Below are positions 1 through 64,000 of a DNA stretch of 64,000 bases, in pieces (positions within the stretch are counted from its first letter, which is position 1; every line of letters begins with the position of its first letter). The position numbers and the translations under genes were made by a program. The notes beneath the pieces are model-generated. The model ran no database searches. It was not told where the DNA came from and saw only the letters and a program-made list of their open reading frames with translations. This stretch comes from Apostichopus japonicus (Eukaryota > Echinodermata > Holothuroidea > Aspidochirotida > Stichopodidae): the NCBI RefSeq assembly GCF_037975245.1, contig NC_092568.1:33822501-33886500 (forward strand), in the 5' to 3' direction.

Positions 1-640
1 AGGCAATTTTCTATGTGTTTTTCAATGGTTAAACTGATATTATTATGATCATTATTATTGTAACGACTCTCCCAATAATTACAACCGATTTGGAAGGGTT
101 ATAACACGGCAAATGATTGTATGTTATCGGCATGCGATGTAATAACCAACGCATGCCTATATGATATGCACATTAACATGTTCAACGCGCGCGAAGCGCG
201 CGAAAAATTTTGGTAATATTTTTCGGGCAAATCGTTACAGCCCCCCAAATCAAATTGGGCTCCTACGCCTGTGGTAGTAAACATTTAAAACTTCCCGAAA
301 TATTTCATTTGACATGGGTTTCGCTTTGTGTTTCGCTTTTTTATTTAGAAATTTTTATGTAGAAAAAGGGCACATTTTTAATCTGAGGAAAAGTGGGGGG
401 GGCACGTGCCCCCTGTGCCCCCCCCCCGTTTCCGCCGCCCTTGAATTTCACATTCCGTTTAAGGAGTAAGTATAGCCTGGAAAAGCTTCCCAAAACGTTT
501 AAAGGATACTTAGAAACTATTGTCAGAGACGTTTCACGTAATACACTAACTTGAAAATGAAGAATTGCACACAATTTTCCGTAGTCTGTGTGCTTCATAA
601 GAGTTCCGACTTAACAGATTACGCCACTGGAACTATTATC
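1..640. other. Spacer with TE-like palindromes, no gene seen
   Basis: No convincing coding exon. A perfect GC hairpin built from CGCGCGC and its complement around GAA lies near 186-202. A G/C-run palindrome centred on CACGTG, followed by a C-run and a GCCGCC motif, lies near 390-445. Both resemble dispersed transposon debris common in marine invertebrate genomes (inference). The short open frames here lack codon character and recognisable domains. Confidence 0.4.
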
Positions 641-649
641 TTTGCAACT

Positions 650-1170
650 GCACGTGTTCACATTTCATCATATCCCTTGTCTATTTTATACATTGTAGAA
701 AATGGTGGGGGTTCTTTTAAAATAAATAGGACCAATATATCACCCTTTCAGCAGCCGGCTCTCGTTGCCCACCCTACCACAACAACCCTCTTTATGACAC
801 CATCCATGTCACCCAAGAAAAACATACTAAACACTTATATAAATCCGCCCATAACCCATACAAATTCCTTGTCTATTTTATACATTGCAACAAAACGATG
901 GCGTTCTTTTTAAATTAATAAGATCAATATACTACCTCGTTCAACAGCCTGCTCTCCTTGCCCTCTATATACCACCTGAGTCCCCTCATCATATCCGACT
1001 CCATCCATGTCACTCAAGAAAAACATACTAAAACACGTGATGATGTAGATACCTGCGTATACGGTTACCCATGCAAATTCCTTGTCTATTTTATACATTA
1101 TAGTATAAACGTGGACGTTTTTTTTAAAATCGATAAGACCTATGTACCACCCACCCTTCGATCATTTTCT
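650..1170. repeat. Diverged tandem repeat, about 200-bp unit
   Basis: The phrase CCTTGTCTATTTTATACATT recurs at about 675, 867 and 1080. Between occurrences a shared order is visible: a T-run followed by AAAT, a 'gaccaatatatcacc'-like stretch, a CCATCCATGTCAC block and an AAGAAAAACATACTAAA block. Spacing is about 192 then 213 bp, so this is an old tandem duplication with indels. Open frames running through it are by-products. Confidence 0.75.
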
Positions 1171-3160
1171 TCTATCGTAAGGTTATTCCATCTACACCCC
1201 CCACCCCTTCCTCTCCCCGTGTGGCAGTGAACATTCACGGTGTACCCTATGCCTACTACACAAAAGTGAGGAATACTATAGTCTGTGACAGGACGAAACT
1301 TCAAAATTTAGTTCTAGCATAGTCACGAATATGCAATGTGTGACGAATGTCTAAAATTAACTGAAAATGACATGACATAACGACAAATATGTTAACACTA
1401 AAATAACTATGTAAGAAATTTTTCGATCAGCAACAAATATGAGAACTCAAAGTTATATTTAAAATATTGACAACTTTCGGTACAAAAGATCATTTTTTAA
1501 TTGCGTTATACTAAAGTCAAAATGTGAAAATCTGTAGAGCGCGTTTTCTCAAAACTCACATTTTGAACATTCGTCACTACGCCAGAACGGGGACGTCTGT
1601 GTGTAGTGTTCGGTTTCGGAAATATCTGGTATTATTTCCTTCAACGAAGTTTTATAGTAGCCGTTATAAGAGGTTTTGTAGGCTACACCAATAAATTAAA
1701 TGTGTCTGAATTTTCGAAAATTCCCTGACTAACATTATTCATAATAAAATAAAACTGTTAGCAAACTGCTTATCCACTAGAGAGCCTGTGTAATAGAATG
1801 TGTAAGGGTAAGTTGGCCTGACGTTTCGATCCTAGCAGGATCTTCTTCAGAGGCTAAAAAAAAAACATTAATTCATCATATACTTCCCTCTACTCGTGCA
1901 ATTTTGACCGGTCTGTATAGGGGTTGAAATAGGGTTTTAAATATATAGGCCTATTGGTTGTCCATGACATTTTGTGCAACATTATGTGTTTTGAAGTGAA
2001 TTTATTCAAATTCTGTAAAAAAATAGGCTTAAAACCTTGAAAAGTGGGGCTGACGGGTTTTGTAGGCCGCGACGTAGAATTCACCTACAAAAGCAATGAT
2101 CCACAGGAGATGCGATGAGGTCGAACATGATGTGTGACTGGTGACAATCTTCAAAAAGATTATGGAAGGGAAAAAACTATTGGGAAATACTTGGTTCTCA
2201 GGCAAATGTGTACATGCATCTGGTTGGTCATTTTCAAGCCCGAGAAGTGCCATTTCCGATGATCTGGGTGGGGGGGGGGTATCAAAACACTCAATTGAGT
2301 GTTCTCAGACCAAGATAACATAGACAAAAATCAAAGCTGGAAGACAGCACGTTTTGTAACTCGTGATTTCCGTAGGCAATCCAGCATAACTGAGATCCCG
2401 AAGACTTTGAAATGGGAACCCCTCATAGAAAGAAGGAAAAGGGCCAGACTCATGCTTTTTTTTCAAATTTGTTTGGTTCAGTTGTCATACAAGTTTATGT
2501 TATATGAAAGAGGACAATAAAAGAAACGCGTACAATGGTGAAAAAAACTGTTCAAACTATCTTTTTCGGTTAAAGAGATATTCAAGTGTAAAAGTTTTAT
2601 CAGATTGTGTAGTAACTGCTGAAATCTGACTAGCTGTGATGTCACATCCTCACATTCCTGAAAAGTCTTTGTTTTTACTCTAAATATTTTGTGAGATTTC
2701 ATGACTTGCAACCAAAAGATAGGCCTATGTCAGGAGATCTCATATTGGTCAAAGGAAGTATTTGAGATTAAACATCTGAAGAATTTTTGATTACATTATT
2801 TTCAAATGTATTAAAAAATGTAAACAATTTTTAAAGAAATATATTCACAAATGTTAAGGAAGTGAGGATGTGACGTCACACCCTCACAGTAAGTCTTTCT
2901 ACACCAGTCGTTTTCAAAGAAATTTTGATATCTTCAAAGTGTCATATCTCAGAGCATGCTACCATGGTAGTTTCTTCACTGTTCTTTTTGTCTTTTTGTG
3001 CTCTTTCATACAAATAGACATGTCAAACACCTGCACCAATCCTATAATGGCCTATAGTTGCAGTCCCAAACGAGACTAATCCCGATCTTGAAACCAGGGA
3101 GACGTGGCCGCTATATTCAAATTCCACATAATCATCGTGCTTTTCAGTATAGTTTCGATT
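1171..3160. other. Unassigned spacer
   Basis: AT-rich, with no coding exon I can support. It contains the hammerhead-like motif near 1815-1854 (listed separately), a G-run near 2269-2278, and two loosely similar stretches containing 'gatgtcacatcctcac' / 'gatgtgacgtcacaccctcac' near 2637 and 2865. Short open frames have no domain character. Confidence 0.4.
1815..1854 (-). ncRNA. Hammerhead-ribozyme-like motif (Penelope-type repeat)
   Basis: Reading the minus strand, GCCT is followed by CTGAAGA, a GATCC/GGATC stem with a 5-base loop, GAAAC, GTC, then AGGC. This gives the hammerhead order: stem I (GCCU with AGGC), core CUGANGA, stem II, core GAAA and a GUC cleavage triplet. Stem III is only the self-complementary ACGU, as in minimal hammerheads described from Penelope-like elements, which are thought to act as dimers. 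One extra A lies between the CUGAAGA core and stem II, so activity is doubtful. It may be only a fossil piece of such an element. Confidence 0.4.
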
Positions 3161-3164
3161 CCAG

Positions 3165-3338
3165 GCGGACTATGAAAGACTGGAATACGCAATCTTTGAC
3201 CTAGTCTTGAGGTGTTTAAAACTAGATTGTCCACGCATTGTTACTAGCACCACTGCTGCACTGCGTACCAACATTCTCGTTGTGATAACCGAGAGGGGTG
3301 TTGTAACAGACAGTAACAGAAGCAGAAGACTTCCGTAG
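3165..3338 (+). other. Coding-like fragment, unrecognised
   Basis: After a pyrimidine-containing stretch ending TTCCAG, a frame stays open for about 57 codons to a TAG. It has an ordinary protein-like composition (acidic N-terminal part, then a leucine/cysteine-rich stretch and a 'STTAALRTN' segment). I do not recognise the family. It could be a remnant of a transposon-encoded protein or a lone exon. There is no clear donor downstream and the frame has a stop just upstream of the AG. The opposite strand is also open here, which lowers confidence. Confidence 0.2.
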
Positions 3339-3339
3339 A

Positions 3340-5069
3340 TCCAACTTGAACTTTGTAGCGTTGGCGAAAGATATATCTTTGGCCTAGTTCCGCGAATTTC
3401 ATCTTTTCTCGATAACACCAGTTGAAGTACGAATTCCGACATAGGCCTATGGGGAGGCTGGTATAAAAATTGGGCAAAAGAAGGCAGAAAAGCATTTCCG
3501 AGTATAGAGTCTAGGTGACAACCAATAACAGAAGAATAACTTCAAGTCAGACTTTCGAAAGGGTTATTCAACTCAAACTTGGATTGACAGAGCATGTCTA
3601 TATCATGACTTTAAAAGCCAAGGAAATATGGTTCGTATGGTTGCCCAAGGCCTAGACTTAAGAAAAGGCATTGTTAACCATTCAATTGTTTTCTCATTTT
3701 GGAATATGTGGCGTTGAAAACAAGTGGTTTGGGGACTAGCTTTCTTGCAGACTCCAAACCTCTGAAGTCAATGACTCCTTCCCATAACCACTGTTGTTCC
3801 TCAGGGCTCAATACTTGGGCCTCTGCTATATAATTTATTAAAATGGTTTTCCATCCTATGTTGTTTTTTTTTATGCTAATATGTATGCTGATACGTAGGT
3901 CTAAGGACTCCAACGTCGTGAAATCTACCATACAAAGTGATTTGTATACAGTAGTATCCATGACTGGTTCATTGTAAATAAGCCGTGTTTGAATGTTAGT
4001 CAAACTAATTAGTCAATCCGGATTTGTAGTAAAAGAAAAGAAAAAAAAATTAACCGTGATGAGGTAAATCTGACACTGTGATTTAAAAATGATCATATTG
4101 AACAGGTCCAAATGTCTACCTATGTTGGTGTGGTAGTTGACTTTTTATACTGCTTATTTGTTTTATATCTGTTTGAATGTATGTAATTTTTTGCATTATG
4201 TATTTATTTTCTTTGTTTGAAAATTTTATGTTCTAGCTTCAAAGAAAAACAATCCTTTGAGATATTGATTTGGATTCTAAATAAACTTGAACTTCAACGT
4301 AAGAAATGTGTACGTTTGAAGGGGTTACGTCAGAGGCGTGTGACACATGACCATGAAAGACAAGTTATGAAACTTCACCATGCCCAAATCACTATTTAGA
4401 ACTGGATCATAACTATTCATGAAGTTATACCAACCTGTCAGAACTAAAGATGTCCCCAAAACACTACCTCATTGTACATTATATACTGAAAAAATCCACA
4501 TTTAGTGAAAGATTTGAATTATTTAATGGTTTAAATCATTTAAATTTAATGTAAAAATAATTGATTGCCAGTGTCCCCACTTTTCAGTTGCATAATGTCC
4601 GAATTGGGCTCTCCCATTGTTTTAGCAAAGGGTGCTGCTCGAATCTACTTGAAGTTGTTATTGCTCATGCAGGTTGACAACTAAACATTAAGTTCATTCA
4701 TGACTCAGAGATCAAGACAACACATGATCACTGGATAATTTCATAGCCACATGAAAGCATCATGATGCAATATATGGCCTCCATGCATATAATCAGTCAA
4801 GTTTTATGGGATTTTCATATTGGACAAAATATATTAAACTAATTACCTTTAATATGGTTGTACAGGTATAGATTTCTTGGTTTAGTTTACCAACCAATAA
4901 GTAGTTTTGACTGAGAGGTTGATGTCCATATATACTCTTCAGGAGCATTCCACACTAGCATAATCATTCATTTAGGTAAATATCATGAAAGTGGAATAGC
5001 CAAAGAGACATTACCTGCATTGAAATTTTTGTTCATGGTTGACTTATAACTTATTACGTATCGCAACAC
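3340..5069. other. Spacer, possible LINE 3' tail
   Basis: No gene seen. The stretch around 4140-4300 (T-rich, then 'ttctaaataaacttgaacttcaac') resembles the 3' ends of CR1/L2-type non-LTR elements, which often finish with an AATAAACTTGAACTT-like tail. This is pattern recognition only. An open frame on the minus strand at 3674-4003 matches no family known to me. Confidence 0.3.
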
Positions 5070-6658
5070 TTAAAGGGTGTGAAGACTCGCGCACAAAGAA
5101 ACGTCTCATGCCGGTAATCTGACCTAGTTTTGAATGAGGTGTAACAGAAGTGTAGACACCACCATCGATCCCAGAAAATACACATACAGTACAGCTTGCT
5201 ACCGTCGGTAATTAGACACTAGTGTACAGTCAATACAAACAGCTGCGGTAAATACCCACAACACAGCGTACTGTACATAGCATCAATGGACATCTCAGGT
5301 CCAGATAAAAGATAACAAGGTATCACATTTCATTACTGTCTCCATTTTGTAGCAACAAGAAGAAAGGTATAGTAAGATGGGGTGAAAAAAAAACGTTTCC
5401 TTAAAGTTTAACATAAAACTCGTTAGGTAGATGCTTAGGTAGATATTTTAGCATTGTCAGTTGACAAATGGGAATACCTTCCTAAATAGCCATAATAAAA
5501 ATTTCAATCACAATGAGTAAAGGAGAAATTCCAGAAAAGGGGTGGTTGTTTTTTACCCCGGCTGTTAGTCATTTTTGGGGTAAAAAAAAATCCTGCTGGG
5601 GTAAAAAAAGTCCACACTGTTAAAACAACATACTACCAAAGAAAATGTGCAAAACCACCAGAAATATTTTCAGCACACCTTAGAAAAGCTTTATTTGGGC
5701 ATTATCAATCGAGTTCTGCATGAATTAACCTATTGCCAAACAATAAACTCCGGGAAACACACCCCACCTTCCGAGACTACAGTAGGCAAGATTCTATCAA
5801 GACTGTTTAATACCCCCTAAAACATTATTGACCATGTTTTAAGAGTTTTATTCTATATATTAGTATCACATCCAGCTGTGGGGTTGGGACTTAGGGTAGA
5901 GATTAATTTAGGACTCTAAAAATAACAAGATAACCATATATACAGCAGACATATATTGTGTTAGGCTATAACACTAGGCTAACATAGCAATAACTTAGGT
6001 TAAGAACAGGCAACAGTTAGTTATAAAAATGTAAATTATTATATTGGTAGAAATTAGAGGAGCATAGATGTACTCCCTGTGTCAATCATACAGCAATTCT
6101 AACATTCTGTGATAAATATAAACCATTTTTGGAGGAAATTAGGACTGGTCTTTTTTTATACCCCAAACGGACACTAAACCCTGGGGTAAAAAAAACCCAC
6201 GTCATTCGAGAAAAATGTCAGATCGTGCGGGTAATTACATTACTGATTCATGTAGGTACACCTCTTGTTATCATAACCAAGAAACAAAAACCTCTATATC
6301 AGTTCTAATATTTTTGCGGGATAAAGTTAAAGGACAGCTAGTGTTCAGAACTTAAATATTTGCTATTTTTAGAGTATGGGAAAAATCGGCGCTAAAAGTA
6401 TCGGAACGCCGATGGAAAAGAATAGTAACAATCAATAAAGTATATCCGAATTGACTTGGGCACCATGGTTTTCACATACACCATACAAAAATGTGTTTCT
6501 ATTTCTCACGACTTGTAGTGGGGGTGGGTTTTTTTTTACCCCAACTACTGTACCCTGTGGTTTTTTTTTACCCCGTCTTACTATAATTTGCAAGCAACGG
6601 AAAGTTAACTTTTTCAGAGCGCGGCATGCGGTTTAGGGCGAGTCTTCAATGCCTTTAA
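5070..6658. mobile_element. TTAA-flanked MITE (copy 1), interrupted by a nested element
   Basis: TTAA at 5070-5073 is followed by AGGGTGTGAAGACTCGCGCA, and the right end reads GCGAGTCTTCAATGCCT before TTAA at 6655-6658. The termini are imperfect inverted repeats sharing TGAAGACTCGC. The inner sequence is closely similar to the uninterrupted copy at 42056-42420, for instance around the shared 'ggacatctcaggtccag' and 'gcaagcaacggaaagtt' blocks. TTAA target duplication fits the piggyBac superfamily. There is no coding capacity. Removing the nested element at 5370-6583 leaves about 367 bp, equal to the other copy. Confidence 0.85.
5368..6585. mobile_element. Nested TA-flanked non-autonomous DNA transposon
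   Basis: The left end reads TA then TAGTAAGATGGGGTGAAAAA; the right end reads TTTTTACCCCGTCTTACTA then TA, so the termini are inverted repeats of about 20 bp or more, flanked by a TA duplication (5368-5369 and 6584-6585). Inside are further GGGGTAAAAAAA / TTTTTTACCCC copies in both orientations near 5555-5610, 6150-6200 and 6515-6575. The TA target and length (1214 bp) fit a Tc1/mariner-like non-autonomous element. No transposase frame is visible. The empty-site sequence can be read from the related MITE at 42056-42420. Confidence 0.8.
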
Positions 6659-6689
6659 TATCTGACCTTGTTCATCATACTTGAGTTAT

Positions 6690-7040
6690 TCAGTCGACCC
6701 TTGCAGTATAACCTTAAACCTACAACTTGGATTAAATTCTGCAAGGTCTCTAATTTTTGCACAAAATGGTCATAATTAAATAATTTGTAATCATAAATCA
6801 TTGATATATAATGACAGTATTGTAGTGGCTGGCATAGAATCATTTTTCTGGTATCATTTCTATGCAAAATAGTCAATTGGCTATGCAAGTATACAGTTGC
6901 ATAGTAGTTGTGTTTACGTAGGAACCATCATAATTTGATAAGAGAGAAGATCAAAGCCTTCAAAACCATCATGCAATACTTGGACACTAGATTTCTTCCC
7001 TTGGATTCCACACTTTCTTGCTGTCCTACTCACAAATTAC
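6690..7040. repeat. Dispersed repeat, copy A
   Basis: The stretch 'ctatgcaagta...gcatagtag...aggaaccat...agccttcaaaac...cactagatttcttccctt' aligns loosely, in the same order, with 33640-33800. Identity by eye is roughly two thirds. It is probably two old copies of one transposon-derived family. No ends or coding frame could be defined. Confidence 0.4.
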
Positions 7041-7511
7041 TGCCTTAACTTCGAAAACCTTCAGTACTGTGTACAGAAACTTTCTTTCAAACTCGATATT
7101 TTGTAATCTAATTAGCTTTACAACATTAAGGGTAGTCATTTCTTTCCTCACATGACTCTTTCACCTGATCATGATAAGCCTCATCAAATGCCTTTCTTAG
7201 GGAATATTTCTACCCTATATAATTTCTTAGATCAGACTTTTCTTCATTGAGCCGACTTTGTCATTTATATCGCCTTACCCGTGGAAATGTTATCAACTTT
7301 AGCAGTTTCTAACTGCTTTCATCATACCGTGATAAGGATCAGCGAATAAACAAGATTCTTGCTGGTTATACTTTTGAAGTTGTGATTGCAATATATATTG
7401 CCCTGCAGTTATCATTTACTAGTCTGCAAGTTTCGAAAGCCCTCTTCAGAAGCTGTTAGAGATCTGTTTTCAATTTTTTTTTAAAATATTAAAAAACAAA
7501 AAATTGTATTT

Positions 7512-7611
7512 ATTTATTTGCAGGTACCTACCTGTACACTAACCACCTCGGACAGCATCTGTTAGCTAGATCTGTTATTTGCAGGTACATACCTGTACAC
7601 TAACCACCTCC
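7512..7611. repeat. Two-copy direct repeat upstream of SLC35A-like gene
   Basis: The block TATTTGCAGGTACCTACCTG plus 'tacactaaccacctc' occurs at about 7512-7547 and again, with one change, at about 7577-7611 (spacing about 64 bp). Each copy holds a TTTGCAG that could serve as a 3' splice site for a 5' untranslated exon, but no such exon is demonstrated. Confidence 0.65.
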
Positions 7612-7700
7612 AGCACATATTAGTATGCATATCTAAAGGAGATCAATTCTGACGAAAAATCCACTCGAGGCAGTGATGACATCAAGGCCAGTGGCAGATC

Positions 7701-10700
7701 ATGGCACTTCTTGGACTTACTTCGTATGAAAATTGGATCATATTTCTACTGTACATTATTGTATCAATCAACCATGGTAAGATTGGATCATATTGGATCA
7801 TATTTATACTTATTATACATATTTATTATTGTTTCTTATTCTATCAAACCATGGTAAGATTGGATCATATTTATATTGTGTACATCATTGTATTAATCAA
7901 CCATGGTAAGAAGATTATGTCAGACAAGTTGGCATTAAGTTTGAGTTAAATTTGGGTCACATATTTTAACATTTTAGGGGTGGACTATACCTTATCAATT
8001 AGAAATTTTGAGTGTATGTATATATGAAACAATGTAATGGAGAAACGTGATGAAAGTTCTCAAATAATGAGATTGCTTGGTAGTTTAATATGGTATATAT
8101 AATTTGTTAACAGTTTTGTACACTCACACAGAATAGTGATCAACAGTTGATCCCAATATCTGAAAATGGTAAATTGTTTAGAGTTTCAAAGTATGGTGAC
8201 TAGTGTCCTTCCTGGACTCTGTGACTCTCAAATTGTTTGAATTCCGTGCTAGTCAAACATTTCTCTGATGTTTTCAGATTTGTTAATAATTTCCCAGACA
8301 GTTTTTACATTGTTCCTGTGTTGGCTTTCTAACCCTTGGTAATTTACTAAACTAAAAGTATAATGTGTACTGTATGTGTGTATTTATCCAACACAGCCAT
8401 ACTAACAACTGCATCCCAGGATGGGAAGAAGTACAAGTTTGATGCCACATCAGCGGTGCTCTTAGCCGAGATACTGAAGTTAGCTACCGCATGTGCGCTA
8501 TTCATATTTTGGGATAAGTGAGTGATGGCGTCTTTGACTTTCTTTAAACTTCTTGAAAGCTTGTCATGAATTTTAGGAGTCAGCTACTTAAAAAAAGAAA
8601 AGAAAAAAAAAAGAAGATGAAATGTTGTAAAAGCTATGAAACATGAAACAGGAGATGTTTATAATAATTTTGTAAGAGGTTTTCAGCAAATATTATGGAG
8701 CAAATACAATACATGTTGCTCAAATTTAAGATTAAACTTTTATTCAAGGTATATTTTGTATAGATATTTCAGAGAATTACGACATGGCATGAAAATACTG
8801 TTTACACAATTATAAGTATCATTCATCATTTTATATTCTTCACCTTTCGTACATTTCTTCTTACGATCTTCGCAGAAATTCATTTCGGAATCTACTCTAC
8901 GAAGTGTCAAGTCATAAGAAAGGTAAGGATTATAATAGAAGATAAGATTTGAAATAATAGTAAGTTATTTCCATACAATTGGAATGTGAAAAATTTGAAG
9001 ATTTGCTTCCATATTTATTCAAATTTAATTGAATTCAATCTAATTTCATTGTATTTCAATCAATCATATATCAATCAAGTTAAAAGCGATATATGCATGC
9101 ATGGTCATTAAGGTATGTTTTATTTTTTTATTTTTATAAATCAAGGTGAATATCTTAAAATTGAAATTAGCCTAGGATCAAATTTGAATTTGCTAATGAT
9201 ATAGGTGATACGATGGAGAAAGCAACATACTCATAAGAGTGTAAGATATTTACTGCAGTTTCAGGTTTAGTGGGAGAGGAACATACGGTACCGTACATCA
9301 AATTGAGTAACTTCCTGTCCTCTTCACTCAATTCCCTTCACCTTGTCCTCCATCCCACCCTATCCCATGCCCCTTCTAGTAATCAAAATCACTCTGGCCT
9401 CTAACAATAGCAGTGCTGATCTCTTACCTCTTTTCCCTACAATACCTTGTCATGTCATTTATATTGCATACTGTGTGGGATGGTCCAGTTATAAATACAA
9501 TATTTAGATGTAATGCATACCCCCCCCCCACCTTCCTCCTCTTCTTTCTCCTCCTTCCAAAGGTTTAGGATACAGGTATACTTCATGCATACATATAGGA
9601 TGTATGTATACTTCTTGCATGTACATATATGGGATACATGTATTATACTTCATGCTTACATATAGGATACAGGTATACTTCATGCAAACATATAGGATAC
9701 AGGTATAATACTTCATGTATACACTTAGGATACATGTATTATACTTCATGCTTACATATAGGATACAGGTATACTTCATGCAAACATATAGGATACAGGT
9801 ATAATACTTCATGTAATACATATAGGATACAGGTATTAAACTTCATGCTTACATATAGGATACATGTATTATACTTCATGCATATATAGGATACATGCAT
9901 TTTACTTCATGCATACATATAGGATACAGGTATTTAGTATACTTCATGCATACATATAGGATACATGTATTTTACTTCCTTCATACATATGGGATACAGG
10001 TATACTACTTCATGCATGCATATGGGATACAGGTCTTATATTTCATGCACACATACTGTATGGGATACAGGTATTATACTTCATGCATACATATGGGATG
10101 CATGTATTATACTTCTTGCATACATATGGGATACAGGTCTTATACTTCATGCAAACATATAGGATACAGGTATTATACTTCATGCAAACATATAGGATAC
10201 AGGTATTATACTTCATGCCTACATATGGGATGCATGCATGTATTATACTTCTTGCATACATATAGGACACAGGTGTTATACTTCATGCACACATATAGGA
10301 TACAGGTGTTATACTTCTTGTATACATGTAGGATGCAGGTATTATACTTCATGCATACATATACTTTTTTTAGTACTACCAAATGAAGGAGATTAAGATT
10401 GCTGTTAAAAATGTTACACAGCTCTTGCAATAAAGGATAGGTCTGTCGTAGTGAAAATGGATTGTTTTTTGTAATAATGAAAGAGAAACACATTCTAAGC
10501 GTTCCTTTCATTTCTCAGATATTAGTAGTTGAAACTATATTGTAACTTGAACTTTTGTCATATCTACACACTGACATTTCAAATTTTCTTGTAATGTTTT
10601 TACCCAAAGTTGATATCAAACTTTCTACATCACATCACTTTTGCTGATCATGTTGTAGACCTACCATGTGACCTGCACTCTTGTGAAATTATCATCAAAT

Positions 10701-11935
10701 TTCATTCTTCATTCCTTTTTGTTTTTCCGGCAGTCATGGCATTGTACAGCATCCCAGCATTCCTTTATTCGCTTAGCAATAACCTGTCCTTCATCAACCT
10801 CAGCCTCCATGATCCAACGACATTTATCATCATGATGCAGCTAAGAATTGTTCTAACAGGAGTCATATACCAAGTGAGTCCACCTGCCGTAAGTTGACTT
10901 CATGATTCTTTTCATGAATGTACTGTACCTTACTTCATTATAGCAACAGTGCTGAATAGAATGGTTCTCCATCAGTTCAGTTCAGTTTAGTTCAGTTAAT
11001 TTATTTCGCAAATATACATAGACATACAAAGCAGTGCAGTAATGGTATATACAGGATACTAGAAAAAAACATAAAATGTTTATCAAAGCTAGTAACCCTA
11101 AAGAAAAAGAAAGAAAGTAACAGAACAAAGTAAGAAAGAAAAAACAAAATTGTACGAAACAAAATTGACAATAATATCAATCAAGCCATAGTCAAGTCAG
11201 CCTATACATCATATTGACATGACCAGCACCTTCTTTGCAACATGGTAACACAGAAAGTCAAAATTCCCTGTTAGAACAGCAATCTTTCATTTTTTTTTTC
11301 ATTATCCGTTTCAGATTCTCTTCCAAAAGAAACTCAGTTGGTTACAATGGATTTCACTCATCGTTCTCACCTGCGGTTGCATAATCAAGCATTTGGATTT
11401 CTCGGCCGAGGAGGACACCATCACCAGCATCTATAATTTTCCCTTCACGATAGGCCTCGTCTTCTTACTTCTGCAATCGTGCATGGCGTTGTTTGCCGGG
11501 ATTTACACGGAATATCTCCTCAAGGGCAAGAAGGAAGACGTCAACATTTGGATTCAGAACATCTACATGTACGTTCATTCCATTTTTTGGAACTTCGTCT
11601 TTGCTGTCGTAGCGGCCAACTTCTTAGACGACCACTTTTGGAAAACTGAAGAATCGATCTTTCAGCCCAAAGTTCTCGCCATCGTCTTTAATTATTTATG
11701 TTTCGGTATTGTCACCAGCATCTTCTTGAAGATGCTTAACTCTATCGTGAAGAGTTTTGCGATCGCCATCGAGATGGTGCTGATGCCCGTCTTGGGTCAT
11801 TTCCTGTTTGGCGTCCCTGTAAGTGTTTCCACAGTTCTATCCATCGTTCTAGTCATCATTGCCGTTCAAATTTATTCGAGAAATCCTGTGAGCAACCAAC
11901 CATCGCTGCCTCGAACAAGAAAGGACAGTAACTGA
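7701..11935 (+). CDS. SLC35A-type nucleotide-sugar transporter, 5 exons
   Basis: Coding exons: 7701-7776, 8397-8517, 8876-8922, 10734-10873, 11315-11935. All introns are GT-AG, phases match, and the product is 334 residues, usual for the family. These are multi-pass Golgi/ER transporters that exchange nucleotide sugars for nucleoside monophosphates. Family marks: a 'TSAVLLAEILKL' helix after the first membrane segment, 'PAFLYSLSNNLSF', the 'AGIYTEYLLKG' motif (members usually have AG-Y-E-LK) and, in the last exon, 'LNSIVKSFAIAIEMVL', matching the conserved N-I-K-F-A-helix near the C-terminus. Exons 2-4 are short and exon 5 carries the C-terminal 206 residues. The substrate cannot be told from sequence; A1-A5 subfamilies are all possible. 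The exon 1 donor is triplicated (separate entry). Possible poly(A) signals are AATAAA at 12207 and 15199. Confidence 0.87.
7733..7910 (+). repeat. Triplicated 3' end and donor of SLC35A-like exon 1
   Basis: Three copies of 'attggatcatatt...atcaa(c)ccATGGTAAG' end in donors at 7777, 7854 and 7906. Use of the first donor gives the standard protein. The third also leaves phase 1 and adds exactly 129 nt (43 codons, hydrophobic). The second leaves phase 0 and would hit a TAA in exon 2 at once. The copies differ by small indels. Confidence 0.85.
9565..10368. repeat. Intronic minisatellite, about 33-bp unit
   Basis: About two dozen degenerate copies of a unit like 'aggatacaggtattata' + 'cttcatgcatacatat' fill the middle of intron 3 of the SLC35A-like gene (8923-10733). 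Units vary between about 30 and 36 bp. Because the main period is divisible by three, several frames on both strands stay open and encode an 11-residue repeat; these frames are not genes. Confidence 0.93.
10965..11200. repeat. Possible non-LTR element 3' end (reverse)
   Basis: A short (TTCAG)n-like run, 'cagttcagttcagtttagttc', is followed by 'aatttatttcgcaaatatacat' and an A-rich stretch in intron 4. This looks like the reverse complement of a LINE tail with its terminal microsatellite. No reverse transcriptase sequence is present, so the call is tentative. Confidence 0.3.
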
Positions 11936-14900
11936 CGGCCACAGTGGCATTCCACTAGAACCTGCGGTAGTGGCCAAAGTCTCTGGATGATCATCAATGC
12001 TGATGGATTATATTTTAAGGTCTGGTAAATACATTTTAGGAAGGGTTAATTTATTCATGCATGCAAAATGTAGTCAGTGTTATATTGCTTCAACCTGTGC
12101 TAGTTCTTCCCACCTGCCATTTTGTCAGAGGCTTTAACTGAGTTAATTTATGTTTCATATTCAGTACGCATGTATGCCGGGTCTCGTTACTAACCAGCTT
12201 GGGTGCAATAAAAGAGTCTATGGTAGCATACCAGAAACAGTATTTTGCCACTGTACAGTAACATACATGGACCAATCTTGCTTAAATAGCATTTTCCAAA
12301 ATATACATAATTATGATCTGACTTTTCGCAGCTTTTTGTTGGATGGAAAATCCACTTTGCGGAAGCAAATATATTCCGCATCCTTCTTCCCTAATCTGCA
12401 CCTCTCGCCTCCACCCATTGTTTGGGAGATTTGTAAAGGAAGAGTACATAGTAGACCATGATATCTACATATTGAAGATGTATAAATTGCATAAAATTTG
12501 TATAAATATGAAGGACATTTTTTTCCGTATATAATATAATATGGCACTGCTTAGACTTAGTAAGTTCGCAAGTGGGTATGTGTGTGATCATTATTACTTA
12601 ACACTTACACAAGTTTCACCAAAAACTTAGGTAAAAAAAAAAAAAACAAGGTAACATTCATGCAAAAGCTCTTTTTTATACATTTCAAAATATGAATTCA
12701 TAATTTAATACTGTATATTACTCTGCTGTTCAAGCATTACTATCATATATTGTATGTTATACGAGTTATATTTTGAACTGTTTTTCCCTCTCAATTAAAA
12801 GTATTTGGATGCATTCTTTATGTCTCTTGTGTTTAGAAGTTGTTTAAATATGAATGCTGCAAGTCAGTTTCACTTTATTTACCTGCATGTAACTGAAATT
12901 TCACATGTACTGTGCAATATAATGATCATCTCGCAGATTTTAGCATCATAAAAGACGACAACTCTAATGCCATTTTAAACTGTAGATATGCATATTCATA
13001 AGCTCATGCAAGTAGTAGTTAAACTAGGGGCCTGGTGACTAAAAAGGAAATTAATTACCACCCATCTGTAGCTAGCAGTGGGCTGATGGAGTGGTTACAT
13101 GTGCAGCCAGTAGAGTGCCAGATATAAACACCCAAGCCCTACCGAGTTTGGGCTAACCTTTGGAGGCCCAATTTCTGAAGTAATTGTTGAATCAGGACCC
13201 AGTTCCTATTTGGAATGCTACTGGATTATATACCAAATCATAAAGTTGTACATTATGACATGTTAGTTAGTAAAATGTAATTATGTACTTATATTTTGCG
13301 TATGAATTGTACGTAGAAGATTAGTATCATTTGTAATGAATTATAAGTATGCACATTGTATTTTAGCATGATGATTGTGTAATTTCTACTACACGATTAT
13401 ATAAAAACTTACGCCATCATATGACACTTACAGTAAATCATGTTCTACTTGTATAAAATACTGTTTTGCACCAGGATCATTCAACATGGGCCTATTCATG
13501 TTTCATATTGGTAAATAATAATAATAATAATATTGTTTTATAGTATCACCTAAAGCAAATTAGCATCTAGGTAGCCGTTTCTCAGCTCATACGCAACTCG
13601 GACGAAATTTGATACTGACCTTTGCATTCATACATTTTATTTTGCACTATCCAAACGTTGTCAGTTTAATTCTGCCAAACTATTACTGGTCAGCAATCTG
13701 TTGCAATTGTTTTGCTGCAAACTTGTAAAAATGGCCATGTTTATTATTAACTCATGTCAACAGTATTATACTGTGACCTTAATATAGACTTTGATTCAGG
13801 TTTCTTCAACTTAAGTATCAATATTTTGAAACTGATTATCGGCTGTATCCAGGCCAAGATTTTAGTTAAATTTCTTGTACATTTGCAAATTTGACAATAC
13901 TTTTCAAACAAGGCTGCATTGAAAGGTCAACCAGCTCAGATACATATTTTAACAGTCAGCAATTCAATCTTTTTTCACTTCCTTTTTCTTTGGGGGGGGG
14001 GGGTGGGGCGGGGGAGGTTATGTTCTTCAGTCTGTACTGTCATCATTAGAATGAAACACTACCGCCACCAAATATGCTAGGAATATCCATAATGGTCACT
14101 AATAAGTACTTGATGTCACTTTTCTGTCACTTTCAACATGGTTTCTCACAGAAGAATTACTTTGTATAATTTCACCATCCTTTATATGTCATGGAATAAT
14201 TTTGAGGTTCAGATTCTCCTAGGAGGTATCTTTGGACATTATATCCATTTTGTATTTTAATTTGTATTCCAAGATTTTATTTGAGACAACTCATAGCTGT
14301 ACTTTGCATAGATTTCTAACTGTACGTCATGCTGCAAAACACTATGTACTTTTTACACATAATTGGAGACCTCTCAACCCGACGAAGAGATCTATTTTGT
14401 GCGGTTATGTCTATATGGTTGTTATTTGATTGTCATGCTTCAAAATTTGCAACATTAGAAGTTTAAATATGCCTCAATTCATTTGTGTCTGGTTCAATTT
14501 TGACTTCCTACAGATGAAGCAGATTAAATTAGCAGGTACCTAATCTTGTGGAATATGGTAAGGTACCAGCAATTTTAGATGTGAAATGGAACATTTTGAG
14601 GCATATTTAGCTAGGTCTTTCAATATGTCTGCATGCAAGGTTGTGTTTAATGTTTACTTTGAACTTTTTGTGTGGATTTGGAAAAGTGCAGGGGGGGGGG
14701 AGGGTTACCCCTTGCATCTGCAGCTGACACCACTTCTCTAATGGGTACCCTCACTACTGTGACTATGTGTCAGTGGCTATGAAACACATGGTAAAATCTC
14801 CATTTTGGAACAAATGCTCTTTTCTTTATCCAATACCTTTCCCTAATTTTTGTCCTGTTTTGTTTTTTTCAGTAACTAACTACTCTTGGTAGCAAGCTTC

Positions 14901-15600
14901 ATTTATAAATCATTTCGGTTTTAACTCATCTGCAATCTTTTTGGTAAATGCTGCTATCAAGCTCAAAGTTGCTAATGTGTATAGAATTATACTGTATGGA
15001 CTTTTTTTTAAAATATACTTCCTAATATTTACAAACTGCTTGCATAGGTTGGAAACAACCTTTCACTTCATCTCTGAAAGTGTAATCTGCTTCTTACAGT
15101 GCCTTTCTAGTTTTAAGTTTCTGGGTGTAAGCATGTTTTATTGGGCATTACATTCTGTCTTTATTATTTAATTATTTATTCTTTTAAAAATGAATACAAA
15201 TAAAGATTAAAATTACTTAATATACAATGTGGTCTTTTCATTTTTATTAATGAGTTATGATACATATTTGTCTTCATTCAGTAGGGGCAACAACAAAGAA
15301 ACGTTGGAAATATATAACAAATGAATCAAGGTGAAAGCTATTGATTTAAATCTTTCAAAACTTCTATAAATTCTTTACAGGATAGAAACTATAAGCATTA
15401 CATTTTTCTGCTACTAGTATTTTATTACATTCAAGGGTGCAGAGTTTAATGGTCAGTTATATATATTATTCGCACAGTAGAGACACATAGTAGAGACACA
15501 CTCGCTAGAGAGGAATATTTACAGTAGGGCAAAGAGCATGATAAGAAAGAAAAATTCTTACATCTTCCTTGTTCATTATTAATCAATAACTAAATATTGA
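11936..15600. other. 3' flank / intergenic, SLC35A-like to AK7 side
   Basis: Presumed 3' UTR and spacer of the SLC35A-like gene, AT-rich. It contains AATAAA at 12207-12212 and 15199-15204, an (ATA)n microsatellite near 13516-13531, a long G-run cluster at 13992-14017 and another near 14691-14701. No coding exon is supported. Confidence 0.5.
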
Positions 15601-15604
15601 ATCA

Positions 15605-15990
15605 TGAACTGAACACACTGAGGGTGTCATCAAACTTCACAATGTGTGTTTTGTCAGTGAAAATACAAGGAAATTCTCATGAGGTTAATTATGTAATTTA
15701 ATTTTGTAATTTAAGAGATAAAATACTACAATAAAAAAACACTTTCTTGGATTATGAAGCACAGGAATATTTAGGGATTGTAATATACTCTACCAAAGAT
15801 CATAATCTCTCTATTACAATTCACATCGGTTGTAACAAATGCCTGTCAACCGATAGTGATTACTGGTGAAAATTTGAGACTATTTTGGAAATAAATGTTT
15901 CCTGAAAATGCAGAAGTTATCAAACTGCACAGCTTGTGTTCTGTCACTGAATAGAATTATGAAGGATTCTCTTGAGGTTACTTATGTAAA
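15605..15990. repeat. Diverged two-copy direct repeat, about 290-bp spacing
   Basis: The stretch 'gtcatcaaacttcacaatgtgtgttttgtcagtga...tctcatgaggttaattatgta' near 15625-15695 recurs as 'ttatcaaactgcacagcttgtgttctgtcactga...tctcttgaggttacttatgta' near 15918-15988. It is an old local duplication between the convergent SLC35A-like and AK7 genes, with no coding content. Confidence 0.6.
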
Positions 15991-16886
15991 TGAAGAAAAA
16001 CCATACAACAATGAATGAATTCAAGTATAAAACACTTTTAGTAAATTCAGTATAAATTCACTTTTATTGGATAGCTTCAAATGTATCAGCTATGTTCATA
16101 TATGGGAAGTCTCATATCCTGTGGTTATTATTCATAACAATGTGTGTACAAAGGCTGGCGCTTTCATCTTTATTCAGTCAACCTGCGGATTGTTACGGAA
16201 CAGATACTCGGCCTGTGAGTAAATCGGAAAAAGGACATTGGTTAGATTATTTGATGCAGATTTTTAAACACTGAATTATCACAGTAATATTTATTGTAGT
16301 ACATGAAAATGGGAATTTAAACGTTTAATTCGCATCAACTGTTTATAATTCAGTCATCAAATAATGCATTTTGTTTGTCTATTTTAATTTGGTAAACAAA
16401 GTAAATAAAAATATGTAAAAGGTAATAAAACATTAAATCTATCACAGAATGGCAAAATTTACAAATGTATTGACATTTTACTATTACAGAAAAGGGGGGG
16501 GGGGTGGTGATGGTGGGGGGACATGATAAGGAATACATTTCACAGATAATTTGACAACTAAGAAAGACTCAATTTTCTCGGTGACAAATTTGCCTGCATT
16601 GTATGTATCTACGGGTGATAAAGGTAGCAGGGTCTCTAAGTGAACACAAATTTTGTCAATTTGATCCAAACCACATGACCAACCACAATATGCTGTTTTA
16701 TTCATTTTTAAATTCAAAAGAGATTTCATTATTGCTATCCTCCATGGATAGCATGTTGGTATCTCCCTTTGGAAGTGACAAAAACACCAAATTTAACCAA
16801 CCCAGCTACATATTGGCTATTCTACAATATATGTATATAGTATAAAAAGAGAAAAGAAGAAAAAAAAAGAAGTAAACCCATTGGGT

Positions 16887-19800
16887 TTATTCACTGACCA
16901 TGTAATCAATAGCATCATCTGGTCTGACTTTACAGCACTCTATCAGACCTTGGGTCAGGGTTGGCATGACATGTTTCATAAGATAATTTCTTAAAGGGAT
17001 TGCTTGATTTTCCAAAAGTTCAAGCTCTTGCCTCTTCACTTCATCTAGTCTGTTTTCCTACAATGAGCAAACAAAATTTCCGATTTTATCAACTGACAAA
17101 TGTTCATATTAGCTGATCTCTTACTTAACATCTGTGCCACTTGATAACACTCAAGAAACCTTCGAGATATGCAGATAGCATATCAAAATACCCTACAAAA
17201 ATATTTTAGCCAAATTCATATTTGTTCAGACACAACAGTTAAAGCTCCCTTTAAAGTTTCTTTCTTTGCTAGAAGCCCTTTACAACCATTAGCAGATCCA
17301 TGGCTCCAGTTCAGGCTACCACTGTAGTTTTGCTTCAGTTTTGATAAGATTTATGACAACAACCTGTGTTAAATTTTCTTTCCTTACGTTTAAACAGACT
17401 AGAGTGAAATCATTGCATTTCATGTTTGAACTGAAACATTTCCAATGATTTTTCTTGACTTAATTTGTCATGTTAGTGTAACATCTGCCATCAAACTTCA
17501 TCGTTACAGTTATTTCAGACACCCACCCATTCTTTCATCGTGACTGTTATTTCAGACACCCACCCATTCTTTCATCGTTACTGCTATTTCAGACACCCAC
17601 CCACCCATTCTTTAATCGTTACTGTTATTTCAGACACCCACCCATTCTTTCATCGTTACTGTTATTTCAGACACCCACCCATTCTTTCATCGTTACTGTT
17701 ATTTCAGACACCCACCCATTCTTTCATCGTTACTGTTATTTCAGACACCCACCCATTCTTTCATCATTACTGTTATTTCAGACACCCACCCATTCTTTCA
17801 TCGTTACTGTTTTTTCAGCCACCCACACATTCTTTCATGGTTACTGTTATTTCAGACCCTCACCCATTCTTTCATCGTTACTGCTAGTTCAGACACCCAC
17901 CCACCCATTCTTTAATCGTTACTGTTATTTCAGACACCCACCCATTCTTTCATCGTTACTGTTATTTCAGACACCCACCCATTCTTTCATCGTTACTGTT
18001 ATTTCAGACACCCACCCATTCTTTCATCGTTACTGTTATTTCAGACACCCACCCATTCTTTCATCGTTACTGTTATTTCAGACACCCACCCATTCTTTCA
18101 TCGTTACTGTTATTTCAGACACCCACCCATTCTTTCATCGTTACTGTTATTTCAGACACCCACCCATTCTTTCATCATTACTGTTATTTCAGACACCCAC
18201 CCATTCTTTCATCGTTACTGTTTTTTCAGCCACCCACACATTCTTTCATGGTTACTGTTATTTCAGACCCTCACCCATTCTTTCATCGTTACTGCTAGTT
18301 CAGACACCCACCCATTCTTTCATGGTTACTGTTATTTCAGACACTCACCCATTCTTTCATCGTTACTGCTAGTTCAGACACCCACCCATTCTTTCATCCT
18401 TACTGTTATTTCAGACACCCACCCATTCTTTCATCGTTACTGTTTTTTCAGCCACCCACACATTCTTTCATGGTTACTGTTATTTCAGACCCTCACCCAT
18501 TCTTTCATCGTTACTGCTAGTTCAGACACCCACCCACCCATTCTTTAATCGTTACTGTTATTTCAGACACCCACCCATTCTTTCATCGTTACTGTTATTT
18601 CAGACACCCACCCATTCTTTCATCGTTACTGTTATTTCAGACACCCACCCATTCTTTCATCGTTACTGTTATTTCAGACACCCACCCATTCTTTCATCGT
18701 TACTGTTATTTCAGACACCCACCCATTCTTTCATCGTTACTGTTATTTCAGACACCCACCCATTCTTTCATCGTTACTGTTATTTCAGACACCCACCCAT
18801 TCTTTCATCATTACTGTTATTTCAGACACCCACCCATTCTTTCATCGTTACTGTTTTTTCAGCCACCCACACATTCTTTCATGGTTACTGTTATTTCAGA
18901 CCCTCACCCATTCTTTCATCGTTACTGCTAGTTCAGACACCCACCCATTCTTTCATGGTTACTGTTATTTCAGACACTCACCCATTCTTTCATCGTTACT
19001 GCTAGTTCAGACACCCACCCATTCTTTCATCCTTACTGTTATTTCAGACACCCACCCATTCTTTCATCGTTACTGCTAGTTCAGACACCCACCCATTCTT
19101 TCATGGTTACTGTTACTTCAGACACTCACCCATTCTTTCATCGTTACTGCTAGTTCAGACACCCACCCTTTCTTCATCGTTACTGTTATTTCGGACACCC
19201 ACCCATTCTTTCATCGTTACTGTTATTTCAGACACCCACCCATTCTTTCATGGTTACTGTAATTTTAGACACCCACCCATTCTTTCATGGTTACTGTTAT
19301 TTTAGACACCCACCAATTCTTTCATCATTACTGCTATTTGAGACACCCACCAAATCTTTCATCGTTAATGCTATTTCAGACACTCACCCATTCTTTCATC
19401 ATTACTGTTATTTCAGACACTCACCCATTCTTTCATCATTACTGCTATTTCAGACACTCACCCATTCTTTCATCCTTACTGTTATTTCAGACACCTACCC
19501 ATTCTTTCACCGTTACTGCTATTTTAGACACCCACCCATTCTTTCATGGTTACTGTTATTTCAGACACTCACCCATTCTTTCATCGTTACTGTTATTTCA
19601 GACACCAACCCATTCTTTCATCCTTACTGTTATTTCAGACAGCCACCCAATCTTCATCGTTACTGTTTTTTTCAGACACCCACCCATTCTTTCATCGTTA
19701 CTGTTATTTCAGACACTCACCCATTCTTTCATCATTACTGTTATTTCAGACACCCACCCATTCTTTCATGGTTACTGTTATTTTAGACACCCACCCATTC

Positions 19801-22800
19801 TTTCTCTCGTTCTTCTCGCATCTTAGCTTCTGCTTCTTCTTTCCTCTCTCTTTCCTCTTTCTCCTCTTCCTCCTTCTTCAATCTCTTCTCCGTCTCGGTT
19901 CTCTCCGCCTCTGCCAGTTCCTCTGGGGTGGGTCCATAGTTCCTCGGTTCTCCCATGATCTTGATGATCTGTTCTGCGATGTTTGTATTCTTTTCTTCTG
20001 TCTCCTTGGTAATATCTGACAGATTTTGATAGACAAAATTGGATAAAATTTATAGGTAATATGCACAGATCTATCAATAGGTACAAAGGAAGTATTTAAG
20101 AATTAGGAAGAATATGTGTATGATGAAAAAAGATGCAACACTTGGTGAACAAGCTGGAACAACAAAAAAACACCTTCAAAGTTAAATGGCCTGGCCTGAA
20201 AAGAGCTAAGAATTTTTTCTGAAATGGTCAAACCTTCCCCCAGTAGTGGATGGCTGCATGACATGTAATTGTTTCACTATAACACTTGCATACAGAATAA
20301 TCTAATATACAATTGTACACTCACTTTTGCACATGCTATTTTGGTACAGTCAATTTCTGGTTCCTAACTATTTTATATGATTTAGTGTGGTGAATAGGAC
20401 TCTTTGGCATTGCTTCAATTCTTATTTAAAATACGTTATTACGTCACCTGTTTTGTTTTCAATACAGTCAGTCTAATGTTGCACCCTGAGCTCTTTACAT
20501 CTACTCTTGCCTTCTATAAAGTCTTATCTTCCATCAGAGGACTAATTAATTACAGAAGTTCTGGAAATACCCCCCTATATTCAGTGTCTCTCTGACTGTG
20601 CTGTCACACTTCAAGTCAAAGTCGGTAAGGATAAATAATTAATTGCAAATAGACTTAGATACACAAACAAATTAATTCAATTTGGGCCTTTCTATATATC
20701 TCCAGGAAATTTGAGATGAATATCATCATGCATCTTCTAGTCAATCAATTCCAAAAATCTCACCGATATGTTGAGGGTGGATCTCAAGCTCGTCAAAGTA
20801 ATTCAGTACAGTGTTATCCTCTTCGTTAAGGCTTCTAAAGTCAGCCAGGCGTCTGGTCAGGCCTGCTTCAGTGTTGTGAGTGCCGGCCACCACTTGCTCG
20901 GGCAGGTTCATGACCCTCTGTTTTAAGAAATCATCTGGAGCTTCTAACGAGAGGACCACCTCGGGCATTGTTCCCTTATCGTAAACAGGAATTTTACTAT
21001 TCTCCTCCTGTTCCTCTTCGTCATCGGCTAAGTATGTAAAAAACAACATAGATGTTATTGTCAGGTATAAGAAATGAATAAAAAAACAAGGTATGTTCTC
21101 ATAATGCGGGTAGCAATTTAAGGAAAGAATGGTCAGAAAGGGAAAAATGAATGAAGTAAATTTTCATATTACATCATCTTAAACAGATTAATTATAAATT
21201 AAGCTTTAACGAGATCTTGATGTAAATACCAAATTTACACAGGAGAACTGATCTACATGAATGAGTTGACTATATCGAGGATTTGAAGTGATTGGCTGAT
21301 TACAGAGCTAGATCAACTGACGTGTGGATTCACACTGATGGGAACAGGTTGATTGAGGTTATTATATGTAACATAACAAACCGTTTATCAATAATACAGC
21401 AAATGGATTGGTGTTTTTAACTACGTATCTTTGCTCAACAGATCGAGCGACATGCGACCAACTTAATTGATCCCTGTCGGGTATTGGGAGAGAATGGTAG
21501 ATAAAAATCGCCTGGCACCTGCTTATTTTAACTCCATGCCGACTCATTAATTTCAATGAACCAGTCTGTATCCAATTTGAATTCTTAAAGATAAGACCTA
21601 CCAGCAAACAATTCCTTGGCTTGTTCCAAGGTCTTTGGATATCCATCCAGAATGAATCCTTGGTTCTGACAAGGCATAGAGTGCAGTTTGTCACGGTAGA
21701 AGCGGATGATATATTGGTTTTCAATCCTCCCTTTGGGGGGGAAAAAAAAAAGAACAAATATAATAATTCGGTCAAACATTTTTGTTTTTCATTTTCTATA
21801 TATAAAGTTTTTTTACCCCCTTTTTTATTTATCTTGTTTCATTTATACTGGACTGTGGTCTATTAAAATGTATAACAGAAGTGTTTAAGAACACACATGC
21901 TTATCACAATCAAACATGTACTATACAATCCACATATGCTAGTAATTACTGTGTCACTTATGTATTTGGATTACAACCACATTGGAATATGTGGTCGACA
22001 GTCGTAGTCATCATATTATCAAAATTCAAATTTACATTACTACGTTCATTCAGTCGTCCTCAGTGGTTCTGTCTCACCTTAAATGAAGCATAATACACAA
22101 GCCATATCAAAAGCAGTTGCTTAGATTTGGTTGTGACAAATTTCTGCTACCACATCTACATTGGCCACAAGGATCACACCAACTTATTTGATGTCATTTG
22201 CTCCCATTTTCAAACTTATCTAGTATACACTATTTCAGATCTTAGTATTGTATATATTAGGAGTTGTCGACACAACATGACCAGAGAGAAAGTTTTAAAG
22301 AGGAGGAATGGCACTTACGATAGCAACATGACCAATGTGGTCTTCAATGATTACTATAGATTCCATTAACTTTTACAGAGGAGGAGGAGGGGTTCTTTAA
22401 CAGAGGGGTTCTTTTATGGAGGAGAAGGGGTTCTTACAATAAGCAACCCAACCAATGTTGTCTTCAATGGTTACTATTGATTCCATTCACTTTTACAGAG
22501 GAGGAGGGGTTCTTTTACAGAGGAGCAGGGGTTTCTTTGACAGAGCAGAATGGGTTCTTTTACAGAGAATAAGGGTTCCTTTACACAGGAGGAGGGGTTC
22601 TTACAATAGCAACCGGACCAAGGTGGTCTTCTTTAATGCTTTTACCATTGTTTGATTCTTTGCTTTCATTGATAGAATCTAAGAGTTCTTGATCTTCCTG
22701 AGCTTTCCCATCATCGTCTTCATTCTCATCTGCATCTGCTCGTGCGGCACTCTTCTCCTGTAGGAAGAAACATTTGACAAATGACCCTGTTTTGTCTCCT

Positions 22801-25800
22801 CATCACAAACGTTTTTGTTCTCAAAAACAATGTTTTTAATTGTTTATTCCAGGTATGATTACATTTTTCTTTGTAAAGTTTTACACATAGCTATGTACAG
22901 AAAGGAGCAAAAAACAGGTGATAATATAAAATGGAATCACCTAAAATCACAAATTAGCTTTAACGGTTAAAAAAACAATTGTGAAATTGAACTGAATTAG
23001 CTAAGTTTAATAATTAATAGATAAACAACTACAAGAAAAAATACAAATAAAGAGTCCCTCTCTCCCTACCCCCTGAAAGGAAGCAAGCATTACAACAAAT
23101 ACAACGTTCTGTGACACTTCTCAAGCTTTGGTCCCTGTAACATCACCAACACCTTGCAGAAACAACTATCATTGACTGCTTTTAAACTTTTATTTCAGTT
23201 TCTGAATAAACAACAGCTATAGAAATGACTGGTCACTTGTTAAATTACCGACAGAGGAGTATCAAGCTTCTAAACTTACCAGATTTGCGATAGCTTCATC
23301 GATCACATCTTTGATCTTGATGTGATGTAATTTATAGTGCTTGCAAAGAGCAGCAACAATGGAGGACTTCCCTGATGCTGGTGGACCAAGAACACAAGCT
23401 CTCATAGGCTGATTTGTAAAAGAAAGATGAAGATACAGTCAAAAGAGGGAAGAAAAAATATATAGATTAAAGCAGTGACATGTGATGTACATGAAAACAA
23501 ATATTACTTTATTGTGCTTTCTATAGGTAGATGTTTGCCTACAGTGTAGAAATCAGGGTGGGATTACATCTGCTGTTTCAAGCAACAGTGCTTTGATATA
23601 TCTTGTACCAGCTGTTTTCAAAGTTATTATGCTATATTTGTTATGTTATAATAAAGTTTGAATGAGGGAATATATTTCTGACCAAACATTGTTATCCGAA
23701 GACTGATCACGTTTGAAGTTTGAGATATTAAGTTTCTCTCAGATGACTTGAGACAAACAAGCAAATCTCTATCTGACCACTATAGCCTTTTTATCACAAT
23801 TTTTATTTTCTTGAAGAGAAAACAACTAAACGTCACGATAAAATTTGTAATTTCATTCATTTTCTCTTCCTCCATGCAGATTGGCTTGAAAGACAAAAAT
23901 GCACAGCTGTGGTCAAACTTTGGACTATTATGTTACTGTCTTCATCAGAGTTGTAGTTTTCAAATAGACATAGCCATAGGGGGAAATCATTTAGTTGGGT
24001 GATGTTGTAAATACACAAGTGCACGTTGAAGGGATAAAAAAAAAACCGAGATGGTTCTGATACCGTTTTTTACCACTCCGCATAAAGTGCGTAAGAAGAC
24101 ACAGAAAATACTACGATAATTAAGATCCTTGAAGTTGTAATTACAAGAGCCGAATAAAAGAAGAGAATAAAGATAAAATACACGACTCGTGTCCCTATAA
24201 CATTCGTAAAAAACGCCAGAACAGTGAATAAAAGATCATCGAACTCTGCACTAGAAACGTGATTACTGTAAGTAGATTATATGTAGCTTACTACGTACTG
24301 TTCGCTATGTGATTATAGGCCTTATCGTCTTTCGTGAAACTAATCTACGGTGAACGTAAACACTGTGTGCAACATCGCGTTAGTGTAACGTTTATAGGTC
24401 AGTTGTAAACAGCGTGTTTTATTGTAGGCCCGTTGCGTGATACATGGAACTCTGTGGTATATGGCCTGAATAAAGAGTACAATATGGCCGATAATTCGGG
24501 AAAGGAACAAGCCACATTGCCCGACATTGGGGCCGGAGAAACTAGTATCATGGATTCCATAAACCCTGAAGATAGTGTGTCGTTAGTCAATATTGTCAAT
24601 AATCCAGATAAATTAAAGGGGCATACTGATAGTGAAGTGTCAGTGAAAACAACTGTTTCAGTGTTGTTATATAGGACAAAGCAGAAGGAAATAGAGATTG
24701 CTGCTCGTGCAGCTGCATTGAAGGAAACAAAGAAACTAGAAGAGAGAAAACGTAACCTACAAGTGGAGTATGAATTGCAAGAAGCACAAGATGAAATCCG
24801 ACATGCCCAGGAGAAGGCAGAAAGGGTTAAACAAAGAAAACAAATGGAAGAAAAGAAGTTACAGCTTGAGACTGAACAACAAGAAATTGATATGATGGCA
24901 GAACTGGAAGCAGCCAAAGCTATGTCAAGGCTACTTCAATTGCACGAAAGGCCAGAAAGTGATGTGTCTGCCAAACTTACCAAAGAGGTTGTGAAGAGCA
25001 TTGAGTTAAAATCATTTCAATACTTACCAAAGTCTGATGATGAAGCAAAGAAACATAGTGAAGGGGAAAATACTAGAATAAACCCCAATGCAAAGAAATT
25101 TGTATCCCGACAGAACATCACTGTGCCTGACAAACCTAATGACAGTGGAAAATACTTATCACCAAATAATGGTAATGAACATGCACAGTATAATCAAACA
25201 AAACCAACATATGCAGGAGTTTGTTATGGCCAACCACTTCCAGATATAACTACCAAACCAGATGACACTGTCAACACTGGTATTTCAATGGCTACCCTTT
25301 TGAATAAAATTGTTGACCATCAAAGGGAATCTGCCCTCCCTTCGCCACGACTGGATCCATTTGACGGGAGTGACCTCTTGTCATTTACACCGTTCATAAG
25401 AAACTTTCAGCATGTGGTGGAGGATAAAACCCAAAACCCAGCCCGGAGATTAGAGTTGTTATTAAGGTTCACCGAAGGGGAAGCACATGATCTAATTAAG
25501 GAATGCACAGCCATAGAGCCCCCAGCAAGTGGATATGAAAGGGCAAAATGGTTGTTACAGAGAAATTTTGGTCAACCCCAGGTTTTGGCGGCAGCGTACA
25601 AATCTAAGGCAGAGAGCTGGGATCATATTGCAGTGGGAGATAAGATTGCCTTAAGAAAATATGCCATATTTCTTATCAATTGTTGCAATGTACAGCAGGG
25701 TAACCCAGAAATGGATAGTATGAATGGTTATGAGTTCCTCAGAATACTTGCACAGAAATTGCCAACAGCCTTGCAACAACAATGGATTAACCAAATGGGT

Positions 25801-28800
25801 CGATTTAGGGATGTAGAGATGAGGTCACCAACCTTACAAGATTTTGAACAGTTTGTTGGACAACATTCGAGAAATGAAAATGATCCTAGGATTGCAGGTC
25901 TTGGATATCAAAACAAAATGAAAGATTGGAAGACCCCACAGAAATATTCAAAGGTGGTGACAAGCAAGAGGGCTTTTGCAGCTACTGTGAAAACAAATGA
26001 GGATGATAAAGCTTTCAAGGGAAAAAATGAGAAGATGGAAAACAAGGCCAAAATATCACCATGTTTGTATTGTGGACCTAACACTTATCATACCCTACTT
26101 GATTGCAGGAAGTTTGGTTCACTTGACCTACAGGCTAAATCAGATGTGTGTATGAAGAAAGGGCTTTGTTTTGGTTGTCTAAATCCTGGTCATCTAAAGA
26201 GAAATTGTCCAAATCCAGAGTGGGCAAAATGTGAGAAATGCAGCAAATCCCATCCGACCATCCTTCATGATCCTGCCAGAGAAAAGAAATCATCAGATGA
26301 AAGGGTGACTCAAACGGTCACTACTGGTTGTGCTGGTGTACAAAACGTAAGACCCCAAGGAAACAAAAACAAGAAGGTCACTGGTACTCTTATGGCTATT
26401 ACTCCAGTTTTGATCAAACCAAAGACCAGTGACAGATGTATTGCCACATATGCCTTTGTTGATAATGGTTGTGGTGCTGTCTTTGTTGATGAGTTCTTGA
26501 AAGACAGTTTAAAGGTGAACACCCGAAGAACGAAGATCTTGATAAAGACTTTGAATCTTCAGCAAGTCCAGACCACTGATGTCATTGTAGGAGATCTGCA
26601 AGTAGGAAACATAAATGGGACTTCTTTTATAGACCTCCACTCTGTCTATGTCAAAGACAGTATCCCAGCAACCATGGATGATGCACCAACCCAGAATGAT
26701 ATTGACGCTTGGGATCATTTGAGCCACATTAAACTCCCAAGTATGGATGGTCACAACTCCATACCTCATGTCACCCTAATGATTGGAAGCAATGTCCCTG
26801 GGGTGTCAATGCCGTTGGAAATTGCCTCCGCCGAGATTGGAGATCCATATGCTATCAAGACTCCCATTGGGTGGTTAGTGTATGGACTTGAAGGCAAATG
26901 GATGGACCAACCCGAAGTAAACGTCAACTTTTGCCGAGTAGACAATGGTATTGTCCAGAATGGTACAGATAATTTGGAGCAACAACTCCAGTCCTTCATT
27001 AACATGGATTTCACAGAACGTCTTTCTGACCAGAAAATTGCCATGTCTGTTGAAGACAAGAGGTTTATGACAATGATGGAGGAATCTGTAACCAAAGTAC
27101 ATGGCCATTATGAAACAGTACTTCCTTTGAGAGATAGAGCTGTTAAGATGCCTAATAACAAAGTTCAAGCAGATATGTTTGGTCTGCGATTACAAAGGAA
27201 GTTGAAAACAAATGAGAAATTGGCTTCAGAATATACAGAGTTTATGGAGAACCTGGAGAAGAAAGGATATGCAGAGAAAGTACCAGATCAGGATGTTGAC
27301 CGGAATGATGGAAATGTTTGGTATATACCACACCATGCAGTTTACCACCCAAAGAAACCGGACAAGATCCGAGTGGTATTCAACTGTCCCATCCAGTACA
27401 AGGGAGTTTCCCTCAACGAACAACTCTTATCTGGACCAGACCTAACCAACCGATTGTATGGTGTTCTGATGAGATGGAGGCAAGAGAACGTGGCCATCAT
27501 GGCAGATATAGAAGCCATGTTCTATCAAGTAAGAGTAAGAAAGGATGATTGTGATCTCCTGAGGTACCTATGGTGGCCTGAAGGCAACTTCGATGGAGGT
27601 ATGAAAGAATACAGGATGCTAGTTCATCTATTCGGGGCAGTGTCCTCCCCAAGCTGTGCCAATTTTGCCTTGAAGAGGACAGCTAGTGATAATCAACATA
27701 GATTTCAAGATAAGGTGATCGAGTCAGTTATCAACGACTTCTATGTAGATGACTTTCTAAAGTCTGTGGCCACTGATGAAGAAGGAATCCAGATATATAG
27801 AGATCTAAAAGAAATCATGGCTAGTGGTGGATTCAAGCTAGTCAAGTGGGTCAGCAACAGTAAAAGATTGCTGGAGTCCATCCCAGAAGATGACCGAGCC
27901 AAAGAACTGAAAGGGCTTGATCTTGAAAATGACGAGCTGCCAAAGGAAAGGGCGTTGGGAGTTCAGTGGTGTGTTGAGAGGGATCAACTTGAGTTCAATA
28001 TCACAAAAGTAAACGAAAAGGCCACAAGAAGAAATATCTTGTCTGTGATGAGTGCAGTGTATGATCCTATTGGTTATGCTTCACCTTTCCTTCTACAGGC
28101 AAAGAAGATATTGCAAAGTCTTTGCAGACTGAAGGTAGACTGGGACAGCGATATACCTGACGACCAACGGAATGAGTGGGGAAAATGGCTAAAGGAACTT
28201 CCTATTCTAGAGAGGTTAAAGATACCAAGATGTCTCAAACCCAAAGAATTTGGTAAAGTGGTGAACATCCAGATGCACTATTTTGCCGACGCAAGTCAAG
28301 AAGGTTATGGTACTGCAACTTATATGAGGTATACTAATGACAGAAAGGAAATCCATTGTGCCTTTCTTACCGGCAAAGCCAGAGTTGCACCACTGAAACC
28401 ACATACAATCGTGAAGATGGAGCTCACAGCAGCAACATCAGCCGTGAAACAAGATGCCCAGCTCAAACAAGAGCTTACAGTGAATATCGATGAAACAGTC
28501 TTTTGGACTGACAGTCAAACAGTCCTGAAGTACATAAGAAGTGAAAAGGCAAGACATCCCGTCTTCGTCGCTAACAGAATTGCGATAATTCATGATGGTT
28601 CAGATGTCCATCAGTGGCGATATGTCCCATCAAAGCTTAACCCAGCAGACCATGCTTCCCGTGGGTTAAGTGCAGATGATTTGCTCACAAAGGAAGATTG
28701 GTTAAATGGACCAGAGTTTCTTCATCAGACAGAAGATTTCTGGCCATGTGAAGACGACAGTAATGATGCTGATTCTGATAGAGAGTGTGAGAAAGAAGTC

Positions 28801-31800
28801 AGTGTCAGTGCTGTAACAATGACAGATGAAAACCAAAAGAATCCAGTTGAAAAACTGCTAGAATACCACTCAGAATGGAACAAACTGAAGAGATCAGTGG
28901 CGTGGTGGTTACGTCTCAAGACCATCTTGCTACAAAGGATAAAACGACACAATCCAAATCAGTGTTCTCAAGGAATTACCAGTGATGAGATGGAGTCTGC
29001 TGAAAAGGCTATTATCAAGTTCATACAAAGGCAGTCATTCCCAGAAGAGATTGGTGTCTTACAAAAGACAAAGACTGCAGAGATGAATATCAAGGATCCA
29101 TGTGGGACAGTTAAACAGGCTTCTGATAAAGGAAACAGATGTCTCAGACAAAAGGGCAGACTTACTGATCTTGATCCTGAATTACACGATGAGATAATGA
29201 GAGTTGGAGGAAGGCTACGGAAGGCATCTATTCCATTGAATGCCAAACATCAGATGATACTGCCCAAAGATCATCATGTGTCTAAGCTAATTATAAGACA
29301 CATTCACCAATTAGTGGGTCATCAAGGAAGGAACCACGTCCTTGCAGAATTGAGACAGAAATATTGGATCATCCATGCTGGTTCAATGATAAGAAGCTTG
29401 TTAAAACGATGTATCCAGTGCAGAAAATATCTTGCAAGAACCGGAAAACAGAAGATGGCAGACCTACCAGCCTACAGACTTCGTCCAGATGAAGGAGTCT
29501 TCTCAAGAACAGGGGTAGACTATTTTGGTCCCTTTGAAATCAAACAGGGGCGAACACTGAAGAAAAGATATGGAGTGATGTTTACATGTCTATCCAGCAG
29601 AGCAGTTCACATAGAAGTTGCACATTCACTTGATACCAACTCATGTATAGGTGCACTGAGACGTTTCATGGCTAGACGTGGACATGTACAAGAGCTGTAC
29701 TCAGACAATGGTACCAATTTTGTTGGTGCTAACAAAGAATTAAAGAGTGCTCTGCAAGAATTAGATGAAAACCAGATTAACAGATTTGCCAGTAATCATG
29801 GACTGAAGTGGAAGTTTAATCCACCTGCTGCATCTCACTTTGGAGGTGTTTGGGAGAGACAGATCCGAACAGTTCGTAAAGTCTTGAGTGGAATTCTCAG
29901 TGAGCAGTATCTGAGAACAACCCAGAGTGATGAACAGTTACACACTTTTCTGTGTGAAGTAGAGGCTATCATTAATAGTAGACCTCTAACCAAAGTATCT
30001 GACAATCCTAACGATCTTGATGTCATAACACCCAATCATCTGCTGTTGTTAAAGGCGCCTGTGGATATGCCGCTGGGGAAATTTGACGAGAAGGATGTCT
30101 ATGCCCGACGGCGTTGGCGACAGATGCAGTATCTGGCTGATCTCTTCTGGAAGAGATGGACAAAAGAGTACTTACCAACCCTCCAGAGACGGCAGAAGTG
30201 GCTTCAACCGGAGAGATGTACTGAGGTCGGAGATGTCGTGATGATAGTGGATGACCAATCACCTCGGAACTCATGGCTAATGGGGGTGGTCATAGAGGCT
30301 TATAAGGATAAAGGGGGTTTGGTTAGAAGTGCCAAAATCAAAACTAAAACGGCCACGCTTGTCAGGCCAGTGGTCAAATTGTGTTTACTGCTTGAAGGGG
30401 AAACGACATAAGTCTAGTTTAGTAGTTTGGGAACTGTGACTGTGAAAGGGTGTATTTTCGATTTTCTTAGTTTCTTAGTTTTAGATTTCAGACTTTTGAT
30501 TCTTTTGACTGATTTATTTCATTTTTCATATTTTGAAAACAGTGATTAGGGTTATCGCATTAGTTAATGCGACTGGGGCCGGAATGTAGTTTTCAAATAG
30601 ACATAGCCATAGGGGGAAATCATTTAGTTGGGTGATGTTGTAAATACACAAGTGCACGTTGAAGGGATAAAAAAAAACCGAGATGGTTCTGATACCGTTT
30701 TTTACCACTCCGCATAAAGTGCGTAAGAAGACACAGAAAATACTACGATAATTAAGATCCTTGAAGTTGTAATTACAAGAGCCGAATAAAAGAAGAGAAT
30801 AAAGATAAAATACACGACTCGTGTCCCTATAACAAGAGTGTTTTATATTTAATTAATTAACCTGCTTCACTATCTAAGAATTAACTTGAATGAGAAGAGC
30901 CTCTCTGCAAATAACTTCTAGTAAAGTAGCAAAGTGAAAACAACTTAAAATATTAACAACTTTTAAACTTATTCCTATAACTATTGCAAATTTCAGACCA
31001 GCCTCATTTCATTTAATGAAACATCTTAATAATTGGTTTTGTTACATAAGCTTCAAATAATCTATGATAATCAAGTATGTCCCCTACAGTGGTAAAACAC
31101 TATGCAAAACAAATACAGTAAGAAAATAACAGCTTCTGTAAGGAACAGAATCAAAGAAAGCTTAATAATTTATTCAATCAACTTTAAATGGTTTAACTAC
31201 AAAATACTATGTTATATCCCAAATGCTCACCAAAAGTCCTCTAGCTTTCTTGTATTCCTTGATCACCTCTGGAATATTATCCACAACACCCTGCTCAGCG
31301 ATCCATCTTATGTTCATATTCTCTTTGATGTACACACCGTCCATCCTCAGGTTCACAAGCAACATGTCAAATTCTGGTTGCTGTTGAAATAAAATAAAGA
31401 ACAGACAAAGTTAAAAATGATGTGAAACGTATTCTAAAAATCTTGGCCTTAAATTTTAGGAGAGAAATTGACAGTGAATGAGTTTGAAGTTGGAGTCAGT
31501 TATTTCATTCATCTCTGAATTCTATCTTTTTTTATTTTATTCCCTCACTCACGTATGATTATGCTCATAAAGTCATAGAATAAACCACAGCAATACACTG
31601 ACAGTAAAAATTCTTGTTTCTATCATTTTTACAACTTTATTCCTAATTCACAGGTTTGTTTTTGTTTTTTTCTAATGAAATAACAGGTCCTGATTGGATT
31701 TAAATAACGAAGTGAAGACATCTCTCACTGACTTAAATGGATATTCCTATAAGCAGACAATATGACACTTATATGTAAATGATATATTACATAACATTAG

Positions 31801-34800
31801 CTGGAACCCCCATCTCTATATTTTATCCCTCACTCAAGATATGGAAGAGTGAATAGAGCTATATTAACTGGTTAAACCCTTGATTCCTCTCTGGAGTAAA
31901 TCACCATCTGTGGTCTGTGATTTCATAATGACAAAAGTTCCTTTCAAGCTTTACTTTTTGTATTATAATCTTTTTCTTGATTTATCCTTGATATCTGATC
32001 TATCTGGAATGCTTGCTTAGCTGTTTCTACACATTTAGAATTTCATCAAATGCAACTTTCCTGTAGAAATATTATTTCTGTAAGTGAGTAAAACATTATA
32101 CAGAAAAACAAAGCATTTTTAGATGAGCATCATTGACTGTTGCTACCAGATGAATTCACAAAGTACTATTAATTTGAAAAATTTATATCTTCCTCATAAA
32201 AATCGCTATGTGTCTGTGGTTTTGACCTAAATGATGCAGCAAATGTGCATTATGCAGGATTATCAAGTCATCAACTTCAGCCACCCAAATATCACTTTAA
32301 AAGAACAAACCAAAAAACAAGCAAACAAACAAACTCACTGATAAACTTTTACTGAGCAGGGCATCTTCTTTGGTGATGTGATCCACTTTACCATTTCCTA
32401 GATTCTGACTGACGGCCTGCAAGAGCAAAGACAATGAGCATGTCAGATGAATAATTTGCATAATTACCTAAGTAGGCGAATGCCATGAATGTAAACTGTG
32501 GGATATCCATACTTAGTTCTATCCTTGACAGTAAATCTTGGAAACACAAGATATGTACACTACCACCTGGAGGGAGATCTCTCAGGTACCTTACACAGCA
32601 GAAGCAGCGTGCATATTCATGGTGAGACTTCAAGGGACTGTATTGGTGCAGGGCATTTTATTTATTGGAGGACAAAGAAAGTTATCAAAAACAAAGACAT
32701 GAGATCCAGAACAAACAAATTATCAAATGAGGAGTGTCTATAGCATTTCTGTAACTTTGTATGAATCTTAGCATAAGTGTAGCCTGATGGAATATCATAT
32801 TATGTCCTGCCCCATATTGTGCCCCACCCTGCCCCCTCCCTTCCTTCCAATAACTACCTCTCCAGTGCAATTAACTTGTGGAAACAAATTGTTATCATTT
32901 AAGAACCAGCTTCTTTTCCCGGAAGTATTACTTTCAATGTCCCAATGGGATCTATATTAGGACTTCTTCTGTTCCAAAATTTATATCAATGACATTGTTA
33001 ATTGTTCTACAAAGCTTTATCCTCCTCTTTGATGATGATGCAAGCATCCTTTACAAAGGCAATAATATTTATCATGCTGCCGATGTCATTAACAATGAAG
33101 TAAAAATTATTTCTTATTGGTTAAATACAAACAAATTGTCTTTAAATGTCACTGAAATAGCTCTTAATTTCTGCAAAGGGTAGCTGAGACTGTAAAAGCA
33201 TCCAGTGTCTTCACCTCTCCTCCACTTTCTGCATGATTCTTGTTCCATCCCTGTTTTTCTGTTTACGTAAGTGGAAATAAACATTCAAAAGAAACAGCAC
33301 AAAATACCTTTATAATTTCTTCCAAGGTGTTCTGAGAGTCATCTACAGCCACCAAGTATCTGGTCTTGGGTCTGCTATCTGCAATATTCTGAACCACCCT
33401 GAAAGTATGTAAAATATATGAGAGATCCACACAGTGAACCGACACAAACACTCACACACAAAATAAAAATATAACATAAATGTGGTAATAACTAACAAAT
33501 ATGCTCTTGGATGAATAGCATGCTTGAGTTAATATATTGTGGCCTTGCTCATCAAACATAGCTTTCAAAATGTGGGGTTTAATTTATTTGATATTCGTTG
33601 CAGTTCCATTGATTACCCAATTCAGGGAATGATTATTAGTATTGCATTACAAAATTCTATGCAATATAGGAAATTTGCTATGCAAGTGCAAAGATGCATA
33701 GCAGGTTTTGCACACAGGGACCAAAGTATTACATACGGGAAAATATCCAGAGCCTTCAAAACTGCTACACAAATTATGAACACTAAATTACTCCCTTCAA
33801 TTAAGTGACCCTTGTGCACTGCAGATGTACGTTCGAGCTAGCCACTCTTGTTATGTTACTGTTCACTACTTGAAAAAGTCACATCATGCCTCATAGAGCA
33901 TAATGTGCAATTTGTACAGGTCATAATACCATTATTTGCATGTAGCAACATCCCATGGTCTTATTATATAGACTGTTTACAGTATTCAGGAGGTATAGAA
34001 CGTACCCTGCAGTCAAGCGTTAAACACAAACTACCTAAAGTCTATGCTGCTGACTGCAATCCAATTACTCAAAGCAACTGGTCTAACACTTTCTTCACCT
34101 GATTCAATCATAAAAAATCTCCATGCATGCAAATTTCAATGTGTTTCCCTTAAAAAGCTCCACCATCCACATGATGTCATCATCGATAACTAAAGACAAT
34201 AATGTCTTAATTTACAGTTCTGCAGTCCATTGACAATAAATAGAAAGCTAATATGAGAGTATCTATCTTGAACACAGGATCACTTTGTAAGGGAACTTTG
34301 AACAAATTTGACAGAACAAACTTACGCTGCTAAATCCTTGATGTGGATGGTTGGTAATACATTCATGCCATTACCATAGCACTTGAGAGCATCAGCTTCT
34401 CCATGCCAGGCAGTCTGCAAAACAAAACAAAAGCATTTGAAAGTCTTTTCTAAACCAAAATAAAACTGACTGTGTTTCTATTCCTGACAACAGGAACACA
34501 AGAAATATTGTAAGATTTGTAAAATACCAATGAACCAAACATTAGGCCTAAGCTGGATATATATTTACAGCATCTCATTTAAATTTTTTATTTTAACATT
34601 TGGCACATGTAGGGGAAATGAGAGATTTTTTACTTTAAGTATTTAATAACAATTTTAAATAAACTAGCTCACAGAAAAAAAAAAAAAACATTCGCTTTGG
34701 GAACAGCCAACAATTAAGACATCAGTGGACAACTTTGGCCCAGATTAATGGCTTTATTAAACATAAAACCAAACACTCTTCCTTTAAACTGAGCATTTCC

Positions 34801-37800
34801 AAAGCCAGCAACAGATCATCATCTTATCATCCCTGTAGACCAAAAGTGCCCATCAAGTGAAATGCAGAGAACCAGAGATGACGTCCTACGCACTCTGGCT
34901 GTAGTTATATAGGTACAAAAATAGGCACACCTCTTCTTTTATTCCACAATGTATAAAACTTCATAATTTAAATTTTAAACGCTAATTTGTCACTGTGCAA
35001 TGTTTTATATGTGTCCTGCTTTGTTTATTTGTTCTTGCCCTTCTGTAACTTTTAGTATATTAGTATTTGTATGACACTATTTTTTATGCGAGCATTCAGT
35101 TATACCCTTTGTGGGGTTTAATAAAGTTGATCTTATCTTATCTTATATGTCAGGGTTGTCCAACCTACGGCCCGCGGGCCACAGTCCGGCCCGCCGCAGG
35201 GTTGCGTCCGGCCCGCCGCAGGGTTGCGTCCGGCCCGCCAGAGATGCTCTACGGTGCGAAATTTTAGTGAGCAGATTTATTGATAACAATTTGAAGCTAT
35301 ACAATCAATCATTCGAACCTTGTGGGTCCACAAAACTGCATACAGGTCAGTTTGTGTGACACTCTCTAAGCGGAGGGGGGGGGGGCGGCTGGACTTCATT
35401 GAACTGTTTTATCAGGAAGGAAAATAAATCAGTCGCGCACAGTGCTCACATTTTGTTGCCTTGGGCTTCGGGCAAAAAATTGAAAAATCGAGCGAAGGGT
35501 TCATGCGGCCCCCTCCTTCATCATAATCATTCCATGTGGCCCTCCTCTGCAAAAGGTTGGACAACCCTGTTATATGTCAACCATCTCTTCGTCTGACTTT
35601 TGATATAGACCTTAGAAGACGTGAAGTAAATATATACTATATGACTGACCTAGAGGTAATCATGAATGATGTAGAACAAGAGAAAACAAACCTTGAAGAG
35701 ATAATGGAACATGTTCTCCCCGGCCCCGTAAGTCAGTCCTGCTGCCACAACATACGTTGCAAATTTTGCTTTGTTCTGCATCAAATAAAGATAAAGATGA
35801 ACTAATTAACAAACACAGAAGCATTGCTTTTCTATTTCATTTAGATATTGATGCTGTATTTTGTCATATTTTATATCTTTCTTGGGAGGGGTGGAGGAGG
35901 GATGTTGGATGGGGAACTAGAGGTCAGCAGATGGAGCTAAAAAGGTTTGTAATTTCAAGCTTTTACTGACCAAAACATTGAGACATCAGATGCAACAAGT
36001 TGTTGAGGAGACTTTTACCAGTACAGCAATTATCAACTATAGAATGTGATTCTTTAGCTCAAATCACACATCTAATAAGCATTGTTTTTTAATTAAAATG
36101 TTATCACCTGTAAATCTGCAACCAATAAATTACTTCCAATATTCATGATATCCACTGTGGATATATATATATACATAATTGAAAATATGGAATATCATAT
36201 ATCATCAAAAGTTTATCTACAAAACCCACAAATATAAATTGTAACCTTGCATACACCCATAGTTTGTGGCAGATATGGTCAGAAAGGAGTAAACTGTCCT
36301 GGAGAAAAGCTTATCTCATCAGACGAAACAATGATAATGGTTAAATCATTGGAAAGGTGTTCCTAAGGCAATGACACTATCTGTTGACTGCAGACTGACT
36401 ACATTTCTAACATGATGTCTTGTCCAATATCTTCACTACATGAAGACTAAAACTGTTCACTTCTATACAGAATCATACTCACGGTTTTGCCTAGTTTAAT
36501 GACCAACTTTTCTGCACTGATGTGGTTTCTAAAATTATTATGTGGCTTCCTTCTTCTGTAATCCTCTTCAGTAAATGGTATCTCTGGATCATCCTGGGAA
36601 CCAAATACAATTGGAATCCGTCCATAGGTCATGTTGCACAATGTTGGATAATTGAGTATCATGAATTTAAGAATTCAAAATAAATGACAACAAACTTAAG
36701 GTTGCAGACAAAATGTCACCCATCGCTAGTTGAAAAGTACAGCACCTGTTCTTGGTTCTCTGTTTTCAGATAACTTATATTTGATGTCTAAACCTTTTAC
36801 TTCCTTTAGGAAATGTTGCACATTGCACTCAGTTTCCCTTTAAACGGTTTGTTAAATTATCAATGAACTATGAATTAAAGGCTTGACCAATTAAATGACA
36901 TTTAATTGACCATGCATTATGAAGAAATCTAACTAAGACATCTTAGTTTAATTGCCATGATGACCGTACTCACTCTGCCCTTGCCAAAATACTTCACTGC
37001 AACAGTGATAAAAACCGGCCACCTGAATGAGGTCTTCACGAATAATGACGATGGAAATTTGCAATTTCTTTTATTCTACATCTGCCCACCAGAGTATCAC
37101 TTTAAAAATGAACGCACAAAAGCTAGTAAGATAGTCATTAGTTAAATTTTCTCCCTTACACACTTGCCAATGGTATTAAAAACTAATAAAATGAAGTAAA
37201 ATATATGGATCCAAAGTGGAAATATTTAATTTCATAGATGTCACATAACTCACTGGGTCAACTGGTTTACTCTTTGACCAAGTCATGACAGTCGAAATTA
37301 GGATGAACATCTTTTGAGATTCAAAATGTTCTAACTCGGCATGAAGACCTAAAAAGAATGGGGAAAAAATGAAAAAGCAAAAATAATTATGTATAATGCA
37401 AGCAGCTCAACTAATTTTTGTACAAAGTGATATTGGCAATGGTCAACTGAATAATGACGGTGATATCATATTTGAATATTTGAAGCTGACAAGCCTGATA
37501 TCATGCAGGTAGGGGCTTTTCATACCAAACTACCACCAATTCATAAACCTGAAATGTTTGAAGGATCTAAAAGATAATGAAATTTTTTTTCCAACTGATT
37601 GTCAGCTGGAGTGAACTATATGCTATCAGATATATGCCAACTAGATGATTCCACATGTTAGCAAGTAAATGGAGTGGCAGTCCATATTGCATTGTTTTCA
37701 CCACTTCACTGACATGAACTTTGGTTATCATGAATTTAAGTAAAGAAATAAACCAAAAAATAGCATTAGTTACACTTAAAATAACAGATTAGTACCTGAG

Positions 37801-39621
37801 ACTGCCCAGGAGGCTTCTTCAATCTGATCTTCATTTTCTGTAATGTCATACACCACAACATCACATTCAGACAGATGTTCCAACATTTTTTCTTTTTCAG
37901 ATAGCTGTATGAGAGGAGAAAAAATTAATTCTTGCTTCTAAACCTTGCTTTTTTTTTATATAGATATAGAGCTATAAGCTATCTACAATGCAGAAATAAG
38001 AAATTTGCTTGCAGCTCTAAAAAATGTATATGAGATCTTAAAAAGCAGATAAAAAAACATTGATCTGGTGGCAAAAAGAAAGATAAGTTACTGAGGGGGT
38101 TACATACATTGTCTGCTGCATACAACCATATTAAAACAAAAGTAATGAGCAAAATGTTTGACAAAAGTGGTATTGAAGAAAGACTAGTTTAAACTACTTT
38201 ATTAAATTCTGATTGAGAAGTTACCTTTGATGGTCCTACCCACCAATGGTTAAAAACTCCACAATTTTGAAAATGTTAAAAAGGTAAAACATCATGTATA
38301 TACACACATACTTACATCAATTACTTCTTGAACCCAATCTGGTTTTCCTTTGGTTGCATCTTGAAGTGTACCAATGATTTTGTATGTGCCTTCCTTCGGA
38401 GGAATTCCATCACTTCGTACTGATGCTGCATCTTCTTCATCTTCTATTTCGTCCAGAGATGCTCCAACAATGCAATGAGACAGAAACTGACACAGAAAAA
38501 TAGACAAAAAACTTAACATACTATCTATACAAGGCCTTCAAAATGTCTTGATAGAATTTTGCTTGACAATCATTTCTGAAGAGTGATAAAGAGAGCAGTG
38601 TCAGTCTCACACTTGTTGTAAATGTGTTACTGTAAAGCAGAGTAGTATGGTAGGTCCCAAATTCAGTGAACTGTCAGGAAACACAATTTTCCATATCAAT
38701 TGAACACCAATTGGATGATTACATGCCGCTTTTCCCCACCAGGAAGGTTTGTTAATGTTCAACATATTGTAATGTATCGTATTCCCTCATTTGTTGCACT
38801 GTATTGTTCATATGTTAATATGTAGGTGCACCAATGAATATTGTGGTTGCCTGGTTTGATAGTTATTTCTCAAATTGTATCTTTTTCAATACATTAAGTC
38901 AAATTTTGACCTATTTTTCAAACACAATTTTAATCTGCAGAGCCTTAATGAAAATGGCTTACATTGCTAGGCCTACATATAGAAACATGGAATTATTCAC
39001 TTTGTTTTATGAATATGAGGCACTTTCAAGTTTCATGTATTATTTCACCCATTTATGTATAGTTTAGTTCAACACATGAGTCATGACTCACAACCTTTAG
39101 TTTAGACATACTGCCAAAGTTATTCTTTTGGAAATTGGAGCAATTGCAGGATAGCCTACCCCACAACTCACACATACAGGGCTTTTTCAGAACGACAATA
39201 TGCTACAGTACATTGCTTACTAACTATAGCCTAGCCCTTACTCCTTAGTATAACTATATCAAGTATATGGCTTTCCAGTCATAATTGTTGAGAGTCAAGG
39301 GTTCTGGGAAAGCCTATTCTGCAATTCAGCTATTCTTCCTATCTCTGTTGGAATCGGATGAAACCATAGATGAAATTACGTGGCCTAGTTAAAGGATACA
39401 ACTAAACTAGCCTACGTTTTTTTTTCTAACTTAACCTTAACTACGTCCAAGTCTACAGTAACACTGAAGTTGTCTAACTTAGGCTATCATTATTAACATT
39501 TTACGTTTAATCAAGGTGAGGTTACCTTAGAAATTGATTTTCCTGAGTAGCTGTCTACGTGGTTTATAAATATACGCTTATTAGTTGCAAGTCCTTGCGA
39601 TTCAGACTCTTCTTCCGTCAT
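16887..39621 (-). CDS. AK7: Adenylate kinase 7, 16 exons
   Basis: Coding exons (minus, 5' to 3'): 39621-39526, 38486-38316, 37904-37796, 37348-37254, 36593-36483, 35775-35692, 34414-34326, 33398-33308, 32416-32339, 31380-31231, 23408-23280, 22757-22646, 21730-21602, 21027-20764, 20015-19795, 17057-16887. All phases agree, giving 699 residues (human AK7 is 723). N-terminal part: NAD-epimerase-like region ('[13 protein letters not shown]', '[13 protein letters not shown]', '[15 protein letters not shown]', '[15 protein letters not shown]'). Exon 11 begins the kinase domain with P-loop GPPASGKSS (residues 366-374). Exon 13 has the '[12 protein letters not shown]' nucleotide-binding motif and exon 14 '[11 protein letters not shown]' and 'YFDELEIHP'. 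Exon 15 is a charged coiled coil; exon 16 has a DPY-30-type '[14 protein letters not shown]'. The family converts AMP + ATP to 2 ADP and acts in motile cilia and sperm flagella. The product ends at DYMVSE, about nine residues short of the human DPY-30 tail. Intron 10 holds a BEL/Pao element. Confidence 0.96.
17496..19800. repeat. 37-bp minisatellite growing from AK7 exon 15 donor
   Basis: About 60 near-identical 37-bp units (plus strand: TTCAGACACCCACCCATTCT + 'ttcatcgttactgttat') fill most of AK7 intron 15. On the minus strand each unit contains AAAGAATGG|GTGGGTGTC, which equals the last nine bases of exon 15 and its donor at 19795/19794. Higher-order structure is visible: a variant with an extra CACC and TTTAATC recurs near 17600, 17900 and 18540, and a 'ccacccacacattc' variant near 17817, 18231, 18450 and 18862. 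Frames open across it are not genes. Confidence 0.97.
22305..22660 (-). repeat. Triplicated segment at AK7 exon 12 3' boundary
   Basis: On the minus strand the sequence just past the exon 12 donor (22645 down to 22596) ends in GTTGCTATT|GTAAGA. Copies lie at about 22495-22425 and 22370-22305, the last with GTTGCTATC|GTAAGT. Between copies are GGAGGAGGGGTTC-type simple repeats (plus strand). The AK7 frame needs the weaker donor GTAAAA at 22645: the stronger downstream GTAAGA site gives a phase 0 end that does not fit exon 13. Confidence 0.7.
23952..24202 (+). repeat. 5' LTR of BEL/Pao element
   Basis: 251 bp, TGTAGTTTTC...CCTATAACA. It contains two AATAAA motifs close to the 3' end (around 24155-24175) that could act as the polyadenylation signals of the element transcript. 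It matches the 3' LTR base for base apart from a homopolymer of ten versus nine A near 24036. Confidence 0.97.
24203..24483 (+). other. BEL/Pao leader, no standard primer-binding site seen
   Basis: 281-bp untranslated leader between the 5' LTR and the first ATG of the polyprotein. The sequence directly after the LTR (TTCGTAAAAAACGCCAGAAC) lacks the TGG start expected of a site pairing with the CCA end of a tRNA. Priming may use another tRNA region or lie elsewhere; this cannot be settled here. Confidence 0.6.
24484..30411 (+). CDS. BEL/Pao gag-pol polyprotein
   Basis: 1975 residues from the first in-frame ATG at 24484; the frame is open 17 codons further upstream but without ATG. Order: charged coiled coil (about 65-155), gag-like DUF1759 region ('[19 protein letters not shown]', about 286-430), zinc-binding CXXC pairs from about 527 with a CCHC knuckle [14 protein letters not shown] (562-575), aspartic protease with '[10 protein letters not shown]' (Asp about 660), reverse transcriptase with YVDD (1087-1090), RNase H-like part ('[10 protein letters not shown]', '[10 protein letters not shown]'), integrase with H2C2 zinc finger ending CIQC (1643-1646) and catalytic Asp1679, Asp1741, Glu1791, and a C-terminal DUF5641-like tail. 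It makes the proteins for copying the element's RNA to DNA and inserting it. The protease triad reads D-N-G rather than the usual D-S/T-G. No frameshift or stop is seen. Confidence 0.96.
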   Translation: MADNSGKEQATLPDIGAGETSIMDSINPEDSVSLVNIVNNPDKLKGHTDSEVSVKTTVSVLLYRTKQKEIEIAARAAALKETKKLEERKRNLQVEYELQEAQDEIRHAQEKAERVKQRKQMEEKKLQLETEQQEIDMMAELEAAKAMSRLLQLHERPESDVSAKLTKEVVKSIELKSFQYLPKSDDEAKKHSEGENTRINPNAKKFVSRQNITVPDKPNDSGKYLSPNNGNEHAQYNQTKPTYAGVCYGQPLPDITTKPDDTVNTGISMATLLNKIVDHQRESALPSPRLDPFDGSDLLSFTPFIRNFQHVVEDKTQNPARRLELLLRFTEGEAHDLIKECTAIEPPASGYERAKWLLQRNFGQPQVLAAAYKSKAESWDHIAVGDKIALRKYAIFLINCCNVQQGNPEMDSMNGYEFLRILAQKLPTALQQQWINQMGRFRDVEMRSPTLQDFEQFVGQHSRNENDPRIAGLGYQNKMKDWKTPQKYSKVVTSKRAFAATVKTNEDDKAFKGKNEKMENKAKISPCLYCGPNTYHTLLDCRKFGSLDLQAKSDVCMKKGLCFGCLNPGHLKRNCPNPEWAKCEKCSKSHPTILHDPAREKKSSDERVTQTVTTGCAGVQNVRPQGNKNKKVTGTLMAITPVLIKPKTSDRCIATYAFVDNGCGAVFVDEFLKDSLKVNTRRTKILIKTLNLQQVQTTDVIVGDLQVGNINGTSFIDLHSVYVKDSIPATMDDAPTQNDIDAWDHLSHIKLPSMDGHNSIPHVTLMIGSNVPGVSMPLEIASAEIGDPYAIKTPIGWLVYGLEGKWMDQPEVNVNFCRVDNGIVQNGTDNLEQQLQSFINMDFTERLSDQKIAMSVEDKRFMTMMEESVTKVHGHYETVLPLRDRAVKMPNNKVQADMFGLRLQRKLKTNEKLASEYTEFMENLEKKGYAEKVPDQDVDRNDGNVWYIPHHAVYHPKKPDKIRVVFNCPIQYKGVSLNEQLLSGPDLTNRLYGVLMRWRQENVAIMADIEAMFYQVRVRKDDCDLLRYLWWPEGNFDGGMKEYRMLVHLFGAVSSPSCANFALKRTASDNQHRFQDKVIESVINDFYVDDFLKSVATDEEGIQIYRDLKEIMASGGFKLVKWVSNSKRLLESIPEDDRAKELKGLDLENDELPKERALGVQWCVERDQLEFNITKVNEKATRRNILSVMSAVYDPIGYASPFLLQAKKILQSLCRLKVDWDSDIPDDQRNEWGKWLKELPILERLKIPRCLKPKEFGKVVNIQMHYFADASQEGYGTATYMRYTNDRKEIHCAFLTGKARVAPLKPHTIVKMELTAATSAVKQDAQLKQELTVNIDETVFWTDSQTVLKYIRSEKARHPVFVANRIAIIHDGSDVHQWRYVPSKLNPADHASRGLSADDLLTKEDWLNGPEFLHQTEDFWPCEDDSNDADSDRECEKEVSVSAVTMTDENQKNPVEKLLEYHSEWNKLKRSVAWWLRLKTILLQRIKRHNPNQCSQGITSDEMESAEKAIIKFIQRQSFPEEIGVLQKTKTAEMNIKDPCGTVKQASDKGNRCLRQKGRLTDLDPELHDEIMRVGGRLRKASIPLNAKHQMILPKDHHVSKLIIRHIHQLVGHQGRNHVLAELRQKYWIIHAGSMIRSLLKRCIQCRKYLARTGKQKMADLPAYRLRPDEGVFSRTGVDYFGPFEIKQGRTLKKRYGVMFTCLSSRAVHIEVAHSLDTNSCIGALRRFMARRGHVQELYSDNGTNFVGANKELKSALQELDENQINRFASNHGLKWKFNPPAASHFGGVWERQIRTVRKVLSGILSEQYLRTTQSDEQLHTFLCEVEAIINSRPLTKVSDNPNDLDVITPNHLLLLKAPVDMPLGKFDEKDVYARRRWRQMQYLADLFWKRWTKEYLPTLQRRQKWLQPERCTEVGDVVMIVDDQSPRNSWLMGVVIEAYKDKGGLVRSAKIKTKTATLVRPVVKLCLLLEGETT
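30585..30834 (+). repeat. 3' LTR of BEL/Pao element
   Basis: 250 bp, identical by eye to the 5' LTR apart from one A. It is preceded by 173 bp of 3' untranslated sequence and a short G-rich stretch GGGGCCGGAA that may serve as polypurine tract, although two C residues interrupt it. It is followed by the second AGAGT target copy. Confidence 0.96.
32905..33180 (+). pseudogene. LINE reverse-transcriptase fragment, frameshifted
   Basis: In AK7 intron 8 a plus-strand stretch shows non-LTR RT motifs: '[12 protein letters not shown]' (normally VPQGS-LGPLLF), then in a shifted frame '[14 protein letters not shown]', then in a third frame '[13 protein letters not shown]' (the F-DD catalytic box) and '[15 protein letters not shown]'. 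At least two frameshifts and no flanking RT domains, so it is a dead fragment of a Jockey/CR1/RTE-like element. Confidence 0.75.
33600..33830. repeat. Dispersed repeat, copy B
   Basis: Aligns loosely and in order with 6860-7010 (shared 'gctatgcaagtg', 'gcatagcag', 'agccttcaaaac', 'cactaaattactcccttc'). It lies in AK7 intron 7. No termini could be defined. Confidence 0.4.
34960..35142 (+). repeat. Probable non-LTR element 3' tail with (CTTAT)n end
   Basis: The stretch ends 'ctttgtggggtttaataaag' + 'ttgatcttatcttatcttat', the arrangement seen at the 3' ends of CR1-like LINEs: a short stem-like phrase, AATAAAG, then a pentamer microsatellite. It lies in AK7 intron 6, directly next to the hAT MITE, which inserted at its tail. 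No coding part remains. Confidence 0.4.
35143..35577. mobile_element. hAT-type MITE with 8-bp target duplication
   Basis: Element 35151-35569 (419 bp) with inverted ends CAGGGTTGTCCAACCT and AGGTTGGACAACCCTG, flanked by the 8-bp duplication TTATATGT (35143-35150, 35570-35577). CA-rich hAT-like ends and an 8-bp duplication define hAT family elements. Inside, GCAGGGTTGCGTCCGGCCCG is repeated in tandem near 35193-35240, giving a GC-rich island. Non-autonomous. It sits in AK7 intron 6, 123 bp from exon 6. Confidence 0.93.
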
Positions 39622-40347
39622 TTTCTATTGATGTTCTGCACTCTACGTTTTCTTCAAATTTCTAGATCGGGGCAGTCAGACATCAACTACCAATATTTTC
39701 CGCGATCAAACTCCGCTGTGCATGCATCGATTCCGATCAGATGTGCATGATAAAAGCGCTTGATAGATCCGTTGCTAAGGGGAAAGGTCACCATGCATAT
39801 TTTTTTTACCACCGACTTGAAGCTAGTAGGGGTATTGTTAGCATAGAATTCGATTTCACTACAACTCATACGTCGACCTCGGGGCCTGGCCTGGACTGAA
39901 GCAGTAAAAGAGGAAGTCACAAAGCATTTGTTTTATCATTTAATGTTCACCTCATAATACTACGATTAGACGTAGCCATCAGCAAATATAAACCAGTTTA
40001 GCCTCTTTGCGTCTTGTTGGACTCGGAGGTAAGAACATAATGCAGTGTAACTAGTTGACACCACAGAAATTTGTGTGCTTGACAAAAATGAACCGATAGT
40101 GATACTTGATACTGATACACGTTGACCAAGCTACGTGAATGACACTGTAGGCCTGAGTTAGGTTAACAAATACCAGTTTTGCGAAATAATAACATATGAA
40201 AACAATTCCTTCCACGTTCCTTCCACGAGTTGCACAAAGATCCATAGAAGGATAACATTCAGTGATTACATGGCCACAGTAGTGGCACAAGTTCCACAAG
40301 GCCCTCAAACAGGAAACAAAAGTTGCCGAGCTTGTTTAAATTTAATT

Positions 40348-40431
40348 TATGTATGTATGTATGTATGTATGTATGTATGTATGTATGTATGTATGTATGT
40401 ATGTATGTATGTATGTATGTATGTATGTATG
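40348..40431. repeat. (ATGT)n microsatellite
   Basis: About 21 perfect copies of a TATG tetramer. Its open frames (Cys-Met-Tyr-Val repeats) are artefacts of the repeat. It lies directly beside the 3' end of a minus-strand SINE and may have grown from that tail. Confidence 0.98.
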
Positions 40432-40446
40432 TCACTATGTATTTCT

Positions 40447-40680
40447 TTAGATCCTCCTGCAAGCAGGAACTCTTGAAGAAGCCTCAGGGGCTTATCAAAG
40501 CCGCAAGCTGTACCGAAGTCAGTCTCTTAAATTCATATTTAACGTCCATGATGATGAATTATCAATCGTCAACAACTCTTTAACTGGACGACATACTGTA
40601 CCGTTATTCTTGGAGTGACTCGAACCGGGGACCAGTCACCAGTTATGATTGGAAAGGATGCATGACTAATTAAAACTTAG
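40447..40680 (-). mobile_element. tRNA-derived SINE, diverged copy
   Basis: Same family as 50956-51190: shared 'tttagatcctcctg', 'ggcttatcaaagccgcaagctg', 'gaagtcagtctctta', 'actggacgacata' and a 'gagtgactcgaac' segment that is the reverse complement of a B box. The tRNA head (right end) is too diverged to fix the boundary. Confidence 0.75.
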
Positions 40681-40936
40681 AGTTACTATAATTGAACTTA
40701 GAAGCTTGCCCTTATGGGCGTTCGTATTCAGAGCCTTTCACAAACTTCTCATATCACATTTAAACCAAGAAATTGCCTATTTCCTTTCTGTGATCGAATT
40801 GGAAGTATCACAACAAATTCAACAACAAATCTATGATCAGTTGGTCCCCAAAAGAAGCATAATTTTTTCTTCAATTCAATGAGATTTTGATGGGAGTTAT
40901 CATGATTTTTCCTTCTATTAGTATCAGGTGACCCTG

Positions 40937-41649
40937 TGTGAATATGGAACGCGAAAAGGACCACAACATATGATGATGTTAATAATGATCTAATTTTATA
41001 CGATCATGTACTGAAAACTTACGATCATGTACTAGAAATACACGATCATGTACTAAAAATTTACGATCATGTACCAAACATATACGATCATGTACTAAAT
41101 GTATCATGTTCTAAACATATACGATCATGTACTACAAACGTACGATGTACATTAAAACAAATCGATCATGTACTAATTTAATGAATATTCAGTGTAAACT
41201 CATAAAGAACCACTAGGGGCGGGGCTTCGGTATCAACTTTGATATTCCTATATTCCTTATATATGGATATTCATACGCGTATTCAAACGACAATAATGGA
41301 TATCCATACGCCACTTTTTTGTAACTTGCGCTTTTTCATCATCATCACAAGTTTTCAGTACATGATCGAATATGTTTTGATGTACATCTTACGTTTTTAG
41401 TACATCATCCTATATGTTTTGATGTACATCTTAGTTTTTTAGTACATCATCCTATATGTTTTGATGTACATCTTAGTTTTTTAGTACATCATCCTATATG
41501 TTTTGATGTACATCTTAGTTTTTTAGTACATCATCGTATATGTTTAGTACATCATCGTAAGTTTTTCAGTACCTGTACATGAACATATAAAATTAGATCA
41601 TCATTAACATCATCATATGTTGTGGTCCTTTTCGCGTTCCATATGTGAA
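40937..41649. mobile_element. Foldback DNA transposon upstream of HHAT
   Basis: Element 40943-41643 (701 bp) flanked by TGTGAA on both sides (40937-40942, 41644-41649). The 58-bp ends, starting TATGGAACGCGAAAAGGACC, are inverted copies with one mismatch. Inside them the left arm (about 41000-41170) repeats ACGATCATGTACT about seven times and the right arm (about 41355-41580) repeats an 'agtacatcatcctatatg' + 'ttttgatgtacatctta' unit, roughly the inverse, so most of the element can fold back. It has no coding capacity. The superfamily is unclear; if the target is TA, mariner is possible. Confidence 0.88.
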
Positions 41650-41821
41650 CACTGTACATGTTACTGTTATGTGTGGAATGCTTCATTCAGGGACCTACAG
41701 TAGTCTAGGCCTAGTTTCTCTTTTTAACTTTTTTCTTCCTATTTTTCACATGCATTTATGCATTCAACTGCCACATGTCAACTTTGTCTATTTACTAGGC
41801 AATTGGCGACCAGTCAGAATA

Positions 41822-44800
41822 ATGGATAAACCACCAACGATCAATAGTGAAGAAAGTGAAGAGGTGACGCCAACTGAAGAAAGCAACGGAAAGCCTCATC
41901 ACAAACAAAGAATATTTGATGACTTTTATGATACCATACCAAGGCTAGAAATATTAGGATATGGCATCTTCCTGATTTGTTACTATTGCACTATTATATA
42001 TAAATTCTGCAAATTATCAAAGAGTAAGTTATTGTGCTCACAGTCTCCCTTTTAAAGGGTGTGAAGACTCGCGCAAAAATAAACATCTAATGCCGGTAAT
42101 TTGACCTAGTTTCGAATGAGGTGTAACAGAAGTGTTAAACACCACCATCGATCCCAGAAAATACACACACAGCTTGCTACCGTCGGTAATTAGACACTAG
42201 TGTACAGTAAGTACATACAGCTGCGGTCAATACCCACAGCACAGTATACAAACGATACAGCGATGGACATCTCAGGTCCAGCTAAAGATAACAAGGTACA
42301 GTATCACGTTTCATTACTGTCTGCATTTTGTAGCGACACGAACAAAACGTCACTTGCAAGCAACAGAAAGTTAACTTTTTCAGATGGCCGCACACGGTTT
42401 GGGGCAAGTCTTCAGTGCCTTTAAAGGCATTGAAGACTCGCCCCAAACCGCATGTTAGCAAGCTTACAGACGGTTAGCAAGCTTTGTGTGTATTTTCTGG
42501 GATCGATGGTGGTGTCTTAATCTTCTGTTACACCTCATTCGAAACTACCTGTAGGTCAGATTACCGGCATTAGACGTTTCTTTTTGTGAGAGTCTTCACA
42601 CCCTTTAACCATAATTTAAGAACTTACCAAAAAAAAATGTATTGTAACATGGCAGCTATACATTGAAAAGCAACATTACTCATTTTAACATGCTAGTTCA
42701 TTCTCATACCATCATTATAGACGTTGTACAGCTACTGTACATTTCTGTCATTTATGATGTATTATTCTACAATTTACCAAAAAACATTCCGAAACAGTGT
42801 TCAAATCTAGAAGGTACCTGACTGCTCAGTTGATATCCCTGAAGTGTGTATCAACATGGAAAAGCTCTTGTTTCTGTCATGCTTTGTATTATTACTTTCC
42901 CATAATGTATACTGATGTGTTAATTTAAAGTAGCTCTTCACAATAATTCATGCTACTGTATATATCAGCATCAGCCTCCTTAAAATTCTGTTCCCAGGTT
43001 TCTATTTCAAAGGCTATTTTTCTTTCTTTTAAGCTTATTTTTCAGTAGCCAAAAAAAACATTCTTATGTATCTATTGCATACAGAAAATTATTCTTTGGC
43101 AATGTTTAAATCTTCTTCTCATTTTTTGTTTTCAGAGAGAGAGGCAAGTTTACTTGAATACAACTACATTCATGAAGGATGGAGCATGATAAACAGAGGA
43201 CAAGTACGTTGATTTGGTTATTTCTTAAAATTGCAGCATGCTCAGTATTCTTCGATCAACTCTTAACCAATTCACACAACTACTGTTTTCCACATACTGT
43301 TCACAAATAATTATCAAATGAAAAACAAATATATTTATGAAGTAGTGGGTTATCTGATTTTAAAGTTCAATTCTTTGAATTACTGCAATGTTGTACCTGG
43401 GAAAGAAATGGTATACGATACTTTCATACTGTATCTTATAAATAATTTATGGTTGATTATTGTCTGAAGTGCAAGAAGAAAATGCCAACATACACTACTT
43501 TTCAATGTGTTGTAATGTTTAAAACTATTAGTGCCACTTGACAGATAATAAGAAATAGTAGTAATAATTAAATAATATTATACTAAAAGGTTGCATTTTC
43601 CCCTTTAGCTCAATGTTCTCCAAAATAAGCCTAATGATCTCTAATTAATTTGTAGACCATATCTGCATCCTTTACTGCTTTCACATACAAATAGCTACTA
43701 CATCATTTTAATTAAACATGACAAAAGACTGTCCACCCCTAGTACACCCTTCCCCTTATTGTTCATTCAAATTTGTGGTTCAACACTTTGTTTAACCCTA
43801 GCTTTACTTTCTGTCAATGTCCATGAAATATTTTGTTTCTAAATATAAAATGACTCATCTTCAGTTTAGGAGGCTCTCGCCAGATTCTGTCGTATAAAAG
43901 TGAAAGGGTACACAAAGTTGAACTTTCCATTTCTTTATCAATTTTTCTTTGAGTTAAAATGAAATTTCCTTATTTGATAACCATCCCAAGGGTGAAATTT
44001 TATTAATATTTTTGTTATTGTTTTCATCTTGACAGGATTCTGACTTTGAGTGGGATTATTGGTTATCACAGCTCACAAGACCCTTTCTTGGTCTGTTAAT
44101 TTCTTACATATTACTATGTAGGGCAGTGGAATTCTTTATCCCAAAGGTACAGTTAAGTATGAGATGTTTGCTGTACAGAGACTGTGGTCTGAAATTTTCA
44201 ACAGAAATAAAATATTTTATAATTCTGATTGATGTTGGTTGATTTGAAATATTTAGTGCAACTTAAGTTTGTGCCATGCTTTATTATTCTATATCTGCTT
44301 TGGTTGGAATGTAATTATCTTAACATTTTGAGATCCTGCTTTCAGACAAATTTGATGATGATGCACCTACTGTATGTACTAAACTTTTCATTATAGGCTA
44401 CAATAGTCCTTTATATTCCTGTTGACTATTGTGTTGCTTCTGAGGTGTTGATGTAATGTTGTCCATGCCATAACAGATAGTCCAGCCAGGTTTAATAGAT
44501 GAACATGGAATGTTTGAGTGCAAACTATTCAAACACTAAGAGGGATATTGAAGTCCAACCTGCACTGATAATACTGTTTGTTATAGTGTATTAAATATTA
44601 AAATGACTCAAGTTATAGGTTCATGAATGTGATTTACATGTTGAAATATGTACATGTATACCAGTGCATGTTCTCATGCAAATCCCCCAAAATGAATTAT
44701 ATATATTTTCCTGTTTAAGGATCAAGGTTATATGAACCTGTTATAGACTTAAATCATCTTGCAATACCTTCCATTAAAACATTATCATGTCAGCCTGTAT

Positions 44801-47800
44801 GGTAACTGCATACGTAGCTGATTGACCTAACTGTTATGCTTAAATACTCATTATGGCTTGGTGATAATGCAGGCATGTAAGAGTTAGGAATGCTCAGATT
44901 TTCGTTAAACTTTTAGTGAATGTTATTACGAATAATGAAGTATTACGGGCCTGTATTACAGCATATAGTTTGGTCGTCAGCTCCACAGTATTGAGTTTCA
45001 TACTTAGTGACCCCTATACCCTTCAACACAAGACAAAGTGTTGCCATTTCTTCCACAGTACTGAGTTTCACTCTGAGTGATCCCTGTACACTTTAACACA
45101 GCATAGGTCTTGTTATCTTCTCCACAGTATCAAGTTTCATACTTAGTGATCCCTTTACACTTTCACACAGCACAAGAGTCTTGTCATCTCAACAGTATCA
45201 AATTTCATAATGAGTGGTCCCTGTACATCTTAACACAACACATAGTCTTGTAAACAGCTCCACAATATACAATAGAGTCATATTGAGTGGTGTCTGTACT
45301 CTTTAACACAGCACAAAAGGGTTGCAATTTCTTCCACAGCATCTAGTTTCATACTGAGTGGTACCCTGTGCCGTTTAACACAACACATTATCTTGTAAAC
45401 AGCTCCACAATATAGTGTTTCATATTGAGTGATGTCTGTACCCTTTAACACAGCACAAAGGGTTGTCATTACTTCATACTGAGGGGTCCCTGTACCTTCC
45501 AACACAGAATATAGTATTGTAATCTCCTCCACAGTATCGTGAGACCTGTCTCATATTGAGTGGTCTGGGCTTCCTTTACGGCGTGTTTAACTGGAGGGTT
45601 ATAACGTGTCTGATTTTACTGACTATCATCACTTACTGTGTGAGCAGAACAAGAATGAAGAGCCTGATTTGGATTTCAGCAATCTTTCAGATGTGCATGT
45701 TCAACATTGATTATTTTCAACAATGGATTGTAAGTTTGATAGAAACACTTGATTTATTTTATATAGCAGTATTTTCTTACTGAATTAATTGTAAAAAGGG
45801 AGAAAAGGGATCGTGATGCCATCAACATGATGTATATCCTGCATTACGTTAATTTCATAAGGAACAAATTCTTGGTGTCAACAATTCTTGGTGTCTCGTG
45901 TTTAGTGTCTCTTTCTGACATGAAGAGGAGCTCTGAAACCTCTTATTCCTTGCAGAGAAAAATGAGATGAAAATACGTATCATTGATATGACATGTGTGT
46001 TAACATCTTTCAATCCCAAAGCTAATTTTCACCCATCTCGTATTAGTCTGCTATTGATAATAGAAAACAAAAGTACGGGGAATACATCAAAACAATGTTT
46101 TGAAATAGTTTACATGAAACCAAGTTAAGTAAGTTGTGAAATTTAAGTTTTTGGGGTTTTGGAAGCTTTTTCGCTATGTAACTGTTACCATCTCTGATTG
46201 ATACCGACAATGAGGGAGCATTTGAGACATTATTTGTGAAGTTTTTGTATATCAAAACAATGATAAAGCTAAAAATGTCAGGAAAAGAGAGATCGCATGT
46301 GACATCCTGCAGTACTGTCTCCATGCAAGTGTAAACATTTTAGTAATTATCAAATTGTTGACTTTCAATCCCTGAAAAGTAAATTGGCAAACAGTCTTAC
46401 AGCAAACCATGACACCTTGACAACACTGATAACTACCCTATACCTTACTCAGATATCTGCTAGATGCTGCATTGTACATGCCACATGTCATGCAACCAAA
46501 AGTATGTAGATGATTCAACAATGTGTGTATAGCGAGTACACATAGAGACATATAGAGAGACAGGGAGAGAGAGAGTACATAAATTCCTTGGGTCTCATCA
46601 CAATCAGATGAAACACTTTGATATTCTGAATAGTCAGTACAAAATAGAATCTCATCAAGTGCTGTTGTTTGTTCCATGAGAAGAATTTATACATGTTACC
46701 ACCTAATATTCCATCCAGTTATCTCCACTCATTTTGCATTGACTTTTCCCTTTAAGATTGACCTGTGCCATTGTTTTTGTTTACATGCAGGACATGGTTA
46801 TCGATCCCGACGACTATAATGATTTTAATTTCCTGACATCGTTGTGCCTCCTCAAGTTTCTCAGCTTTTCCTTGGACTGTTGCGATGAGAAGACTACGCC
46901 GTTGTGCCCTGTTACGAAAAGAAAACAGGACACATTATTTGATTTATTTGTGTACAACTTCTACCTCCCTCTCTTCCTCCTTGGACCAATCCATGTTTAT
47001 CCCAAGTTTAGAGAACAGGTATGTTTCTGTTAACTTGCTCAATATCAGTTACTTAGATTCAGACTAACCTTGAAACATCATTATGATGACATTGATTAAA
47101 GTGGAAAAATTAGGGAAATCCAATCAAATCTTACTTGGACCAATCCATGTTTATCCCAAGTTTAGAGAATAGGTATGTTTCTGTTAACTTGCTGAATCCC
47201 AGTTACTTAGATTTAGACTAACCTTAAAACATCATAAAGATGATTTTAATCGTTATGGACAAACCTAATGAAATTCCATCAAATCTTACTTGGACCAATC
47301 CAGCTTGCTATCAGTTAATACTTATCATCCTTTAAGTATTAACTGATAGCAGAATTTTAGTCATGGTACATCATAGTCAAAAGAAAAAAAATGAGAACTA
47401 GTAATGTTTCTATCATAGCTAAAATTCCAGTTTTCAAGATATTCTGCCCTAAAATTATGCGACTCTCTGGAAGGCCCCTTTTAGGCTAAATTGATGATGA
47501 CTCTGCTCCTCTGTGCAGTTCTAAATGTTAATGTCAATCCATGTCAACCAAAACAATGTTCCTTAAACTTCACATCAACAAGACTGAACCCTTGGATGAC
47601 ATCCAACATCATTTGTCATCGAAAGCATTATGCTGTGGAGAAATGAAATTCTTATGTTTTCCTTACATATATGTGTTGTGTCTGAGGAAGTGACCTAATG
47701 GTCTTTGATGCTAAACTAAGTATTGCAGCCACTTTAATTGGTGTGACTCGGATGTTTCAAGGTCATTTCTCCAAAATTAAAAGTGGTATAGAAATATAAC

Positions 47801-50800
47801 CTGGACTGATAGTGCAGTGTTTAACTGTCTCCAATATATTCAAATTGAATTTGTCTGTATCAAGAAACCAGATTTTACACAGTTTCAAGAATCATGATGA
47901 TAGTATCAACTAGAAACACATGTTCTCTATTCCAGTGAAGGGTAAATGTTTTTTTTTTTTTTTTCAAATTTGGAAAACATCACTTTTGAAGTTCATTGTA
48001 ATGATTACCCATGCTGCTATATAGTCATTTTTTGTTTAGCCACTAGAAATGAAAGAAAGTGGTTGTGTTTCGTATGTTTTCCGCAAAAACTGAGAATCTC
48101 AAGCAAAAATGGAAGATCTGTTATTCCTGCGTTAGGTCCGAAGAACACTGCAGAAAAACCTGCAACAGTATCTCGTCTTGTATTCCAGCTGAGTTTTCTT
48201 ATCAACATTTTGGTTATTTTCCACATTAAAACTGTCAAAGATGCACTCTTTTTGGCATTTCCTTTTACATGTTACTGTTTGTAGATGAACCAAGCTGTTC
48301 AACCTTGGAACAAGGACAAATATGTTTGTTGCTTTTGGGAGGCCTTGCACTATTTTGGTTGGATGTTTTTCATAGAGATTGCACTGCACTATTGTTACCA
48401 CCCATCCCTGACCTTTGACACAATCACGCTTAAGAATGCATCCTATGTTGAATGTGGTAGGTAAAGATTCCTTTATTTGTTTCAATGATTTCACAGTGCT
48501 TTGTCTTCCACATTCTTTAACTTGCCATTATATTTTCTAATTTTTTGCACTTGCCATACACAGAACACGAACATCCGTTTCATTAAAAATAAATTTCAGA
48601 CAGAATAGCTTGACTGTTGTTGACCTCATGAGTAAATCTCTTCTTGAAAGATGAGAACCACTCTATATATCTAGCTATCTATCTATCTATATATAAATAC
48701 TACACAAAAGTTTGCAGTACACTTCAAGTTATGGTTACAAAGTTTACACACTTTTTCCTTCTCCTGTGCAGCCGGATATGTCATGTGTAGTCTGCTCTAC
48801 TTCCAAATTAAGTACATGGCACTATATGGCTTCCCGAGGCTTCTGTGCCTGCTGGATGGCCTGGACTCCCCAAAGCCACCAATGTGCATTCATGCCATGT
48901 ACACCTTCAAAGATATGTGGAGGTATGTGTAAAGTACTTTGTATTCAAATCCTAAGTTGTTTTAAGGACCGAAAATTGTTTCAAGACTCTGCTTCAAAAT
49001 AGGTGGAGATTAAAGTGCATAGCATTTCTTAAAGTGTGAGTGTACTGATGGGGCTAGTAACCAGTGTGTAACAGGTTACAGGAGTTTATTGATGGTTGAA
49101 TGAATCTGAAGTGAACCTGTTGTAAATCACAGCGAATTATTGTTTGGCTGTTAATTTTCATTTATATTTAGCGTATTGTATGTAAATCACAGATCTTGTA
49201 TGTACACAAACCTCTCCTACATCTCCCCAACCTCCCCACCCCCAATCCACTCCCCCAACCCCTTCCCTGTATTGTAAACCATTTGAGAGGTCTGAGCCTA
49301 TCAAGACACATGTTAGACAGCAACAGTGAACCTGTTAATTTGTTTGAGTAATACTGCTGTCTGTATTTTACATCATAAATCAAGAGTTTCCCTTGCTTTT
49401 GGTTTCATATGAATCAAAGCATATATGTGACATATTCCAGAAGTTGTGTGATATAGCAAGTGACTGTATGTCTCTACATTAAAATGTACTGTTTCTTTGT
49501 TTTTCAGGTTTTTTGATAGAGGGCTGCATGAGTTTATGGTTAGGTAAGTATGACACGCCACTTGATACTAAAACCATCAGCTGAAGAATAGCTACTGCAT
49601 ATGCATGATTAATATGCATTCTTCTCTCATTTTAAATCAAACAGAATACTGATATATATACATCCTGGCTGTCATTTTAGAATCTTTGTAGCTTGATCCT
49701 TCTATAAAACAATTTGTAAGTTAATCTTTGAGAAAAATTCTGTGATACAAAATTCTCCTTGTAGAAAGTCCATGTATGATATTCATATTTGCCTCTGTGT
49801 CATTTCCTTGCCTATGAAAGTATGTAACTCAGTCATTTTTTCCTCATTTTTTGGCCTGCAGGTATGTGTACATTCCTCTGGGTGGTTCCAAGGCAGGCTT
49901 CCTTCGCCAGCAACTTTCCTCCATTTTGTGTTTTGCAATGATCACGTTCTGGCATGGCGGTGGTACCAACATCATTTATTGGGGAATCACAAACTGGGCT
50001 GGTCTTACAGTGGAAACACTTGTGGAAGTGACACTCAAGTCACATGTCCCTGATGAGGTTTGTTTCAATGACAATGTGCTTTTGTTCTTTTTATGTTATT
50101 GTTTCCTTTTGTAGAAATATTTGACATTGTTTGTGTTTTCTAATATTGGAAGTTTCCATCTGATATTTCTCCAGTCTACCTGGGTCAATCTGTTTGTTGA
50201 TGTATAAGTCGTCTTTGAACGCATACAGCCATCGTTATCTAATATTGGAAGTTTCCATCTGATATTTCTCCAGCCTACCTTTGTCAATCTGTTTGTTGAT
50301 GTATAAGTCGTCTTTGAACGCATACAGCCATCGTTATCTAATATTGGAAGTTTCCATCTGATATTTCTCCAGTCTTCCTGAGTCAATCTGTTTGTTGATG
50401 TATAAGTCGTCTTTGAACGCATACAGCCATCGTTATCTAATATTGGAAGTTTCCCTCTGATATTTCTCCAGCCTACCTGGGTCAATCTATTAGTTGATGT
50501 ATAAGTCTTTGAACGCATACAGCCATCGTTATCTAATATTGGAAGTTTCCATCTGATATTTCTCCAGCCTACCTGGGTCTCTGGTGCTATGAGGAGGAGA
50601 CTGATGGCAGCATTCAGAGGTCTCATGTACGTGTGCCTGTTTCCTTCCAATATGTTCTTCCTGTCAGGTGTGAGGGTAGGGAAGCTGGTCACCAGTAAAC
50701 TCTTATTTTCAGGTAGGTATTCAAGGTGTTCAATTATGGTTATGATGGTTGCAATGGTTTGATGATTGCGGTGGCAATGATGATGATGGTGGTGGCAGTG

Positions 50801-52056
50801 ATGGTGGCAATAATGGTGATTGATGGTTGCAATGGATGATGGTAGTGGTAGCAATGATAATGATGATGATGGTGGTGGAGATAGATACACTGTATGAGAG
50901 CTTTGTAGGTTTTTTTTTAAAAGAACTGCAATATGTACACTGTAGGAGATATGTGGTTTAGATCCTCCTGTATTAAGCAGGAACTCGCAAAGAAGCCAGC
51001 ATCATTGGCTTATCAAAGCCGCAAGCTGACCGAAGTCAGTCTCTTACATTCATATTTAACGTCCATGATTATGATTTGTCAATTGTCAACAACTCTGTAA
51101 CTGGACGACATACATTAATCTGGGAGTGACTCGAACTCGGGACCTTATCATTGAAAGGCACCGGCGTTAACCACTGAGCTAACACTCCTAAGATATGTGT
51201 AGGATTGGTGAATAGAACACCAATATATACACTGTAGGAGAGGTGTGTAGGTTTGGTAAATAGAACACCAATATGTACGCTATAGGAGAGATGTGTAGGT
51301 TGGTGAATAGAACACCAATATGTACACTGTAGGAGAGATGTGTAGGTTGGTGAATAGAACAGTAATGTTTACACTGTAAGAGAGATGTGTAGGATTGGTG
51401 AATAGAACTGAAACCTTAAATGTACAACCATCTGCATTTTTAAGTGATAACAAGCTTTCAAATATTGCTTAGTTCTTTGGATATGAATATAAACTAAACT
51501 TCAAATATATTTTACTGCATGCCCATTCATCTATCAAAGACAAGCTACTCAATCACACATCTATTCCAATGAAACACTCGAGTAGATCTAAAACGGTACT
51601 TTTCACAAACTACTTCTGTTTTAATGATTGCCAATGTGAATTCTTGCCGATCTCTAGTTGTTTAAACATAATCAAGTCTAATAGAAACAGAAACCTTTAA
51701 TTTATGAACAGTTTGGAACATCATTGTGAAATGCTTTTTACGATTTCAATGCAATACATTTTGCGTGTCTTACATTGTCTGTAGTCGGTGTCATAGACGT
51801 CTTCCATTGAAATAAAGTTCAATAGATACATTTTCAATTACAACCTCAAACCTGCTGAAAATCTACAGTATTTCCTTTCTGATATCTCCCATATGCAGGT
51901 AATCTGTTACATCCATTTTTGACGTGGTTCTTTTACTATTCCATCGTTCAAATCTTACTGGAGGTCTATCACAAATGGGGAAAGCGGTACATCTGCCTTA
52001 AGTCATATTACTTCATGGGTAGCAGGAAACCAGTCAACAAGGATAAAGACCAGTGA
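41822..52056 (+). CDS. HHAT: Hedgehog acyltransferase (MBOAT), 11 exons
   Basis: Coding exons: 41822-42023, 43136-43203, 44036-44146, 45535-45729, 46791-47018, 48285-48456, 48772-48922, 49508-49543, 49862-50057, 50568-50712, 51899-52056. Phases match; 553 residues (human HHAT 493). HHAT attaches palmitate to the N-terminal cysteine of Hedgehog proteins in the ER membrane and is a multi-pass MBOAT enzyme. Evidence: 'DSDFEWDYWLSQ' near the N-terminus, 'LYGFPRLLCLLDGLDSPKPP', 'FFDRGLHEFMVRYVYIPLGG' and 'ITFWHGG'. Asp379 and His419 are 40 residues apart, as the catalytic Asp339 and His379 of the human enzyme. The retained His argues against HHATL, which lacks it. Exon 1 is acidic and may be lineage-specific. 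Exons 4, 5 and 10 each border a tandem array that copies their splice site; exon 1 is followed after 32 bp by a MITE. A possible poly(A) signal is AATAAA at 53463. Confidence 0.94.
42052..42424. mobile_element. TTAA-flanked MITE (copy 2) in HHAT intron 1
   Basis: TTAA at 42052-42055, element 42056-42420 (365 bp), TTAA at 42421-42424. It starts AGGGTGTGAAGACTCGCGCA and ends CAAGTCTTCAGTGCCT. It is closely similar along its length to copy 1 without the nested insert. It begins 32 bp after HHAT exon 1 ends. There is no coding capacity; piggyBac-like by target site. Confidence 0.92.
42421..42608. mobile_element. Short TTAA MITE (copy 3), inverted next to copy 2
   Basis: Element 42425-42604 (180 bp) between TTAA at 42421-42424 (shared with copy 2) and 42605-42608. 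It begins AGGCATTGAAGACTCGCCCC and ends GAGTCTTCACACCCT, so it runs opposite to copy 2. The middle is deleted and carries a repeated GTTAGCAAGCTT. The pair looks like one MITE inserted into the target site of the other. Confidence 0.9.
44981..45565 (+). repeat. Tandem array carrying HHAT exon 4 acceptor
   Basis: About eight diverged units of roughly 70 bp, with CCACAG(or AACAG) at 44983, 45053, 45122, 45191 and 45334, and mutated CACAAT versions near 45260 and 45405, ending at the true acceptor before 45535. After the AG the units read TATCAAGTTTCATACTGAGTGG-like, homologous to exon start TATCGTGAGACCTGTCTCAT + ATTGAGTGGTC (exon has about 10 extra bases). Each unit keeps a pyrimidine-rich stretch before the AG. 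Confidence 0.88.
46980..47301 (+). repeat. Tandem duplication of HHAT exon 5 end and donor
   Basis: Two full units of about 154 bp start with CTTGGACCAATCCATGTTTA at 46980 and 47134; a third stub starts at 47289. Each full unit copies the last 39 exon bases plus donor GTATGT and following intron. Copy 1 ends GAGAACAG|GTATGT (used). Copy 2 ends GAGAATAG|GTATGT, so its frame has a stop codon. Confidence 0.95.
47341..48284. other. HHAT intron 5, remainder
   Basis: No feature beyond a T-run of about 18 near 47948-47966 and a short inverted pair, 'tgctatcagttaatactta' and 'taagtattaactgatagca', centred near 47329. The latter could form a 19-bp hairpin in the RNA. Nothing else is seen. Confidence 0.5.
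50141..50580 (+). repeat. 99-bp tandem array carrying HHAT exon 10 acceptor
   Basis: Units start TAATATTGGAAGTTTCCATC at 50141, 50240, 50339, 50438 and 50534 (period 99, last step 96 after a 3-bp loss). Each holds ATATTTCTCCAG followed by CCTACCTGGGTC or a near copy. In units 1-4 this continues into CAATCTGTTTGTTGATG; in unit 5 it is the real exon 10 start (50568) and continues as exon. The homology therefore ends about 12 bases inside the exon. The period is divisible by three, so a 264-codon minus-strand frame is open but is not a gene. Confidence 0.96.
50735..50880. repeat. GATGGTGGT-like simple repeat
   Basis: Degenerate GATGAT/GGTGGT trinucleotide-rich stretch in HHAT intron 10, directly after exon 10. 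Low-complexity, with no coding meaning. Confidence 0.85.
50905..51420. repeat. 47-bp tandem array in HHAT intron 10, split by a SINE
   Basis: Units like 'agatgtgtaggttggtgaat' + 'agaacaccaatatgtacactgtaggag' occur about 4.7 times from 51191 to 51420, with a further partial unit at about 50915-50955. The SINE at 50956-51190 is inserted between them. Confidence 0.85.
50947..51199 (-). mobile_element. tRNA-derived SINE with target duplication
   Basis: SINE 50956-51190 on the minus strand, flanked by AGATATGTG (50947-50955, 51191-51199). The 5' end holds a tRNA-like head with A box TAGCTCAGTGG and B box GAGTTCGAGTC, the internal RNA polymerase III promoter. The body contains 'gactgacttcggtcagcttg' and ends GGAGGATCTAAAC. 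A second diverged copy is at 40447. It inserted into an existing 47-bp tandem array. Confidence 0.9.
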
Positions 52057-55000
52057 TTCACATCTTCAAAGAGGAATAACCAAACAACGACCGGGTAATT
52101 CTTAAGACACGCATGATTTTCACCTTCTTTTTTTTTTCGACTAAAATATTAAGAGCAGGATGCTGACTTAAATTCTTATATTATTAAAATTTTGATCATT
52201 ATAGTGAAAGACTCCTTGTCAATTCCGCTGACCATGTGACTGTCGCAAATAATCAAGCCAAAACATTCAGCTATTTTGAATAATCAGCTTCGTGAACTGA
52301 GTGTCACGTGAGGTTGAATGAAGGTTTCATATCTATAAAGGAGACCCAAACGCAACCATCAGCAATGGTCCTGTGATAGACAACTTCTCCAAACAGCTAA
52401 GAAAAAATGTTATTCTAGTCTGCAGATATCACCGGTTTAACGTTCTTTTATACACAAGGCTCAAGACTGAATCAAGTCTAAGTATGACATCATCGAGCCA
52501 CAATCAAAGTAGCATATCTCATCCCAAATGGAGCAGATATTTTTCTTAGCTGTTTCGGAGAACTGATAAAGATGATACTTGGGCTTGTGTCTTCTTTAAC
52601 TAATGTTGTCTCTCCTACAGTAGACGTGTCTGACCTTTATAATACATTTTACAATTCAACAAGTCATATTTCAGAATCAGATCATAACGTACGCATGATC
52701 AGTACGAGAAATAAATGACAAATGTCTTTTGGAGATCGCTTTAAATCTCATCCATGTTTTACAGAAACAGTATTTCAAACATATTTTTACACCAGTAGTT
52801 GTTTACTGTTTGATATGAAATGGTCACAAGGCAAAAGTTCTTTCTTACTAAATCATTCCTAATTTCAGTTTCCAGTTTTAACCCAATTTTTTGGGCCTTT
52901 TGTGGTAAATATTATTATATTATGTACATCTCTTAAAAATTGGGCATAAATTGGACCTAGTTGTTATTATATTTTTAGTTGGGATTTTATGAATTTTTTT
53001 TCGGTGGTGTCTACCTCTGATCAATTCGTTTTACGATACTTTTACTCAACTGCAAAGAAGATGAGGAATTCATCTTGGATATGTCACAGGAGGGGTTTGG
53101 ATTTTGTCTAAATAGAATCGTATCGGCTTAGAGACTTTCCATCGTGCATGATTGAATGCCACTTTTTGCTGGTTTGTCATCGATTAGCTGCATATTGGGT
53201 AAACCTGTGTCAATACATTCACTTATGACCAGCTTTTTGGTCACAACCTTGACTACTTTTTTTTTGTAATTTTTTTTTGGAATTGACAACATCTAGAATC
53301 TATTAGCCATAGGCTCTACATATATGAATGTTTTGTTTTTTGGGGCTGAATTTCTCTGGACTGATTTTTACATTTACCTAGGGCTCAGTATATTACAATT
53401 AAAACACTTGGAATAAGTTTCAATAATAAAACACAATTAAATGTAAACTATTGCTAACATGGAATAAAGATGCATTCTTACAATAAGCTATTATTAAGTT
53501 CCTTTTGCAGTACAAGAAAAGTACTATTTAGTCTCACTTTGTATTTGAAGTCTATATTTTGTTGTATTTTTTTATTAGTTTTACATACTTGTTGATAATT
53601 GCATCTTACAATACTGTATCAGTGTTTCCTTCGCCACGTTTATCTTGCCCTGTTAACATTTACCAAAGCATTCTAATGTGTCAAAGTATGTCATACATGT
53701 CAATGAGATGCATGATTTAGCACAGTAGTATAAGTGTCTTCCACTGTTCATACATTCTTGCCAGGTAAGTTTATAATTCTACAAGTATTAGCTCTTAATT
53801 TGGTACTACTTTTTCATATATTTTATAGAAAGGAAACATTTTTTTTTTAAATAACTTTATAAAGCATACTCTTCCAATTCTTATATCGAGCAGATAACTG
53901 TCAACTTTTAATGTAACTTTTAATGTAACTATCAACTTTTAATGTAACTTTTAATGTAACTTTTAATGTAACTGTCAACTTTTAATGATACTTTTAATGT
54001 AATCACTTTCTTCTTAATATTAAACATTTCTTACAGTATATATTTTTCCACAGAAGTTTTGTAAAAGTAGATACAATTTAAATTTTTGGAGGTCACAAAC
54101 TTAGAAACTGCAAAATCTTCTTCAGACTTTCTTGCAAATGACTTCTACAATTTAACATATTTACTTCCATTGAAGAGGTTTCCAAATCTTATGGGCAAGA
54201 ATTTTAATACTTGCCATAGATTCTTTATTTGCCTTTTAGAAGAAACAAATGTGTGATGGGGTTTTGAGTTAGAACATTCTATTTTTTCCCATTCATGTTC
54301 AGATCATTTTGATTAGATAATGCTTATAATTTTGAAGCCATCCAAATCAACAAAGATAACTTGTTCACATCTCGTACCTCTGTCAAACATCTCTATTCAC
54401 AGTTGTGAGAAACAAGAGAAGTGAGAAACAGCCGTTTGATATGGTCTCGATGGCTACGTTTATTCAGTCAGATAAAATAATTAGGTACATCGAAAATTAT
54501 GAGGCAGAGGGTAACATCATGGGACAGGTCATGTACTGTATGTTTCATATCATCATCCACTCGGTTAACATGAAATCATTATATATTTTCTTGTGAAAGA
54601 CTGATTCTCTATATGGTACTTTTGGTGATATTATTATTTTTCTATAAGTTTGCATCATAACCAAAGGAAATCAATCAAATGAAGCAAAAGCTTTCAAATA
54701 TTGGACCCATGTTTCTTTCTAATGAAAACAGCTTAAAATATACATTTTGATGTGTCAATGTTATTTTTTCTTGTGTATTTATAAACACATTATGCAATGT
54801 GAGAACAAGCTAGTGTACATATTGGGGCAATGGGGAGGGGGGGGGGGTGGGTATCTACACCAACTAGCTTTATTAAAAGTTACTGCAGTAGCTGGTTTCT
54901 CAGATTGGGTAACAACCAGAAAGGCAACTGGCTTAGTCATTCCTTGCCTCATTTCTTGCGACGATAGTGATTTTTCAAACTTACTTGAAAGAATTATATC

Positions 55001-55410
55001 AACTCGAATTCTTCTTTTTTTATTTCAATTCTCGATCATTGAAAGGGTCACATCCTCCCAACCACACTAGTGCCCCTTCTCATAAATATGAAAATATGAG
55101 GTGCAAATTGTACTTTTGTTTTTGCAAATAATTTATTTGGTGAGTAAATTTTTTTATTTCAGACCGACTTGGTATGATACCCCATGCACCCCCTCTCCTG
55201 CCCTCCCCACAAGTTAACACATGTGCAACTGCTGGCAGAACCAGGGCAGCTTGAGACCAGGAGACGTGTGCTGATAACATGTGAATTGTGTTACTGAAAT
55301 ATGGTTTTATTGTATTTTGATTGTCTTTCTGCAAGCTGATGGCTGTAAATTGTCATACTGTTGTGGTTGGCACTTCGATGGCTACTCAAAATTATAATAA
55401 TCAGAGTTAA
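52057..55410. other. HHAT 3' flank and spacer
   Basis: The HHAT 3' UTR probably runs to near the AATAAA at 53463-53468. A 13-bp tandem repeat (AACTTTTAATGTA, about eight copies) occupies 53901-54003, and a G-run 54835-54848. Open frames near 54405 and 54747 show no family resemblance. Nothing else can be supported. Confidence 0.5.
53901..54003. repeat. 13-bp tandem repeat
   Basis: About eight copies of AACTTTTAATGTA with variants in which TATCAA or TGTCAA is inserted. It lies 3' of HHAT. Confidence 0.9.
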
Positions 55411-55429
55411 TTTAACGACGCTTAAGCGA

Positions 55430-55700
55430 CCACAAATATGGGAGAAACCCTCAAGGGCATATGGATTACAACCTACACAACGGGTGGCTTCCAATTCAAC
55501 ATTTTAACTCAAATTTTGAATCTTTCAATTTAGCAAGTCATTTCAGATGGGAAAACCGTAGATTGCTCTTGGATGAAAAACCACTTCACTTTGACCCGGC
55601 TGGCTTCGAACCTGGAACCTCCCGATTGCTATGTCTCATTGCTTCAAATGCCACCACCTTTATCCACTTGGCCACAGCAACAGCTACTCCAGATGGTTGG
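55430..55700 (-). mobile_element. tRNA-Leu/Ser-like SINE
   Basis: On the minus strand from about 55695 the sequence reads GTGGCCAAGTGGATAAAGGT (A box with the G-C-C-A-GTGG of a class II tRNA), then a variable part, then GGTTCCAGGTTCGAAGCC (B box). A body of about 170 bp of unrelated sequence follows. This is a SINE of a different family from the two above. The 3' end and target duplication could not be fixed. Confidence 0.7.
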
Positions 55701-57832
55701 TTTTATCTTGAATTTTCTCTTCATTTATTTCTTCTTCGCTACCAAGTAACATACACGTAAGAAATAAATGTCAGCATGAGAAATTTTAAAAGCCAAAAGA
55801 AAAATGCAAAACAGTTCCATTTTTGTCAAATTTTGTATGTATTCACTATAATTTAGTCTACACACTTTTCAATGAAGCATAAAGTATTTACATCACAACT
55901 GTTTTCAAAACTGTGTGTCCTTCGAAACTACACAATACACGCTTGTGGCTGATCAATGCTATGAGTAAACCATTCACCGCCACAAAGTTGGCATATCTAT
56001 CTTTAGATGTTCTTTCAGGTTCAATTCAATCTAAATAAATTGAGGAAAGCAAACCGTGGAATCCTGAAGAATATTATCAAGTGGGAACTAATCTTAACCA
56101 TCTTCACTCTATTTCAAATTACACTGTACTGTTAAGAAAGGTCAAACGTGGACATAAATGATTTTTAATCTGCAGTAAAAAAAGTGTAATGGAATCAACA
56201 CCAAGATTTCCAAACTTTTCCAGCCTTTCCAAAAGTAATCATGAATTGTTTTAACATATTAAACATATTACCAAAACCTTAGACATTTCCTCTTGTAAGT
56301 TTTAAAGCAAAGGAACACATAAAGAAGCATTGAGGAAAAGATTACTATACTTTGCCAGCAATTACAACTGTGTGTGGAATGCAATCACTGCTATTTCATA
56401 TAATGCACAACTTTGAGTACCGCTTTCATTACATAATCAATGAACTGTACAGTTATGTCCTCAATTAAACTCTGCTACCTATATCTAAGGGAGATGTTGT
56501 TCATACTTCAGTGATAAAGTCAAAGGAATGTACAACAAATGCTGTTACTTCCCATCTACAGATTAAACCAAAAGCAAGATTTTTGTAGCCATCTCCATGT
56601 TATAGCCTAGAACCCCCTTATCTACAGTTCTACACCTCAGCAGCAAATATCTCTCATTCAGCAAAATCTCTGTCCTTTACAAATAACTTCCTGCCAAGAA
56701 AATTGCATTAAAGATGGATTTTCTTCTGTTACCCAGTCTGTTAGACAAACACATTTAAGAAGAGGATGCAACCACGGAAATTCTGTAAAGAAACCTTGTA
56801 GCTGAGCTGTTTTCTCGTACATGATTGATGTCAGATCTGAATAGCATGTGGGTTTCATCAGACATTGCCTCCTGTGACTGGATTTGACAACAGACTTCCT
56901 TCAGCAATGGGTTTTACAGCACCAATAGTTTATTTGGATTTTGGTTTCACATAAATAGCTCAGTGATGGAAGGAATGCAAATTCAACAAATGGTTACACA
57001 ACATCAAAGAGCTGTTTGACAGGTGTTGTACACAGACTATTAGAACTTCCAGTAGCCTATTCAGTGATGACTAAAATAGACATAAACCATTAAACTGCTA
57101 TGTGAAAATGACTCTCTGTAACAGACAATGCACCATCTCAAATCAAGAACCGCTGTCAAGAAATAGTCCACCGCAATTCTTAGAGTAAAGAAGAAAATAG
57201 TTAATCTGCATATCACCAATCAAACATTCATTAGAATGTTTATATTTTAACAAGAATTTCCTTTAAACATTCACAGAGAAACTGATTCACCTCATACTGT
57301 ACTCCTTTCACATAACATGGATAGCCTTGATGTTTCATTGGTTCATGTAACCAGTGTTTACTTTGCAATCCACAGAAATGAACTAATCTTGCTGATCGTT
57401 CTATCATGTGCATAAGATCAGTTTAGGGGTGGGGAGCTACAATGGAATGTATACAAACAGACAGCTGTCTACATTGAAGAACACTCCCCTCCATAATGAA
57501 TTCCATCAAATCAGAACTGTAAAATACTAACATCTGCCTGACACTGACCAACAAATATGCTTCGATACAGGAGAATTTTGTTATTCCCTTTTCAACACCT
57601 ATAGTGTGAGAGATCAACAATGTTGTCATATATAGTTCCCAAGATTCTGCTGGAAAAGGGAATTGCTTTTTTTGAATCACTTTGAGCACTGCTCTCACAA
57701 AGTATTACCCAACTTGGAATGGTAATTCAAACACACTCATCATTTACAATGGATAATAATTCTTCACTGTTCTGCAGTGTTCCGGATATTAATGTTATCT
57801 TAAGCCAGTTAACGCTAACAGACCAATGGCTG
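55701..57832. other. EIF1AD 3' flank
   Basis: Region downstream of the EIF1AD stop on the minus strand, presumably 3' UTR and spacer. AT-rich. A minus-strand open frame at 57423-57698 has no recognisable domain. Nothing else is seen. Confidence 0.45.
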
Positions 57833-60781
57833 TTATTTTACATGGTTTTCTGACTTCTCTTCAACGCCATCCTCCTCCTCATCCTCTTCCTCTGAACTCT
57901 CATCTGTGTAATAGCAAGTAATAACTGGTCTGTTGGTGTTGACAAACAGATCATCGTCGTTATCGCTGTCCGTCTCGGAGTATTCACTGTTGGAATCCAC
58001 TTTGAGCTTTTGTTCCATCTCTTCTAACAAATCACCAACTGATGTCTCTTTTGTTTCCTTGGGGGTGATGCTTTCCTTTCTTGGTAAAAACGACTCTGGC
58101 CTAAACAGACGAAAACAATTCTAAAATGTGATAACAAGTAACAATTAATTCATCTTTATTACTGGACCAGACATTTCTTAGCTATCTGTTCTCAGTGTTC
58201 TGTACAGCAAGTGTTGGTCCATGGCTTATCATGCATCGTACATATGGTACAGACTGCAAGGCATAAAATTGGCTAGATTATAACTCCAGCACTATTTCTA
58301 CTAAATCTATATTTGTTATAGGTTTTGAGGACTTGACCATTCTAAGCCTTCAGAAAGTTCCTTTTACAACTTTAAGTTCCACAAGCAGTCACAAATAAGT
58401 TCTAACAAACAAAACAAAAATGACTCATATTGACTTCGCCATCCTCTAGGACCAACTCAATCATTTGAGAAATATTGTTTTGCTACAATTTCCATTTAAA
58501 AATTTGGAATATTACTGTCAACAAGTCTGACCAGTGGCTCGCTTGGGTATGAACTGCTACAGGCTGTGTGATCCAACTATAGTTGCTGAAGGTTTGCAAC
58601 AAGCTGTGCATTTTGCCACTGAAAGTAGCACTCTACTGAACGAGAACAAATCTGTGCACTGCCTTCAGAGGCACACTGGTTCCATGCGGGTATATCAGTC
58701 TGCCCCTTCCTCTGACAACATTGTAGGCAATGTATGAAATTTCTAACATACTTGAAACCTGCCCACGCCCCGTCTAATCACGTCCCTACAAAACATTCAA
58801 CATTGTACACACAAATACACAAAGTTCAGCTTCCCAAAAGACAATGCTGTTCAGACTTCATCTGCAGATGCATTTCTAAAAGTCTCAACCAGTTCAATAG
58901 AAACAAACAGACAGAAATATCATATGGGTTTCTCCTTCCTTTCTCCATTCAACCTTTAGACTTCTAAAAAGTCATACAGTACCAACAAACCCAGTTCTCA
59001 GACCTCACTTTACAGAACTTACAAACAGTCAGGTTTAAATAACCGTTTTTATTATTTATTTGGCCCTTGGCCCTTAGCATCCTACTTACCATTTGCCCTC
59101 TTCTTTGATATACTTGATCTGTTCTGGATAAAGAATAATGCTTATCTCAGCTTTAACCTTTGAACCTTCAGATATCGGATCCACAATGACAAAGTCTCCT
59201 GAAAAGATGATAGAAACTTGTGTTAGGTACAGTATTAGAACATAGTGGGATTAAAACTTACACACTTGTATCAAAATCAAAGAAATGGACAAGTTTTAAA
59301 GTGCATCATTGTGTACATGATATGTTTGATTTCAAATACACCAATCCATACAGATATAAAAAAGAAATCCCCTTACATGTACTATCAAGCTTTTTTTCAC
59401 CAAACCATCCATGTTCAGATGCTCATATTTCTTAATCTTTCCAAGGCTTTTCATATTTGTACAGTCTTTTGTACTGTAGTACAGGCTTGCATTTAGTGCA
59501 TCATCTTAATTAAACCTTCTTCCTCACTGTTTGTATAAATGACTAGACAACATTCTACTGCACACAATTGAATGATTTCACTGCCAATGATATCTCTGAG
59601 GAAAGACTTCCTTACTAAATGCAGAATAAAATGTATCAAAGACCAGAATTATTATTATCTGATTGTTTGTCACTCCTTCATTTAATATGGCCTCAGTCAT
59701 AGCAAGTGCTCATTACTCTCAAATTTGAGCAATACAATATAAATTTTGTGATCAATTTTTTTTATCATTATATAGCATGCCTACATGTGGTACTGTACCA
59801 ACTGTGAAAGTTTGAAGATAGGATCTGTATAATGCCTGTAGGTTTCTTGGACCTGGAGTTAAGAAAATTTATATTTACCTCTTTTTATCCAGACATTCTT
59901 CCTGAATTTTGATGGCATGCTTGCCAGGAACTTTTCACCAGCAGCATTTGCCATTTCATGTAGATTGTTCCCTCTGCCAGCCACAACCTTGACAAAGATA
60001 ATAATAATGGGACATGCATCAATAACCCTGAAACAGAATCCCTAAAGAACATTTAACAGTTTGATTAGTATCAGACATTGTTGAAAACGGCTTCAGAGAC
60101 CCACTGTTAAAGGCTCCCTATGCAGGGCAATGTTTAAGGACATTCTTTGTCCCTCGGGCAACCAGGCATCACATTCTGCTTGTCCAGAGCAAAGTGGCTG
60201 CTCAGTTCAAAACTTTAAACAAGATGAGAATTTCTGAAAGTCTCACGTACAGGTATAGGAGGGTGCAATGTGTTGGAGTTGGTACTTTAAATCCATTGGT
60301 ATCAAACAATGACAAATATTAGCAATATTGACAAACAAGTAAGAAATATTATAGTAAGAGGATACATTTTGAAAAATCCCATAACCTATCATCAATCATA
60401 GTAAAACCTGGATTATCTACACTCGTAGGGAAAAAACATTTATTAAGATTTCAAAAAAACAAACCCACCAGGATTTTATTTTTTCCATTACTACAGCTTT
60501 GCTGTTGCAATATTTATGGACATTATTGCGTGGACATTCCTGCATGATGTGTGTGCAGTATTATGCAATGAATTGTTGGATACCAACGTTAATGGATGTT
60601 GGGATAACATCCCTTTTACTCTCGGTATAGGAACCAAGGTAACTCCTCTCCGAACATGTTCTACAGTACCTGCAAATTAGTGTATGTTACTAACCTTAAC
60701 AATCTGTTGGTTATCTGTGGGCAAGATAAACTCTTCCAGAACCTCTCTGGTCACATGCTTTCTCTTTGTTGTTTTAGACAT
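57833..60781 (-). CDS. EIF1AD: eIF1A domain-containing protein EIF1AD, 4 exons
   Basis: Coding exons (minus): 60781-60695, 59987-59879, 59198-59090, 58100-57833; phases match, 190 residues (human EIF1AD 165). The start '[17 protein letters not shown]' matches the basic N-terminus of the family. Exons 2-3 encode the S1-like eIF1A fold: '[20 protein letters not shown]', '[17 protein letters not shown]' and '[11 protein letters not shown]'. Exon 4 is an acidic tail with the conserved DLFVNTNR motif (shared with human) and E/D runs. EIF1AD (Obelix in some literature) is a nuclear relative of translation factor eIF1A; its role is poorly defined. The tail is longer than in human. The start codon is the first ATG in frame. 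Confidence 0.96.
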
Positions 60782-63700
60782 GGTGTGCTACTCAAATTTC
60801 ATCAAATCGATGTCAATGCTCTTTCAACTACAGCAGTTGCAACCTTTATTAGTGAAGGCTGCTTAGTGTTTTACATAGATTTCCAGAATTCTTAGCTGAG
60901 CTTTCACAGCAGAAGTTAATTTTCTACTGAGAAAAAGTCCTCCTTCCAAATGTGTAGTCTTCTCACAAATAATAGTGGTAATTAAATTAAGAATAATAAG
61001 ATTACTGTTTTACAAAAATATACCATTTGTCTATGTACGAATCTAAATATTAATTGCACAATAGTCAACTGATGTTGAACTTGATAAATGCACACATATG
61101 GAAAACAGTTTTCGAAAGTACTGTAAATTACAAATTTACAGTCAGCACTGCTATACCTACAGTAGTTAAAGGCACTGTCAGAACAACCTATAGCCTAGGC
61201 TATCCTTTATCTGTCAACTTCACTGTGATTCAGTGTACAGTAGGCTAGGCAATAAGTTGTGTCACCCCAAAAAAAAAAAACAACCGACGTCCTTTTGAAC
61301 GCTTACAGCTCCATAATGGTAAACAGATTCCGTGGCTAGGATGTATTTGCTACTTTAGACTGTGTGAAAATGGAAGAAACGGCAGAAAAGATATAATTTG
61401 CTAAGTGAAAAGCCATTTCTGTCGCGGTTAGTTTTTATTAACGATGAATGATGTCTGCTAGATGTACAGGACCTCTACACACATGTGTACGATCTGATTG
61501 TGGAGCTGCTGAGCTGTACATATCCATTGCGCAATCGGCTAATTATTTAGAGGGCGCTACTCCAAATTACTTCTATATTACTTTTGTCTTGTACATAGAA
61601 ATTTATTAGGATTTCTATGGTCTTGTAAATGTGATTGTACGGAAGCGTAGAAGGGACATTGCATTGACGAGTTACCAACTTTACAAAACGACAATTTTCT
61701 GCAAATTGACGAGTTGTCGAGATGGTAACGTGACAAAATTCGTATACCATCTCGATATAAGCGAATGTTTGGCATACATGCACCTGTGTCGCGACTGTGA
61801 GACCAAAGAGGAGGGGATGACTTTGTGTGATTAGTTTAGTTTAGAGACCCAAGTATCAGGAAGTCTTACATCAGCTTATTTGAGACCCTATCCGTGTTAG
61901 ATCCTCCTCCACCCCATTTGAGAAATTTTGGTAATATGGAATGTGCTTGGATGCGAATGGATGCTTTATATTGCAAGTTGAGAAACAATGTAAAATATAA
62001 ATATACATATGCATGTGTGTTTCTTTATGCATGGTGCCAAGAAGTATATACGTGCTTGTGCTCCTGGATCCCCAGTAAGGTGACAAGGTATGGATTATAA
62101 AAATCATAAGAGCTTTTCTGAGTTACAAGTTTGTGATGTATTCATGTTTTCTTATGTTTTTGTATATCACAAGTTTTATGTTTGCGGTTTTCCCAAGTTT
62201 GATAATTTACCATGCCACAGACTGTTGCCTGTTAATTGTGTCAATTAAATTAATAGTCCAGCCTGGTTTTTCATATTAATGATAAGTAACGGGAAAAATC
62301 TAAAACCGCAACACTTGTTGTATCAACTGAACGTTCTGCATAAAGTGACGTCATCCATATATTTGGAATGTAGGACCTGTCATATCTTGCTTGTTTAAAA
62401 AATATATATATACTGGCCAATCACTATAACTACAATGAGATTGAATGTCAGTGTGTAAAAGAAAGTGGATTGATAAATAATATTGTTAATATATTGGTTA
62501 TTTAATTTGGAAAAGGAAGAAATATCAATTATATATTATCAAAAAGCTACACCGAAACGGGAAAATCCACTAATGTCTTTAAATTTTGTTCACAAACCGA
62601 CGGCTCTTCATGAGTGCATTACCAACTTATTCTTTATATGCATACTGCAACACAGCTTCATCATAGGTGAGAGAGAATGTATGGTTTACACGCCAGCCCC
62701 CCCCCCCCCCCCACACCCCGCACCCAACCCCCTGTCAACCGGTCTATAGTTGTGGGCCATGCCGTTTGAAAGAACACTAGTACAGTGCCTATATGACCAT
62801 TTTACGTAAGGTGTAGGAAATGTGATATTTATGTTTTCTGTAAATTATACGGGCGTGATTAGGGGCCTACTCAAAGTTGGTATAATTGTTGTAAATCGTT
62901 TTGACAGTTTACATATATTCAAAAGAGATCCACATATTGAATAACTTTCAAAGAACTTTTTTTTCAGTACGGTATAATAGGTATGCAGTTACGTTACTTT
63001 TAACGGGGTTAAATATAATATTATACAGATACTGATGTATTTCATTAAAACAACCGATCATATTTTCATATGCGTGTTTACTCTTTTCCTCTTTTGTTTT
63101 CAAATAGCTATCATTCATATTAATAAAGGTCAAGCCTTCACATAAACAAATAAGCTTAAGTTTGTGATACAGTAATGATAGAGAGATTATCATACAAGTG
63201 AACATATATTTACGTTATGAAAGTTAAATATGGTAGTATCTTGCATTCACGAAATTACATTTCATGTCCATTTAGCGAATAAGGTCTCATCAATTAAGAT
63301 ACACTTGTTTTAAACATCGTCATGACCTTAGTTCTCAAATCCGTGAACAATCATGATTATTGGTCTATGTGATATAGATAACTGCCATGAACACCGTCTC
63401 CAGACAGCTTATAATGATCTTATTCCATTTGGGAGAGATCACAGACTTAATGTTTCTTCACAAACAAGGTTTTCTTGAAGCCTTGATCAAGATTAAATCT
63501 GCCATCATCGAGCCACGTGTGCTTCAATTTCTATGTTTTACTTTCCTTGTTTTTTACACTATGTTCTATATATAATGGAGATAGGTTTACAAGTGCTGAA
63601 TCGGAAGTTGAATATACATGACCTATATAATGATGGAATTGGTTTTAGGGTCAAAACTGTTAACATTCCACCTTCAAAATATGAAACGAAGAACAAAGAG

Positions 63701-64000
63701 AAAATAAAAGGTTTCATATCTTTAGTGACACCATGACATCACAAATTTACAGACATGACAGCTCCCTGACCCGACTTTTACAACTATACGATATCTCAAA
63801 AAACAGAAACAGATTTGTTTCTTCGCTGTTTGCAGGATTTATTGGTCACAAAGATCTCGTTCATATATAAGCTTTAGATGCTGGTGGCAAATTTGTTTCC
63901 ACTTTTTACAAATTATCTTAAAGAGATTTGATCAAAATTCATATTTCAACCAAATAATTACTGTACAATACATACATTATAGGTATCAATAATGTAATAT
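60782..64000. other. EIF1AD upstream region and unassigned spacer
   Basis: The EIF1AD promoter should lie just right of 60781. Further on, 61300-61560 is slightly richer in CG dinucleotides, but no start site can be named. A C-run lies at 62697-62712. Short open frames (61631-61834, 63387-63575 and others) match no family I know. No gene supported. Confidence 0.45.

Follow-up and report, generated by a model that had tools for sequence, protein, structure and literature searches.

Do tandem duplications arise preferentially at splice junctions, or do the arrays found there belong to the ordinary tandem repeats of introns? The question is raised by the window analysed here, a stretch of 64,000 nt from the sea cucumber Apostichopus japonicus (NC_092568.1, 33,822,501 to 33,886,500), in which six tandem arrays lie at or beside exon-intron boundaries of the genes SLC35A-like, AK7 and HHAT. 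The models of all three genes were obtained from homology. Within the open-licence literature, we found no paper on tandem duplication at splice sites in sea cucumber.

Tandem arrays in SLC35A-like, AK7 and HHAT

The six arrays are real, as judged from TRF, the sequence and a point test. The exons and arrays are as follows.

7701..7776, plus strand: SLC35A-like coding exon 1, donor GT at 7777
7732..7910, plus strand: SLC35A-like, end of exon 1 with its donor, three copies (sequence, point test score 29, donor copies)
17497..19811, minus strand: AK7 exon 15 donor array, 37 bp x 62, first intron base 19794 (TRF, point test)
19795..20016, minus strand: AK7 exon 15 (tblastn with Holothuria leucospilota AK7)
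22293..22602, minus strand: array in the intron downstream of AK7 exon 12, donor 22645, starting 43 bp into the intron
41822..50712, plus strand: HHAT coding exons 1-10 (homology, annotated proteins)
44958..45565, plus strand: HHAT exon 4 acceptor array, ~70-bp unit, ending in exon 4 (exon start 45535)
46975..47302, plus strand: HHAT exon 5 donor duplication, 154 bp, 2.1 copies, donor 47019
50135..50579, plus strand: HHAT exon 10 acceptor array, 99 bp x 4.5, acceptor 50568, 12 exon bases inside

Five of the six arrays hold the exact junction together with exon bases, as originally predicted. That of AK7 exon 12 lacks a splice junction, its nearest edge lying 43 bp inside the intron according to TRF and exon mapping. 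Head-to-tail copies of fixed period were detected by TRF in five arrays. The exception was SLC35A-like, which was absent from the TRF arrays even at score 60; the HHAT exon 5 duplication escaped a strict TRF run and was recovered by a further one. Across the arrays, the periods ranged from 22 to 154 bp. The units look unrelated and probably do not represent one transposon: none of the six matched another place in the window, or elsewhere in the 337 kb examined, window included. A search for related dispersed units, as expected of transposon-derived sequence, found none for the six arrays in these 337 kb and none for HHAT exon 10 genome-wide, its array being a single locus in the whole genome.

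All five junction arrays contain further donor or acceptor copies. In SLC35A-like, the donor ACCATG/GTAAG occurs at 7777, 7854 and 7906, unequally spaced by 77 and 52 bp. A pattern search in the AK7 exon 15 array revealed 54 copies of the donor GAATGG/GT (GAATGGGT), the functional one counted. The HHAT exon 4 acceptor was found eight times by pattern, again counting the functional one, and AG is present in six of these. The second HHAT exon 5 donor, at 47173, is preceded by TAG where the first copy has CAG. The HHAT exon 10 acceptors are at 50175, 50274, 50373, 50472 and 50568.

Consequences of using the copied sites

If the copied sites were used, the arrays might act as splicing switches producing regulated alternative isoforms. 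Splice-site strength would permit this. Used and copied sites had equal crude scores in HHAT exon 10, HHAT exon 5 and SLC35A-like exon 1, and the AK7 exon 15 donor scored 6, within the 5-7.5 of its copies. In SLC35A-like, the frame of exon 1 connects with exons 2-5 by reading-frame joining, giving a CMP-sialic acid transporter-like protein, and use of donor 7906 is predicted to leave the whole frame open and add 43 residues. This array need not be silent, because its 7906 donor keeps the frame open. In addition, the annotated HHAT isoform X2 (P0242) lacks exon 6, which adjoins the duplicated exon 5 donor. However, the remaining copied sites that were checked are all predicted to lead to an early stop codon if used, namely the 53 further AK7 exon 15 donors, the five upstream HHAT exon 4 acceptors with AG, the four upstream HHAT exon 10 acceptors, the HHAT exon 5 donor copy and SLC35A-like donor 7854. 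The two annotated A. japonicus HHAT models splice at the exon-proximal sites, and the array units are absent from both proteins. A role as a splicing switch seems unlikely, although it fares best among the alternatives to the reading that we prefer below.

Copied junctions and the intron background

We compared junctions with other intron positions in 159 introns (318 junctions) from seven gene loci on four contigs, four dyneins among them. For DNAH1, an exact remapping left none of its 70 introns unresolved. In the three other dyneins, scoring was restricted to the conserved motor exons. Of 99 pairs of adjacent exons there, 39 yielded no accepted intron; accepted introns per adjacent exon-match pairs were 28/40 (C20), 21/35 (C4) and 11/24 (C8). 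Tandem copies were scored with an X-drop, as strong arrays bled into the adjoining exon without it. The X-drop reduced the donor matches from 11/148 to 8/148 and left the acceptors at four. When junctions were grafted into unrelated context, 0/318 scored, in a chance-match control that covers only offsets 160-400, where five real matches lie.

Tandem copies were found for 8/159 donors and 4/159 acceptors (Fisher P = 0.38, not significant). Comparatively, random points in the same introns gave 13.1 per 159 (95% 8-18). Taken together, 12/318 junctions (~4%) were copied against ~26 expected from random intron points. Restricting the sample to complete genes (99 introns) gave the same direction, with five donors and four acceptors against 9.2 expected (95% 5-13). 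Within introns, 11.6% (~12%) of points lay inside tandem copies, and within exons only 27/4047 (<1%) did so. Short introns (<300 bp) are uninformative here: none of their 26 junctions were copied, yet the interiors of those 13 introns were equally copy-free.

The original prediction held that the arrays copy boundaries and are not randomly placed in introns, and the comparison did not confirm this. In the window itself, 5/58 junctions were copied, whereas ~6.4 were expected from random intron points. When array positions were shifted, 4/8 TRF arrays of the window contained a junction against 3.0 expected (P = 0.31), and 3/17 did so in DNAH1 against 7.5. Lowering the TRF score to 60 gave 4/16 against 3.5 and 5/51 against 11.7, respectively. 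An absence of excess over shifted positions had been named beforehand as the outcome that would speak against the idea, and the seven sampled loci showed no junction excess. A striking pattern at the level of one window has become a measured null, with copied junctions below the level predicted from intron density.

The same data bear on whether junctions are mutational hotspots, e.g. through AG/GT motifs or transcription-coupled structures that promote slippage. A hotspot would account for five junction arrays in 43 kb of a single window and also for the recurrence in dyneins: junction-copying arrays occur in three of the four dynein heavy chain loci of this genome (7/260 junctions copied, at score at least 18). 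However, copies were rarer at junctions than at intron points or equally frequent, the shift tests gave no excess and the distance profile had no peak at the junction. Donor matches numbered 7/159 at -12, 9 at -6, 8 at 0 and 7 at both +6 and +18, and deeper in the intron they reached 10/159 at +60 and 13/151 at +120. Acceptor matches numbered 7 at +18, 4 at 0 and 2 at -12. At 45 bp inside exons, copy coverage was 0/318. In the sampled loci, tandem duplication does not appear to favour splice sites, and we consider a hotspot very unlikely.

Two DNAH1 candidates, A69916 and D65484, were suspected to be whole-exon duplications from third-position changes. Both copies proved only partial, and a complete exon copy with both splice sites was not found among them.

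Intron gain

A slightly weaker candidate still is that the arrays are intermediates of intron gain, in which duplication of an AGGT segment is now creating new introns. The mechanism is described as established elsewhere (PMC4974935; PMC3443670). In the account of the potato RdRp gene (PMC4974935), a tandem duplication crosses an intron-exon boundary and doubles the splice sites, as here. It differs in that no new intron was seen with the sea cucumber arrays; the old intron holds the copies, often many. The window arrays add sites to introns already present. New introns of this kind should leave similar flanks at the donor and acceptor of the same intron, but these barely exceeded the control (best scores 16 and 14 against a maximum of 14). 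Over the 159 introns, the 95% quantile was 11, the same as in the control, and only one weak match went beyond the control. No exon-internal duplication was seen in the exons scanned, and a convincing example of intron gain by junction duplication was found in 0/159 introns. If the null is true genome-wide, an intron-shifted control is needed before junction repeats are taken for intermediates of intron gain.

Least credible of all are assembly artefacts from haplotype-duplicated or misassembled sequence: tandem arrays misassemble easily, and the last two HHAT exon 10 copies, like neighbouring AK7 copies, are only ~3% apart, but divergence reaches ~9% in SLC35A-like, ~16% in HHAT exon 5 and ~23% in HHAT exon 4, comparable arrays occur at many loci and what is probably the same assembly, as published, is reported to be made from HiFi reads (PMC10344927).

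Minisatellites probably tolerated at exon edges

Minisatellites are tandem repeats with units of roughly 10-100 bp or more. As junction copies are no commoner than intron copies, the arrays can be read as ordinary minisatellites, in a genome rich in repeats, surviving where splicing can ignore them. Ordinary minisatellites likewise form local head-to-tail arrays, and those described here differ only in having one end inside an exon. We consider it quite likely that the junction arrays represent the tail, at exon edges, of the minisatellites that populate introns, tolerated at junctions rather than made by them. Short local tandem duplications (units of ~20-400 bp) would form and expand in genes across this genome, presumably by slippage or unequal exchange, and selection would purge those that alter the mRNA. 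A duplication crossing a junction may survive if its additional copies fall on the side of the intron and splicing still uses the copy beside the complete exon. The original suggestion that duplications are tolerated where splicing hides the extra copies gains indirect support: all 12 junction copies were located towards the intron (in part a consequence of how they were scored), the two annotated HHAT proteins lack the units and no copy covered any of the 318 points 45 bp into an exon.

Conserved proteins and annotated models indicate that the exon-proximal site is probably the one used. Exon definition, i.e. proximity across the exon, may be why it wins. According to work with an alternative splice-site database and minigenes (PMC9225289), sites of equal strength compete and, in long introns, the one closest across the exon is preferred. 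The rule was demonstrated there, whereas for sea cucumber we infer it. Tandem repeats across exon-intron boundaries are also reported in human segmental-duplication genes, some retained and some spliced out (PMC2812944). The human case, as described, concerns recent paralogues with variable transcripts, whereas the sea cucumber genes are conserved and keep the homologous protein.

More tentatively, and with some doubt, donors might tolerate duplication better than acceptors, and the genome might offer a readout of exon definition in thousands of duplicated, similarly strong sites, some giving new in-frame isoforms (e.g. donor 7906). The thousands per species are extrapolated from the 12/318 junctions. 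If the pattern is true genome-wide, A. japonicus would serve as a natural experiment, and a large one, on spliceosomal choice among near-identical adjacent sites.

In the distance profile, arrays within ~20 bp of a donor continue across it into the exon, and acceptor arrays thin out at the site itself.

Tandem arrays at splice junctions

The window lies on contig C8, at 33822501-33886500. With lenient TRF settings (score at least 100, period at least 20), 13 arrays made up 9.1% of the window. The original prediction placed six arrays at, or just past, splice junctions of three genes. Five of them contained the exact junction; the sixth, at AK7 exon 12, started 43 bp inside the intron. The three genes were as follows.

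Genes of the window
7701-7776, 8397-8517, 8876-8922, 10734-10873, 11315-11935, plus strand: SLC35A-like coding exons; the relatives found with solved structures are CMP-sialic acid transporters
Minus strand, 16 introns: AK7, mapped with the Holothuria leucospilota protein
41822-50712, plus strand: HHAT exons 1-10; the solved relative is human HHAT

The matched stretches of the five arrays included 7 to 44 exon bases (SLC35A-like, 27; AK7, 10; HHAT exon 4, 7; HHAT exon 5, 44; HHAT exon 10, 12). At the AK7 exon 15 donor the unit was AGAATGG/GTGGGTG (slash at the junction), and GAATGG/GT occurred 54 times, counting the functional one. The HHAT exon 10 array had five acceptors, TTTCTCCAG, and the SLC35A-like exon 1 array three donors, with equal crude scores within each array. 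The HHAT exon 5 duplication had two donors of equal crude score, the second preceded by TAG. A pattern search found eight copies in the HHAT exon 4 array, the functional one included, and six of the eight had AG at the site.

The AK7 exon used as query was 92% identical to H. leucospilota AK7; the 120 proteins listed included no annotated AK7 of A. japonicus. Compared with our compiled HHAT reading, the two annotated HHAT models, P0241 and P0242, carried no array unit at the acceptors of exons 4 and 10 or at the donor of exon 5. P0241, from a 60-kb contig, switches frame past the initial residues of exon 10. P0242 (isoform X2) lacks exon 6 (48285-48456), which follows exon 5 with its duplicated donor, and has exon 7 in a different frame; this model may originate from a different assembly version. 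The published A. japonicus assembly is reported as 671.6 Mb in 34 scaffolds, built from HiFi and Hi-C data (PMC10344927).

Copies of the same kind were also found in dynein heavy chain genes.

Tandem copies across dynein splice junctions (positions along joined genome stretches)
DNAH1 (L008-L014 and L027): 36389, 56930 (weak, score 18), 65484, 69916
Dynein (L015-L020, reversed): 31207, 43085
Dynein (L028-L032): 18388

At the DNAH1 acceptor 69916, the copy lay 252 bp upstream and included 43 exon bases; these had four differences from the exon, all at third codon positions. The junction arrays are real and extend to other sampled genes of the species. The preference for junctions, as shown below, was not supported by controls.

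Junctions compared with other positions

We sampled 159 introns of the same genome, 29 from the window genes and 130 from four dynein heavy chain loci, which are part of a larger set of places returned by a PF12774 search. DNAH1 contributed 70 exact introns of the complete gene, all 4,209 residues of the annotated protein (P0124) being placed on its stretch of contig C1; the loci on C20, C4 and C8 contributed 28, 21 and 11 introns from conserved motor exons only. The tandem-copy score of a point was its best ungapped self-match at an offset of 20-400 spanning 6 bp on either side (X-drop 8, threshold 18, microsatellites masked). After grafting into unrelated sequence, 0 of 318 junctions reached the threshold, a control confined to offsets of 160-400, where 5 of the 12 real matches fall.

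Tandem copies spanned 8 donors and 4 acceptors per 159, compared with 13.1 random points of the same introns (95% range 8-18). Taking introns as independent and without correction for several looks, P(≤8) was 0.032 for donors and P(≤4) was 0.0002 for acceptors. The counts were 3 and 2 of 29 in the window genes (3.2 expected for each; 1-5), 2 and 2 of 70 in DNAH1 (6.0; 3-9), and 5 and 4 of 99 in complete genes (9.2; 5-13). At threshold 25 the direction was the same (6 donors and 3 acceptors vs 11.6), and the 21 introns of the C4 dynein locus had no junction match. In the sampled loci, junctions showed no excess over random intron points. Partial depletion at junctions is expected under plain tolerance, because points near an exon edge have fewer freely duplicable neighbours.

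The profile around the junctions at threshold 18 had no peak at distance 0 for donors or acceptors in the 159 introns. For donors, the counts on the intron side were 13/151 at +120, 10/159 at +60, 7 at +18 and 7 at +6, followed by 8 at 0 and, into the exon, 9 (-6), 7 (-12), 6 (-18), 4 (-24), 3 (-36) and 0 (-45). For acceptors they were 10/151, 6/159, 7 and 3 at the same intron distances, 4 at 0, then 3 (-6), 2 (-12), 1 (-36) and 0 (-45). Across exons overall, 27 of 4047 points lay in tandem copies.

We also shifted all arrays jointly at random and counted those containing a junction; the SLC35A-like array lay outside the TRF set and was left out of these counts. Over 16,000-50,800, 4 of 8 arrays contained a junction compared with a mean of 3.0 (P = 0.31), and over 7,600-50,800, 4 of 9 compared with 3.4 (P = 0.46). 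The DNAH1 count was 3 of 17 vs 7.5. At TRF score 60 the values were 4/16 vs 3.5 in the window and 5/51 vs 11.7 in DNAH1. The claim that arrays lie at junctions rather than at random in introns was not confirmed.

Origin of the copies and choice of splice site

Most likely, short tandem duplications are produced and expanded throughout the genes of this genome. They would be kept in introns and purged from exons, and a junction duplication would persist where its copies lie towards the intron and splicing continues at the original site. All 12 junction copies had this orientation, which placing junctions by conserved proteins favours. We regard the arrays as minisatellites of an ordinary kind, with a useful by-product.

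Intron gain by tandem duplication is well established (PMC3443670; PMC4974935). Comparing 120 bp around the donor and acceptor of each of the 159 introns, we found a best score of 16, a weak match, and a second of 14, against a control maximum of 14; the 95% quantile was 11 in both. Short direct repeats of 4-30 bp have recently been reported close to intron borders (PMC11782384); we consider them a different matter from these arrays.

On a crude consensus score, copied sites equalled the used sites in strength wherever scored, so site strength alone need not decide the choice. In long introns, the site nearest across the exon is reported to be preferred, from a splice-site database and minigenes (PMC9225289). 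The introns with junction copies were 386-2737 bp long. Reading through each copied site gave an early stop codon for any of the five upstream AG-bearing HHAT exon 4 acceptors, the four upstream HHAT exon 10 acceptors, the HHAT exon 5 donor copy, the 53 further AK7 exon 15 donors and the SLC35A-like donor 7854. SLC35A-like donor 7906 would add 43 residues and leave the frame open through the normal end; judged from the reading frame, it is the sole place where an isoform looks possible.

Other repeats of the window

An open frame of 2000 codons (24409-30411, plus strand) from a Pao/BEL-type LTR retroelement lies antisense to AK7 between exons 10 and 11. Two pieces of the frame were searched and gave Peptidase_A17, integrase and DUF5641 domains, and a reverse-transcriptase match slightly under the cut-off. 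Upstream of the SLC35A-like start codon, a 61-bp duplication (7514-7610) has TTTGCAGGTAC in each copy and may be a duplicated 5′UTR acceptor. HHAT intron 1 carries a foldback element (42052-42608) whose inverted arms, 57 and 73 nt long, are 91-93% complementary, and upstream of HHAT exon 1 (40982-41572) there are two related arrays, 72-84% alike.
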